Below are positions 1-64,000 of a stretch of 64,000 nucleotides of DNA, piece after piece; the first letter of the stretch is position 1; each line of letters opens with the position of its first letter. Source of the stretch: Branchiostoma floridae (lineage: Eukaryota; Chordata; Leptocardii; Amphioxiformes; Branchiostomatidae); the NCBI RefSeq assembly GCF_000003815.2, contig NC_049993.1:18947593-19011592 (forward strand), in the 5' to 3' direction. The notes beneath the pieces are model-generated. The model did no database searches and was not told where the DNA came from. It was given only the letters and a program-made list of their open reading frames with translations. The position numbers and the translations under genes are program-made.

Positions 1-1690
1 ATAAAAACGACTAAAAAATGTGGAAAAACCAGCCGGAGCCTACCTTTCTGCTTGGAGAGTAAGTTTGACCCCTTCCTTGCCGATGGCTGCTGTTACCAAA
101 TACAAATCTGCTGCTTTATGCTACCTCAGCATAAGGGGGTTAAACAAAACTGCTCAATACAATTCAGGTCCACTAGTGCTGATCAAGCAAGTGCATGTCA
201 TACCTCACTTGCCGGATTAGGCAAGTAAGATTTTTCCATGAGTGAGATTTTGATATACTTGTTACTTTCCACAGTCTTGGCATCAAGCATTGCTCAACAA
301 ATTAAGCTAAAGAATTCCATTGCTGGATGTAAAAATACATAGAAAAATGTCATTTGAAATATCGGACAAGTGAAAACTTTTTTTTATGCATTTTTTATGT
401 ACTTCCGACAAGTGAACTTTAGAAAACTTGTGCAACCCTGCGATTTATACCTCTTTGAGTCAAAAGCACTCAAAACCCAAGCCATGTTATGCCAAAGACA
501 TTATTGCCAGTCATTCAGTCTTTTATTTGTATCATTTATGATTTAGTGCTTAAAACTGCAACATTCTTTAATTTTTTTCACAATGTACATCAATGGGGAG
601 GAGCCAGTTAATGTTACCTTATTGCATGTTACATTGAGTTTTGTGGATGTTTACTCTGAAAAAGTTCTTCAAAACATTTTACCAGCATGGTTTCATCTGA
701 ATATAAAGCAAGGTTTTTTAGATGACAATCTCCAAACAGATGATAATCAGATTGTTCACTACAGATAAGTTTAGGGTTTGAAGATAAACAAATTCTTGTA
801 GCAAAAAATGTACAGTAGAGTTTTGACAACTAGTACTGTTACTAGCTTTTACATATCAGAAAATTACATGGCCAATTGAAATTTTCACTGGTACAACTCT
901 GATTACCAATCTGTGTGACTTAGTTGCTCCAGTACAAAAGGCTGCTCTTAATGTTGAAAACATTTTGCAGTATTTCCATTATCTTGGACAAAAAACAAAA
1001 ACATTGCAGTGCAAGTTGTTGTGAAACTTGATGGAAATGATGCAACTTAATGTTTTCACTGCATTGGAGCTAGCGTAAAAAAACAACTACTAACGTCAAA
1101 TATCATCTTCACATCATCCAGCTAAAGTTATGGATCAAAAGTAGCAGAAGATCAGTACAAAATGTACTTAATGTATGCAGGGAAAAAGACTGTTTCCAGA
1201 ATCTGGGAAGTAATGGTGAGATTATAATCATTATGGTGAATTAGCTTACAAATATTATCACAACATATCATCTTCTTACCTAATTGTGCAGCTAATGCTA
1301 TGTGTCAAAAATTGCCAAAGATCACTACAAAATGTATTTTAGGCTAGACCATAGTGGTTCCAGTGATTTAGTGTGTATATGTTGTGAGATTTTATATATA
1401 ATAATAGTGATTTTGCTGACTTTGCATGTTGTTCCTTTATGATGCTTTCAGGGATGCTAAGAAGTGGAGAGGAAAAGGGTTACATGCTTCCAAACATAGA
1501 ATAAATATTATAATAGCAAATTGAGAAGTTGATATCAGGTGTATTACAGGGTGGATATCCTTTCAAACTTGACGGTCAAACCTGTCTATTGTGACCACTT
1601 GTCTTTAAGAGCACTGACAATCTTGGTGTCGATTAAATGGTGGACATTAAAGTCAATGAGAGAAAATTATCAAAGGAACCATCAGACCGG
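1..1690. other. No gene recognised
   Basis: This AT-rich stretch holds only short open frames (66 codons or fewer) with no recognisable domain, no convincing exon boundaries and no clear repeat structure. It is either intergenic or part of a long intron or UTR of a gene outside the window. Confidence 0.5.
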
Positions 1691-1698
1691 TCACAATG

Positions 1699-2060
1699 GC
1701 CAGGTGGTCCATATGTAGAGGTGGTCATGTATACAGGTTTGGCTGTACAGTATATCTATAGCCAGGTGGTCCATATGTAGAGGTGGTCATGTATACAGGT
1801 TTGGCTGTACAGTATATCAATGGCCAGGAGGTTAATACACAGATGAGGCACTTACAAATGTTTACCTGTCCATCAATGGCCAGGTGGTCCATGTGTAGAG
1901 GTGGTGTTCTCCAAGCAGAGATTGGGTTGCGGGGATAGTAAGTGGCCGGGAGCAAGCAGGTGCATGTGAAAATCCTGGCCACCAACCTCTGCTTGGAGAA
2001 TAGAGGTGGTCACTTGTACAGGTTTAGCTGTATATCAATGGCCAGTTGGCCCAGGTTTGA
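1699..2060. repeat. Degenerate minisatellite, about 60-bp unit
   Basis: A unit containing GGCCAGGTGGTCCATATG, then AGAGGTGGTCA and CAGGTTTGGCTGTA, recurs at about 1699, 1761, 1821, 1878 and 2003. The first two copies are nearly identical and later ones are diverged or partly deleted. There is no coding potential. The short frames crossing it on the minus strand are by-products of the repeat. Confidence 0.8.
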
Positions 2061-2608
2061 CTGTATCTTAGGTATATGTACCTGAGTGTTTGAAAGTAAG
2101 TTGCCTAGCAATAAATAATACTAGCATGTTGTTCCTATATGATGCTTTCATGACTGTTTGAAAGCTGACAGGAACAGACCTACATATCCTGTGATTGTGT
2201 TACCATGGTGATGACCTTTGCTCTGATGATGTGTTCAAGCAAGGCTGAATCTGAAGGGAGCAAGACCATACTCTGTACCCTTGCAGTTACATGTATGTTC
2301 AGTACACATGTATTAGTGATGTGTGAAGAATTTTGGTCTGTCTACAAAATAAAATTCTACTTTGATCGACTTGAGTTTTCTGGTCCTTCTTTCCAAGTTT
2401 GCAAAACTCTGCCAAGCATTTTGGTACGAAATCCTTGGTTTTGATTGATTTTTTTCTTTTACCAGCCATGGGTAGCTCTCTCGATGACTGAGCACTTTTT
2501 CACAGATTTTCACAGGCTCTGGATAAATAATATACAGTCACATACAACAATATATCTAAGACAAAGAGAATCCACACCAAATGGAGCTAAGCGGTCTCTA
2601 GAAACAAA

Positions 2609-2919
2609 ATAAAGGTGGGGTCACATGTGCATATATATCTAAGTCCGTATGAGGCTCGCATGGGAGTATTTACCTCCACTAGGCCTCACAGCAGGTCGTT
2701 GGAAAAATAATAGAAATTGGACAAACGTAAACAGGTAACATATCAGACGAGTTAGCTGGGTCGCTAAGCATACTTCTCGGTCAGCTAGCTCATCTGGCAT
2801 GTTATGTATCTATATTTGTACCATTTTCCCCACGACCTGTGGAGCCTGGTAGAGACTAAAAGCTTCATACGCACCTCAAACGGACTTGAATGTATACACA
2901 TGTGTGACCCCACCTTAAG
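2609..2919. mobile_element. Foldback/MITE-like element with long inverted ends
   Basis: The left end (AAAGGTGGGGTCACATGTG, then AAGTCCGTATGAGG) and the reverse complement of the right end (AAGGTGGGGTCACACATGTG, then AAGTCCGTTTGAGG) match imperfectly over about 50 bp. The middle also has paired arms. No transposase frame is present, so this is a non-autonomous DNA element of about 310 bp. The superfamily is not assigned. Confidence 0.65.
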
Positions 2920-4477
2920 GCAAGATGGCAGTCTGAGGACTTCACACCATTGTTTTTAAACTTCACAAATACATTATATCTCTTAGAAAACAACTACATT
3001 TATTCAATATCTATTTGGTCAAAAATAAGACACAAAACACACTTAATTTGAAACAAAATTAATTTCATCAAATAAGAAAAACAGCAGCAAATGCAGACTG
3101 AAGAAAATGAACAAACCCGATGGGAGAATAACGTAAGAATAAACAGTTGAAGTCAATCAAACTGAGGGAATCACAGATTTCAGAGGGACACCGTTGGAAG
3201 AAAGCACCTTCATCTCAAAGCATCAAAATATTGTGCAGATTATTTGACTCTTGCAAACCTGTTAAAGGGTTCAAATCTGTAGTAATTACTCCAACATAAA
3301 TGAACACAAACTGTGTAACTGAAAAGAGGAAACATCACTAGTAAAAAATTTTTTTTTTAAATAGCAGAACCCATTATCATACCAACATTATATGTTAAGA
3401 GGATTGACTAAGTTACAATGTAACACCTCTCAACTGCATCATATTTGTCCAGCCCACACACATCACAAACTACACATTCATTTTATAGAACTACATGTAC
3501 CAGGTCTTGAACATTGTTACTGACTTAAAGTATGTCTACTAGTATAAACACCAGTCTTAGTGTTTTTGATGTTACACTTGCTAGACAAGAACGATAAAGA
3601 ACATACAGGGAAGTCTGTTTGTCGCTGAGGCTTCAAAACTTATAATTTTGTTTCAATAACAGATGATGTAAAAGCGTTTTAGCTGCCACTTTTAATTACT
3701 TAAGTTTTCTCCATTGTCAAAAAATAGAAAATTATTTCCCACCTTTTATCTTAATTATTGCAAGTGGATCTTATTTCCTTACAAACTTTTATGTTCAAAT
3801 ACAGACTCACTCAGACAAAAATAAATCATGACTCTGATCTGAAAAATCAAACAGTTTCAAATTTGTTCAAATGTTGTTTTTTTCAAATGCCATCCGAATG
3901 CTTGTATATCTCATGGGCATTGTTATGTCTTAAAAATGTTTCCAACACAAAACAAAAAACAACTGAATACTAAAGTAGAGAATTCACTGCAACATGTTCA
4001 TCAACTTAATAATCTAGTTCCCCAAGAAAAGATTAAGTTCTTTAAAATCAATGACCAAAATATGTCTATCTTTATCTTCTACATAAGGTGGCCTTTTTCC
4101 ATTCTTAAATCTCTTTTCTCTTTCAGCTCAACTGTTGGCTTATCAAGTAATCAAGAAGGCATCAGTTTCTTGTCATTATCTAGGAATGTGGGTGCCTTCC
4201 TAGTTAGTTTACTAAGGATCCCATATTCCCATCCACGAGGATGGCATCTCATACTTGAACGTACAAAAAAATGTACAAAACCACCATCATATAATATCAG
4301 ATTGATAGATGGTAACTACCTATAGAAACAAAGGTAAAAAAAAACATACAAATGAACAAAGTATCAATTGAGTAAACACAGTTGTACCCAAGAAGATTGG
4401 TCATTCCCTGAGTTGAGAAATCTTCATAACTTGGTCCCTATTTTCTTTGAGTGAACCCTAGTTTCTTTCACTTGTCA
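2920..4477. other. 3' flank of the coiled-coil gene; no independent gene seen
   Basis: The stretch is AT-rich and lies immediately downstream of the stop codon of the minus-strand coiled-coil gene (4478). It may include that gene's 3' UTR. The plus-strand frames at 3758-4325 have no recognisable motifs and are not supported as genes. Confidence 0.45.
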
Positions 4478-7400
4478 TCATAAGAAGTCATCATCCAGGT
4501 CAAGGTCAGAGCTGACATCACCGGGGTCAAGGTCATCCAGGTTCAAGGTCACGTCCAGGGATGGTGATAGGGAGGGGCTGAGACTGTTCAGATCTGGAGG
4601 AGAAGAGAAGGAAAGATGTAAATGGCTGGCCAGCTATGCTAGCAGACCCAAGATCAAAAGGTCACGGTTCAGATTCCAGGCATCCATGCCAAGACGTTGT
4701 GTTCTTTGAAAAGGCACTTCACATGGCTTTTCTCACTCTACCCCGATAAAAGGCGGTGGGAGGAAAGGGATGGGCTCTGCCTTCCAATACTGTGCCCTCG
4801 ACACAGTGGATAACAACCCACTTCCCTTATGTCCCTACAAAGACCATGGGGCTACCTTAATTTACCTTTATCATCCATTTTGGAAGAAAATTGAACAATC
4901 TACAATAATAACTTGAATCAGAGATAACAGGAACCTCCAACACCAAAGCAAATTGGACTTTGGTGTTGGAAATAACCATTTCACTCTGAATAACCAACAC
5001 AGATGAATTTCTAAGATAACAATAACTCTCATGAAAACTGGCTGACCGTTGTCCCTGTGTGTTGCAGCAGGCCTGGGTCGGAGATAGTCCATGTTGTAGG
5101 AGAAGTCTGACGACTTGTGGCTGGCCACGCTTGGGGAACTCAGGTCAACATCTGTGTCGATATCCGACGTGTCGAAAACACCGGTCATACGCGACCCCTT
5201 ACTGATGTACGGCCGCCTCTTGTACTTGCTGTTGTCTCTCGCGTTCTCTGTTCAACAAGTTTAAACTATTGTCATATTGCTATACATTGTTACCAGTATT
5301 GTGAAATACTTGACAGCCGAAATTTTCTTGAAAACCGGTCATATGCAACCCCTTACTGATGTACGGCCGCCTCTTGTACTTGCTGTTGTCTCTTGTATTA
5401 TCTGTTCAACAAGTTTAAAATATAGTCATATACATGTCAAAGTAGAGATTGGAATCCTGTAGAATCTCAAATTCTCCTAAGAGCGATTGGAATTCCAATC
5501 TTTCCTAGGGCAACATCAACATCAATCATACAGAAGTCAGCATCATGGTGCACTAGGGTTGTCGAGTCAGAACCTGGAGGTGCTGAGTTTGAATCCCTGA
5601 CAGGCCCAGATGTTGTGCTTGGGAAAGACACTGCATACCTATTTCCTCACTTCACTCAGGTGTAAATTACCTCGCATGAGCTAGGGATGTCCCCCAGATG
5701 GCCCCCAGAACAGTGTTTCCGCCAGAGGGGCGTCCACCCGTCCATTGACGGTCTCATATCGTTTTGGACGGCTTGAACGCAAACAGAGGCCGTCCTCATT
5801 AAAAAAATTCGACCCCCATTTTGCCGAGAAATCTGTACAGAGTCGATAAATGTAAACCGCAGTTTTGTGTTTTGCATTGAAGCTAGAGGCTTGGGACGCC
5901 GTCCACAGTCAGAAAGCCGCTTACTGTTTGTTTTGCTATTGTAATGATTGTTGACAATGTGTGTCGCGGCCTTTCGCATACGATAATCTCATTAAAACCC
6001 GTTTTTCAAGGTCTCAGTTATGCGAATTTTCCCTGCCACATTTCGAAAACTTGGCGGTAGGTCGATCTCGCTATTACACTACAAACTAATAGTTGTTATT
6101 GGGAGAAATAACTTAATAAGAAAACACACTAACTTTGTCTAGATATAAAAACTTTAGTCTCTGTTTTCATCATCAATCATCGTAAACAAAACAAAACACG
6201 ATGAACAGAAACATTTGCCCACCGAGTGCATGGCACGGGAAATTCCCGACCTCTTTCAAGTTCGTTATCGGCAACACAGCGGAAAAATAAAGTGTTCACA
6301 TAAGCGGTGCTGGACGTAAAAAACATCAAGTATAACTTTGGTTCCTTTTGATATGAGTTTTGAGCCCGCAAAATCTCCGAAAACGGCAGAAATTTTCGGG
6401 ATAAATACGCATCAAAAATGGCGGTCAGTAGCTGTTGTGTATCCTAGCCAATCACAGCGCTAGTTTCCCGTGACGTCGCTAGCTTTCCCAGATCTCGCGA
6501 GAAGTCACCACGTGAGATTGCGGGATTTCGGCCGCCATTACGCTCACTGTCGCCGATAGACGATGTTTTTCGTCATTTCTGAACGCAAATTTCTCGATCT
6601 ATGGAAGGTTTTAGATGATTTATAAGTATACTACAACAGAAAAGAGAATATATACAAATGCCATTTCTTTTTTGAAAGTCCAAGAACCGTTTCTAGAACT
6701 TTTTAAAAGTCGTAGTACCCGTTCGGTGCGGCATACCGGTACGCGGCACAGATCATAACACTTCGGCACTGAACTTAATCGGACGTTAGTTGTTTTGTTT
6801 TTTCTTGCGACAGTTAAGCATTAACTTTAATTTTCGCGATTTTACAATTAAATTTAATTTTCGCGGTTTTACAATTAAATTTAATGTTCGCGGTTTTGCA
6901 ATTAAATTTAATTTTCGCGGTTTTGCAATTAAATTTAATGTTCGCGGTTTTCGCGCCCCAAGGTGGACGGCCTCCCAGCTGAGGTCTGGCGGAAACACTG
7001 CCCCAGAACAAAGATTATAACAGTTAAGATTGAACAACAATATTCTCACCTGTTTGTCTGTTCCTCCGTTGGTTAGTTTCCCCCCGTGTCCTGTCTATTT
7101 GCCTCTGGATACTTCCTACTGAGTTCCTGTACACAAAGTATTAAATACATTCTGTTATAATGTATTGTACTGCCGTAGCCATATTTCTTATAAATGATGA
7201 ATACAGAGGGGAACTGAACTGTGGTCTCCAGCCTCTGTGTGCCTGTGGAGCTGGTGTGTTACTCTGTAGGTCAGTTGTCAAGTAAAGTGTGTTCAGGCCA
7301 CATGTGGATGTGCCTGTCCTTGGTGCTGAATACCATCTACACACCCAAACACAACTGTCCCTGGTGCTGAACACCATCCACCCATCAATATAGCACCATA

Positions 7401-10400
7401 TAGATAACATATCAGGACATACAAGGTCCTAAATGATAACAACCAACCAGGCAATGGTTTCTAACTGTTTCCACAAAGAAAATCTTTGCTCCTTTGAGTA
7501 CTACACTTAATGCAACAAGTTACTGCAAAGGAACAAGTTCCATTCCATTATATTGTTGCAATTCTAGATAAATCAAATCAAACAGGAAAATGTGCAACCA
7601 TTATCTTCCAATGTTCCTTACTTGAGTTCCTTGATCTGTTTCAAGGTCTCTGATTGGTCAGCAGACACCCTGCTTGTGTCATGTGACTGGGACCGATGGC
7701 TGTCCTGTAGAGACTTCACTGTCTACAGTACAGAGAGACGAAACAAAAACAAAAAAAACTCAGACAAGAATGTTTGCGAGGAGACAGCAAAGATTACATT
7801 ATTTGCTACTGATTCCAGCAGCGTGTGGGTCACAATTTATGCTCTTCTGTTAACAAACCAATACTACAGGGAAACACATGACAAACATTTTATGTATTTA
7901 GAATATTGATACTGTTTCATTATCCTGTCCATGTCAAATTCCATTTGTTAATTGTCCTTGTCTCTGTCAGCAGAGTTAGCCCTTTGTAATAGCTACAGGC
8001 TAGTTGGGCAGCCCTGGCTGTGTGTGTGCTGAACAGCCACACCAATAAACAAATAAAACATTAGAGAACCCTTTATCCCCCACCTTATCCAAATGGTCCT
8101 GTCTCCTGCTGATGTCTCTGGTCTGGGAGATTTGTGTGGCCAGGTCCACTTCCTGTTTCACTGGGAGAACATGTCACATCAAAATTTATTACTGGGGCGT
8201 AGATAACATATCCAAGAATTAAAATAAAAAATACTAATTTGAAAATACTATTGCATGATATGTACAGCAGTTTTAACACTATCCATTCCATGAACAAAAT
8301 GTAGGCCAAAGAACTACATTATGCAACAATTTCTTAAAGTAAGAATTAAAAAATAAAGAAAAACAAAGAGAATTTGTGATAAAATGTCCCAGCCTCACCA
8401 ATCCTGGTCTTCATGCCCTCTATCTCCCTCCTCAGAGACTCACACTCTTCCTGCAGAAACCTCTTGCTGTACAAGGTCAAGATCAATCAACAAGGTACAT
8501 AAAACAGAGGTTGAGTTTTTCCTACAACAGCAAAGAAACTCCAGGAGCTAAGGAAGCTTGAAGGATGCAAAGCACAGTGGAAAAAGATGAAGAAAGACTG
8601 AATGCAGCTATAGGACTTTCCAGACTATAGAATCTGATGCAGAACCCAGTGACTGATGATGATGATGATAAAACAGTCACATAGTCAAACAATGATGTGT
8701 CAAAATGCAGTTACTCAAACACCAGGATATGATTTTGGGGAACGGTCAGACACTTAAGCCACAATCCACTACCTTTTGTCAGTGTCACTACATTGTATCT
8801 GAAAAGTCTGACCGTTTCCAACATCATATCCAGTTGCTTGAGTAACTGCTTTTGGCCGTATCTTATTACCTGGATGTCTAACCTTCATCGACCCTAACAA
8901 AGATGTCTTCAAAACATCTCCAATTTGGGTGCACTTAAGTACATATGCAGCCAGTATTTGATCCATGTAGATGGAATGAGAGCATGTTGTCCCACCTCTC
9001 GTGTAGTTCCCACGAGATGCCGTCACTGCTGTACTGCTTCCTGTTCCTCGCCCTTCACTTATACAAGGTTGATTTTAATGAGGTGTATTGCCAATACTAT
9101 CAGATGAACTTGCTGTCCCACCTCTCGTGTAGTTCCCGCGAGAGCGCGCTGACCCCATCGCTGCCGTACCGCTCCCCGTCCCGCGCCCTGCGGACGTTCT
9201 GCAGCTCCCCCTGCAGGGTCTGCACCTCCGCAGCCACCTCCCGCCGCCACCGCTCCATCTTCATCTCTGTCTGCAGGTCAACTCCGCGCTCCGACAGCCG
9301 GTCGTTCACCACTCGCAGGTCATCTGGGGACACAAACACAGGATGGTTACACCACCGCTCCATCTTCATCTCTGTCTGCAGGTCAACTCCGCGCTCCGAC
9401 AGCCGGTCGTTCACCACTCGCAGGTCATCTGGGGACACAAACACACAACATCCAGGTCATCTGGGGACACAAACACACAACATCCAGGTCATCTGGGGAC
9501 ACAAACACACAACATCCATGTCATCTGGGGACACAAACACAGGATGGTTACAACACCGCTCCATCTTCATCTCTGTCTGCAGGTCAACACCACGCTCCGA
9601 CAGGCGGTCGTTCACCACGCGAAGGTCATCTGGGGACACAAACACACACAGGTCATCTGGGGACACAAACACACAACATCCAGGTCATCTGGGGACACAA
9701 ACACACAACATCCATGTCATCTGGGGACACAAACACAGGATGGTTACAACACCGCTCCATCTTCATCTCTGTCTGCAGGTCAACACCGCGCTCTGACAGG
9801 CGGTCGTTCAACACTCGCAGGTCATCTGGGGACACAAACACACAATGGTTACACCACCCGCAGGTCATCTGGGGACACAAACACACACAGGTCATCTGGG
9901 GACACGAACACACATGGTTACACCACCATTCCATCTTCATCTCCGTCTGCAGGTCAACACCACGCTCCGACAGGCGGTCGTTCAACACCCGCAGGTCATC
10001 TGGGGACACAAACACACACAGGTCATCTGGGGACACAAATCGGGGTTACACCATCATTCCATCTTCATCTCCGTCTGCAGGTCCACACCGACACATACAG
10101 TTAATATAGGAACTATATGTGGCAAGTACAAACAATTTTACCAACCAAACAACTCAGATACAACTTGTACAAGTGAAAACATGTCCTCAGAGGTACTTTT
10201 ACTTCAACATCCCATAAAACTTACTTTCCAAATCCTTGACCCTGGATTTCTGCTGATCTCTGTCCCTCTCCAAGTTTTCCACTGTCCGCTTCAGGGTCTC
10301 AATAACCTGCAGATAAACAACATATATACTAAAGTAAAGAATAAGCCAAGGACTTTGATAAATTAATAATCTTCAGAAAAAGTGAGAAAATCTTGGGAAA

Positions 10401-12877
10401 AATGGTTCCATCACTGCATAACGAGGCATTGGATCTTCAAATGCCAAATCTGCAGTGGATAATGTCTCACAAAGAAGAGAAAAGTTTGCACAGACTATCC
10501 AGAACTAGGGTACCTATACCTGCAATAGGGTGGATACCTAATTTCTAGCCTAACTTGTGACTTTGAGTTAGACAATTGGGCCACAGCGCGCATTAATTTT
10601 CGCCTGATTTCAGAAAAAAAAAGAAGAATTTTTTCTTCTGCAGGGATGGTCAACATGACTATAAACTACCAAAATGAGCAAATATATTGTGTTGTAGCCT
10701 AATAATTGTAGTAGTTATACTTGCGAGGTACCCGGGACTGTAGTTGTAGAAATGAAACTTATTCAAGTTATTGGATAGTTGAAAAAGTGACACCAATGTG
10801 GAAGCTATGAGTGTGGTTACCAACTTTGATGGTGATGCCAGTCTACCATACTAGTGTCACTTTTACCACACCAGACAGTACATGTCTTAAATACAGGAAT
10901 GAATGCCTTGTTGGCTCTGACACCATGTTTTGTCCCTTTAAATTAATAAAGTTTAATTCTTTTCACAACAGTCATCACAACTTTATGGTGCTTATTTTTG
11001 AAAATGTAGCCATCTTGTTTTTTTTACCCATCTTGTTTTTTCTTCGCCCTATCGCACTATTTTTGCAGTCTGCAGAGGATGTCATCCATAAAATTTACTT
11101 GCTGTGGCCTTAGAAGACTTAGCTCACAAAGTTTAAACTGTGTTCTTGTCAAAGGAACTAGAAATCAAAAGGGATGATTTACCTAAAGGAAATGGTTAAG
11201 GGTTCAAAAACTGAAGTCTACTCTCAAAAAGAACTCGTGGAGACTCAAACCTTTGACTGCATTTCCAGTTTCTCCGATAGCAGTGTCCACATAGCTGGAG
11301 CATGACCAGAGTCTATATTCTCCTTAGTGGAGATGTGTAAAGGGTCTGTGGACAGGTTGGAAGAATCGGAGAACCGAACAGTCCTGGGCTTGGGTGTGGA
11401 GGTGATGGGCTCACGGCTGGGTCGGAAAGAATCTGTGGAAATATAACATATTAAAAGTTCAATTAGCTTTACCCATTTCAAACAAGTAATGCATAATAAT
11501 AATCATCCAGATAAAGAGGGTTGGATATCTTGTTACTACTTATGAAGACGGAGGTCGCTATTTTTGTATTCTGTATTTTATTTTGGTTTTGGGAAGCAAT
11601 TGAGCTTGTACTACCGTAGTCAAAGCTCCTCAATGGGCAGAGGTGCTCCTAGCTGTTCACTGCAATTAGGAACTACAAGTTTCTGAGGGCATTTTTTAAT
11701 GCCTGCTGCTGCAATGTCTTAGCTTTTAGTTTTACAACATGCTCTGATGGTTTTGGAGAAAACAAGTTAGGGTGATTGTCTATTTGTGATAACAGAGTGA
11801 CTACTACTAGTACTAGAAGCTTCAAGGCCAAACTGAAAAGGCCAGTATGAGGAGCTGACAAGTTAGTGACAACCCCTTGCTGGAAATGCACAAATGGCAT
11901 TGGGGTGGGTATGATGTATATGGCTCTTTGCAAACGCCCTTTGTTGAAAAGTTGCAGAACTCTATATTCTAGTAACCAGATGTATCAACTATTATAGCCC
12001 GAGTCTCTTCTGTCTTCTCCCCATTTGTGGAGAGGACAGAATAGACTATAATACGTCTGGCTATCATCGTTCAGGGAAGTAGCATTGCAGGACCAACCTC
12101 CGTGTCCGGGGTACTCCAGGGAAGAGCCGGTGGGAGTCCTGGCAGCATTCAGACGTTCCTGCAGACAGATGAGAAGTTCTGTCAGCTCAAGTATAGTATG
12201 CTGTACTGTGTAAATTAGCCTTCCATTGTACATTTGCAGTGACTTTTCTTTATGGATCTAACAATACTGTAATGCAGTAGCACTACAAGTATTACAGGGC
12301 AGACCTTGCGGTGGATAGGTCATTGCAAATACCACAAATATAAAACCACTGCAAAAGTTTCGCGACAAACATGATTTGAAACTATGACAGGCCTGGGAAA
12401 ATAAATGCTAGCTTTAGGTCTTTATATCCTTCGTATGAATAATATATCAATGTTTAAATAATATGTCCCTACCTGTAATCATAAACAGTACGAAAATCTA
12501 TAGAGTAGAGTATACTTGTTGTTGTTGTCTCTATTATCCTCTCAAATTATAGTCCAAACTCCAACATAAAAAAATTATATACTATAGTCTACATAGATAA
12601 TTTGTCTACATATACTCTCATCTGATACAAGCATATATAATATATAACTTTAAAATAAACCTAGTTGTTTATTTTCGTTTCAGGAACTACGAAATAAAAA
12701 CATTCGAAAACGTTACTATCACGAACATAAATATTTTTACGTGATCAGGAAGTGATCAAAATCGGCAAGAGAAAAATTCGTCACCTGAACTTTGGCCAGA
12801 TTCGCCTCCGTTTCTCGCACAATGGAGGAAAACTTGTTCTCCCAGTCCACCTGGGAGGGTCTGTACATACTCGACAT
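4478..12877 (-). CDS. Coiled-coil protein, 11 exons, 419 aa (unassigned; possibly cytoskeletal or centrosomal)
   Basis: Coding exons in transcript order are 12877-12785, 12158-12098, 11432-11251, 10306-10225, 9323-9122, 8466-8399, 8160-8084, 7722-7622, 7126-7050, 5247-5047 and 4593-4478. Each internal edge has AG/GT and every phase joins, giving 1260 nt with a single stop at the end. The protein starts MSSMYRPSQVDWE. Residues about 1-40 are helical. A Ser/Pro-rich segment follows (exon 3, RPSREPITSTPKPR). The middle, about 110-300, is charged and heptad-like (exons 4-9: KRTVENLERDRDQQK, NDRLSERGVDLQTEMK, QEECESLRREIEGMK), so a dimeric coiled coil is expected. The C-terminus is Ser- and Asp-rich and ends DLDLDDDFL. 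No enzyme domain is visible. I do not recognise the orthologue; the centrosomal or cytoskeletal guess rests only on composition. Introns contain a hAT element, a partial copy of exon 10 and a repeat that copied exon 5's acceptor. Confidence 0.8.
4622..4866 (+). mobile_element. tRNA-derived SINE-like element
   Basis: A tRNA-like head with a B-box-like GGTTCAGATTCC is followed by a body (CAAGACGTTGTG, AAAGGCACTTCACATGGC, CACTCTACCCCG, AAAGGCGGTGGGAGG) and a tail containing CCTCGACACAGTGGATA. The tail matches sequence at 30972-31105, which marks a dispersed family. It lies in the last intron of the coiled-coil gene. Confidence 0.6.
5330..5430 (-). repeat. Partial tandem copy of exon 10 of the coiled-coil gene
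   Basis: About 100 bp here repeat 5175-5285 closely. They include the acceptor side (TTGAACAG) and the codons for KYKRRPYISKG, but lack the rest of the exon and its donor. Differences include GCGTTCTC to GTATTATC and loss of two bases near the ACCGGTCAT motif. It is either a decaying exon duplicate or an alternative cassette that would need a new donor. No matching donor is obvious within the copy. Confidence 0.7.
5540..5662 (+). mobile_element. SINE-like element, 5' part
   Basis: The stretch carries a tRNA-like B box (GAGTTTGAATCCC) followed by AGATGTTGTGCTTGGGAAAGACACT and CTCACTTCACTCAGGTG, the same body as the element at 4622. It is 3' truncated and ends close to the hAT insertion at 5711. 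Confidence 0.5.
6410..6570. promoter_or_regulatory. Promoter-like CpG-rich core inside the hAT element
   Basis: Several promoter motifs cluster in 160 bp: AAAATGGCGG (YY1-type) near 6415, CCAAT within TAGCCAATCACAG near 6447, a CRE-like TGACGTC near 6471, the palindrome TCTCGCGAGA (BANP-type motif) near 6492, an E-box CACGTG near 6509 and GCCGCCATT near 6531. This mix is typical of TATA-less housekeeping promoters. No first exon or downstream frame was identified, so activity is inferred only. Confidence 0.5.
6821..6955. repeat. 27-bp tandem repeat, about 4.8 copies
   Basis: The unit AATTAAATTTAATTTTCGCG plus GTTTTGC repeats with alternating T/G changes inside the hAT element near its right end. 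The unit is a multiple of three, so long repetitive frames appear on both strands, but none looks like a real protein. Confidence 0.85.
9324..10090 (-). repeat. Minisatellite built from the exon 5 splice acceptor (105-bp and about 32-bp units)
   Basis: The intron upstream of exon 5 of the coiled-coil gene carries repeated copies of that exon's 5' half (coding DLRVVNDRLSERGVDLQTEM) with its acceptor. The acceptor motif (minus strand CCCCAG then ATGAC) occurs 14 times between about 9318 and 10030, including the genuine one at 9323. Larger units of 105 bp alternate with short units that hold only the acceptor and a linker. The 105-bp spacing keeps the reading frame, and the linker reads through as WCNHPVFVSPD, so extra units could be included without a frameshift. 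None of the repeat copies carries the downstream half of the exon with its donor. Confidence 0.85.
10307..11250. other. Intron 3 of the coiled-coil gene; nothing else seen
   Basis: The sequence between exons 3 and 4 is AT-rich with no repeats or frames of note. The plus-strand frame at 10811-11113 has no recognisable domain and no supporting signals. Confidence 0.5.
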
Positions 12878-13070
12878 GGTTCCAGCCGACTCTAGAGGTC
12901 TACGTCGTGTTCTAAGCGCCAAAATTGTCAAAATAAAGAGAAACACAAAACTTCCGCAACCGAATGTTCCGCCATTTTGGAGTTGTTTGTGCCAAGTCTC
13001 GTGAAATCTCGTACAAGCAGGAAAGTTGGGCGAGATCCTTAAGGGCGCCACCTAGCGGCTACCATTACAA
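12878..13070 (-). promoter_or_regulatory. 5' region of the coiled-coil gene with YY1-like and CTCF-like sites
   Basis: Upstream of the ATG at 12877 the minus strand reads CCAAAATGGCGG (12969-12981), a strong YY1-type site common near start sites of TATA-less genes. Further upstream, 13046-13058 on the minus strand is CCGCTAGGTGGCG, matching 12 of 13 positions of the common CTCF core. No TATA box is seen. The 5' UTR limits are not known. Confidence 0.5.
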
Positions 13071-13310
13071 CTGTGACCAGTAGACCGTGACCTTCGTATC
13101 CAAGGTTTTACCCCCGTATCTTGAGAGTCTTGAGATCTTTTGAATTTCAGCGCCTCAGAAGAGTGTCTTAGGTTCGTAAGGGAAGATGATTGTGAGTGCG
13201 TAAATTATCTAGACACAAACCGTTTATTAACGTTACTGAACGTTGTCTGTTAGAATCTTGTTAGTCCCGTTGACACAATTTACGACCAGTTAGGAAAATA
13301 ATATGAGCGA

Positions 13311-13444
13311 GGCTATTGACACACCCAGTGTGTCAATAGCCTAACAGGCTATTGACACACTGAGTGTGTCGATAGCCTGTTTAGGCTATTGGCACACTCT
13401 GTGTGGCGATAGCCTGTTTAGGCTATTGACACACCCAGTGATAG
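13311..13444. repeat. Array of palindromic 37-bp units
   Basis: Four successive units (13311, 13347, 13384 and 13421) have the form GGCTATTGACACAC, a short centre, then GTGTGTCAATAGCC, each able to fold as a hairpin. The fourth is cut short. The rest of a similar unit appears at about 14264-14300, so 13445-14262 looks like an insertion into the array. Confidence 0.75.
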
Positions 13445-14262
13445 AAACCACTAAAATGAGGAAATCTTAGGATTATATTTGACAATCAACACTCTGAAAA
13501 ATACAAATGGCATCCTGTGTCCATTATCAACCCAAAATACGATCTTTTTCACGTGTTTACGGCACAATTTTAAACATCGGAATCTGCTATCATATAGGGT
13601 GCTAGTTTTACTGTCACCGCATGTGATCATGGCAGCCATGTTGGATCGGTTAGGAACACGTTTTCAGCTGTGTTTACCGACGAATTCCTGCCATATTGGA
13701 GAATTTTCGGCCTCAAAACTTATATCACTAAGGAAGAGAAGTTATAGTTGTTGTTTTACCTCCATTCTTTTTAATGTGAAAGAAATATTCTTCCGAGTCG
13801 CTGCCGATAGCGCCGGAACCACACGGCCGAAAATTATGACATGATTTGTGGTCAGTGTTATTTTTGGTTTATATTGTTAACAGAAACTTTAAAAGTTGTT
13901 TATATATAAAATATTCTTATATCAAATGGATGTTTAAAAAGGGACAAGAAAAATTGAAAAAAAAAAAATTAAAAAAACTCCGGCGCAGACTCTAACCGGG
14001 TCGGAGCTGGTATCATGAATTCCCGGGTCAACGCTCTATCCACTACGCTACGTCGAACATACACGATTATCCAAATGTAGGGCATAACTTGAATACGTCC
14101 GTTCATTCCAAGATTCAAAGATTCCAATGTCTAATCTTCCGAACAATGTCTAATCAACTATTGCTTGTGTAAAATATTGCCGGAAAGGCATGTTACAAGC
14201 TCTGATCAAGGAGGTTAAAGAATGATTCTTTAACCTCCTTGCTCTGATTGGCTGACTGGCAT
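13445..14262. other. Probable insertion splitting the palindrome array; tRNA-like segment inside
   Basis: The stretch is bounded by a truncated palindrome unit on the left and the resuming array on the right. On the minus strand at about 14060-13979 there is a tRNA-like A box (TAGCGTAGTGGATAGAGCG) with a degenerate B box, as in a tRNA-derived SINE head. The plus frame at 13479-13844 has no recognisable domain. Neither target duplication nor terminal repeats could be fixed. Confidence 0.35.
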
Positions 14263-14319
14263 CTCGGTGTGTCAATAGCCTGTTTGGCTATTGGCACACA
14301 GAAAATATGAACATGGGAA

Positions 14320-14910
14320 CATGAGAAAATATGAACATGGCGGATCATCATGCTTTTTGGTATGTAGGTAGCGTAAGTGAAGAACTACATAATGAGATAC
14401 CAATTATGCTAATCAACAGCTAATTTACATAATCAATGAGGATATTTATAATTTCACTACATTCCATGATAGGACTTGTCACATATGTAGCTGAGAAAGA
14501 GAGAAATGTCAATACATATGTACCATGCAAATGATGATCTCATTTGCATAATTAATGAGAAAATATGAACGTGTTGACGGATCGTCATAATTTTTGGCAT
14601 GTAATATAATGTGATACTTATTATGCAAATTAACAGCTAATTTGCATAATTGATTAGGAAATGTTCATGAATCCACTGTATTCCATTATAGTACTTTCAT
14701 CAAAGTTGTCACATATGTAACTGAGAAAGAGGGAAGAGAGTAAGAGGTGTATTTAAAGACTTTGAAAAAGAATAAGTCAAGAATGGATCAAAGGATCATC
14801 ATGATTTTTGGTATGCTAATAGCTTAAGTAATGCTTGCTACAATTTGATATCAATTAATTGTAACTTGGGATCTAATTTGCATAATCAATGCCGAAATTT
14901 TATAAACCAA
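14320..14910. repeat. AT-rich tandem repeat, about 230-bp unit, three diverged copies
   Basis: Phrases such as GGATCATCATG, TTTTTGGTATG, ATTTGCATAATCAAT and GTCACATATGTAACTGAGAAAGAG recur in the same order in copies starting near 14320, 14560 and 14783. Copies are too diverged for exact edges. No coding potential. Confidence 0.6.
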
Positions 14911-15946
14911 CTCAAAGCATATAATTATAAAGAAAATGAAATGAGTAACGCATTTGTCTACAGACATCATTCTGCATAGCAAACCTGGTTTATTTGGCAA
15001 AGGTATGTGTTCGTGGAACTCTAGTTTCTTGAATATTTTCGAATTTACAAAATACTGTAGTTTGACACCAACGTTAACGTCCGTCGACTTGATATCCCTA
15101 AATGCCTTGTTTTTTTAAACAATGAATATAGTTTACCCCGCGGATAATGGTGAACCAGCGCTTTTTTTTGGGACAAATTTCAATGCAATTTTAAGTCATA
15201 AAGGCATAAAAAGTACTGGCATTGGTTTTACTCAATTTATTAAACAGGATACGGTATGCATATGTTTTGGATAAATTTCAATATAATATATTGCATTGAT
15301 ATGCACATTATGTATTGAACAACGTTACACTCTTACCGAGGAGGTTCAATAGAACTTCGTACACAATTATATACGGAATTATACTAGTATCATATCAAAC
15401 ACTCTTGCGATATCCGACGACGCTAATAGTTTGTTTAAATCGATGTGAACGGCTGGTATATAACGTCACATGTATTTGCATCATGAATCTTGGGGCCCGT
15501 GGCCATGAATACACACATAGACATCACACGTACACGTATAACGTTATATTGCAACAAGAAGGTCTTATCCGAGTTGGCACCTATGATTCCTGAGACGGCG
15601 TTAAAACGCCACTCTGCCTTAAACTTGTAATAACACATTTTGGTCATGTACAATGGACTAAAGAAATGAAGCGTCACAAGGAAAATATTGTCCTTAGCGC
15701 TGATCTATATTTGCCGCCAAGCCTTTCACCTGCAAGACAAAGCGACCGTCAACGTCCAATGGCGAAGACCTACAGCAAGGTCCAAAGGCTATATCACTGT
15801 TTACCGTCGCCCCAGGTTACCTGACGTCAACCGTCTGAAACTACTTCCGAGAAACTGCCACAAGCAAGTTTCACACCTCTTGAGAGTCTGAACAGAGCAA
15901 GGCGTTTACTAATAGCGGATTCTTTTGAGAAGATTCTGTTATAGCT
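14911..15946. other. Upstream region of the TRIM gene
   Basis: No gene is recognised. The frames at 15315-15593 and 15688-15891 lack motifs. The last few hundred bases before the ATG at 15947 presumably contain the promoter and 5' UTR of the TRIM gene, but no TATA box or other clear promoter element was identified. Confidence 0.4.
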
Positions 15947-18900
15947 ATGGCGAGCAACCTTCAAAGGTCGACGGCTGACTTTGACAAGCAATTCCTGACG
16001 TGCCCGGTCTGTATGCTGCACTTCCGGGACCCCAGAGTCCTGCCATGTCTGCACACATTTTGTAGGGAGTGTCTGCAAGAATGGACCACCAAACAACAGC
16101 CGCTGGAGTGTCCAACCTGCCGCACACAGGTCAGTCTACCAGACCAAGGTGTGGACGGACTCAGGACCAACTTCTACGTCAACAACATGCTGGACTTCGC
16201 GGCCGTGAAGAAAGGTGCGGGGCCAGGTGTGCCGTGCCAGGTGTGTGAGGGGAAGGGGGAAGGGGTGCGGTCATGGTGCGTACAGTGTGCCGTTCTGCTT
16301 TGTGAGTCCTGTACAAACACACATCGCAGGTTTCCAGCCATGAAAGGGCATCAGATCGTGACCCAAGAGAACCTGGAGGCCTCTGAAGGTGTGCCCAGCA
16401 GCTTTCAGCGCAAAGCCTTCTGCCCAAAGCACGAAGACCAAGTCTTAACTTTCTACTGTGAACCTTGTCAGAATTTGGTCTGTGTCGCTTGCACGATTGT
16501 TGATCATCGGCCGGGTGATAAACACGACCCTGTGGAAATCGGCTCTGTCGCTGAGAGGAAGAAACGAGACCTACAAAACCTGTTAGCAAAAGTCAAGCCC
16601 AGAGAGAAATTAGTTCGCGCTACGCTAAATGAAGTCAAGATGAAATTTTCTGAGTTCACAACATCGGCAGACTCAGCAATTGAGCAAGCCACAGCATATT
16701 TTGATCACCTGATGTCCTTGCTTCGAGACAGAAAAGAAGAAGTTGTCAAAGAGATCGGCTCACGCTACCAGGACGTTGGAAAATGTCTGGAAACCCAGAA
16801 AGAAGCGATGGAGTTTGAGTTGGCCGGACTGACGAGCGCGTCTGAGTTCTGTAAACAAGCATTGGAACACGGCAGTGACGTGAACGTCATCGACATCGAG
16901 GGTCAAGCACAACAGAGGGTGGAAGAACTGCTGACCACTCCAAGCGACCTGACAGCCCGACCGAGTCAAGTCGTTTTCTCGGAGGGGATGACTGTTGTGG
17001 AGTTCAGAGATGACGTGGCCAGGGCAGGGTGCGTACACGTACGATACACAGGGAAGGTTGACGCATCTAGATCTCAGGAAGAACCTCTGGTCAGTAAGAC
17101 GGAAACAAAGTTGGAGAAACTTGGGCAAAGGAAAACCGTTGGGGAGGGATCTGCTGCCGCTAACCCAAAGCCTGCAGCATTGCCTTCTCTGGGACACCTG
17201 TTCAAGAAACCATTAGGTGGCTGGGAATGTGACACCTACATGGCGCAGAATACAGCTGCAGCCAGCAGGTTCACGTTTGCAGCAGGCAGCTCTGCATCTG
17301 GAGCTGCCACCACAACATCCAAAGCCACGCCTTCAGCCACCGGAGGCGTCACCTTCGGCACGGGGGCGACATCAGGGGCTGCAGCCTTGGGGGTTGCTTC
17401 CTCGGGGGGCGCTGGAGGTTTCACATTTGGGACGGGAAGTTCAGCTGCTGGTGCTGCAGCTTCCGCTGGGTTCAAGTTTGGAGCTAAAACAGCCTCTCGA
17501 CGGCCTGACACAGGTTAGTGAGCAGCTTATCAATAATTACTACCAAGAAATGTGAACCTGTAAAGTGGAGATATTTTTGTCCATTTTCTTTCTTTCTACC
17601 ATTGTCACCAATTGTAAAGCATTTGAAATAAAGCTGAATCATGTAGTAAATGCTGGATATGATTATGCTCCTTGCATGTCTGTAGATGCAGGAATAGTGT
17701 AAAAAAAGTTGCATTTGCAGATCCAAGTATTGAAAGACCAAGCTTGACCACCATTTGAACCATTTATTTCAGCTCCAAAGATGACAAGCATAGCCGACTT
17801 AGCCAAGGCAGATCAGATGAGTGTACCCAAGCCTGCAACCAATCAGTCCGCAGCGAAAAATGGCCAGGAATCAGACGCCAGTATTCAGGCCAAGGTGGAC
17901 CTGTCTTCTGCCTTTGGCACTGGCACTCTCTATGGTTCAGCCGATGCCAGCACCGCTCCAAGTTTCGGATCCACCACAGTTGCAAACTTGCCAGTGTTTG
18001 GGGCTGGCGCATCAGCTGCACCCAGCTCTGGACTCACCCTTGGTGCACCTTTAGCAACACCCCCATCTACAGGCAGCGCAGCAGCCACCACATCGGACTT
18101 CACCATTGGTGCACCAGCAACACCCCCATCTACAGGCAGCGCAGCAGCCACCACATCGGGCTTCGCGTTTGGCTCTTCCAGCACTGCGGCAAGTACGACT
18201 CCTGCGCCCTTAAGTTTTGGTGCAGGGGCGCCCTCTGCCACAACTGCAGATGACATATTAACTGCTTTGTTTGCATCCCTACTGTAAGTGTTTTTCATTA
18301 TAGAAATACATTTTATGTCAAACTGTTCTCTCTATAATCAAGAAAGAAAAGAGCTGTTCAAAGAGGCTATTAAATTCCACCCAAACTTCCTCACATTCAC
18401 TGACAAAAAGAAATCAGTTCTCCTTCTAACATCACAAAACCCACACATAATAAAAAGGTGGTATCTTTCGTCTTCCACTGTTTTCGAAAAAGGAGTCGAA
18501 CCTAATAACCCAGGATCTAGAGGTAGCTTTCACTAGTTTTAGACTAGAGTAGACACTTGCGATATTGTATCTTACACTGTTTGTATCTTTTATGTTAACT
18601 GCAATTAGCCCACGGGCATGAATTTGCAATAACTTTATTTATTATCTATACAAAAATGATTTTACTTATTTTAACGAGACATGCACATCAATAGTTTGCT
18701 ATTTATGCGTAGTCAAACAATAGGTTGTGCATTTTTTTGTTTTTGGTCTTTTTCTGTGTCATCAACACGATTGGTTTTACTGAGAATGGTTATAGATGGT
18801 CCCAGAAACAATACTTTGAAATTATCCGAATATAGGTTTTTGAAGGAATAAAATTATTTTCACCCATTGTTCTCATTTACAATATAGAGCTGTTCCTTTA

Positions 18901-20880
18901 TTAAATCCAAAGTGCATAACCAGTCATGATAAAGCCAATGTAAGCTGTACCTGTGTTAAACATCTTTTACACCTTCACAGCCGCCCAGCCGGGGGTAGCA
19001 ACTTAAGTGCAGGGCAGACAGCACCACTTGCTACAACGGCCCTCCCCAGGTTTGGAACTCCAGTCTTCGGAGCCAAACCCAACCCAGCAGCAAGCACACC
19101 CTTCACACCAGTCACCACCTCTGTGTCCGGAGGGGCCACTCCGTATGGAGGAGCTACCCGTTCCGGCGTGCAGACCACCTCAGCACCCAGCATGCCAGTC
19201 TTAAGCATTGGAAGGAAAGGACGTTTGGAGGGAGACCTTTTCTACCCAACAGATGTAGCAGTGGACATGGACGGTAACATTGCAGTGGTGGAGGACGAGA
19301 ACAGACGGGTTCAGATATTCGATGCCAAGACTGGTCAGTCACTTCGGTCTTTCCCGGTAGATGGGGGGAGTCCATATGGCATTGACGTAGACCCCATTGG
19401 ACAGTTTATTCTGACGTTTCCTAACATATCCACCACTGGCAACCAAACAATCCAGGTGTACTCGCAGAATGGAAAACGTACAAAGACCCTAAAACCTTAC
19501 TGTCAGTTACAAGATCCGCGCGGGATTGCAGTTCTGCAGGACGGCCGCATGGTGGTGGCAAACAGCAAACAAAAATCATGCCTCCTCCTGCAGCCTGACG
19601 GGAGCCTCATCCGGGAGATCGGCAAGGGACAGTTACAGAGACCATGGTTCATAGCAGTAGACGAGTCACGTGATCTGTTCTTTGTCACTGATGGCTGGGC
19701 TCATAAAGTGCTTGTTTTTGACCTTGAGGGTAAGCTGAAGTTCAGGTTTGGTAAACAGGGGAAGGGGGAGGGAGAACTCTACTGTCCATCAGGGATTGCA
19801 GTAGACCCGGCAGGTAACATTATTGTAGTGAGTCCCGAAAATGGCCGTCTTCAGGTGTTCGGGCCAGACGGGACGTACCTGAGAACTGTGGCCACAATGG
19901 AGGGAGGATTCCCCCAGGGAATCGCGCTGACACCGGATAACCACATAGCTGTAACGTGTAGTTATGGACATTGTGTGGATTTTTACAGGTACATGGCCGC
20001 TAAACACTTCACTACAGGAGCGATGGGCGGCCAGTCTGTGGAGGGAAGTCCGTTTGACATTAGAAAACAAAGTAATGACACCCCAGTCTTAACTATTGGG
20101 AGGGAAGGACGTTTGGGGGGACAACTTTCCTGTCCAGCAGATGTAGCAGTAGACATCGACGGTAACATCGCAGTGTTGGAGGCAGGGAACAAACGGGTTC
20201 AGATATTCGATGCCAAGACTGGTCAGTCACTTCGGGGCTTTCCGGTGGATGGAGGGCACCCATGGGCCATTGGCATGGACTCCAATGGACAGTTTATTGT
20301 GACTTTTTCATGTAAGTTCGGAAATGATCGAGCAGTCCGGGTGTACTCACGGGAAGGAAAACTTACGAAGACCCTAAAACCTGAGAGTTTACGAGATCCG
20401 ACTGGAGTGGCAGTTCTGCAGGACGGCCGCATGGTGGTGGTAGACAGCGAACAGAAGTTCTGCCTCCTCCTGCAGCCTGACGGGAGGCTCATCCGGGACA
20501 TCGGCAAGGGGCAGTTACAATACCCACGGTTCTTAGCAGTGGACGAGTCACGTGATCTGTTCTTTGTCACTGATTGCCGGGCTCATAAAGTGTTTGTGTT
20601 TGACCTTGAAGGGAAGCTGAAGTTCAGCTTTGGCAAAGAGGGGTTGATTGAGGGGGAACTCTGCTATCCAACAGGGATAACAGAAGACCCGGCAGGTAAC
20701 ATTATTGTAGTGAACAGTAGTAGAGGCCGTCTGCAGGTGTTCGAGCCAGACGGGACGTACCTGAGAACTGTGGCCTGGGTGAGGGGAAGATTTCCCCGGG
20801 GAATCGCGCTGACACCGGATGGCCGCATAGCTGTAACGTGTTATAATGGGCATTGTGTCGAATTGTACAGGTACAAGTAG
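15947..20880 (+). CDS. TRIM protein: RING, two B-boxes, coiled coil, FG-repeat linker, two NHL propellers (3 exons, 1325 aa)
   Basis: Exons are 15947-17513, 17773-18283 and 18981-20880, all GT-AG with matching phases (3978 nt). The RING is a textbook C3HC4 (C19, C22, C34, H36, C39, C42, C55, C58), so a ubiquitin E3 ligase is expected. B-box 1 lies at about 97-135, B-box 2 at about 158-195 and a coiled coil at about 210-330. Residues about 435-750 are Ala/Ser/Thr/Gly-rich with some ten FG motifs (TFGTG, KFGAK, AFGTG, SFGST, VFGAG, AFGSS, SFGAG, RFGTPVFGAK), like FG nucleoporins. From about 764 two NHL six-bladed-type propellers follow (764-1055 and 1060-1325), clearly internal duplicates (each with the DAKTGQSLR and VAVLQDGRMVV blades). 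TRIM2/3/71 have a filamin domain in the linker position; none is seen here. The FG linker spans all three exons, so it is not an exon-fusion artefact. Confidence 0.88.
18284..18980 (+). other. Intron 2 of the TRIM gene
   Basis: Donor CT|GTAAGTG and acceptor TTCACAG|CC are both strong. The intron is AT-rich and holds no other feature that I can see. Confidence 0.7.
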
Positions 20881-21174
20881 CTTAATGTGCTTTGATCTTG
20901 TCCATGCTATAAGATATCAACATTACAAATAGCAAAACAGATCCGTATGACACCTTAACCATAGGCACCGAACGTAAGCAAACACAATATCGTAATGAAC
21001 TCTTACATCAAGAATGAGAGATGTGACGAAGTATTTTAGGACAGTGTATCTAATTGTACAGGCACAAGCTCGTCCAGATTTTGTTCATGCTATCAACAAA
21101 TAGTAGAACAGATATCATAATTTTTCCGCATCATATCTACTATAGTCACTGACCTTAAGCAATCACAATTTTGT

Positions 21175-21180
21175 AATAAA
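21175..21180 (+). terminator. Candidate polyadenylation signal of the TRIM gene
   Basis: An AATAAA lies about 295 bases after the TAG at 20878-20880. It is the first consensus hexamer that I noticed downstream. There is no direct evidence of use. Confidence 0.35.
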
Positions 21181-21929
21181 CACTTCCAGCATATTAAGAG
21201 ACGAATGAGCTGATTAGCTTATCTACAGTAATGTCGGAGTATCAGGCAGACGTGGAGTATCAGACTAAGCGGAAAAAGAGATACTTCTCAGAACATAATT
21301 CCATTTATCTTTACTAGTACTGCATGGGAGCTTACATTTGTGAGGGGAATAGTGTATCATAATTCAGAAGTAGTAATATCCAAGCAGATTTAAGACTCTG
21401 ACTCATTTCCGTCAGCGTCAACATCCTTACATCCTCTTGGAGATCAGTGAACCATAGATCCATCATCATGTGCGCAAATGTTAACTCTGCATTAGAAGAT
21501 GCCTGATGTAATTCATATTATATGTATTTCCACGGATAAATGATTTAGTTTGCGCAATATGGTGACCTCAGCGATTCAGCTTATGGGCTGCGAAACTTCA
21601 TGCACCAAATCAAAATTAGATATCACAACTGGAGAACAGTTCAAGTAGAAGGTAAACGTAACAAAGTGAGCTTTGACTATGCACTGATCTTTCTCTTGGT
21701 TACTGTTTCAGTGCGTGGGTGCTCAGAGACGTTCACTGACCTTTTTACTCTGTCAGAAAACATATGACAAGTAATCTTTATGATCCCTTCTGCGCGTGGG
21801 AAGATTGTCTGGTAGTGATCTTTTGTGCTGATCGTGACTGTAGAGCGTGGGTGACTTTTGAAGTAGACCAATTTGAGTTTGTACGTGCACAACGCGAGTG
21901 TTTATTATCTTGCCAGGAATGCTACTTTT

Positions 21930-22045
21930 CTGCGTGTGTGTGTGTGTCCGTCTGTCTGTCTGTCTGTCTCCCTTTGTTTCTGTTTGTATCTCTGTCTGTC
22001 TTTGTCTCTCTCTCTCTCTGTGTGTCTCGCTCTCTCTCTGTCGTG
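21930..22045. repeat. Low-complexity TG/TCTG/CT microsatellite
   Basis: Runs of GTGTGT, GTCTGTCTGTCT and CTCTCTCT follow each other. The frames across it are compositional artefacts. Confidence 0.85.
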
Positions 22046-22099
22046 ATGTTTAAGTCGTACGTAGGTCATGTTCAGTTGCACACAGTACAAAACTGAGTC

Positions 22100-23339
22100 G
22101 GAGCCTAAAGAAGTTTCAATTGCTAGATTCCATGTTGGTACGTCCGAAAGCTTTTGTAACCATGAATATTCTGGCTATTCTATATGTCCATTGAAGGGGA
22201 GCCACTTTCAGGATTCTACTTCTTTATTCCATCGCCAACAGAAATGTACACGTTTAGAAATACAGTACACACCTTAACGGTTGATTAGCAGTTGCAACAC
22301 CTGTCTTGCTACAAAACACTATTCAGCAACACACATCTTCATGAGCTGAAACATCCATTCTTCTAAGAGCAATTAAACATCGAACGTAGCTGGATACACT
22401 CTGATGCTTACAACAACGGTTGGCATTATACATTAGACCAAGCGCGCTCCTTAGCCGCTCATTACAAAAATACATGGTGTATCAAAAGTCCTAAAGTATT
22501 CTAAAGTCCACAATGTGACGTGTGTTTTATATATTCCAATTGTCAAACATCTAATTAATATATAACATCTATACCAAGACATTGTCACCGTTAGTATTTT
22601 CAGTTTAGTTGCTGGAGCAGGAATCTACACTTATTTATTACATATATGTCATCCACTTAGTTTTGCATCATTCTGCAGTTACACAAATATGTGTATTGGT
22701 AAATACATCATGTCATTCATTGCTGGATATTCCATTGCCGTAACTCGTAACATGTGCTGTATATATTTACACGTTGATATTCGTGCTTTGTAAAATAAAG
22801 ATGAGTATTAGTATTACATACTATTAGTTATCATATACATACATATAAAACGTGACGTTGCATCGCGTGTGATGCCATTCCGATATTGTATGGGAATGCT
22901 TTGTAAGTGTCAGTTTCCGGAGAAGATTATAATATTTTACAACTTAAAGAATGGGAATTTCAGTAGTATTGCATCCAACCATAAACAGAGCTTCGTTCAT
23001 GATAGCTTGTTATTGTTATTTGTTATTTTTGTTATTGTTAATGGGTGGGCTGGCTACTCTTTCTTCAAAGCCAGGGACTGAATTGCTAGGAGCTTACAAT
23101 AGGCGGGGCTAAATCGCAAGGGTCTGGAGCGAGCTGCCATTCGGCACGAACTCAGGTGACCTCAATACGACAGCAATTACCCCAGGTGCGGCCAAAGGAC
23201 TGTAGGTTTTGAACCACTCACAACAGGAAGGACCCTTCTCTTTTCGATAAAGTTTACGGTGAGTTATTTAACGTACTAAAGGTGTGCCTCTCCTCTACGG
23301 GACCTCCCTTTAACGTCCTATCCGAGGGACTTCGTTATC
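22100..23339 (-). repeat. 3' flank of the first LRR duplication unit
   Basis: The sequence resembles 28430-29190 (below LRR-B) and 55380-56340 (below LRR-H). Shared phrases include TGCTGGATATTCCATTG, ATCTACACTT and the CATCATNCTGCAGTTA block. It marks the left edge of the tandem LRR array. Here it is next to a broken tail fragment at 23340 and separated from LRR-A by a retrotransposon fragment. Confidence 0.55.
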
Positions 23340-23452
23340 TCATGTAGAGGGTTGAGAATACAGGGTCGGTATGTTTTGCTTTCCTGTCTTACCGAATAGA
23401 CAGAGGACAGGCACACTGCCTGGTGCCATATATTCCGTACGAAGGTTCACAT
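23340..23452 (-). pseudogene. Tail fragment of a ninth LRR paralogue
   Basis: The minus strand encodes GKQNIPTLYSQPST then stop, matching the end of the LRR-B tail (GKQNTPTLYSQIPDC). Preceding sequence also aligns at DNA level with LRR-B's tail but is frame-shifted. It is cut on its upstream side by the inverted-repeat element at 23453. LRR-A, the nearest intact gene, already has its own NTPTLYS segment at about 24530, so this is an extra relic. Confidence 0.65.
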
Positions 23453-23603
23453 TAATCTCCGAGCAGATCCTACGATGACATAAGATAGTACTAAACTGAC
23501 GAAGGAGTGTAGTCACACTGCCATACACACTGCTAGGCCGACTTCACTCCCCTGGCAATTTTTCATACTATCTTATGCTATCGTAGGATCTGCTTGGAGA
23601 TTA
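23453..23603. mobile_element. MITE with about 38-bp inverted ends and 9-bp TSD
   Basis: The left end TAATCTCCGAGCAGATCC and the right end's complement TAATCTCCAAGCAGATCC continue matching through CTACGATGACATAAGATAGTA. The target duplication GGTTCACAT is perfect (23444-23452 and 23604-23612). The same family occurs at 56538-56675 and 63557-63727. The 8-9 bp duplications suggest a MULE- or hAT-mobilised element, superfamily unresolved. Confidence 0.85.
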
Positions 23604-23879
23604 GGTTCACATGCCTGTGCATCTTGACCAGCTGAGGTACTGGCACTTTCATGATATATATCAGCTAGGGGCACAACTCACCGTACGTGCAATTTGTCCG
23701 TACCTTTTTGGGAGGCCACGTCCGCCATGTATTTCTGAAAACGTTCAGGCTGTACAGGGCAGGCGCGTCGCCCGTACTGGCACGTACGGGGGCGAATCCG
23801 CAGCCCGATGGCACACAAAGTTTTGCCTGCACGTGAAGTTCTACGGCGTGTCAGCGTGCTCCAAAATCCGTCGGATTCC

Positions 23880-24412
23880 TTACGAGTTCGTACGGAGGCG
23901 GTACTTAACATTTACAGATCCCAAAAGATTGCCCATATTTCATCTGTTCAAAACAAATTGTTTAGAAATGACAAATTGAAAAGGGCCGACACTACAACAT
24001 ACCAACCAATGAGAGACTTTGTCCCACATGCCATAATGACATAGAAAATGAATTTCATTTTGTAATGGATTGTCCGACTTATGAAGAAGACCGTCAAAAG
24101 TTATTTCAAAATATTGTATGTAAGTCCGAAATTGTACTGCCACATGCTAGGTCAGAGGTATTCCATTTGATATTATCATGTCCTGTTCATATATCTGCCT
24201 ACGTAGGCCAATTTATTTACAACTCATTGCAAAAACGAGTTAATGCTTTATGATACTACACCACTACTAGTACTCACTAGATTGTTTATACTGTTATATT
24301 GTATTACGTATATACATTAGTTGTTAGTTATTTGTATTAGTATATAGTTGTTCACATTGCCATACATTGTAACTGTTACAATTGTTGCGCAATAAAGTTC
24401 TTCTTCTTCTAT
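23880..24412 (+). mobile_element. Non-LTR retrotransposon 3' fragment (LINE)
   Basis: One frame from about 23955 reads EKGRHYNIPTNERLCPTC, then HND, EFHFVMDCPTYEEDRQKLF. That is the typical C-terminal end of a LINE reverse-transcriptase ORF (CxxC, then H and C of a zinc-knuckle-like motif). It is followed by a short 3' UTR ending GCAATAAAGTTCTTCTTCTT, with the usual microsatellite tail. The 5' part is missing, as expected from incomplete reverse transcription. Confidence 0.8.
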
Positions 24413-24497
24413 TTTGGTACGTAGCCAGCACGTATTTGCCCGTGCGGCATGTTGTGCCCTTAGCTATATATATATATATATATTCTCAGGACTAATT

Positions 24498-25088
24498 TTA
24501 GGTAGGCTGGAATCCAGCCGTGTTGTGCTTTGGTCGTTCCGTTTCAGCTTCCCTAACATGAACAGAATATAGCGTCGGCGTGTTTTGATTTACCTGTCCA
24601 TGCTGCTCGGTGCCGTACGTTTCGGAGCCTTCACCACTGGGGTAGGCATGGTCACAAAGAGGACATGATTTTAGAGTAGGTCCAGATATGTTGGGTGTAG
24701 TTTCATGAGTGCAGGACAGGCCATATAATTTTGGCGATTGATTGTAAACTCTATCTTCATCAGAAGCTTCTCCACCAAAGGAGGCAGTCTCAGAAGCCTG
24801 TACATCTGGGCTATATACATCTAAGGTTTTGGCGCCTTCAGTATTAAAATTACTGATTTTAGCCTCCGTCTTATCTTCCCCAAATTGACATTGAGGTTCA
24901 TCTGATTCATAAGCTTCAATCGTGTCGGAGTCGACATCATTTACGGAGGGCTCCGTATCTGCTTCTGGACCAAAGGTACTAGCACCTTCTGTTTTCTTTC
25001 TAGGACTGGTCTTCTCAGTCCTTTCCCCAATATGATATTGAGGCACATCAAAAACATAAGGTGACATTGCATACGGATCTGTTTCGGA
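24498..25088 (-). pseudogene. LRR-A cytoplasmic tail beyond the in-frame stop
   Basis: Directly after the TGA of LRR-A the same frame stays open for 196 codons. It encodes the family's tail: PYAMSPYVFDVPQYHIGE, a degenerate second module (EAYESDEPQCQFGEDK), and a Tyr-bearing end containing NTPTLYS. Compared with LRR-B (CTYETIPETVEPYA), LRR-A reads CTYEA-stop-SETDPYA, with one codon missing and one stop. The long open tail implies a recent nonsense change, readthrough, or a sequence error. Confidence 0.75.
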
Positions 25089-26393
25089 TCAAGCTTCGTA
25101 TGTGCAGGAATCGGGGTCTGTTTCCAGACCATTGCTGCAGCCTTCCTGATCATCAGCCTGGGTGTTCTGAATGGTCGTAGTTTGTTGATAACAAACATTA
25201 TTTGCAAGTTGGCCAGCCGCAATGTTGCTTACATGACCAAGTTGCGCAGTTGCGTTGTTAGATCTTTTCCTACCCAGTGCACAATACAAAAATACACCCA
25301 TGCAACAGAGGACAGCTATCACTCCAGCTACTGATGCAGTCACCACCCAGGCTGATGCCATGGTAACGGTTTGTGGAGATGACGTCTCCTGATTCTTTGG
25401 CGTTTCTGTAATGTTCTCATTGGATCGATCTGGACCAGCGGTTGCTAGGGGCAACAATGACGTTGTGATGATGTCAGAGGGACGAATATCCTGGCGTCCT
25501 GTGGGGCAGGTACTGTTAGGATCACAGGGCTCGGGTAGGTAGAGTATATTATCTACGCCTGTTGGATCCCAGAGAAAATAACATCCTGAAATATTCATAA
25601 ATCCATTTAACCTTTGGAGCTCTACGTTCTCTACTATAAGTGGAGTTTTACAGCGGAACAAAGACTGGTCTTTGTACATGGCAAATGCAATATCATTTGC
25701 TCTGAGAAAATCACATCTTCGTGGTGTTTTATTTCGGCACGTTTCCGACTTTATCGCGAAATCAATGATAAAAGCGATGTCACAGTTACAGTGGAATGGG
25801 TTACCTGCTATGATAGGTGAGTATTGTAAACGGTGCCCATTTGCTGCATATATGTCCCACCCAATATCGCACATAGACAATGTCTTTATGTTATTGAAGG
25901 AAACGTCTACCATTCTCAAGTTTGATACGAAAGACTTCACAGGATACAGGTTGACACAGAACAGCTGATTATATGCCAAACCCAAATGAACTAGTCTGGG
26001 CATGTACTTCAGACAGTACCATGGGAAGTAAGTTATCGTATTATTCCTAAGGTTTAATGTGTTCAAATAAGGCAGGATCGTGCAGGGAAACGTGGTTAGG
26101 GCGTTGTTGGGAAGCTGAAGCTCAACTAGGTTTGAGGGCAGGTCTTTGGGAACACTCGTTAAACCTTTGTTGTCACAATAAATTCGGGCTAACGGGTGAT
26201 TCTGAACGTTACATCCGCGAGAGAGAAGCTGTGAAAGTGCTGATGCTTCGCAATCGTGCGGTACGTTTATAAGGGTAAAGATCACAACCTGAACAACAAT
26301 CATGCTGGGGGACATGCTGGCTGAGGTGTTGTATGTTGGATTAAGGGACAATACGTTTTCGTGGGGATTGTAACAGGGGTTCACTATGTTCAC
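25089..26393 (-). CDS. LRR-A: LRR single-pass membrane receptor with tail truncated by TGA
   Basis: The frame is 434 residues; by comparison with paralogues the start is probably the internal Met at 26315 (MSPSMIVVQVV). Numbering from the longest frame, the signal peptide is about 27-50, LRRNT about 59-88 (CDNKGLTSVPKDLP), four LRRs 89-197, LRRCT about 198-248 (NPFHCNCD with further Cys), a second Cys cluster (SGCYFLWDPTG, EPCDPNSTCP) to about 300, a Ser/Thr-rich stalk, and the membrane span 349-373 followed by RKR. Only about 60 cytoplasmic residues remain, ending CTYEA. The signalling-type modules lie past the stop, so as written this would be a tail-less or decoy receptor. It is the lowest-coordinate member of the array. 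Function is inferred only as surface recognition. Confidence 0.8.
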   Translation of the reverse strand: MNIVNPCYNPHENVLSLNPTYNTSASMSPSMIVVQVVIFTLINVPHDCEASALSQLLSRGCNVQNHPLARIYCDNKGLTSVPKDLPSNLVELQLPNNALTTFPCTILPYLNTLNLRNNTITYFPWYCLKYMPRLVHLGLAYNQLFCVNLYPVKSFVSNLRMVDVSFNNIKTLSMCDIGWDIYAANGHRLQYSPIIAGNPFHCNCDIAFIIDFAIKSETCRNKTPRRCDFLRANDIAFAMYKDQSLFRCKTPLIVENVELQRLNGFMNISGCYFLWDPTGVDNILYLPEPCDPNSTCPTGRQDIRPSDIITTSLLPLATAGPDRSNENITETPKNQETSSPQTVTMASAWVVTASVAGVIAVLCCMGVFLYCALGRKRSNNATAQLGHVSNIAAGQLANNVCYQQTTTIQNTQADDQEGCSNGLETDPDSCTYEA

Positions 26394-26769
26394 ACACGCA
26401 CAGTTTTGTATTATTGTGTCAAATCTACTCTAATATTTGTTACTATAACCTCAAGCTTATTTAATCAGTAGAGAACACCTATCAAGCTGTTCATCAGCCA
26501 AAACGAATACCAGTTAGACAGTCTAACCATTAATAGTTACTGGACCTGCCGGGAACAATGGTGTTGCTACTCTTGTCTGGAGGACGTGATCTTGGGCCCG
26601 AGACGACTGTTCCTCTTCAGTTCCGTTTTGTACCTTCCTGTGGTCTGCTGGAAATGAAACAAACGTGATTTAGATTTCAGAAATTCAACATGAATTTTTT
26701 GGTCTTCTAAAGAAACTGATAAAAAAATAGACATACTGAATCAGACATATACATACCTTTGAAAAGATG

Positions 26770-27065
26770 AGCTATATAGATGCTGAGGTCAGGTTGTGAA
26801 AGGCAACCGCCTACCGCTGTGGCTCCTGTAATGGTAGTCAAGAAAACTATAAGAAGTTTAAAGGTTAAATGTCTGCCTCTCTATGAGATTGCTTGGTTGA
26901 CTTCTCGCCACTGCTATGATGTAACAGCTCCCGTAATGGCACAATCGAGAAAAAGATGTTTAAAGGTTAAATGTCTGCCTGTCTTTAAGATTGCATGGTT
27001 GACTTTTCGCCACTGCTATGGCAATCTCTTCTCTCGTGGCTTTGTCTGCTGTCAGCTATGAATCT
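26770..27065 (-). promoter_or_regulatory. Conserved upstream block of LRR-A
   Basis: Two half-repeats share AAGTTTAAAGGTTAAATGTC, TGCCTCTC, GAGATTGC and CACTGCTATG, and the block ends CTCTCGTGGCTTTGTCTGCTGTCAG. Equivalent blocks lie upstream of C, D, E, F, G and H. It could be a 5' UTR exon or promoter, or simply part of the duplicated unit. The start of this block is nearly the same as at 58975 (TATAGATGCTGAGGTCAGG). Confidence 0.45.
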
Positions 27066-27539
27066 TTTGCAAACTAAAACGCAGTTTTGTATACTTAAAT
27101 GATTATGTCGTTTACACAACTTATCTAACACCGGCAACTGTAGGACTTGCTCAATTGACATGTTTATAGTGCTACATACTGTTAAGAAATCGATTTCAAT
27201 ACATGTTTTCATAAAAATGAAATCGCCAAACATGCCCCCTCCAATGATGTACTCGTATGGGACCATCGTATTGACGTGTAGGACCACAGGGACAATAGCT
27301 AACAGAAATGCCAGGCTAATTGTGGACAAAAAGAAAGTAAAAGTCAACATTCATCTCTCTTGAGTTATGTCATTTTGTGCAATCGAAAGCCTCCCTACTT
27401 TCTTACAAGAAATCTCCTTACCTCGAGCTGGAGCTGACTACCACGATGTTTCGTGAAATATTGAAATCCCTTACCACGCCCCCAAAAGGTTAAATTTCCT
27501 GAGCTGTATCATTTTGTCCAATTAAAATCCCCTACTTTC

Positions 27540-27670
27540 TTACAGGAAATCTCCTTACCTTGAGTAGAAGCTGACTAAGACGCTGCCTTCTGTAGCACCT
27601 GGCGGTGGCAGAGTGGGAAGAAGTGATGAGTCTGGCAATGACGTCATAAGAGCTGCTGACGTGTTTTAAG
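27540..27670 (-). promoter_or_regulatory. Second conserved upstream block (A copy)
   Basis: The block resembles 32110-32265, 54360-54490 and 60235-60370: AGCTGACTAAGACGCTGCC, CTGTAGCACCTG, GAGTCTGGCAATGACG. On the minus strand the other copies end in TTATCTTCAG|GTGA, a good splice donor, which suggests an untranslated first exon. Here the donor region is diverged (TACCTTGAGTAG). Confidence 0.4.
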
Positions 27671-28900
27671 CCTCTATCTATTCCTGTTTATACATTCACC
27701 ATCTTGTCAGTTGAACTCCTTGTTCTTTGATATAAATCTATCATTCTTGTATGATACACAATGCAATTCTCCAATACTATTATTTTGTTCTTATATAATT
27801 CTATTATTTTCAGTTCTTGTGTGTGATTATAGTAGAACACGCCATACACTAGATCGTGAATGTTCATTCTAACCATTTGTGTAAATTTCTTTTCCAGCAC
27901 AAATTTATCACATCTAGTAACCATGTTCATGTAATTTAATCCTATTTTGTTCTTACTGGCGTTTGTAGACAGTGTTCCTAGTGTCCTAAGTATGGGTTTC
28001 TTATTAACTTGGGTGCATCATCACTATGTCTGTATCTATATCCACATCTTTCTCTGTCTCTACATATGAATACAATGATACATGTCAAGTCATCTTGCCG
28101 GTCGTGAGTGGGTGGCTACAGCAGACAATCTGCACGTGCACACATCTTCGGTTTCAAATTGAAAGAGCGACCCAGCCGGGCAGTTTATGTGGTAATTTTT
28201 TGCACTTTCGGGCCTTACCTCTACGGGACGCCCTTCGACTACCAGGCTATCTTTGGGTCAGACCGGGCCCCGAATTTGGAACTCGGAGTTCAAAATTTAC
28301 CCGGAGCCCTGGAATACTACATCATTTGGGTCTAAATAGCATCCTAGTAAACTCAAACGCAACTCAAAAGAAAACATGTATCAAAATATATCGTATACAC
28401 TTTTATTGATTAACCGTTGTAAAGGCTTTCATGGAACAAAACTTAACACTGTTCAGGAACTACGATGTATTCAACGACACGTGCTGAATCATTCACTCTT
28501 CCTAGAGTAAAACATGCAAAAATAAAACATCTTACGTAGCTTTAGACTTATGTAGCGCCCCGAAACATTGAACATCGGTTGGCGTTATATATTAGATGCA
28601 GGGTGTTCCTGGCCGCTCAAACGTAGTTCCTACAAAAATACAAAGTGTATCATTCTGTGTGTCAACCATTACTGAAAGTCGCAATGTAGTTTATAAACCC
28701 CAACTATTGAAACATATAGTTTTATATCCGAAAAATAAACATCTATGTTATATACCACATCGACAAAAACGCTGACATCGTTAATTTCTAACAATTTTTC
28801 AGTTTAGTTTCTGGCGCAGGAATCTACACTTGTTACACATATGTCATCCACTTAGTTTTGCATCATCCTGCAGTTAAACACGTATGTACATTGGTAATTA
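27671..28900. other. Intergenic region between LRR-A and LRR-B
   Basis: No gene was recognised. The minus frame at 27688-27930 (80 codons) has no known motif. The segment 28100-28340 resembles 59590-59760 (TGAGTGGGTGG, AGACAATCTGCACGTGC), which is another piece of the duplicated spacer. Confidence 0.4.
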
Positions 28901-28911
28901 CATGTACATCA

Positions 28912-28917
28912 TTTATT
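28912..28917 (-). terminator. Candidate polyadenylation signal of LRR-B
   Basis: The minus strand reads AATAAA (plus strand TTTATT) about 280 bases after the LRR-B stop codon. Position and sequence are plausible, but use is not shown. Confidence 0.35.
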
Positions 28918-29196
28918 GCTGGATATTCCATTGTCATAAGTGTGTGTTGTATATATCTACACGTTAAGATTAAGGCAAAATGAAGATGAGAGTTAGTACA
29001 TACAGACAACCCTACAACATGCCGTTGCATCATGTGCGATGCCATTCAATGTTGCCTGGGATTGATTCATATTCGTTAGTTAGCGTAAGTATCATGATAT
29101 ACATTTAAGCCGAAAAACGTACAATGGTTTAGAACTTAAGTTAAAGAATGTGAATTTCTGTAATATAATATCTTCCCATGAACAGGTTTACGCTCA

Positions 29197-30948
29197 TCAG
29201 CAATCAGGGATTTGGGAATACAAAGTCGGTGTATTTTGCTTTCCCTGACCAGATGAATAGACAGATGAGCGAGCAAACTCCCTGATGCCATCACTTCCGT
29301 ACGTTTTGGAACCTTCCAAAACATGAGACCTTGCATAAGGTTGAATCGTATATGTGTTAGTTTTAAGCTCATTTACGCAGCACTCTGTATCTGACTTCAC
29401 TACCTCATCATGATCAAAGGCCTGTGCTTCTGGACCAGGTAAGGTACTAACACCTTCTGTTTCCTTAGGACTAGTTTTGTCTTCAATTTCCCCAATATGA
29501 TATTGAGGCACATCAAAAACATAAGGTGACCTTGCGTACGGTTCAACTGTTTCAGGTATAGTTTCGTATGTGCAGAAATCGGAGTCTGTTTCCGGACCAT
29601 TGCTGCAGCCTTCCTGATCATCAGCCTGGGTGTTCTGACTGGTTCTAGTTTGGTGATAACAAGAGTTATTTATGACTTGGCCAGTCGGCATGTTGTTTAC
29701 GTGGCCAAGTTGCCCAGTTGCGTCATCAGGTCGTTTCCAACCCCACAATACACAATACACAACTACCACCACACCACAGAGGACGGCTATCCCTAACGAT
29801 ACTGATCCAGTCACCACCCAGGCTGATGCCATGGCAACGGTTTGAGGGGATGACGTCACCTGATTCTTTGTCATTTCTGTCACGGGTAAACAGTCAGCAT
29901 TATACTCGTCTTTCAAATCTGCCAAGATATCATGAGTACCGGTTTGGTATATTTCGACTATTGTAGTCTTTTGCAGTTTTGGTTTCTCACTTGATGGTTC
30001 AGCAGCACTGGTTGTCATTGGCAACAATGACGAAGTGATGACGTCAGAAGGACGAATGTCCTGACGTTCAGAGGGACATCTACTGTTAGGATCACAGGGT
30101 TCAGGTGGGTAGACCTTAATTTGCACACCTGTTGGATCCCAGAATTTATCACATCCTGAGGTATACATGTATTTATTTAGCCTGTGAAGCTCTACATTCT
30201 CAACTATAGGTGGCGTTTTACAGCGAAACAAAGACTGGTCTTTGTACATGGCAAATGCATAACCATTCCGCCCGAGAAATGATTTACATCTTGGTGATGA
30301 TCTTTCATTTCGGCACGTTTCAGCCTTTATCGCAAAATCAATGAGCCAAGCTATCTGACAGTCACAGTGGAAAGAGTTACCCGCAATTATAGTTTCGTAA
30401 GGTACATAGTTCCCATTTTTTACAAGCCAGTCCAACCCAACATCGCACCGAGTCAATGTATTTATGTTATTGTGGGAGACGTCAACCACTTTCAAGTTGT
30501 GCAGGAAAAACTTCATAAGATAAAGGTTAATACAGAACAGCTGATTACGTGACAGGTCCAAATGAACGAGGCTGGGCATGTTCTTCAGACAGTACCAAGG
30601 GAAGTAGGTTACCGTATTGTTTCTTAGATTTAACGTGTTCAAATAAGGCAGGGCCATGCAGCGAAACGTGGTCAGGGCGTTGTTGGGAAGGTGAAGCTCA
30701 GTGAGTCTTGAGGGCAGGTCTTTGGGAATACTGCGTAAGCCCTTGTTGTCACAATAAATTTGGGGTACGGGAGAATTCTGAACGATACATCCTTGAGATC
30801 GCAGTCGTGAAAGTACTGATGCTTCGCAATTGTGCGGTATGTTCAGAAACGTGAGGAGAAAAGCCAGAACGACAATTATTGGATACTTGGATACAATCAT
30901 ATTGTCTTTGCATCGCATGTTACCGCTGTGACAAACGATGAATGGCAC
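29197..30948 (-). CDS. LRR-B: LRR single-pass membrane receptor with full tail
   Basis: 583 residues from the longest frame; internal Met residues at 11 and 17 are alternative starts before a hydrophobic leader (PIIVVLAFLLTFLNIPHNC). LRRNT is about 50-81, four LRRs 82-190, LRRCT about 191-243 (CDCQIAWLIDFAIKAETC), a second Cys cluster to about 295, a stalk to 375, the membrane span 376-402, then a 180-residue tail. The tail carries YETIPETVEPYARSPYVFDV and PQYHIGE, then a Cys-Cys segment (TECCVNELK), a partial second module (QPYARSHVLEGSK) and the A/B-type ending NTPTLYSQIPDC. It has no break and is the best intact reference for the A/B/H class. Upstream blocks at 31540-31590 and 32110-32265 may be untranslated exons. 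Confidence 0.85.
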   Translation of the reverse strand: MPFIVCHSGNMRCKDNMIVSKYPIIVVLAFLLTFLNIPHNCEASVLSRLRSQGCIVQNSPVPQIYCDNKGLRSIPKDLPSRLTELHLPNNALTTFRCMALPYLNTLNLRNNTVTYFPWYCLKNMPSLVHLDLSRNQLFCINLYLMKFFLHNLKVVDVSHNNINTLTRCDVGLDWLVKNGNYVPYETIIAGNSFHCDCQIAWLIDFAIKAETCRNERSSPRCKSFLGRNGYAFAMYKDQSLFRCKTPPIVENVELHRLNKYMYTSGCDKFWDPTGVQIKVYPPEPCDPNSRCPSERQDIRPSDVITSSLLPMTTSAAEPSSEKPKLQKTTIVEIYQTGTHDILADLKDEYNADCLPVTEMTKNQVTSSPQTVAMASAWVVTGSVSLGIAVLCGVVVVVYCVLWGWKRPDDATGQLGHVNNMPTGQVINNSCYHQTRTSQNTQADDQEGCSNGPETDSDFCTYETIPETVEPYARSPYVFDVPQYHIGEIEDKTSPKETEGVSTLPGPEAQAFDHDEVVKSDTECCVNELKTNTYTIQPYARSHVLEGSKTYGSDGIREFARSSVYSSGQGKQNTPTLYSQIPDC

Positions 30949-30971
30949 TTAACACGATTTTCCTCGCGTCA

Positions 30972-31110
30972 TGGCCAGGTGTAAAAATGGGTACCATGGT
31001 TGTGGAGCTCCAAGGTGGTGAAGTGGTTGGGCTCTGCGCCCTTGACACAGTGGATAGCAACCCACGGGCCCTAAGATCCCCAAAAGACTATGGTGCTACT
31101 TTTACTTCAT
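30972..31110 (+). mobile_element. SINE-like 3' portion
   Basis: CCTTGACACAGTGGATAGCAACCCA and AAAGACTATGGTGCTAC match the tail of the element at 4622-4866. The tRNA-like head is missing. It sits a few tens of bases upstream of the LRR-B coding start. Confidence 0.5.
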
Positions 31111-32104
31111 TAAGCCTGTCTTTCTTTGTATGTGATCCTGTTAAATTAAGTTATCAACTTAAATCCATTGTCACATTGTCCTTGTCTGTCAACAAAAGTA
31201 ATTTAAAAAAAACAACAGATGAATATATTTCGTCGTCCGTCAATGGAACAACAGTTGATTTACAATATATTATAGTTATCGGACAAATATTATTTCCTAT
31301 TTTCACTGTTTATCAGCTAAACATCCCAAAGTCAGACCACATTCAACAACACGCGTTTGTAACAGCTGCAGCACAATGAAATTATTATGTTGTTTACAGT
31401 CCCCCAAAATACTGAAAATATGAAGTACTCTTTCTAACCACTGTCTCTGGCAAGTTTTGCTGGACACGATCGTCCTTTTTTTCTCTGATGGCAGTCGATC
31501 TTTGGGCTGAGAAGATCGGCTCCTAACTTCCTCCTTCACTCCTTCCGGATGTCTTAGGTTCTGGTCTGCTCTAGTCTCCTACATATCAAAACAAAGACTT
31601 GATTATTTATCAAATTTATTAGCTCTAAATAGTCTTAAAGGACAGGAAAAGTTTTTTTCGAGCCGTTATCTAAAGAAGTGTGTATATATACTTGTGAATT
31701 GAATATGATAGAGGGTTGCTATGATAGCTTGTCCCTAGTAGACACAAATTGTGACCTGTATTTTTATCTTGAATAGAGAAGTAATGTGATAGAGGGATGC
31801 TACTATATTTTTCACTTATGCATAGTATCTTTTACCTGTAACTATAGTGAATTAATATGATAGTGGGGTGCTTAACATTTTTTCACTAATAAACACTATC
31901 TATTACTTCTTATTAGTGAGTTGATGTTATAGAGGGGTGGTATCTCAATATCATCAAAAATGACAAAAAAAAAAAAACAGAAAAAAACACAACGGCGAAT
32001 ATGTCTGCACTTATGAACGCACTTTAAGAAAAAAAGACAGACATTATATTTTGTGATTACATAGATGGCTACGTTTTGAATTGTTCCTACGTTGTTTAAG
32101 TTAA

Positions 32105-32265
32105 GGAATCTTAGTCACCTGAAGATAACCTGCAGCTGGCTAAGACGCCGCCTCCTGTGACACCTGCCGAACGCAGAGTGAGGAGAAAAGACGCTGATTC
32201 GTCTGGCAATGGCGGCTGGACACGTGATGACTCTTCATCTTGTCAGCGACTAACTTCATTTTCTC
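32105..32265 (-). promoter_or_regulatory. Conserved block upstream of LRR-B, possible 5' untranslated exon with promoter
   Basis: On the minus strand the block has an E-box CACGTG, a GCCGCCATTGCC element, the body CGAATCAGCGTCTTTTCTCC, CAGGTGTCACAGGAGGCGGC, and a donor-like end TTATCTTCAG|GTGAC. A possible second untranslated exon begins at about 31576 (ATATGTAG|GAGACTAG). Near-identical copies occur at 54360 and 60235. Confidence 0.5.
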
Positions 32266-32839
32266 GAGAATAATCTTCAAGTTTTCTGTGCGTGGGTGAT
32301 TAAAGCAGACCAATCTGCATGTGCGCTAATGTTTAAACTACACGCGTGCCTCCATCGTGCCTGTGGGTGTTGTTTGACATGTTGCATGGTATTGATTTGG
32401 AGAGGAACGGAGACTTGAAGTACTTTTCTAGCTACTTTAATTCTAGATGGTTAGTAGAGAGATAACATTAATGTCTGTGCTCAGTGCGGGTCTGGATGCA
32501 AAGAGTGTTGTATTACTCGGAAGTACTGGGCTGCTTCATGTATCATGTCTAGGCTAAACTACAACAAGGAAATGTAGGGGGTGTTATCTGACTGATGATT
32601 TTACTGATATCATTACAGGGAGGGTACCGTGAAAATAAACTAATAAAACTTCCTACCTTTTAAGGGCTAATGTATGCCTATGCTAAATATATATCTACAC
32701 ATTGAAAAGGAAATCTGGCTCAGAAGTAGTCCTGTTTTTTTTATTCTTACGATCCAGTAAAGAATTCAAAGCTTTGTAAATACACCGAACTACCAGCAGT
32801 GTCAAAGACAACACAATATGCATAAACATATGAAAAGAA

Positions 32840-32990
32840 TTTCATCAGCTTGGTAGAATATAGGATGTAGGAGAATTCTTGTACACAACCAGGATAGGCA
32901 AAAGCGCCACCTACACCGGCTACTTATAGCGACGAGAAGCAGAACTCCAGTCAGAAGCTCTGAGAATTCTCCTATATCCTATGCATAAAC
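32840..32990. repeat. Dispersed foldback repeat, copy 1
   Basis: GGAGAATTCTTGTACACAACC at the left and GAGAATTCTCCTATATCC at the right enclose GCGCCACCTACACCGGCTAC and AGCAGAACTCCAGTCAGAAG. The same core occurs at 47275-47412 and 61085-61245, and the outer part at 59059-59219. Confidence 0.7.
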
Positions 32991-33234
32991 ATTCATTTTC
33001 GATAACCTTCTTTACATTTTACCTTAATCATCTCAAAATACTACATGTACTAAATTGGGGTTTTCAAGCTTAAATTCCTTCGAATTTGCACATGCAGTGC
33101 TCAGGCTTCGTAAGATAGATTAAACGTGACCAACCGAAGCAATGTTCGTGCCTCTGAAGCTAGACTATTACGTCAAAAAGTAGTCAGACCAGTGGACCAA
33201 TACGATCACAGATACAGAATACTTATGAGTCACA

Positions 33235-34910
33235 AATCACAACATACATGAGTGTCTGTTGCTTACGCACCATACATGAATGACTATTGCTTACGCACCA
33301 TACATGAATGCCTATTGCTTAAGCCCCGGTCACAAAGCGCGTACGATTTCTTGCGATGGTATATTCCGCATATCGTACGATGAGCGCAGTAAATCGCAGC
33401 AAAATCGTAAGCAAAATCAGCCATCGCAACGCATCGGATGATGTTCAAAAGTTTTCCAGCGTCGTACGATTTTTCACTTGTGTCTCTTTTGAATAGCCGC
33501 CTGGCCGCTTTTGTGCTTCTTTAACCAATAAAATGTGGACTTAGCTGTTGAATACCTTCCTATAATATATTTAACTGTAAAAATAAATTAAAAGAGACCA
33601 TGACAACAAGAGTATTACAAGCAAAGTTCAAATCAAGCGTGAGTACTGGTATGATTATCTAGGCCTGCTTGCCGGCTCTACGTGTCAGGCTCTTTGGAAG
33701 ATCGTATCATGATATGCTATCAACAAAAAGATGCCATCATACAAAAATCATATCATAAGCATTATATCATATATATTTCCGACTCATAGAGCCTGCCTTT
33801 ATATTCAAGTTGTCCCCATAGTTATTACGATTATGGTAAACTGACCCAAGACCGACGAGAGCTTAGATTTGATCTAATTATAAACTCACGTGCATGAAGC
33901 GATCGAACAATTGTCTGCATCACCTGTGCGGGGCGCGCTGTTCTCTGATTGCGACTGTGGCAGTTGCGATTGATACATTTTCCCTTTTCGTCAATATCGA
34001 CAATATCAGGGAAAACTGAAACCATCACAACATGCTAACAATTCATAAATCTATAACCTCATCAGTAGACAAAATTTGCCGTAATAAAGTCTGCTATGGG
34101 GGCAAATAAAATCTTACGACAATAGCGAAGTTTTGAACATGTTCAAAATCCATTTCAGCTCTATTTTTCGTCATAGGACGCTCCCCGATTTACTATGATT
34201 TACTGCGATTGACGCAGGTACGCTCTTATGACCTCATCGTACGATGCACTACGCGCTTTGTGACCACGGCTTTATATATTCAAACCATTGCTTCCGATTT
34301 TCCCCCGACTTACGACGCGCTACGCTTATACCGCGCATCGCAAGGAATCGCAAGGAATCGTAAGCGCTTTGTGACCGGGGCTTTACGTAACGTACACGAA
34401 TGACTATTGCTTACGTTAGTTACACGAATGACTGTTGCTTACGTAACTTACATGACTGACTATTGCTTACGTAACGTACACGAATGACTGTTGCTTACGT
34501 AACTTACATGAATCACTGTTGCTTACGTAACTTACATGAATGACTGTTGCTTACGTAACGTACATGAATGACTGTTGCTTACGTAACTTACATGTATGAC
34601 TGTTGCTTACGTAACTTACACGAATGACTGTTGCTTACGTGACTTACATGAATGACTGTTGCTTACGTAACTTACATGAATGACTGTTGCTTACGTTACT
34701 TACACGAATGACTGTTGCTTACGTGACTTACACGAATGACTGTTGCTTACGTAACTTACATGAATGACTGTTGCTTACGTAACTTACATGAATGGCTGTT
34801 GCTTACGCAACTTACATGAATCACTGTTGCTTAACTTACCATTCAGGAATGACTGTTGCTTATGTACCATACATGAATTCATATTGCTTACGCACCATAC
34901 ATAAATGATT
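33235..34910. repeat. 28-bp minisatellite split by a transposon
   Basis: The unit CTTACGTAACTTACATGAAT plus GACTGTTG repeats about 17-18 times from 34384 to about 34860, with degenerate copies to 34910. Three more copies lie at 33240-33320. The two blocks were one array, interrupted by the element at 33322-34382. A few units vary (ACGAATG, CATGAATC), so internal homogenisation is incomplete. Confidence 0.85.
33319..34385. mobile_element. DNA transposon, 1061 bp, PIF/Harbinger-like (3-bp TTA duplication)
   Basis: The ends are inverted: the left starts AGCCCCGGTCACAAAGCGC and the right is its complement, with similarity continuing through the GATT-CTTGCGAT motif. The element occupies 33322-34382 and is flanked by TTA on both sides (33319-33321 and 34383-34385). 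The empty site is restored exactly in the minisatellite unit (GCTTACGTAAC). A 3-bp TWA duplication fits PIF/Harbinger. The minus frame at 33831-34028 (65 codons) is too short for a transposase. Confidence 0.8.
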
Positions 34911-35825
34911 GGAGACAATTTCAGTAGCTATTACAGTTACTGAATCATTGTTAGCGTGTTGATGAAAACTAAGTTACATGAATAATTTTCCGACGATATT
35001 ACAAATTCATGGGGTTTTCTACATTGTGATATAAAAAGGTGTAAAGTAACGTACCGAAAACGCATTTACCTGTCCAACACTTAAAATAAATTTAGTTGGG
35101 ATTGGCTCCGTCAGCCTCTGGCGTCACGTCCTGGAACTGCAGTAGATGGGCTCATTCCGGCAGCTAAAAATCTAGGTAAGTTCCAACTATTTTTAGTGTT
35201 GGTTAGGATACGTTTGAGTCTTTATGGTGCCCTTTACCGACACAGAATGAACTTTCATGCTAATAAATAAAGAGAGATACAATCAATTCCAGTAATTCTT
35301 ATAACAAATTAGTTACAGTTCATACTAAGCTGAACATACAATATTTTGCTAATATTTTAACGTGATATGTATTTTGACATATTTCTTATACATCATTGTA
35401 TACTTTTACAAAAGACATAAGTCCACCAACATGACATATATACACGCAGGTAACTAAGATTACAAGATTATCTTGTTGTGTTGGGTTAAAACCTGTGTTG
35501 AATCAATCAAGGGAAATATTAAGAGTTCTGGATTGAGGTGCTGTCAACGGTAAATTAAGGAAGGCAGGGGCTACAAACAATAGATCGTTCTCAGATTTGC
35601 TACATTTGCAACATTTTCTCGTTTAACCCGGATACATTATGGCAGATTCTCCAGTAAGTTCTGGTTACTTGAATACCTTAAATTCGACAGGCTGGCTTCG
35701 CTTTACGCTAAATTCAAGTCCTATTGCACTATTTGAATTGAGCGGCCCGGTTAAGACCTGCATTGAATTAAAACGGTTCCCTTTAATGGCGGTTTAGCCA
35801 TCTTTACCCAAAGAGCCGGTACCTC
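34911..35825. other. Spacer below LRR-C; no gene seen
   Basis: The stretch is AT-rich, without recognisable repeats or frames. It presumably contains the 3' UTR of LRR-C at its right end. Confidence 0.4.
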
Positions 35826-37565
35826 CTATATAGCTCGTGGTTCTATCTTGTCACCTTCCTCGTCCTGGATCACCTCTGAATTATGGTAAATGTGCTCACA
35901 GGCCTGTGTGTCTGGACCAGTGCTGAAATGCTCTGTTTTCTTACGGCTGGTTTCCCCACTAACTTGAACACCCTCAAGACCATACTGAGGTACATTGTAA
36001 CCAAACGACTCAGCATAGGGTTCAATGCTGTTTGGCAAAGTTTCCTGCATACAGTCCTCCTCTGAGTTTGGATCATCCCTACAACCTTCCTGATCATCCC
36101 TACAATCCTCCTCTGAGTTTGGATCATCCCTACAACCTTCCTGATCATCCCTACAGCCCTCCTGATCATCCCTACAGCCTTCCTGCCCATCCCTACAGCC
36201 CTCCTGATCATCCCTACAGCCTTCCTGATCATCCCTACAGCCTTCCTGACCATCCCTACAGCCTTCCTGACCATCCCTACAGCCTTCTTGATCATCAACC
36301 CGGGCAATGTTAGCAGATACATCAGCATGGACGTTCTGGTTAACACTGTAATCTACAGCTAAGTCAGGTGCCAAGTTTACGGGGCTATTGGGGGCATTTG
36401 TCTCGTCCGTGTTTTTCCTTGCCTTTACTGAATACACAGCTAACATCAAAACACAGACAAGACTGGTCACTCCGACAACCAGTGCTGGCAGTCCGGATAC
36501 CATGGCAACGGGAGGCGGATCCTGAGATGACCTGTCCTGGGTCTGTGGCGTTTTTGATGTTTGCTTAATTGATGAAACCTGACTGAAGGCTCTAGCTACT
36601 GTCAAGGCGTCATCGGTAACGTTTAGAGATATCATTTCAGCCTGCTGCAGTTTCGGTTTTTCATTAGATGGGTCAGGACTTCTGGTTGCTTGTGGCAAAG
36701 ATGACGGAGTGATGACGTCAGAAGGACGAATGTCCTGACGTTCAGTGGGGCAGGTACTGTGAGGATCACAGGGCCCAGGTAGACGGAGGGCACTATTTAC
36801 GCCGGTCGGATCCCAGACTGCATAACATCGTGAGATATTCATGTATCTATTTAACATGTAGAACTCTACGTTCTCTACTCTAGGCGGTGCTTTGCAGCGG
36901 AATAAAGACTGGTATTTGAATACGGAACGCATAACAGCATTTTCCCCTAGAAATGATGCACATCTTCGTGATGTTTTATTTCGGCACTTTTCTGCAATTA
37001 TCGAAAGGTAAATGGCCCAATCTATGTCACAGTCACAGTGGAAAGGGTTACCAGCAATGATAGGAAAGTATGGTATATAGTTCCCATTGGGTACACGCAT
37101 GTCCCACCCAAGATCGCACATAGACAATGTCTTAATGTTGTTGTATGAAATGTCAACAACCTTTAAGTTCGATATGAAGGACTTCACAGGATAGAGCTTG
37201 ACGCAGAACAGCTGATTATGAGCCAAATCCAAATGAACTAGCCTTGGCATGTTCTTCAGACAGTACCAAGGAAAGTAAGTTATCTTATTGTTCCTTAGGT
37301 TTAACGTGTTCAAATAAGACAGGGACATGCAGGGAAAAGTGGTCAGGGCGTTGTTGGGAAGCTGAAGCTCAAAGAGGTTCGAAGGCAATTCTTTGGGAAC
37401 ACTCGTTAAACCTTTGTTGTCACAATGTATCCGGGCCACTAAATACCAATTCTGAAGGTCACATCCGTGAGAGAGTAGCTGTGCAAGTGCTGATGCTTCA
37501 AAATTGTGCGATACAATTATAAGTGTAAAGATCAAAACCTGAATAAAAATCATGCTGGATAACAT
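35826..37565 (-). CDS. LRR-C: LRR membrane receptor with Cys-rich repeat tail
   Basis: 579 residues starting MLSSMIFIQVLIF, a clear signal peptide. LRRNT (CDNKGLTSVPKELP), four LRRs and LRRCT (NPFHCDCDIDWAIYLS) end near residue 235. The second Cys cluster (SRCYAVWDPTG, GPCDPHSTCP) and stalk follow, then a membrane span at about 350-375 (LPALVVGVTSLVCVLMLAVY). The tail belongs to the C/F class: NVHADVSANIARVDDQEGC, then an expanded 7-residue repeat, then PNSIEPYAESFGYNVPQYGLE and an ending GDKIEPRAI. LRR-F has a single copy of the repeated element, so the expansion is specific to C. The gene is intact with no frameshift. Confidence 0.85.
   Translation of the reverse strand: MLSSMIFIQVLIFTLIIVSHNFEASALAQLLSHGCDLQNWYLVARIHCDNKGLTSVPKELPSNLFELQLPNNALTTFPCMSLSYLNTLNLRNNKITYFPWYCLKNMPRLVHLDLAHNQLFCVKLYPVKSFISNLKVVDISYNNIKTLSMCDLGWDMRVPNGNYIPYFPIIAGNPFHCDCDIDWAIYLSIIAEKCRNKTSRRCASFLGENAVMRSVFKYQSLFRCKAPPRVENVEFYMLNRYMNISRCYAVWDPTGVNSALRLPGPCDPHSTCPTERQDIRPSDVITPSSLPQATRSPDPSNEKPKLQQAEMISLNVTDDALTVARAFSQVSSIKQTSKTPQTQDRSSQDPPPVAMVSGLPALVVGVTSLVCVLMLAVYSVKARKNTDETNAPNSPVNLAPDLAVDYSVNQNVHADVSANIARVDDQEGCRDGQEGCRDGQEGCRDDQEGCRDDQEGCRDGQEGCRDDQEGCRDDQEGCRDDPNSEEDCRDDQEGCRDDPNSEEDCMQETLPNSIEPYAESFGYNVPQYGLEGVQVSGETSRKKTEHFSTGPDTQACEHIYHNSEVIQDEEGDKIEPRAI
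36051..36297 (-). repeat. Coding minisatellite in the LRR-C tail (21-bp unit)
   Basis: The tail repeats D(D/G)QEGCR nine times, with two longer variants DDPNSEEDC near the C-terminal side. This puts 11 cysteines and many acidic residues into a cytoplasmic segment of about 80 residues. Nearly identical 21-bp units (plus strand CCTACAGCCTTCCTGATCAT) indicate recent slippage or unequal exchange. The frame is kept because the units are multiples of three. Confidence 0.9.
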
Positions 37566-38219
37566 GCAGTCTCTACTGTCATGTGTTGACTTCAGGCCCT
37601 TTCAGGGACAAAACGCAAAGTATATTCGCCGGGAATTAAACATTATGGCTTACTATTGGCATACACAAGTTTGTTATATGGTATTACATCTGCTCTCTGT
37701 TCACGATGACATCAATCCTATGCCATCAGTAAAGGAGACCAATTAATTTTGTTTTACTCTTTCAATGGAAAAAACAGTTGACAGTCTGGCCATTGATAGT
37801 TACGGAACCAGCTGGGCACAACGTTGCCGCTGCTCTTGATCCTCTCTTTTATGAAAGATTCCTCTGTTACCCGGCCCACAAGCTTTTTATGTTTCTTCAG
37901 TAGAAACCTTCCCGTGATCTCTGCTAAATTGCACAGGAATGTTTTGTTTTTCTGGAAAAAAAGCGAGAAAAGCGTAGTGCATGGTTCGCAAACGTGAGTC
38001 TTTGCACTGACTGACCATTGTAGGGAATTTGGTGACTGAGCCGATAAAAAGACACAGTGGTCTACATTTGAACCCTTTACGTAGAATAAGTCTCGAGTCT
38101 GTCTCAAAATCATTAATTTTGGCTAGGATTAATAACATGGACTATACTGTCCGTGAAAGACCTGTTTTACATATCTCCAAACTTAGCATCAAAATCATTA
38201 AGTGTCATTGAGAGACTAA

Positions 38220-38530
38220 ATTAACGATTTACGTACCTTCGAAAGGGTAAGCTACAACAAGCACCTGTCTGTGTGCCAGAAAACGTCCTGCAATGGCGCA
38301 GACAAGAAAAACAAGATGTTCCAAGCTTAATTGTCTGCCTCTCTTTGAGACTGCAAGGGAAACATTTCATCAGGGCTATGATGTAACAGCTCCCGTAATG
38401 GCACACTCGAGAAAAACAACATGTTTAAAGGTTAAATGTCTGCTTCTGTTTAAGATTGCACGGGAGGCGTTTCATCACTGCTATGGTAATCTTCTCTCTC
38501 GTGGCTTTGTCTGCTGTCAGGTATGAATTA
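38220..38530 (-). promoter_or_regulatory. Conserved upstream block of LRR-C
   Basis: Two half-repeats (GTTTAAAGGTTAAATGTCTG, GAGATTGCACGGGAGG) and the end CTCTCGTGGCTTTGTCTGCTGTCAGG match the blocks of the other genes. It lies 0.7-1.0 kb before the LRR-C start. A nearby minus-strand segment at 37905-37935 (AGATCACGGGAAGGTTTCTAC after a TTTAGCAG acceptor) is shared with A, F and H and may be a 5' UTR exon. Confidence 0.45.
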
Positions 38531-38972
38531 ATCTATAGTTCATGTTTTCATCTGATGCGCAGAGAAAGTGCAGTTTTGTATCCTTTTTTTTAGTAAATCT
38601 AAACCGTGCTGTATTTTGCAAAAAATTTGTTGTCTGTAATGGTGATGTATACACTTTTAACAGACCAATTGTGTGTTGGCGGTGGGATACTGTAAAGAGT
38701 GCTCTTTATGCCAACATTTATAAATTACCTTGATACTTGCAAGACAAAACTTGTAATAAACTTGATTTTCGCTATCTGATGTTACAGTAAACGATCAGAA
38801 AATGTCAGATTTCCTACAAGAAATTACTTAAAATTGTTGGGCGATACGTTGTGTTTTGGCAACAGGACATTGTATCAACTCGAACGAATATTAAAGAAAA
38901 TATTCAGAATTCAGATAATTCTCCTTTACTTTGCCCAGTCAAATAAAATCACATTTCAAAGACCGGCGGTCA

Positions 38973-41033
38973 TCATTTCGTTACGTCATCGATTCCATTG
39001 TCATCAGAACCTTCTCCATTATGGCATGCCTGTTCACTGTCCTGTGCACCTTCGATAGTTGAGGTGCTAGGAGCTTCTGTTTTCTTAGGACTGGTTTCAT
39101 CTGTCACGTCAACTTCCCCAAGGTGATATTGAGGCACGTCAAAAACATAGGGCGATGCTGCATACGGTTCAATTGCGTTAGCTTTAACCTCATTAACGCA
39201 GCACTCTGTATCTGACTTTGGCACGTCATTATCAACCATGTCGTCATCAGTAGCGTTCCCATTTTGACCAGTAAGATCACAAGCTTGTGTTTCTGGACTA
39301 GGTAAGATACTGGTACTTTCTGTTGTCTTAGAGCTGGTCTTGTCTGTCATTTCAACTTCTCCCATATGATATTGAGGTACATCAAAAACAAAGGGCGACG
39401 CTACATACGGTTCAATTGTGTTAGCTTTTACCTCATCCAGACAGCACTCCATATCTGACTTCGGCACCTGATTATCAACCGCGTCAATCTTAGGACTGGT
39501 TTTGTCTGTCATTTCAATTTCCCCCACATGATATTGAGGTACATCAAAAAGATAGGGCGACGCTGCATACGGTTCAATTGTGTCAGGTATAGTTTCGTAC
39601 ATGCAGGAATTCGAGACTGTTTCCGGACCATTGCTGCAGCCTTCCTGATCATCAGCCTGGGTGTTCTGACTGGGGGTAGTTTGATGTTGAGGAACGCTGT
39701 TTACAACTTGGCCAGCCGGCATGTTGTTTACGTGACCACGTTGCGCAGTCATGTTGTTAGATTGTTTCCTAACCACTGCACAATACACAGCTAACCCCAC
39801 ACCCACTATCACCCCAGCTACTGACCCAGCCACCACCAAGGCTGATGTCATGGCAACGGTTGGAGGAGATGACGTCTCCTGATTCTCTGGCGTTTCCGTC
39901 ATGGTTACTGACTGATCACTGCGCCCTTCTCCCACATCTGTCACCTGATTGAAGGTTCTAGTGGCTGTCGAGGCGCCACTTGTAAGGTTTTGAGATATCT
40001 GAAACATTTCTGTCTGTTGTAGTTTCTCTCGCCATGGTCCTGAACTACTGGTTGTTAGGGGCAACAAGGACGGATTAATGACGTCAGAGGGATGTGGGTC
40101 TGTAGGACAGATCCTGTTTGGATCACAGTTCACAGGATCCCTCAGTAAACTATTATGGCCTGCCCTATTCAAGCGAAAATTACAAGACATGGTATTCATA
40201 TGAAGCTCTGTGTTGTTTGGACTATCAGGTGGACAACGGAACAAAGACACATTGTTATACATGGCGAGTGTAATACTATTTACGATGAGGTGAATGCAGC
40301 TTCGTGATGATCCAATCCGGCACCAGCTCGCTGATACCAATTTCCAACGACCAATGGTCAAAGCTATGTTGCAGTCACAGTGGAAAGGGTTGCCCGTTAT
40401 GAGAGGATCGTATGGTACATAGTTCCCCTTTGGTACTTGCGCAAACCACCCAATATCGCACAAAGACAATGTCGTTATGTTATTGTAGGAAACGTTCACA
40501 AGCTTCAAGTTGTTCATGAAAGACTTAACTGGATAGAGGTTGACACAGAAGAGCTGATTTTGTGACAAATCTAACTGAATTATCTTTGTCATATTCTTTA
40601 GACAGTGCCAAGGAAAGTAACTGATGTTATTATTTCTTAAGATCAAGTTGTACAAATGGGGCAGAGTCATGCAGGGAAATGTGGTCAGGGCGTTGTTGGG
40701 AAGCTGAAGCACACTGAGTGTTGGAGGCAGCTCTTTGGGAACACTCGTTAAACCTTTGTTGTCACAATATATCCGGGTTAAACGAGTAATATACATAAAA
40801 GGTGATTTACCATTGTGCCAATTCTGAACGTTACACCCGTGAGAGAGCAGCTGTGAAAGTGCTGATGCTTCACAATTGTGCGGCACGTTTATAAGGGTAA
40901 AGATCACAACCAGAACAACAATCATGCTGAATAACATGCAGGCCGTGCTGACATGTTTCGCCTTAGGTCCTTTCAGGGACAAAACAGAAAAATGGCTCTC
41001 AGTGGGGAGGATACAATGGCTACGGACATTCAC
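38973..41033 (-). CDS. LRR-D: LRR membrane receptor with three tyrosine modules, C-terminus shortened
   Basis: 686 residues from the longest frame; the conserved start is probably Met at 40937 (MLFSMIVVLVVIF). The LRRNT carries an insert (HNGKSPFMYITRLTR) before CDNKGLTSVPKELP. Four LRRs and a diverged LRRCT follow (CDCNIALTIGRWKLVSASWC); its second Cys cluster lacks the WDPTG motif. Stalk and membrane span (TSALVVAGSVAGVIVGVGLAVYC) are normal. The tail repeats a module of about 65 residues three times (each EPY-A/V-ASP, then FDVPQYH and GE). It ends GIDDVTK. Compared with LRR-E, a 13-bp deletion (AGCAGTGGTTTAA, flanked by TAA) shifts the frame and removes the KQWFNDMMTSGL-type end. Confidence 0.85.
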   Translation of the reverse strand: MNVRSHCILPTESHFSVLSLKGPKAKHVSTACMLFSMIVVLVVIFTLINVPHNCEASALSQLLSHGCNVQNWHNGKSPFMYITRLTRIYCDNKGLTSVPKELPPTLSVLQLPNNALTTFPCMTLPHLYNLILRNNNISYFPWHCLKNMTKIIQLDLSQNQLFCVNLYPVKSFMNNLKLVNVSYNNITTLSLCDIGWFAQVPKGNYVPYDPLITGNPFHCDCNIALTIGRWKLVSASWCRIGSSRSCIHLIVNSITLAMYNNVSLFRCPPDSPNNTELHMNTMSCNFRLNRAGHNSLLRDPVNCDPNRICPTDPHPSDVINPSLLPLTTSSSGPWREKLQQTEMFQISQNLTSGASTATRTFNQVTDVGEGRSDQSVTMTETPENQETSSPPTVAMTSALVVAGSVAGVIVGVGLAVYCAVVRKQSNNMTAQRGHVNNMPAGQVVNSVPQHQTTPSQNTQADDQEGCSNGPETVSNSCMYETIPDTIEPYAASPYLFDVPQYHVGEIEMTDKTSPKIDAVDNQVPKSDMECCLDEVKANTIEPYVASPFVFDVPQYHMGEVEMTDKTSSKTTESTSILPSPETQACDLTGQNGNATDDDMVDNDVPKSDTECCVNEVKANAIEPYAASPYVFDVPQYHLGEVDVTDETSPKKTEAPSTSTIEGAQDSEQACHNGEGSDDNGIDDVTK

Positions 41034-41175
41034 AGTTTTGTATTGTTGTACTAATCTACTCTAAAATCTGTTCACTATAATCTACATTTTATTACATCAG
41101 TATAGTACACCAGGGATTTTGTTCAGTCAACGGAAATACCAGTTAGACAGTCGTTGTGTCGCTGTTGTTGGCTAA

Positions 41176-41275
41176 NNNNNNNNNNNNNNNNNNNNNNNNN
41201 NNNNNNNNNNNNNNNNNNNNNNNNNNNNNNNNNNNNNNNNNNNNNNNNNNNNNNNNNNNNNNNNNNNNNNNNNNN
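41176..41275. other. Assembly gap (100 N)
   Basis: Exactly 100 N are flanked on both sides by the same 20 bp (GTGTCGCTGTTGTTGGCTAA, 41156-41175 and 41276-41295). The identical flanks suggest two contig ends that overlap and should be merged, or a collapsed tandem copy. A real gap of 100 bp is not implied. Confidence 0.95.
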
Positions 41276-41764
41276 GTGTCGCTGTTGTTGGCTAAAGGAT
41301 TATCTTGGTTCCGGGTTGACACATAGATCTTTCATGAAAGCTTCCTCTGTCACACCCTGAATGTTGAGCCTTTTTAGGTTTCTTTGGTAGATTCTATAAC
41401 CTGTTGTAAATGAAACAGAAAGTTTTTTTTCTCCTAAAGAAACTGAGAAAAAAGTATTGCATGGTTCGTAAATGTTACTCTTTGCATTCACTGAACAGCG
41501 TGACTTCACCAATAAAACTGCTCCACATTTGAACACTTTGTGTGGAAACAGTTTCGAGACTGTCTCAAAAACATTGATTTCCAGTCTTACTAGTAGGCAC
41601 CATAGCATGGACAATACTGTCCTATGTGAATCCATGAAAGCCTTTACAGACCTGTTTCACATATTTTGTAGTTTCATGTATCTTGTTATCATAAAGATCA
41701 TCAAACATCATTCTTGTTATCATAAAGATCATCAAACATCATTGAGGGACCTAATTAACGATCT

Positions 41765-42060
41765 ACGTACCTTCGAAAGCGTAAGCTACACCAAACGCCT
41801 GTCCGTGTGACAGAGAGCGCCCTAGAATGACGCAGACAGCAAAAAACAAGATGTTCCAAGCTTAACTGTCTGCCACTCTCTGAGACTGCAGGGGAAGCAT
41901 TTTATCACAACTATGATGTAACAGCTCCCGTAATGACACACTCGAGAAAAACATGATGTTTAAAGGTTAAATGTCTGCTTCTGTTTGAGATTGCACGGGA
42001 GGTGTTTCATCACTGTTATGGCAATCTTCTCTTGGCTTTGTCTGCTGTCAGGTATGAATA
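41765..42060 (-). promoter_or_regulatory. Conserved upstream block of LRR-D
   Basis: Same two-part block (GATGTTTAAAGGTTAAATGT, GAGATTGCACGGGAGG, TTGGCTTTGTCTGCTGTCAGG). It lies about 0.8-1 kb before the coding start. The block differs from C's mainly by small deletions near its right end (CTCTCTCGTGG reduced to CTTGG). Confidence 0.45.
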
Positions 42061-42289
42061 AACCAATAGTAGATGTCTTCCAATAGTTCATGTTTTCATC
42101 TTGCGCTCAGAGAAAGTGAAGTTTTGTAAACTTTTCGGTAAGTCTTAACCCTAGTGTATTTTGGAAACAAAAAGGTTTTCAAGACTTGAATAACGCTGTC
42201 TTTTGCAAAATTCATCTAACACGAGTTTGGAACTTGTTGTCTGTAATGGAGATGCATACATATATACATTGCTTTATACATTTACAATG

Positions 42290-42575
42290 TTTACTCCAGA
42301 CCCCTTGTGCGTCCCTCCCTCATGGCACTCAGCTACCCCGAAGGGAACATGAACAGAGCCAGGTGCGGAGTAGGTAGGACCAGAGACAACCTACTGAAAT
42401 GGGGACGGGTAAACTCAGCTGAGTGTCGTTGTGGCCACCCTACCCAAACTATGGGACACATTACAAAGGACTGTGTATTAGGCCCCAACACCTCCAACCG
42501 GGACCTGCTAGAAGCTAACGAGAAGGCCGTGGCCTGGCTGCAGTACTTGCACGGAACGATATGATGATGATGATA
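42290..42575 (+). mobile_element. Non-LTR retrotransposon 3' fragment
   Basis: The 85-codon frame reads MNRARCGVGRTRDNLLKWG, then AECRCGHPTQTMGHITKDC. This is the usual C-terminal Cys-His motif (CxCGxxxQTMxHIxxxC) of LINE reverse-transcriptase proteins. It is followed by GATGATGATGAT, the typical short-repeat tail. The element is 5' truncated and sits between LRR-D and LRR-E. Confidence 0.85.
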
Positions 42576-42805
42576 CATTTACTAGTCCAATCGTGTGTGT
42601 AAACAGTGCTCTGTATGCTAACAATTACCTTCAAGTTGTTACTTGCAATACAAGAACTTGTTTTTTTTACGAGTTCTTGTTTTTTTTACAAGAACTCGTA
42701 ACAAAGTTAATTTTCGCTATCTGACGTTATAGTAATCAATCAGAATATTTCAGATTTCTTGTACTTCTTCTCCAGTACTTTGGTAAGTCGGAAAGCCATC
42801 ACGTT

Positions 42806-44515
42806 TCAAAGACCAGAGGTCATCATGTCGTTAAACCACTGCTTTACGTCAGAGACTCTATTTTCATCGGAAACTTCTCCACTGTTGTTTGCTTGTTCAC
42901 AGTCCTGTGTACCTTGGGCTGAGGTGCTGGGGCCTTTCTCATTCTTAGGAATAGCTTCACCTGCCATTTCAACTTCCCCAAGATGATATTGAGGTACATC
43001 AAAAACATAGGGCGACCTGGCATACGATTCTGTTGTGTCGGGTATAGTTTCGTATAAGCAGGAATCGGGGTCTGTTTTCGGACTATTGCTACAACCTTCC
43101 TGATCATCCTGACCATCAGCCTGAGTGTTCTGATTGATGTTAGCTTGGTGATGAGGAATGCTCTTTACAGCTTGGCAAGCCGCGTTATTGTTTACGTGAC
43201 CAAGTTGCGCAGTTGCGTTGTTAGATTGTTTCCTAACCACTGCACAATACAATGCTAACCCCACACCAATTATCGCCCCAGCTACTGATCCAGTCGTCAC
43301 CACTATGGCAACAGTTGGAGATGACGTCACCTGATTCTCTGGCGTTTCCGTCATGGCTACTGCGTGATCACTGCGCCCTTTTTCCACATCTGTCACCTGG
43401 TTGAAGGTTCTAGTGGCTGTCAAGGCGCCATATTTAACGGTTTGACTAGATGACGTCACCGCATTCTTTGGCGTTTCTGCCACGAGTATAGAGTCAGCAT
43501 TGTACCGGGCTTTCAAATCTGTCAAGATGTTATCAGCAACGTTTTGAGATATTTCTTCTGATGCAGCCTTTTGTATTGTCTGTTTTTCACTCGATGGTTT
43601 AGGAACAATGGTTGTCAGTGGCAACAAGGACGAAGTTTTGGTGTCAGAGGGAGGAAGATCCTGACGTTCTCTGGGACAATAACTATCAGGATCACAGTGC
43701 TCGGGTAGGTAGATTCTATTATCTACGCCTGTCGGATCCCAGACCTTATAACATCCTAAGATATTCATGTATCTATTCAACCTGTGGAGTTCTATGTTTC
43801 TCACTCTGGGTGGCGTTTTACAGCGGTACGAAGACTGGTATTTGTACATGTCAAATGCAATATCATTTGTCGCGAAGAAAACTTGACATCTTTGTGACGT
43901 TTCATTTCGGCATGTTTCCGCCGTTATCGCTAAATTAATGATCCAAGCTACCTGACAGTCACAGTGGAAAGGGTTACCCCCTATGAAAGGTGCGTATGAT
44001 ATTTGTCGTTCATTTGGTACGTGCAAGTTCCACCCAACATCGCACGTAGACAATGTCTTTATGTTATTGTAGAAAACGCTCACCAATTTTAAGTTTGGTA
44101 CGAAAGACTTCACAGGATAGAGGTTGACACAGAACAGCTGATTATGTGTTAGATCCAAATGAACTAGTCTCGGCATACTCTTTAAACAGTACCAAGGGAA
44201 GTAAGTTATCGTATTGTTCCTTAGGTTTAACGTGTTCATATAAGGCAGGGCCATGCAGGGAAACGTGGTCAGGGCGTTGTTGGGAAGCTGAACCTTAAAG
44301 AGGTTTGAAGGCAGGTCTTTGAGAACACTCGTTAAACCTTTGTTGTCACAATGTATCCGGAGTAAACGAGGCATATGTAGAATATACCAATTTTGAACGT
44401 TACATCTATGAGAGAGTAGCTGTGAAAGTGCTGATGCTTCACAATTGTGCGGTATGTTAATAAAGGTAATGATCACAGCCAGAAGGACAATCATACTGTA
44501 ATTTGTTTGCGTCAC
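42806..44515 (-). CDS. LRR-E: LRR membrane receptor ending in a PDZ-type motif
   Basis: 569 residues starting MTQTNYSMIVLLAVIITF, a good signal peptide. LRRNT (CDNKGLTSVLKDLP), four LRRs, LRRCT (CDCQVAWIINLAITAETC), the second Cys cluster with KVWDPTG, and a long Ser/Thr stalk that includes repeated motifs shared with D (FNQVTDVEKGRSD). The membrane span is near residues 415-440 (GSVAGAIIGVGLALYC). The tail has one tyrosine module (YETIPDTTESYARSPYVF, DVPQYHLGEVE) and ends DVKQWFNDMMTSGL. The last residues S-G-L fit a class I PDZ-binding C-terminus (S/T-x-hydrophobic). Tail class D/E/G, intact. Confidence 0.85.
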   Translation of the reverse strand: MTQTNYSMIVLLAVIITFINIPHNCEASALSQLLSHRCNVQNWYILHMPRLLRIHCDNKGLTSVLKDLPSNLFKVQLPNNALTTFPCMALPYMNTLNLRNNTITYFPWYCLKSMPRLVHLDLTHNQLFCVNLYPVKSFVPNLKLVSVFYNNIKTLSTCDVGWNLHVPNERQISYAPFIGGNPFHCDCQVAWIINLAITAETCRNETSQRCQVFFATNDIAFDMYKYQSSYRCKTPPRVRNIELHRLNRYMNILGCYKVWDPTGVDNRIYLPEHCDPDSYCPRERQDLPPSDTKTSSLLPLTTIVPKPSSEKQTIQKAASEEISQNVADNILTDLKARYNADSILVAETPKNAVTSSSQTVKYGALTATRTFNQVTDVEKGRSDHAVAMTETPENQVTSSPTVAIVVTTGSVAGAIIGVGLALYCAVVRKQSNNATAQLGHVNNNAACQAVKSIPHHQANINQNTQADGQDDQEGCSNSPKTDPDSCLYETIPDTTESYARSPYVFDVPQYHLGEVEMAGEAIPKNEKGPSTSAQGTQDCEQANNSGEVSDENRVSDVKQWFNDMMTSGL

Positions 44516-45199
44516 GTCTGTACATGGACAAGACCCCCCCCCCCCAAAAAAAAAAATTGCCGGGAATGAAACAATGGCTTACTATTGACATACACAGATT
44601 TGTGTTGTTGTATTACATTTACTGTAATATCTGATCGCTATAATATCAATCCTATGTAATTAGTAGCTAGAGTACAGCAGTTAATTGTAGTCTAGTCTGT
44701 CAATGGAAATACCAGTTAGACAGTCTGACCAATGAATGTTACGGAACCTGTTGGGAACAACTTCGACGCTGTTCTGGACTGGAGGGTAATTTTGGGCTGT
44801 GATGACGCACTGGTCTTTCATAAAAGGTTCCTCTGTCAGACCCTAAATGTTGATCTTTTTAGGCCTCTTCAGTGGAAACCTTCCTTTGATCTGTAGATAG
44901 AATAGGAATATTTTGTTTTCTAAGGAAACTGAGAAAAAAGTAGTGCATGGTTCGTGACCTTTTACACTGACTGACCATTGTTTGAAAAATGGCGACTGAG
45001 CCGATAAAAAAGACACAGTGCTCTACATTTGAACAAGTCTCGAGTCTGTCTCAAAAGCATATCTGGTACCTTCTCTCCAGTTTAGATTTTTTATAACATA
45101 GACAATACTGTCCTAAATTATGCCGTGGAAACCTTCAAAGACCTGTTGTACATATCTTTTAGTTAAAAACTTACCACAAAGATTATTGAATAACCATTT

Positions 45200-45500
45200 A
45201 CATACCTTTCAAAGCGTAAGCTTGGCCTGTGAACAACAAGCGCCTGTCTGTGTGTCAGAGAACCTCCTGCAATGATGCAGGGAAGAAAAACAAGATGTTT
45301 CAATCTTAATTGTCTGCCTCTTTTTGAGACTGCAAGGGAAGCATTTCATCACGGTTATGATGTAGCAGTTTCCGTAACTGCCCACAAGATATTTAAAGGT
45401 TAAATGTCTGCTTCTGTTTGAGATTGCACGGGAGGCGTTTTATCACTGCTATGGCAATCTTCTCTCTCGTGGCTTTGTCTGCTGTCAGGTATGAATAAAT
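45200..45500 (-). promoter_or_regulatory. Conserved upstream block of LRR-E
   Basis: The block contains AAGATGTTTCAATCTTAATT, the second half TATTTAAAGGTTAAATGTCT and the end CTCTCGTGGCTTTGTCTGCTGTCAGG. It lies about 0.7-1.0 kb upstream of LRR-E, the same spacing as for C and D. Confidence 0.45.
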
Positions 45501-47270
45501 CAATAGTTCATGTTTAACTTTGAAACCACCGTCCGTCTACTTGATATCCCTATTGAAAAATACCCCGTTTTTAAAGAACAACGGATAAAGGTTACCCCGC
45601 GGATAAAGGTGAACTAGCGTTACAGTACTATATACGTTTACTCAATTAATTTCAATGTTTAAAAAACATGATCGTGGTCCCTCAAACTTTTTATCTTTTA
45701 TATCATTGAAAGCCCCTACTTTCTTTAAGGAAATCATCTTACATTAAGTTGAAGCAGACTATTTGTAAAGAAGAAAACACAAACATCAATGTTTATGTCA
45801 CAATATTACATCTTTATATAATTTTTTACATGTTGATATGAAAGTTGTATGACAACGTAAAGAAAAATCCTTTATCAGGCACTCACACATATCACAAAAC
45901 TTGACATGCTTTAATTAAGATAAATCTGTGATAAATATAATCACTACTGGTAACTCATGTAGTTCATGCCACAAAAAATTCTCAACTGATGATAGTTGTG
46001 AAAATCCTTCTGCTTACATTCCATAGTGACTCGTATAAATGAATAGTTCTGTTTGTTATGTTCCTACATCATGAATACTTTGAAGACATATCTACAAAAG
46101 CCTGAAGTCTATCACTAGTATCAGAAAGGCATCTTCTCATCAGTATTATAAGATTTCCTTCGAATTGTGTTGTGGAGAATCCCGTTCCCAATAAGACACA
46201 CGATTTAACTAGCATCGGCATTGTGTGTGTGTGTGTGTGTGTGTGCTGTTTATGTCTACTGTCTTATCATTACCTTGTTTCTTACAAGACAAGAACGCGC
46301 AATAAACATGACTTTTGCTCTCTGGCATCACAGTGAACAATTTAAAAAAGATATTTTCCTTAAACATGAATTCATGATACAATCTTTATACTTTCATGTT
46401 GCTGTGAAAGATATATTGAAACATAAACGAAAACCGTCCACCATTCTCATACATTGCTCAAATTATCATAACATACATCAATCACACTACTGATATCAGA
46501 TAAAACCAATCATCACCAGCACTAAAACACGTTTATGTATAGTATAGTTCATACTAAATCTGAACAATCTGAACAATACGAACAATTTTCTTATATTACA
46601 TTGTGACTTATATTGTTATTTTCCTACATCATTGAACACTTTCACATAAAACTTTTTTCACTTAATTACGCTAGCATGACATCCCCTCCGGTAAGGCTAT
46701 GTTGATTTGATTATATGGGTGACATCCGGGCGGGCATAAATTTTCGTCCGTTTCCACAACAAATTAAAGTTTTCAACCATACTGTAAATCATGCAAAGCA
46801 GCTGTAAAATGGGCACATATATAAATTAAATTGAAAAAAAAATGGGAAAACGGATTCTAAGGGCGCAGAATGCCAAAGTAAATTCTAAAGAAAAAGAAAA
46901 TAAGTAAAGGAACAAGAATGATAATTGTTCGGAATACCATTCTCTGTGTGTTTAAGTCATCCTGGTCACTTAGATATCCTTCCTGGTTACTTAGATTTCA
47001 TACTGAAGGCAACTTTTGTCGGGCAAATCTTCTATTGCTATTTGCATAAACGATTCGGTTTTGGGGTTCCCAGATGATGTCATTCAGTTAATCAAGTCTT
47101 AATGGCCTAATTAAGATTACAGTATCTTTGTCATGTTGTTTTAGTTTCACGCGCAAGGCATAGAGGAAGGTGTACTGTCAACGTTATTTGCAGTGTCTAC
47201 GCGATTCTAAATCGACAGGTTGACTTCCGTTAATACTTGATGCAGACGCTCATTACGCTAGACTAATTTT
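45501..47270. other. Spacer between LRR-E and LRR-F; GT microsatellite
   Basis: No gene was recognised. There is a (GT)n run at about 46222-46245. The plus frame that crosses it (46221-46493) is unsupported. The remainder is AT-rich with no repeat that I can place. Confidence 0.45.
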
Positions 47271-47274
47271 GAGC

Positions 47275-47412
47275 GCCACCTACATCGGCTACATATAGCG
47301 GCGAGAAGCAGAACTCCAGTCAGAAGCTCTGAGGAAGGTGACTTTGATAGACACCGAAACGTAAGCACGTAAGTTTAAATTTGGTTGTGTACAAGAATTC
47401 TCCTATATCCTG
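47275..47412. repeat. Dispersed foldback repeat, copy 2
   Basis: GAGCGCCACCTACATCGGCTAC and AGAAGCAGAACTCCAGTCAG match the copies at 32840 and 61085. This copy also contains GACACCGAAACGTAAGC and the arm TGTACAAGAATTCTCCTATA. The phrase related to 'GACATCGAAACGTCA' in the hairpin at 59059 ties the families together. Confidence 0.7.
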
Positions 47413-47840
47413 ATTTTGAGCGGTTCGCGTCGACTTCTACTTGCGTAGTCTGGTAACCTACCATCTGGAGCTCGACGCTATGTCTACGGTGTTGGGAGTG
47501 TAGCCCGCCCGCTCAGGGCATTAGCGCACACCGGGGAATTTTGTACGGTGTTGGGTTAGATACAGCGATAGTCTGGCGGCGAAAACTCAAAAGGCCAGCT
47601 AAAAAGACAGGCCGGCAGAAACAGACCGATGTTTAGCAGACTGTACTGGGTAAAACACCCCTACGCCATAAGAAAATGATGACTACGCCTTGTGTGGAAT
47701 TAAAAAGGCTGGTTATACATTTTACGTAAAGGTGCATGGTGACTACCTTTAATGAAGGTTGAGCCATCTTTACCCCGAGAAGAGCTATCTCCCGTGTATG
47801 GAGATGTATCTCATGGTTCTGTATTTTCACCTCCTTTGGC

Positions 47841-49247
47841 CTACAACACCTCTGAATTATGGTAAATATGCTCACAGGCCTGTGTTGTATCTGGGCTTGT
47901 GCTGAAATGCTCTGTATCCTTACAGCTAGCCATGGTTTCCCCACTATCCTGAACATCCTCGAGACCATACTGAGGCACATCGTAACCAAAGGTCTCTGCA
48001 TAGGGCTCAATGCTGTCCGGAAGAGTTTTCTGCATACAGGAATCCTCCAAATTTGGATGATCCCTACAGCCTTCCTGATCATTATCACGGGCAATGTTAG
48101 CAGATACATCGGCATGGACGTTCTGGTTAACACCGTTGTTTACAGCTAAGCCAGACGCCATGTTTACGGGGTCATTTGTAGCATGTTTGTGGTCATGTTT
48201 TTTTCTTCCCTTTGCTGAATACGCAGCTACCATCAAAACACAGACAAGACTGACCACTCCGACGACTAGTGCAGGCAATCCGGATGCCATGGCAACGGGA
48301 TGCGGAGTTGGACTGTCCTGGGTCTGTGGCGTTACTTTCAAGTCATCAGTAACGTTTTGTGATATCTGAAATATTTCAGCCTGTTGCAGTTTCCGTTTCT
48401 CAGAAGGCCGAAGGTCCTGTCGTTCTTTTGGGCAGGAACTGTAAGGATCACAGGGCTCAGGCAGGTAGATTGTACTATTTACGCCTGTCGGATCCCAGAA
48501 TGCATAACATCCCGAAATATTCATGTATCTGTTCAACCTGTGAAGCCCTACGTTCTCTACTCTAGATGGTGTTTTGCAACGGAACAAAGACTGGTCTTTG
48601 GACACGGCGCGCAGAACAGCATTTTCCCCGAGAAATGATACACATGTTCGTGATGTTTTATTCCTGCACTTAGCTGCAATTATGGCGAGATGAATCACCC
48701 AATCTATGTCACAGTCACAGTGGAAAGGGTTACCAGCTATGATAGGTTCGTATTGTATATGGTTCCCATTTGGTACACGCATGTCCCACCCAAGATCGCA
48801 CATAGATAGTGTATTTATGTTGTTGTAGGAAATATCAACCCTTTGTAAGTTCGGTACTAAAGACTTCACAGGATACAGGTTGACACAGAACAGCTGATTA
48901 TGTGACAGATCCAAATGAACCAGCTTTGACATGTTCTTCAGACAGTACCAAGGGAAGTAAATGATCGTATTATTCCTTAGGTTTAACGTGTTCAAATATG
49001 GCAGGGCCATGCAGGGAAAAGTGGTCAGGGCGTTGTTGGGAAGCTGAAGCTCAGAGAGACTTGAAGGCAGTTCTTTGGGAACACTCGCTAAACCTTTGTT
49101 GTCACAATGTATCTGGGGTGCCCAAAACCAATTCTGAACGTTACAACCGTAAGAGAGTAGCTGTGAAATTGCCAATGCTTCACAATTGTGCGATACGTTT
49201 ACAAGTGTAAGGAACAAAACCTGAACAACAATCATGCTGGATGACAT
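47841..49247 (-). CDS. LRR-F: LRR membrane receptor, short stalk
   Basis: 468 residues starting MSSSMIVVQVLFLTLVNV (signal peptide). LRRNT (CDNKGLASVPKELP), four LRRs, LRRCT (NPFHCDCDIDWVIHLAIIAAKC) and the second Cys cluster (SGCYAFWDPTG, EPCDPYSSCP). The stalk is short, about 40 residues, which makes this the smallest complete member. The membrane span is LPALVVGVVSLVCVLMVAAY. The tail is C/F class: NVHADVSANIARDNDQEGC, one Cys element (DHPNLEDSC), one tyrosine module (PYAETFGYDVPQYGLE) and an end containing CEHIYHNSEVL. It is the closest relative of LRR-C, but without the Cys-rich expansion. Confidence 0.85.
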   Translation of the reverse strand: MSSSMIVVQVLFLTLVNVSHNCEALAISQLLSYGCNVQNWFWAPQIHCDNKGLASVPKELPSSLSELQLPNNALTTFPCMALPYLNTLNLRNNTIIYFPWYCLKNMSKLVHLDLSHNQLFCVNLYPVKSLVPNLQRVDISYNNINTLSMCDLGWDMRVPNGNHIQYEPIIAGNPFHCDCDIDWVIHLAIIAAKCRNKTSRTCVSFLGENAVLRAVSKDQSLFRCKTPSRVENVGLHRLNRYMNISGCYAFWDPTGVNSTIYLPEPCDPYSSCPKERQDLRPSEKRKLQQAEIFQISQNVTDDLKVTPQTQDSPTPHPVAMASGLPALVVGVVSLVCVLMVAAYSAKGRKKHDHKHATNDPVNMASGLAVNNGVNQNVHADVSANIARDNDQEGCRDHPNLEDSCMQKTLPDSIEPYAETFGYDVPQYGLEDVQDSGETMASCKDTEHFSTSPDTTQACEHIYHNSEVL

Positions 49248-49574
49248 GCTGTATGTGGTGTTGTATGTTGGCTTCAGGGACCTAACATAGAAAAAAGAAA
49301 TTTTGTTGGGGAATGAAACAATGTTTACTATTCACATACACAGTTTCAAATTGTTTTCAAACCTCTTGTTTTCTACACCACACATCCTCTGTTAGCACAG
49401 TAGAGCACAGCAATCAATTGTACGTATTGTCCATTCAATACCAGTTAGAAGGTCTGACCATTGATAGGACTGGGCCCTGCTGGGTACACGGTCGGTCCTG
49501 CTCCTGGCTGGAGGATGTGATGACTAAGGACTCTTTTATAAAAGACTGCACACCCTGAATGTTGAGCCTTTTAG

Positions 49575-49880
49575 GTTCTTCTTCTTGTTCTTGTTATGGT
49601 ACTGGGTAACACCCCTAATTTGAGTTGGGGCAAACCACCCAGGGCGTAGTGCTGTTGTTTTATTGGCCGTTCCTCAGATGTTGTAATATCTCTTCCTTAA
49701 ACTTGACGGGGTTAGCTTGAAGGGTGGTTGAGTATGGTAAAGTATTCCAATCGATAGTAGTTCTTGGGAAAAATGAATATTTGAGGCAGTCTTTATTAGT
49801 CTTAATGGGATTGTATGAATTTGGATGATTATGTCGAGATTGCCTAGGGTTCAGCTGCAAGTAATGATCGACCGGCAGGG
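49575..49880 (-). mobile_element. Non-LTR retrotransposon 3' fragment
   Basis: The minus frame contains DCLKYSFFPRTTIDWNTLP, the familiar end of LINE reverse-transcriptase ORFs in animals. A short 3' UTR with an AGAACAAGAAGAAGAA-type tail follows at about 49580-49600. It inserted into the upstream region of LRR-F, interrupting the homology to the other 5' regions (resumes at about 49935, CCTAGGTCCGAGGTTTCTTC). Confidence 0.8.
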
Positions 49881-50329
49881 CTAGATTTCTGGAGAATGGT
49901 AAGTCTGTTGGCTGTTCTTCTGTTTTTGAGTGTATCCCAACCTAGGTCCGAGGTTTCTTCAGTAGAAACGTTTCTGTGATCTGCTGTAAATGGAACAGGA
50001 ATGTTTTGTTTTTCAATAGAACCTGAGAAAAAGGAATTGCGTGGCAAATGTGCGTTTTTGCACTCACTGACATTGTTGGAAAATTTGTGACATATGGAAA
50101 AGACGAAGTGTTGCACATGTACATAAGAACCATTTATGCATAGCAAGTCTCGAGTCTGTCTTAAAAGCATTGATCTGTGGCATCTTCTTTACAGTTTAGC
50201 GAGGTTTGATAACAGGGACAATACTGTCCTATATCAATTCATGGAAATCTTCAATGACCTGTTTTACATATGTTTTAGTTCAAAAGTTAACATGAATATT
50301 GTTGAATGCCATTGAGAGACTAAATGCAC

Positions 50330-50640
50330 CATTTACGTACCTACAATTGTAAGCTACATTCAGGCCTGTGAGCACCTGTCCGTGTGCCAGAGAACGTCCT
50401 GCAATGGTGCAGGATAGAAAAACAAGATGTTTCAATCTTAATTGTCTGCGTCTCTTTGAGACTGCAAGGGAAGCATTTCATCACGCCTATATGATAATAG
50501 CTCCCGTAATACCACACTCGAGAAAAACAAGATGTGTAAAGGTTAAATGTCTGCTTTTGGTTGAGATTGCGTTTCATCACTGCTATGACAATCTTCTCTC
50601 TCTCGTGGCTTTGTCTGCTGTCAGGTAAGAATAAATCAAT
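50330..50640 (-). promoter_or_regulatory. Conserved upstream block of LRR-F
   Basis: Same two-part block (AGATGTTTCAATCTTAATTG, TGTGTAAAGGTTAAATGTCT, CTCTCGTGGCTTTGTCTGCTGTCAGG). It lies about 1.1-1.4 kb before the start, the extra distance being explained by the retrotransposon fragment at 49575-49880. Confidence 0.45.
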
Positions 50641-50858
50641 AGTTGATGTCTTCCTCTTGTGTACAGAGAAAGCGCAATTTTGTTGACTTTTTGGTAGACC
50701 CTGTTTTGGTTGAATCCTGTTCCCAATAAAACACGAGCTGTGTTTTGGAGTGGGATGGTAATATCATCATTTCTTTACGTGTAAACATTACTTTGCTACT
50801 TGTAAGACAAGAAGTTGTTCTTCAGTTTTACTTTGCTAAGTCAAGAAGTCATCACATT

Positions 50859-52772
50859 TTAAAGACCAGAGGCCATAATTTTATCAAACCACTGCTTTAT
50901 ATCGTCAGTTCCATTTGCATCGAGATCTTCTTCATTGAGACATGCCAGTTCAGTGTCCTGTGCCCCTTTGTCAGTTGAAGTGTTGGAATCTTCTTTTTTA
51001 TTGGTACTGACCTTATCTGTCATTTCAACTTCCCCAAGATGATATTGAGGCACATCAAAAACATAGGGCGATGCTGCATACGGTTCAATTGTAATCCCAT
51101 CCATGCAAGGCATTGTATCTGACTTTGTCGTTCGATTATTTACCGTGTCGTCATCAGTAACTTCCACATTATGACCAGTAATATGATCACAGGCCTGTGC
51201 GTCTGGACCAGGCAAGATACTGATGCCTTCGGTTGTATTAGGCCTAGTTTGATCTGCCGTTTCAAATTCCCCCATATGATATTGAGGTACATGAATAACA
51301 TAGGGCGACCTGGCATACGGTTCTGTTGTGTCGGGTATAGTTTGGTCGGTTTCTGGACCATTGCTGCAGCCTTCCTGATCATCAGCCTGGGTGTTCTGAG
51401 TGGTTGTAGTGTGGCGATAAAAGACGTTATGTACAACTTGGCCATACGGCACATTGTTTACGTGACCAAGATGCGCAGCTGTGTTGTCAGATTGTTTCTT
51501 ACACAATGCACAATACACAGCTAACCCAACACCACAAAGGACAGCTCCAACTACTGATCCAGCCACCACCCAGGCTGATACCATGGCAACGGTTTTAGAT
51601 GACGTCTCCTGATCCGTCGGAGTTTTTGTCATGTGTAGAGAGGTAGTATTGTACCTGTCTTTCGTATCTTTCAAGATATGATAAGTTACGTTTTGAGATT
51701 TTTCATACATTGCAGTCTTTGCCAGTTTCGCTTTCTCACTAGATTGTTCAGGACCACTGGTTGCTAGTGGCAACAATGAAGAAGTGATGACGTCAGAGTG
51801 AGGAAGATCATGACGTTCTCTGGGACAATACCTGTTAGGATCACAGGGCTCGGGTAGGTAGATTGTACTATTTACGCCTGTCGGATCCCAGACTGCATAA
51901 CATCCTGAGATATTCATGTATCTATATAACATGTGGAGCTCTACGTTCTCTACTCTAGGTGGTGTTTTACAGCGGTACAGAGACTGGTCTTTGTACATGT
52001 TACATGCAATATTAATTGTCCCGAGGAAAATTTGACATCTTTGTGACGTTTTATTTCGGCACGTTTCCGCAACTATCGCCATATCAATCGCCCAAGCTAT
52101 CTCACAGTCACAATGGAAAGGGTTTCCCGCTATGATGGGTTCGTATTGTATAATATATCGTTCAGTTTGTACATGCACATTCCACCCAAGATCGCACAGC
52201 GACAATGTTGTTATGTTATTGTAGGAAATGTTAACAATTTTTAAGTTCCATACGAAGGACTTTACAGGATACAGGTTGACACAGAAAAGCTGATTATGAG
52301 ACAGATCCAAATGAACTAGCCTGGGCATGTTCTTCAGACAGTACCAAGGGAAGTAACTGATCGCATTGTTCCTAAGGTTTAACGTGTTGATATAAGGCAG
52401 GGCCATGCAGGGAAACGTGGTCAGGGCGTTGTTGGGAAGCTGGAGCTCAGAGAGACATGAAGGCAGGTCTTTGGGAACACTTGTTAAACCTTTGTTGTCA
52501 CAATGTATCACAGGATTGCGAAAATCGTTCAGGGAACATCCTTGAACTAGTAGTTTCACAAGTGATCTCTGGATCATTCTCCTACGCAAAGGCGAAACAG
52601 AGTCGTCAGAGGGACTAAATGACTGACGGTACTCTGCTATAGGAGAATGTCTCTGAATCATGGCGTTTGTTTCTGCTCCGATCAGAGGGGTGATGATCAA
52701 AGCAGAAACGAAAAACAAGTTTGGCAATCTTGAAAATGATGCAGAACTTCCCTTACATCTCATCTTGTCCAT
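50859..52772 (-). CDS. LRR-G: LRR membrane receptor with a different N-terminus and two tyrosine modules
   Basis: 637 residues. The leader differs from all paralogues: MDKMRCKGSSASFSRLPNLF, a hydrophobic stretch (FVSALIITPLIGA), then a basic/polar insert (SVSPLRRRMIQRSLVKLLVQ) before the LRRNT. From CDNKGLTSVPKDLP onward it is a standard D/E/G member: four LRRs, LRRCT (CDCEIAWAIDMAIVAETC), AVWDPTG and EPCDPNRYCP cluster, stalk, membrane span, then two modules (PYARSPYVIHVPQYHMGE and PYAASPYVFDVPQYHLGE). It ends DDIKQWFDKIMASGL, a class I PDZ-type C-terminus. The upstream DNA also differs near the start, so the 5' end was probably acquired by recombination. It is intact. Confidence 0.85.
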   Translation of the reverse strand: MDKMRCKGSSASFSRLPNLFFVSALIITPLIGAETNAMIQRHSPIAEYRQSFSPSDDSVSPLRRRMIQRSLVKLLVQGCSLNDFRNPVIHCDNKGLTSVPKDLPSCLSELQLPNNALTTFPCMALPYINTLNLRNNAISYFPWYCLKNMPRLVHLDLSHNQLFCVNLYPVKSFVWNLKIVNISYNNITTLSLCDLGWNVHVQTERYIIQYEPIIAGNPFHCDCEIAWAIDMAIVAETCRNKTSQRCQIFLGTINIACNMYKDQSLYRCKTPPRVENVELHMLYRYMNISGCYAVWDPTGVNSTIYLPEPCDPNRYCPRERHDLPHSDVITSSLLPLATSGPEQSSEKAKLAKTAMYEKSQNVTYHILKDTKDRYNTTSLHMTKTPTDQETSSKTVAMVSAWVVAGSVVGAVLCGVGLAVYCALCKKQSDNTAAHLGHVNNVPYGQVVHNVFYRHTTTTQNTQADDQEGCSNGPETDQTIPDTTEPYARSPYVIHVPQYHMGEFETADQTRPNTTEGISILPGPDAQACDHITGHNVEVTDDDTVNNRTTKSDTMPCMDGITIEPYAASPYVFDVPQYHLGEVEMTDKVSTNKKEDSNTSTDKGAQDTELACLNEEDLDANGTDDIKQWFDKIMASGL

Positions 52773-53137
52773 AGCTGTAAGCTTTGTTTGCAGAAGACGT
52801 TATCAACGCTTTTATATCTTCTTCTTCGTTATCGTTATCCGATTCGAAGTGGGGACCTCTTAGCTTTCGGACCAAACACGTCGCACGACCCCACGTCACT
52901 TATTGTACATCGTCTCAATTGTCATATCGCATATAGAAAGTAGCAAACTTGGCAACAGCCAAGTGGAGAGATTGCTATTGCGCTGCAGTGCACTGACTTT
53001 GTCTTCCAGTAACAGGAAGTACATGACGTCTAACCACCACTGTCCACACGGTTGTCAGGACCGACCACGCCACTGTTCCTAGATATACGGCTGTCTCCAC
53101 CACACCTTCACGTACGTCGTGGACCGAATAATGCGCC

Positions 53138-53151
53138 CTTATATAAGGCCT
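53138..53151 (-). promoter_or_regulatory. Palindromic TATA element upstream of LRR-G
   Basis: CCTTATATAAGG, flanked by GC-rich sequence, lies about 370 bases before the LRR-G start in DNA that is not shared with the other paralogues. It can serve as a TATA box on either strand. The two-W-longer core does not meet the SRF CArG rule. Confidence 0.35.
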
Positions 53152-53499
53152 TTCCTCGATCTCCTAGCGATAAAAATAACGTAAGATATCGCAAAATGCC
53201 AAACGAAGGTTTAAGTATTAGTAAGGGATATCGGAATAGTACCGCCTACGTGATAAATGCTTCTATGGCATGATTTCCCTGAAAAGCATGCAAAGATAAT
53301 CTCTTATAGTTGTTTTTATATTACCAGACAGATTAGTCAGTTTAGCTTGTATGTTTTGAAAACATGACATTGCTTATCTAGAATAAGCCATTGGGTGGCT
53401 TTGAGGACAAGAATGGCTGTTTTCTTCTACACGTCTGCATTTTTCACAAGAAATTATTTTGATCATTTTGATCATGTACCTACCTTCTAAAAGTACCAT

Positions 53500-53885
53500 G
53501 TCATGCCTGTGAGAAATAAGCTCCACTGCGGCGCCCTCACAGCTCCTGCAATGGCGTAGGAACGAAAACAAGAAGCTGAATTGTCTGTCTCTGTTAGAGA
53601 TTGCATGGGAAGTATTTCGTCATTGCCATGATGTAACAGTTCTCTTAAGGACACGAGAAAAAGGCATTGCCACGATGTAACAGTTCTCTTAAGGACACGA
53701 GAAAAAGTCATTGCCATGATGTAACAGTTCTCTTAAGGACACGAGAAAAAGTCATTGCCATAATGTAACAGTTCTCTTAAGGACACGAGAAATAGTCATT
53801 GCCATGATGTAACAGTTCTCTTAAGGGCACGAGAAAAAGTTAATCGTCTGCTTCAGTTTCTTCTCTCGTGACTCTGCTGTCAGAT
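53500..53885 (-). promoter_or_regulatory. Conserved upstream block of LRR-G, expanded by a 44-bp minisatellite
   Basis: The block keeps GCTCCTGCAATGGCG, AGAGATTGCATGGGAAG and the final TTCTCTCGTGACTCTGCTGTCAG. In its middle a 44-bp unit (CATTGCCATGATGTAACAGT, TCTCTTAAGGACACGAGAAA, AAGT) is repeated five times at 53623-53840. Only one or two related copies exist in the other blocks. Confidence 0.6.
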
Positions 53886-54354
53886 ATGATTCAAATGTTT
53901 ATCTCTTGATAAAGCACGTTGTTTTTTTTACAAAAAATCGCTTTGCAACTAAGACAATGCTGCCTCTTAATAGAAATATTTATGAAAGTATATTGTCTTG
54001 GCAAATATGTAATTTTTTTAAAGATACAACTGAATATAGAAAATGCACATGTAGTCTCGTTGTTGTCGACTATACATTTGCCAATGCCTGTAAATTGGAG
54101 ATTTGTTAATGTGACGTAGGCCTTAATCTGCCACTCCTTTCGGATGTCTCAGGTCCTGCTCTCAATTCCACATGTCAAAATAAAACAGTTTGTACTTATT
54201 GATGTAAAATCACATTATAATGCAAACCAACATCAAACAAAATGCAACGGACATATTTTGCCACTGAACAAGCTTCATAACAAAGGCTCTAGGTAGACAT
54301 TATATTTTGTGATTGATTTTAATGGCTACATTACATTCTGAAATTTTCCTACTT

Positions 54355-54490
54355 TGCTCACCTGAAGATAAGCCTTCAGCTTTCGAAGACGCCGCCTCCT
54401 GTGACACCTGCCGAATGCGGAGTGAGGAGAAAAGACGTTGATTCGTCTAGCAATGGCGGCTGGACACGTGATGACCCTTAATCTTCTCAG
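54355..54490 (-). promoter_or_regulatory. Conserved second upstream block (G copy)
   Basis: Nearly identical to 32110-32265: GACGCCGCCTCCTGTGACACCTG, GAGTGAGGAGAAAAGACG, the E-box in GGACACGTGATGA, and on the minus strand a donor-like end CTTATCTTCAG|GTGAGC. It is about 1.6 kb upstream of the LRR-G start and may be an untranslated first exon plus promoter. Confidence 0.5.
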
Positions 54491-54529
54491 TGGCTAACTT
54501 CATCTTCTCGAGAGTAATATCAGTTTTCT

Positions 54530-54970
54530 GTGCGTGGGTGATTAGAGCAGACCAATCTGTATGTGCTCTCATGTTTAACTACACGCGTGGCTCCAACGTG
54601 CCTGTAGGGTCGTGTGGCGCGCTTGTCGAGTTGCTTGTCCAGAACCCAGAGGTCATTGGTTCGAATCCTAATATGGTTCTGATCTTGTGCCCTTGCAATG
54701 GTCACTTTAATGGTATTTCTTCACTCTATCCGGGTGTCAATAAAATGGGCACCTGACTTCGGTAAACTACACGCGTGGCTCCAACGTGCCTGAGGGGTCG
54801 TGTGGCGTACATGTATCTGCCGAATGTTTGGTCCAGAACACAGAGGACATGGGTTCGAATCCCATCATAGTTCCGAACTTGTGACCAGGTAATAGCCACT
54901 TTCATGGGATTTCTGCACTCTACTCGGGTGTCTACAAAATGAGTACCTGACGTCGTTTACGGAGGGTACT
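54530..54970 (+). mobile_element. Two tandem tRNA-derived SINE-like copies
   Basis: Copy 1 (about 54575-54770) and copy 2 (about 54771-54965) each start with ACTACACGCGTGGCTCCAAC. Each has a tRNA-like segment with a clear B box (GGTTCGAATCC at about 54658, GGGTTCGAATCCC at about 54850) and ends with CACTCTA, CGGGTGTC and ACCTGAC. The preceding GTGCGTGGGTGATT segment recurs at 32285, 60410 and 60675. Confidence 0.65.
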
Positions 54971-55379
54971 GTGGGAAAAAACGTGACAAAACCTCAAACT
55001 GTTGCATGACGTAATGCGGTAACCGATGGGCACCGGTGAAATTAGGACGTTTGCGTATAGATCGGTAAAGTTGTGTCATTTTAAAATTGGATCTGATACG
55101 CGATTGTTCAAGAGGATGATAGATCAATTCTACGAATCATAATGGTTTTAGTGTATATTTTAGTATGACCTCTGACCGCGATTCTCTGGATCTGTATGTA
55201 TGTCAGATCTGATCTGTATTTGTATATTATTGTGTTTTTTTTAAATATTTGTATATTATTTTTATTAATGTGAGCCCTGGGATATCACCTCCATTTGGGG
55301 CATCCCAATAAACTCAAACTCAACTCGAACAACTCGAAAACTCGAAAACATGTATTCAAGTATATCGTATACACTTTTA

Positions 55380-56350
55380 CTTTATTTGCCGTTGCAATAC
55401 CTTTCTTGGCACAAAACACTGTTCAGCAACCACAATGTACTGAACGTCACGTGCTAAAACATTCACTCCTTCCAGAGCAAAACTTGCTAAAGTCAAACAT
55501 CTTACGCAGCCTCCATATTAGCTCTCCGAAACGTTAAACATCTGTTGGTCACAGGTGTTATATATAAGTTGCAGAGCGTTCATTACGAACATACAAAGTC
55601 AGTGTATCATTCTGTGTGTCAACCATTGATAAAAGTCACAATGTAGTTTATAAACCACAACTAGTAAAACATCTAGTTTTATATCCCAACCAATAAAACA
55701 TCTAGTTTACATACCACATCTACAAAAACACTGACACCGTTAATTTCTAACAATTTTTCAGTTGAGTTGCTTGTACAGGAATCTACACTTAATTGATATG
55801 TTATCCACTTGGTTTTGCATCCTTCTGCAGTCAAACAAGTATGTGCATTGGTGATTATATGTACATCACTTATTGCTGGATATTCCGTTGTCGTAACTCA
55901 TATGTGTGAGCCATATATATTTATATTTACACGTTAGAATTCAAGCTTTGTAAAATAAAGATGAAAAAAAGCGTATAAAAGCAACCATACAACATGACGT
56001 TGCATCACTACTGAAAGTCACAAAAATGTACTTTTATATCTACAAAAACACTGACACCGTGAATTTCTAACAATTTTTCAGTTGATCTGCTGTCGCAGTC
56101 TGAATCTACACTTATCATGTTTACGCCCTCCACTTGTTTTGCATTCTGTAGTTAAACAAGTCTGTGCATTGGTAATTACGTGTGCATCATTCAATCATGG
56201 ATATTCCATTGTCGTAGCTCATGTGTGCGCTATGTATTCACACGTTACAATTTAGGCTTTGTAAAATAAAGATGAGAATTAGCAAAAAAGACATCCGTAC
56301 AACATGACGTTGCATCATGCGTGATGCCTTTCCAATGTTGTCTGTGACTG
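55380..56350 (-). repeat. Duplicated 3' flank below LRR-H
   Basis: The LRR-type 3' flank occurs here twice in tandem. CACTGACACCGTTAATTTCT and the following AACAATTTTTCAGTTGA occur at about 55725 and again at 56045, and the TTGTAAAATAAAGATGA phrase at about 55948 and 56258. Single copies lie below LRR-A and LRR-B. No coding frame is retained. Confidence 0.65.
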
Positions 56351-56537
56351 ATTTGCATGCGTTCGTTAGCGTAAAGTATCATGATACAAATTCCCACTGA
56401 GAAACATGTAGCGGTTTAAGCAGTATATAGTATAGTACCCATGAAGAGGTTTATGTGCATCATCAATTAGAGGTTTTGGAATACAAAGTCGATGTATTTT
56501 GCGTTCCCAAATGAATAGACAGATGAGGGAGCAATTT

Positions 56538-56675
56538 CTAATCTCCTGGCAGAGGAGTGAAGCCGGCTTAGGAGTGTCTATTTGCCCGGTAGCGAAACTC
56601 ACTCATAAGCCGGCTTCGCTCCTCTGCCAGCTTTTGATATTATCTTGTGCTACCGTAGGATCTCCTTGGAGATTA
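56538..56675. mobile_element. MITE inserted in the LRR-H tail
   Basis: Same family as at 23453 and 63557. The right end is complete (CTACCGTAGGATCTCCTTGG, AGATTA). The left outer arm is deleted internally, so TAATCTC joins directly to CTGGCAGAGGAGTGAAGCCG, whose inverted partner lies at 56600-56630. A degenerate 9-bp duplication (AGCAATTTC versus ATCGATTTC) flanks it. The homology to the LRR-B tail resumes on the far side, so the element interrupted the gene. Confidence 0.75.
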
Positions 56676-58565
56676 ATCGATTTCGTACAGTTTGGAACCT
56701 TCTCCACTGGTACCGGTTTGTTCACGGTTATATACGTCACACTCAAGACGCGATTTTGAATACGGTTCAGATGTGTTGGTTGTAGCTTCTTGTATGCAGG
56801 ACTGACCGTACATTTTGGAACCTTCAAAAACACTAGGAGATGTTTCATAAGGTTCAATCGTATTAGTTTTAAGCTCATCTACGTAGAAATCTGTATCTGA
56901 CTTCACCACCTCACTTTCGACCTTGTCGTTATTAGTAACCTCCCCATGGTGGCAGGCATGATCAAAGGCCTGTGCTTCTGGACCAGGTAAGGTACTAACA
57001 CCTTCTGTTTCGTTAGGACTGGTCATGTCTGCAATTTCCCCCATATGATATTGAGGCACATCAAAACCATGAGCCGTTGCGTACGGTTCAACTGTTTCAG
57101 GTATAGTTTCGTATGTGCAGAAATCGGAGTCTGTTTCCGGACCATTGCTGCAGCCTTCCTGATCATCAGCCTGGATGTTCTGACTGGTCGTAGTTTGTTG
57201 ATAACAAACGTTACTTACAATTTGGCCAGCCGCAATGTTGGTTACATGACCGAGTTGCGCAGGTGCGTTGTTAGATCGTTTCCTACCCAGTGCACAGTAC
57301 ACAACTAAACCCATGCTACAGAGGACAGCTATCCCCAAAGTTACTGATCCAGCCGCCACTAAGGCTGATGCCATGGCAACGGTCTGAGGAGATGACGTCT
57401 CCTGATTCTTTGGAGTTTCTGTAATGGGCACTGCGTGAGCATTGGGCCCTTCTTCCACATCTGTCACCTGATTGAAATTTCTAGTGGCTATCGAGGCGCC
57501 ATCCTGCAAATCTGTCAATATATTATTTGTATCGTTTTGAGATATTTCATCTATTTCAGCCTTTTGCAGTTTTGGTTTCTCACTAGATTGATCTGGACCA
57601 GTGATTGCTAGTGGCAACAATGACGTTGTGATGACGTCAGAGGGACGAATGTCCTGGCGTTCTGTGGGGCAGGTACTGTTGGGATCACAGGGTTCGGGTA
57701 GGTAGATTCTACTATTTACACCTGTTGGATCCCAGACTGCATAACATCCTGAGATGTATCTACTTAATCTGTGGAGCTCTACGTTTCTTACTTCAGGTGG
57801 CGTTTTACAGCGGAACAGAGACTGGTCTTTGTGTATTTCAAATGCAATATCAGTTGTCCTGATAAAATGTTGACATCTTTGTGATCTTTCATTTCGGCAC
57901 TTTTCCACCTTTATCGTGAAATCAATGATCCAAGTTATCTCACAGTCACAGTGGAAAGGGTTACCCGCTATGAAAGGTGCGTATGGTATATGCGTCCCAT
58001 TTGGTACATGTTCGTTCCACCCGAGATCGCACATAGACAATGTTTTTAGGTTGTTGTATGAAATGTTAACAATATCTAAGTTCGAAAGGAAAGACTTCAC
58101 AGGATAGAGGTTGACACAGAAGAGTTGATTATGTGACAAATCCAAGTGAACTAGTCTGGTTATGTTCTTCAGACAGTACCAAGGGAAGTAACTTATAGTA
58201 TTGTTTTTTAAGATCATGTTCTTCAAATAAGGCAGAGCTATGCAGGGGAACGTGGTCAGGGCGTTGTTGGGAAGATGAAGCTCAAAGAGGTTTGAGGGCA
58301 GGTCTTTGGGAACTCGCGTTAAACCTTTGTTGTCACAATAAATTTGGGCTAACGGGTTATCCTGAACATTACATCCGTGAGAGAGAAGTTGTGAAAGTGC
58401 TGATGCTTCGCAATTGTGCGGTACGTTTATAAGGGTAAGGATCAAAACCTGAACAACAATCATGCTGGATGACATGCTGGATGTGGTGTTGTATGTTGGC
58501 TTCAGGGTCAAAACTTTAAAGGTATTTCGTCGGGATTGAAACAGTGGTTTACTATTTAAGCACAC
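56673..58565 (-). CDS. LRR-H: LRR membrane receptor whose end is cut by a MITE
   Basis: 630 residues from the longest frame; the conserved start is probably Met at 58475 (MSSSMIVVQVLILTLINV). LRRNT, four LRRs, LRRCT (NPFHCDCEITWIIDFTIKVEKC), AVWDPTG and EPCDPNSTCP cluster, stalk with FNQVTDVEEG, and membrane span (SVTLGIAVLCSMGLVVYC). The tail is A/B/H class: YETIPETVEPYATAHGFDV and PQYHMGE, then related Tyr segments (PYETSPSVFEGSKMY, PYSKSRLECDVY). It stops at GEGSKLYEID. The TAA is the first triplet of the inverted-repeat element, and tail-like sequence (SSVYSFGN) continues on the other side. The last part of the ancestral tail, including the TPTLYS segment, is thus lost. Confidence 0.85.
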   Translation of the reverse strand: MCLNSKPLFQSRRNTFKVLTLKPTYNTTSSMSSSMIVVQVLILTLINVPHNCEASALSQLLSHGCNVQDNPLAQIYCDNKGLTRVPKDLPSNLFELHLPNNALTTFPCIALPYLKNMILKNNTISYFPWYCLKNITRLVHLDLSHNQLFCVNLYPVKSFLSNLDIVNISYNNLKTLSMCDLGWNEHVPNGTHIPYAPFIAGNPFHCDCEITWIIDFTIKVEKCRNERSQRCQHFIRTTDIAFEIHKDQSLFRCKTPPEVRNVELHRLSRYISGCYAVWDPTGVNSRIYLPEPCDPNSTCPTERQDIRPSDVITTSLLPLAITGPDQSSEKPKLQKAEIDEISQNDTNNILTDLQDGASIATRNFNQVTDVEEGPNAHAVPITETPKNQETSSPQTVAMASALVAAGSVTLGIAVLCSMGLVVYCALGRKRSNNAPAQLGHVTNIAAGQIVSNVCYQQTTTSQNIQADDQEGCSNGPETDSDFCTYETIPETVEPYATAHGFDVPQYHMGEIADMTSPNETEGVSTLPGPEAQAFDHACHHGEVTNNDKVESEVVKSDTDFYVDELKTNTIEPYETSPSVFEGSKMYGQSCIQEATTNTSEPYSKSRLECDVYNREQTGTSGEGSKLYEID

Positions 58566-58969
58566 ACAGAGTTTTGTATTATTGTACCAAATCTACTCTA
58601 ATATTTGTTTACTAAAACCACAATCTTATGTTATTAGTAGAGTGCACCAATCAAATGTGTTTTGTAGTCAACAGAAATACCAATGAGACAGTCTAACCAT
58701 TGATAGTTACGGGAACAGTTGGAAAAATGGTTTTGCTGCTCTTGGCCGGAGGAGGTGATCTTGGGCCTGTGACGAAAGTTTCCTCTGCCTTAGTCTTAAC
58801 CTGGAGGCGGTTCGTCTCGTGTCTTAACTAGAAACCTTCCTGTGGTCTGCTGAAAATGGAACAAACGTGATTTAGATTGATTTAGAAATTAAACATGAAT
58901 TTTTTATTCTTCCAAAGAGAATCATAAAAAATGTAGACATACTGAATCAGACATTTACATACCTTTGAA

Positions 58970-59340
58970 AAGATGAGCTATATAGATGCTGAGGTCAGGC
59001 TGTGAGAATCTGCCGCTGTGCCTCCTGTAAAGGCTGCCAAGAAAAGTGTCAGATACTGTAGGACATAAGAATTTTCTCTTACACGACCAGTTTTTCTCAC
59101 CTGCTGACGTTTCGATGTCTGTCAGACATCGAAACGTCAACAGGTGAGAAAAACTGGTTGTGTAAGAGAAAATTCTTATGTCCTATGTTCTACCAACCTG
59201 ATGAAATTATTTTCAGATATCAGATACTGTGTTTTAATGTTAATTTGTCTGCCTCTCTATGGGACTGCGTGGTAGGCTTTTCACCACTGCTCCGATAATC
59301 TCTTCTCTCGTCTTCTGTCAGGTATGAATAAGTCAATAGT
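58970..59340 (-). promoter_or_regulatory. Conserved upstream block of LRR-H, interrupted by a foldback element
   Basis: The block begins like that of LRR-A (TATAGATGCTGAGGTCAGG, CCGCTGTGCCTCCTGTAA) and ends CTCTTCTCTCGTCTTCTGTCAGG. Its middle is split by a hairpin element at 59059-59219, with the block resuming at GTTTTAATGTTAATTTGTCT. Confidence 0.5.
59059..59219. mobile_element. Foldback element with near-perfect 60-bp arms and 10-bp TSD
   Basis: TAGGACATAAGAATTTTCTC and the following sequence to GACATCGAAACGT are mirrored from 59123 to 59185 with only a few mismatches, giving a hairpin of about 60 bp per arm. TCAGATACTG occurs on both sides (59049-59058 and 59220-59229), a 10-bp target duplication. 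The right part (TTCTACCAACCTGATGAAAT) links it to the repeats at 32840 and 61085. Confidence 0.8.
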
Positions 59341-59749
59341 TCATATGTTTTCAACTTCAGCAAAGACCACAGTTTTGGTGCTGCCGTTTTCAAACTAAAG
59401 CGAAATTTTGTGGCCTAGAATGATAATAACAGTTTATTGCAAATTCTTGCCCGAGGGCTAATTGCAGGTAACATGAAAGGAAACAAACAAATAGTGTATA
59501 ACAGTATAGAATGTGATGGTGTCGTTTTCACAGCTCATGCTATGTAACACTGGCAACTTTAGGACTTATCAAGTAACGTTGCCGCTCGTGAGTGGGTGGT
59601 TACAGTAGACCAATCTGCACGTGCTGTTATCTTTATGCTTCAGTCACAATTGCACGGAAAAAGCAGCCCTGTGAGCTATATTTTTCTGCACTTTTGGGTC
59701 TAAACCCTACGGCTATCGAGCTATATTTGGGCCAGGCCGGGATTTTAAC

Positions 59750-60214
59750 CTTGATTTGATTTGATTTATTGGAATTGCAACAATACAATACTCGTGGATC
59801 ACAGGCAGCAGTAGGCTGGTTTGTGATCCACACATCAATATGAATACATATGTACATTACATTAATACACTAAGAAGGTGGAGCATTGGTTAAAAACTAT
59901 TAACGTTAAATACAATAAATCTACATTCAAGATGTGATCTAAAACATAAATTAGGCATTCAAGGACAGTAATCTCTGTTTGAACATACTGAGGCGTCGAG
60001 CTTGCTTTACCTATTGCGGCAATTCGCTCCAAAGTCGGGAAGCATAAGGGATGAATGCAGATCTGTAAGTGTGGGTCCTACAGCGAGGGAGGTGTGGAGT
60101 TACGGAGCTGCAAACCTTGGAGTTAAAACTAGCACGGGACCCGGCGACAAATAGACACAGTGACGTACCTGGTGAAAAATAATGGGTGCTAACAGATATT
60201 TCACTAAAAGACAT
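59750..60214 (-). mobile_element. Non-LTR retrotransposon 3' fragment
   Basis: The minus frame ends RTHTYRSAFIPYASRLWSELPQ-like sequence, the common C-terminal end of LINE reverse transcriptases, followed by a 3' UTR and a tail of repeated AAATC units at about 59752-59770. 5' truncated. Confidence 0.75.
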
Positions 60215-60224
60215 TATCTATTAC

Positions 60225-60375
60225 CTCTCACCTGAAGATAAGCTGCAGATTTCTAAGACGCTGCCTCCTGTCATACCTGCCGAACGCCGAGTGAGGAGTG
60301 AAAAGTAAAAAGACGCTGATTCGTCTGGCAATGACGGCTTGTCACGTGATCCCATCCTTCATCTTCATCCTCCAT
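60225..60375 (-). promoter_or_regulatory. Conserved second upstream block (H copy)
   Basis: Matches 32110-32265 and 54360-54490 (GACGCTGCCTCCTGTCATACC, GATTCGTCTGGCAATGACGG, TCACGTGAT). The minus-strand donor-like end CTTATCTTCAG|GTGAG is kept. A 10-bp internal duplication (GAGTGAAAAGTAAAAAG) is specific to this copy. Confidence 0.5.
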
Positions 60376-60409
60376 AACTTCATTTTTCCGAGAATTACCT
60401 TCGCGTTTT

Positions 60410-60900
60410 CTGTGCGTGGGTGATAAGTCCAGACCGATCAGCATGTGCTCTAATGTTTAAACTACACGCCAACGTGCCTGTGAGTTTGTGTGTCGTGCAT
60501 GTATTTGCAGGGTGTTCGGTCCGGAATACAGAGGGTCCTATCATGGTTCCGAACTTGTCACCTCTACACGGGTGTATACACATTGAAGAGCAAAATCTGG
60601 CTCATCTTGGCAGGGGCTAACTTCATTTTTTGAGAATAATCTTCTCAGTTTAAATAAAAGTCGAAGTTTTCTGTGCGTGGGCGATTACAGCAGACCAATG
60701 TTTAAACTAGACGCGTGCCTCCGACGTGCATGTGTGGTGTGGTGTGGTGTATATGTATCTGCAGAATTTTTTATCCAGAACACAGAGGTCATGGGTTCGA
60801 ATCCCATTATGGCTCCAATATAGTGCCCTTTCACTCTACCCTTTTGTACATCAAAATGGATACCTGACTTCTTTTAGGGAGGTAAAGGCGGTGGGAGAGA
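60410..60900 (+). mobile_element. SINE-like copies (one deleted, one complete)
   Basis: The first (about 60410-60600) has lost its B box. The second (about 60670-60890) keeps GGGTTCGAATCCC near 60793 and the CACTCTACCC, GGATACCTGACTT end. Both begin with GTGCGTGGGTGATT/CGATTA and ACCAATGTTTAAACTA-type sequence, as at 54530. Confidence 0.55.
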
Positions 60901-61079
60901 GGGTACCGTGAAAAAATGATGAAACGTAAACCTGTTTACGGGACAAAGTATGCCTTTGCTAAATATATATCTACACATTGAAGAGCAAAATCTGGCTGAG
61001 AAATAGTTTTTCAAGTATAGTATTCAAACTTTTGTGAATTACACCGAAAGACCAGAAATGTCAACACAACATGCATAAA

Positions 61080-61250
61080 CATCCGAAAATAATTTCATCA
61101 GGTTGGTAGAATATAGTACATTGGAGAATTCTTGTAACCAGGATAAGCAAAAGCGCAACCTACATCAGCTAAATATAGCGGTAAGAAGCGAACTTCAGTC
61201 AGAGGCTCTGAGAATTCTCTTATATCATAAGCATAAACAATTTTTTTGGA
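61080..61250. repeat. Dispersed foldback repeat, copy 3
   Basis: TTCATCAGGTTGGTAGAATA, GGAGAATTCTTGTAACCAGG, CAACCTACATCAGCTA and GAGAATTCTCTTATATCATA match copies at 32840 and 47275 with more divergence. Confidence 0.65.
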
Positions 61251-61320
61251 TAATCTGCTTTACATTTTACATATTAACCCTCTCAAAATACAGCTCTCAA
61301 GTAAGGAACAACAACATCTA

Positions 61321-61424
61321 CTCAACCTTGAGGTTTTCAAGCATAATTCCTTCGAAATTCATTGACAAGTAGTGGGGATCAAGAGGATCAGGCTCAATTT
61401 CAGTGTTAAACGCGTTTTCTACTC
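61321..61424 (-). CDS. Possible terminal coding exon or exon relic (unassigned)
   Basis: The minus strand has an acceptor-like TTACTTATATTGCAG followed by an open segment encoding GVENAFNTEIEPDPLDPHYL and then SMNFEGIMLENLKVE and a stop. Amino-acid composition looks coding. No upstream exon could be joined. A diverged echo of its last bases (TTTTCAAGCTTAAATTCCTTCG) occurs at 33061, so it may be part of a dispersed or duplicated gene piece. Confidence 0.3.
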
Positions 61425-61569
61425 CCTGCAATATAAGTAAATGGATAGTCGATGTTTTTACCCCATAGTTTTCAGCCAGGATATTAGTCTCGCCTGTCCA
61501 GTGTACGTGTTCATGAGTCATCCATTCTTTTCTTTAGTATAGTTATTCATCAGTATCCCATATCCGGAG

Positions 61570-62340
61570 AAGGAGTTTGCATTTCAGTGAGTTGTGTCTC
61601 ACGAGTTTCAGACATCCAGAACTCTTTTGATACCCTTTGATAAGCACGTTTAAAGTCTCAGGAGCTTATTGAGCAGTTGAGTTGTAGTAGCTCAGAGAGC
61701 GACCCCTTGACATTTGCATGTAGACAAAGGCCCAGAATGTCCTTTGTGACAGTCAACCTTTCACCTTTCAGATGCTCAGATATCTTTTGATACTCTTTGG
61801 TAAGCACATTTAAAGCCTCTGAAGCTTAAAAACCGACGTAGAAGGTCAAAGAACGAGCCATTTGACATTTGAACAAACAGGTCAAGAGAGTTCTTTCTGA
61901 CATGCAACCGCGTAGAGCTGTTTGACAAGATAGGCAGATTCCTGAAACACAACAGTAAAGATCTCCAGCGACATAGCACCAAAGGGACAGCTGATGGATA
62001 CAGATACACTGTATAGGGAAACACACCATCCACATCATGCATTATATTCTTGAGATGATAACTCATGAAGACTCTTTCAACACTTGAAGTACGGTTGACT
62101 GAAACGCAAATGAGGCCCGGTATTACGAACAATGCTTCTTGCCATGACACACCCTCCATTGATGTGAAAATCTTTGTGATCGGCAAGAAAATGTAAATGC
62201 CGCATACGCCTTATAAGTTGTCTGGGCTGTAGACCAGCACTCATACCGAGCAACGTCTCGTCTGGTGTTAGACGTGTTCCTGCCGACTGGAGATCTGACC
62301 AGAGGCATCTCAGCAGCGGCGGTTACCTGTGGCACAGCAG
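61570..62340 (-). pseudogene. Decayed coding-like region with an internal duplication (unassigned)
   Basis: Two adjacent minus-strand segments (about 61752-61610 and 61903-61765) are diverged copies. One encodes VRKNSLDLFVQMSNGSFFDL and KCAYQRVSKDI. The other encodes KRAYQRVSKEF but contains a stop. Upstream open sequence (61920-62186) includes VERVFMSYHLKNIMHDVDGV. I do not recognise the family. Stops and lack of joinable splice sites suggest a relic. Confidence 0.3.
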
Positions 62341-62603
62341 GTAGAATGTTTTGTGTTCAATTGGGGAAAACTGCCATTTACTGGTACACCCTTGTCCTGC
62401 GAAGACTTTTTGTTGCCAAAATAACCCCCATATATGTGTGGTTAATTCCTCAGATCAGTAAAATCTGACATATTATGTGCTTCAGCTGCTGATTTATTTC
62501 CCCGATCGATGCGGTTTGCTGCGGTATGTCAGATTTAAGTAAGAAGTGCTCAAAACCCCTAAAGATACTGGACCAACATACGGGCATCATATATGTGCAA
62601 CCC

Positions 62604-62605
<2 letters not shown>

Positions 62606-62652
<47 letters not shown>
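62606..62652. repeat. (TA)n microsatellite
   Basis: About 23 TA dinucleotides in a row. A shorter (TA)n run lies at about 24464-24482. No other feature is attached to it. Confidence 0.95.
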
Positions 62653-62655
<3 letters not shown>

Positions 62656-62659
62656 GCTG

Positions 62660-63440
62660 AGCAGGACAAGAGTTAAGGGTTCTTGCTATCTACTCTCCAA
62701 GCAGAGGTTAGACTCCGACTTGATTTTGACGTGTTTCAAGTGTATTTTGCCAAGTTTACTACTTTGTCTCGTTTTCTTCAAATTAAATGGCAAATTTTCC
62801 CAAACTGGCCGACGGGAAAAAAACACGTTAACATGTTTAGGGAAGAACCACTGCTTGGAGAATATCTGCTATCTTTGCCAACTAAATTAGTATCTGTCTT
62901 AGTTCGTCGTTCTTAGAATGAATAGGTTACTGAAAACATATTTGGATAATTTACGAGAATGCGTTCATGTTTGATTCGTTCTACATCCTTTATGGTGATG
63001 ACAAAGACAGACGAATTTTGTATTTCCAACAGATTTGTTTTCATATTTGCAACAGTATGATATGGCTGTTGCTACACCTAGCATGATTGATATTTTAAGT
63101 TGTTCTCCAGATGCCTGAATAATAAGGTGCTTCGGTTGTACTCTCAAATATATGGTCAAGTCTAGATGCCGAAACCTTCATTCTTCTTGAGAGCAGAACT
63201 CGTAAAATCAACCATTGTTTTAGGAGACTCGGCTTTGAGAAACCTTTAGCAACGGTTGTTGTTATCAATCTATGACCCCATCTATATATTATTACACGTT
63301 TTGATCAAATATGCTCTAACTTATCAACGTTTTAATAGTCCTTTTGCTTCCTTGCAATTCCTTAGCTGCCTCGCAATGAAAAGTAGAATAAAATAGCTTT
63401 TTATTCGGAACTCTTTTAGGGTACCATAATGTGTTATTTT
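62660..63440. other. No gene recognised
   Basis: A 77-codon plus frame (62683-62916) is the only open stretch; it has no motif known to me. The remainder is AT-rich and featureless. Confidence 0.4.
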
Positions 63441-63447
63441 TCTGCAG

Positions 63448-63540
63448 GCACCACGCCCATGAAACCAGCCCAGACCAATTGGAGGGCACTTGCGCACATG
63501 GCTGCGAGAATTCCCAATCCCGTGTACACATCAAAAGCAG
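63448..63540 (+). CDS. Possible internal exon (93 bp)
   Basis: A strong acceptor (TTATTTTTCTGCAG) and donor (AAAGCAG|GTAAAG) bound 93 bp that are open in two plus frames (for example MKPAQTNWRALAHMAARIPN). No partner exon was found within the window, and the inverted-repeat element at 63557 begins only 16 bp after the donor. It could be the first visible exon of a gene extending beyond 64000. Confidence 0.3.
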
Positions 63541-63556
63541 GTAAAGTTGTTGCCTG

Positions 63557-63727
63557 TAATCTTCAAGCAGATCCTACGGTAGTATAATATCAAAAGCTGC
63601 CAGAGAAGTGAAGCCAAAATAGGAGTGTGCATTGGCTCCCAGTGTCTAATGACTCCCTTTGGCCAGCTGTACTCCTTAGCCAGCTTTGATACTATCTTAT
63701 GCCACTGGTAGATTTGCCTGGAGATTA
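63557..63727. mobile_element. MITE, third family member, 8-bp TSD
   Basis: The left end TAATCTTCAAGCAGATCCTA and right end's complement TAATCTCCAGGCAAATCTAC match the element at 23453. A perfect GTTGCCTG duplication flanks it (63549-63556 and 63728-63735). The interior has the AGTGAAGCCAAAATAGGAGT segment shared with the copy at 56538. Confidence 0.85.
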
Positions 63728-64000
63728 GTTGCCTGATCCTGTTGTCGTACTGTTGTTGCTTTTGTTGAGGATATGAATATTCAAATCCTCTGCTATGCAC
63801 TTTTTGATAATTTTCAATGCGTTTCCGAAGTAACTTTAAACATATCGACCAGATTACTAGTAATGTACTGCAATACATGTCCCCATTTTATTTCGTAAAA
63901 TGACTGTAAAGGCATTTTGGCTACAAATTAGTACTATGTGTTGGATAGTTATGTGAACTATGTTGCTAATTCCAAACGACGAAATAAAGACTTGCCTACA

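Follow-up and report, generated by a model that had tools for sequence, protein, structure and literature searches.

Eight single-frame genes lying in tandem on the minus strand of the window, a stretch of 64,000 nucleotides of Branchiostoma floridae DNA, form a real array. We give a probability of about 0.55 to the reading that they encode locally duplicated type I LRR surface receptors with short GPIb/VLR-like ectodomains and two classes of tyrosine tail, in which ectodomains were exchanged and the tails couple to SH2 proteins.

Array layout

The array of eight minus-strand LRR receptor genes proposed in the sequence-only reading was borne out by eight long single frames, A to H, each of 446-695 codons from stop to stop. 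The extent first given for it, 22100..60400, is reached by the duplicated non-coding flanks, but the coding parts span only 25089-58463. An upstream block was not shown to be anything beyond duplicated flank. A precursor of mir-2060, which points to a lancelet, lies close to the array. Protein lengths below are those obtained from the likely ATGs, and the stop-to-stop frames are given in brackets.

25089..26303 (frame 25089-26429), minus strand: gene A, an LRR receptor of 404 aa whose class I tail is cut short by a TGA
25089-25091, minus strand: stop of gene A, TGA after ...SCTYEA
24501..25088, minus strand: 196-codon open frame past the gene A TGA
29197..30900 (frame 29197-30948), minus strand: gene B, 567 aa, with a class I tail that holds one full tyrosine module and another that is degenerate
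35826..37553 (frame 35826-37601), minus strand: gene C, 575 aa, with membrane span and tail both of class II (QETL; EPYAESFGYNVPQYGLE)
38973..40925 (frame 38973-41060), minus strand: gene D, 650 aa, three tyrosine modules in an ordinary class I tail, the most divergent ectodomain, without WDPTG
42806..44494 (frame 42806-44578), minus strand: gene E, 562 aa, a single module (ESY in place of EPY) in a class I tail, C-terminal end ...KQWFNDMMTSGL
47841..49235 (frame 47841-49331), minus strand: gene F, 464 aa, membrane span and tail both of class II, 13 residues shorter at the end than C
50859..52763 (frame 50859-52799), minus strand: gene G, 634 aa, two modules in a class I tail, a longer and unusual N-terminus
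56673..58463 (frame 56673-58592), minus strand: gene H, 596 aa, with a class I tail that has a variant module (SPY tyrosine absent) and degenerate EPY repeats

Domain architecture and fold

All eight proteins showed the same build, which runs from an LRRNT and about four LRRs through a cysteine region resembling an LRRCT and a further cysteine cluster to a stalk, a single membrane span and a tail. That every member shares these parts, as had been claimed, held fully for the LRRs and the span, since LRR_8 exceeded the Pfam gathering score in all eight and each showed a hydrophobic span between ectodomain and tail. The LRRNT, however, was matched in only six proteins (not in E and F) and always below the gathering score, and WDPTG was found in seven, D being the exception. 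Neither LRRCT nor WSC gave a Pfam match in any of the eight proteins at E<=5, with HMMER filters that drop most matches above about 0.1; the LRRCT is thus a putative one, assigned because the cysteine pattern fits and not from a Pfam match. A Pfam profile search for a TIR domain also gave no match in all eight. A hydrophobic N-terminal stretch above the span threshold was observed in seven proteins (not in G), and no charged residue was found inside the membrane span of any of the eight.

36423..36494, minus strand: class II membrane span of C (GLPALVVGVTSLVCVLMLAVYS...), without internal charged residue
48210..48281, minus strand: class II membrane span of F

AlphaFold was run on eight-row alignments and gave two models with mean pLDDT of 40.2 and 47.5, of which at best the LRRNT-LRR part is usable (block means 59-82 over the first 90 residues), the LRRCT and cysteine cluster being modelled without any confidence. 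Four evenly spaced LRR strands were predicted at low confidence, the fourth below pLDDT 50. With this poor model as query, Foldseek placed GPIb-alpha first and the Nogo receptor next, and the lancelet VLR-like Bf66946 (4xsq) and a lamprey VLR (2r9u) at ranks 27 and 29, all with E of at least 0.0019; no match reached E 0.001. The profile matches listed (the best 60 of 131 and of 201) included LRRC32, LRIG1, LRRTM, decorin, GPIb, Toll/TLRs and VLR chimeras. The two top fold ranks, together with decorin, LRRTM and LRRC32 among the profile matches listed, would suit non-immune adhesion or guidance receptors of the GPIb, Nogo receptor or LRRTM-like type, whose tail tyrosines would serve trafficking or cytoskeletal docking. 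Such receptors are a possible alternative, if not a likely one: LRR fold likeness says little on role, and local duplication, a variable concave face and LRRCT, copy-specific tail ends and a broken copy would suit recognition families better.

Cytoplasmic tails

The tails ranged from 58 to 263 residues in length and fell into two classes, class I in A, B, D, E, G and H and class II in C and F. Modules of the form EPY...VPQY occurred once in B and E, once and in variant form in C, F and H, twice in G and three times in D, and were absent from A before its stop. The fuller form of the module is EPY...SPY...VPQY, and class II tails carry GY[ND]VPQY and YHNSEV. The DNA around modules 2 and 3 of D was 82.8% identical, and the tail of C contained a coding minisatellite.

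39489..39581, minus strand: D tyrosine module 1 (EPYAASPYLFDVPQYHVGE), coordinates by hand from the residue index
39327..39419, minus strand: D tyrosine module 2 (EPYVASPFVFDVPQYHMGE), from the tail tyrosine listing
39084..39176, minus strand: D tyrosine module 3 (EPYAASPYVFDVPQYHLGE), coordinates by hand from the residue index
36050..36296, minus strand: coding minisatellite in the C tail, with 21-base and 51-base periods and DDQEGCR-like units

The tyrosines at the EPY position and in PQY of module 1 were kept in all seven proteins that reach this module, and E459, Y461 and A462 (H numbering) were among the 15 of 213 tail sites called constrained. Tyrosine was not enriched in the tails, with 52 observed where the composition ahead of the span predicts about 46. 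Nor did the five columns with tyrosine in the proximal tail and module 1, taken as a set, exceed the other columns of the tail in conservation (p 0.25). An ITAM was absent from all eight tails; a strict ITIM was found in one (G, VPYGQV), an ITSM-like motif in one (B, TLYSQI) and the YxxI core (YETI) in four.

Of the tail breaks noticed earlier, that of A is an in-frame TGA, past which 196 codons stay open, and that of F an end lying 13 residues before the end of C. Beyond the TGA of A, 111 codons align with the B tail and 131 with the H tail. Since A keeps its ectodomain and span and has a tail of 58 residues with two tyrosines, short-tailed members, chiefly A, might serve as decoys or dominant negatives that damp the signalling of long-tailed members. 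This is highly improbable, because the reading frame left open past the stop of A suggests that the stop could have arisen recently, be polymorphic or reflect a sequence error, and the F tail, with 119 residues, retains its module.

Variation and selection

The ectodomain had been described as nearly constant and the tails as variable. This applied to the LRR scaffold, where the mean pairwise amino-acid difference at L/N positions was 0.11, but not to the concave LRR positions (0.41) or the LRRCT (0.42), which varied about as much as the tyrosine module (0.43) and the juxtamembrane tail (0.48), contradicting the view that diversity is limited to the signalling part. The cysteine cluster gave 0.34 and the other LRR positions 0.22, and the concave positions were more variable than the other non-scaffold LRR positions (p 0.009; 0.022 without D).

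The sequence-only reading had named dN/dS near 1 in all tails as the mark of neutral decay. Pooled tail dN/dS was 0.64 (95% bootstrap 0.50-0.81) and that of the C-F tail 0.40 (0.21-0.75), which supports modular tyrosine tails under some constraint, although several single pairs did not exclude 1 (E-G 0.97; A-H 1.09 on 61 codons; B-H 0.69, with an upper limit of 1.15). Taken as a whole, the tails are thus not in neutral decay. In the LRRNT-LRR region dN/dS was 0.34 (0.24-0.46); in the span and juxtamembrane part it was 0.81 (0.62-1.10), with neutrality within range. A decaying array, in which duplicates drift, few members are intact and the others are becoming pseudogenes, would explain the stop codon in A, the degenerate modules in B and H and the dN/dS values not clearly below 1 in the span and juxtamembrane part and in several tail pairs. 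It is nevertheless very improbable in view of the constraint measured in the LRRNT-LRR region and the pooled tails, and of eight long frames that stay open despite an ectodomain dS of about 0.44. Positive selection was also considered with our own site model; 2dlnL was 34.0 with a constant synonymous rate and 6.5 with a variable one, and the signal was not robust.

Mosaic history

In the ectodomain, pS was 0.34 between C/F and the rest and 0.30 within A, B, E, G and H; over the span, proximal tail and module 1 the corresponding values were 0.50 and 0.22. The synonymous jump of C/F at the span and proximal tail had a permutation p of 0.0002 (none of 5000), and D showed the reverse pattern (p 0.017). 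The alignment of C/F to the rest is poor in the span and juxtamembrane part and may inflate the mosaic signal there, but the jump persisted in well-aligned windows (0.53 vs 0.19; 0.54 vs 0.26). An identity-run test on informative sites in four sequence sets found a run shared by C and G, across tail classes, from the LRRCT to the cysteine cluster (Bonferroni p 0.010-0.014 in three sets); other runs were lost when the sequence set was changed (A-B 0.30 with D left out; B-H 0.66 when only class I was used). Ectodomain and tail trees showed no conflict in topology, C and F forming a clade in both, and the mosaic claim rests for this reason on region-wise synonymous divergence and not on topology. 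A D+G clade was rejected for the ectodomain (p 0.007) but not for the tail (p 0.32), and the relations of D, E and G were unsettled in the trees.

The sequences show the array genes to be mosaics, in which class I and class II tails stand under ectodomains that differ from them in synonymous age; the change falls immediately ahead of the membrane span. Ectodomains would accordingly have been homogenised or exchanged across the two tail classes, or one tail would have been replaced. Two tail classes with differing tyrosine motifs and ectodomains of shared age could also point to a true paired locus, with class I and class II tails signalling oppositely from the same ligands and the outside kept matched by gene conversion. 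We consider such a locus rather improbable: there is no ITAM, the spans offer an ITAM adaptor no charged residue, a strict ITIM is present in only one of the eight tails, and these motifs cannot tell opposite output.

Proposed function

In the preferred reading, that of duplicated surface receptors with exchanged ectodomains, the concave LRR face and the LRRCT would bind varied microbial or cell-surface ligands, and a Src/Lck-type kinase would phosphorylate the tail tyrosines. YxxP and YxN motifs have SH2 proteins as partners. Different SH2 proteins might dock on class I tails, with their YETI core motif, and on class II tails, with Y-x-x-P and Y-x-N, so that a single recognition surface would be coupled to differing outputs, the strength of which would be set by module number.

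Comparison with known systems

The closest precedent by published description is BbLcLRR, the Lck-associated LRR receptor of Branchiostoma belcheri (MW390887), a protein of 699 aa with ITIM-like tail tyrosines that was published in 2021 (PMC8211107). It is phosphorylated by Lck and binds SHIP1 and, less so, SHP1/2, which suggests that a kinase and phosphatases able to read tails of this kind are present in lancelets (PMC8211107). An NF-kB reporter in Jurkat cells served as its read-out. BbLcLRR resembles the array proteins (404-650 aa) in its LRRNT, four LRRs, LRRCT, single membrane span and tail tyrosines. It differs in a SMART call of WSC, a domain for which the array gave no Pfam match, and in its tail motifs DDYATV, HDYSEV and HDYDDP (PMC8211107), none of which was among the tail tyrosine contexts of the array. 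To call the receptor system undescribed was therefore too strong as to its kind; for the array itself, no description was found among the open-licence PMC papers listed.

The VLRs of lamprey and hagfish and the lancelet VLR-like Bf66946 share the LRRNT-LRR-LRRCT build and binding surfaces that likewise vary in the concave face and LRRCT (PMC10199209), the variability of the array having been measured among paralogues and not somatic variants. Unlike VLRs, the array consists of eight germline genes that are complete in a single frame and encode a long cytoplasmic tail, with no hint of somatic assembly. Amphioxus LRR-caspase and similar hybrids are also known, and the accessible part of that report contains none resembling the array (PMC2575513).

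Toll-like receptors differ from the array proteins by their TIR domain. Platelet GPIb-alpha, the Nogo receptor and LRRTM have a short LRR ectodomain like that of the array, but to our knowledge neither repeated EPY...VPQY modules nor a tandem array with two tail classes.

The tails of the tunicate fester co-receptor (FcoR), encoded at one locus, carry an ITIM, a hemITAM or a YxxI/L/V core motif, and FcoR and Xenopus XFL differ from the array in having Ig domains instead of LRRs and recognised ITIM/hemITAM motifs or an FcR-gamma-coupling span (PMC2413239, PMC12065747). The likeness to paired activating and inhibitory receptors noticed earlier holds in part. Similar ectodomains sit on distinct span and tail classes, and ectodomains and tails differ in synonymous age, but the split between an ITAM or charged membrane residue on one side and an ITIM on the other is not seen here. 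An independent lancelet LRR paired-receptor system, with exchangeable ectodomains grafted by gene conversion onto two phosphotyrosine-code chassis and module number setting the output strength, is an unlikely reading that we put forward only tentatively. If the mosaic reading is true, the principle of vertebrate paired receptors, like surfaces on different tails, would have arisen in a basal chordate as well, with LRRs as the scaffold.

Organisation of the gene array

Eight long minus-strand frames, lettered A to H by coordinate, were found within 25089-58592. The coding parts, the lengths predicted from the likely ATG and the tail classes (see below) are as follows:

25089-26303 (-): gene A, 404 residues, class I
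29197-30900 (-): gene B, 567 residues, class I
35826-37553 (-): gene C, 575 residues, class II
38973-40925 (-): gene D, 650 residues, class I
42806-44494 (-): gene E, 562 residues, class I
47841-49235 (-): gene F, 464 residues, class II
50859-52763 (-): gene G, 634 residues, class I
56673-58463 (-): gene H, 596 residues, class I

Each gene forms a duplicated unit whose flanks are related, and, judged from open frames alone, the genes would be single-exon. The eight LRR frames with one membrane span and long tails proposed in the sequence-only reading were confirmed, and Pfam LRR_8 matched above cut-off in all eight proteins. The finer build proposed there, with LRRNT, LRRCT and a WDPTG motif, was upheld only in part. 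LRRNT matched in six proteins (not E and F), each time below cut-off, and likewise in six in the scan at E<=5; WDPTG was present in the second cysteine cluster, after the LRRCT region, in all except D. Pfam LRRCT gave no match in any of the eight at E<=5, a negative limited by the HMMER filters, which discard most matches above about E 0.1; the LRRCT call therefore rests on the cysteine pattern C-x-C...C...C. Past the cysteine cluster the proteins continue with a stalk and a single hydrophobic span, and end in tails 58-263 residues long. A signal-like hydrophobic N-terminus scored above threshold in seven proteins (not G).

Seven genes, all but B, where no such block was observed, have at 0.5-1.4 kb upstream a related block with internal repeats, which could be a promoter, a 5' exon or plain duplicated flank:

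26824-27063: related block
38286-38528: related block
41848-42059: related block
45264-45496: related block
50397-50632: related block
53544-53662: related block
59230-59356: related block

Further features of the window were:

34383-34908: 28-base unit repeated in tandem about 19 times in the interval separating B from C
7302-7393 (-): mir-2060 microRNA precursor, holding two near-copies (3 and 1 mismatches) of the mature B. belcheri miR-2060c-3p, as given in excerpts of PMC5650284
9247-10109: minisatellite-like array with 27-, 32-, 105- and 196-base periods, several frames staying open on both strands
15929-20880 (+): pair of long frames with RING/B-box (TRIM-type) domains and NHL repeats, perhaps parts of a single gene

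FG-rich, nucleoporin-repeat-like sequence (GFTFGTGSS..., AFGSSST...) lies between the latter two frames and in the final part of the first, with a weak Pfam Nucleoporin_FG2 match (E 0.038). TRIM/NHL genes are common in lancelets. The mir-2060 precursor very probably marks the DNA as that of a lancelet.

Fold of the ectodomain

The AlphaFold model of the ectodomain alone was poor (mean pLDDT 47.5). Its first 90 residues, with block means of 59-82, were modelled as a cap and regularly spaced LRR strands, the fourth strand falling below 50. Foldseek ranked GPIb-alpha first and the Nogo receptor next, with the lancelet VLR-like Bf66946 (4xsq) at rank 27 and lamprey VLR 2r9u at rank 29; no match reached E 0.001. 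The best 60 matches listed in a PDB profile search included LRRC32, LRIG1, LRRTM, decorin, LGR4/5, GPIb, Toll/TLRs and VLR chimeras. These matches place the fold and do not give function.

Two tail classes

The class I module is EPYA-x-SPYVFDVPQYH-x-GE, present as a single copy in B, E (as ESY) and H (a variant without SPY), as two copies in G and as three in D; in A it occurs only beyond the stop codon. YETI precedes the module in B, D, E and H. Class II proteins carry QETL or QKTL in place of YETI, the module EPYAE-S/T-FGY-N/D-VPQYGLE and their own membrane span; C also has a coding minisatellite. Class II tails contain Y-x-x-P and Y-x-N, which we take to be Crk-like and Grb2-like. The EPY and PQY tyrosines of module 1 are kept in all seven proteins that reach it. 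Taken together, tail tyrosines showed no enrichment (52 versus about 46 expected) and no higher conservation than the remaining columns (p 0.25).

Variation and constraint

Mean pairwise amino-acid difference was 0.11 at the L/N scaffold of the LRRs, 0.22 at other LRR positions and 0.41 at concave x positions; it was 0.42 in the LRRCT, 0.34 in the cysteine cluster, 0.48 in the juxtamembrane tail and 0.43 in the tyrosine module. Concave positions were more variable than the rest of the LRRs outside the scaffold (p 0.009 by permutation, and 0.022 when D is left out). The tails are thus variable as first proposed, but the diversity extends to the concave face and the LRRCT as well. According to excerpts of PMC10199209, the concave face and the LRRCT insert are the binding surfaces of VLRs.

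Pooled Nei-Gojobori dN/dS (up to 28 pairs, 95% bootstrap) was 0.34 (0.24-0.46) for LRRNT-LRR, 0.71 (0.52-0.97) for LRRCT, 0.49 (0.41-0.60) for the whole ectodomain and 0.72 (0.54-0.98) for the stalk. The whole tail gave 0.64 (0.50-0.81); the tails as a whole are therefore weakly constrained, and neutral decay of all tails is not what was found. The span and juxtamembrane part alone (0.81, 0.62-1.10) and the first tyrosine module alone (0.59, 0.35-1.06) are compatible with neutrality. Single-pair tail values ranged from 0.40 (0.21-0.75) for C-F to 0.97 (0.61-1.61) for E-G and 1.09 on 61 codons for A-H. With a home-made site model (posterior 0.9), 50 of the 243 sites in the ectodomain and 15 of the 213 in the tail came out as constrained, and four and three, respectively, as fast. 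Positive selection is not claimed; 2dlnL was not robust, falling from 34.0 to 6.5 (ectodomain) and from 16.9 to 7.4 (tail).

In gene A, SCTYEA is followed by TGA, after which the frame stays open for 196 codons; 111 of these align with the tail of B (dN/dS 0.55, 0.32-0.87) and 131 with that of H (0.80, 0.54-1.19). This stop could be a recent or polymorphic change, a mistake of the assembly, or a feature that has lately become useful. Just past this frame a possible retrotransposon remnant was seen:

23972-24250 (+): zf-RVT match, weak (E 0.018) and under the cut-off

Mosaic genes

Between C/F and the class I genes, pS in the ectodomain was 0.34, against a background of 0.30 within A, B, E, G and H. 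In the span, proximal tail and module 1 it was 0.50 versus 0.22, about twice the background (p 0.0002, 5000 permutations of codon columns), and with the distal tail added 0.53 versus 0.30 (p 0.0014). The synonymous divergence of C/F climbs at the stalk end. Misalignment is not the only source of this rise, since it recurs in the windows of better alignment, those around DDQEGC and around module 1 (0.53 versus 0.19; 0.54 versus 0.26). Gene D showed the opposite: its ectodomain was unusually far diverged (0.39), its tail ordinary (0.21; p 0.017, with distal tail 0.021).

C (class II) shares with G (class I) a long run of identity in the LRRCT-cysteine cluster part, obtained in all three sequence sets holding both (Bonferroni p 0.010-0.014). 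Other runs were less stable. An A-B run in the LRRCT gave 0.014 with D in the set and 0.30 without; tail runs B-D, B-H and D-E reached 0.010 without A, but with class I alone D-E gave 0.025 and B-H 0.66. No conflict was found between ectodomain and tail tree topologies. Our preferred reading of these sequence comparisons is that ectodomains were exchanged or homogenised across two older tail classes. Alternatively, the tail of the C/F ancestor may have been replaced by that of a distant paralogue; either course leads to the same modular outcome.

Proposed mechanism and comparison with known receptors

From the array sequence and BbLcLRR, the Lck-associated LRR receptor of B. belcheri, we infer that the LRR ectodomain would bind ligands via its variable face, that a Src/Lck-type kinase would phosphorylate tail tyrosines and that SH2 proteins would then dock on the tails. 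Opposite outputs of class I and class II are possible. The usual signs of the activating/inhibitory pairing suggested by the sequence-only reading were absent from the eight proteins: there was no ITAM, no charged span residue and only one strict ITIM (ITIM and ITSM as defined in excerpts of PMC8211107). YxxI/L/V is named the 'core motif' in excerpts of PMC12065747.

Excerpts of PMC8211107 describe BbLcLRR as a 699-aa receptor with high gut mRNA, built of LRRNT, four LRRs, WSC, LRRCT, span and tail tyrosines phosphorylated by Lck, and binding SHIP1, less so SHP1/2, in Jurkat cells. None of its three tail motifs occurs among the tail tyrosine contexts of the eight proteins. Also in print are FrLRR (PMC10199209), Bf66946 together with a survey covering 101 B. 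floridae proteins that combine LRRNT with LRRCT (PMC4731796), amphioxus hybrid immune genes (PMC2575513), tunicate FcoR (PMC12065747) and Xenopus XFL (PMC2413239). No account of the array was found among the open-licence PMC papers listed by the searches; 'undescribed', the word of the sequence-only reading, is too strong for its kind, which is known from BbLcLRR. We rate the eight genes as being of this already known kind, tyrosine-tailed LRR receptors of lancelets, in a clustered, modular and mosaic form.
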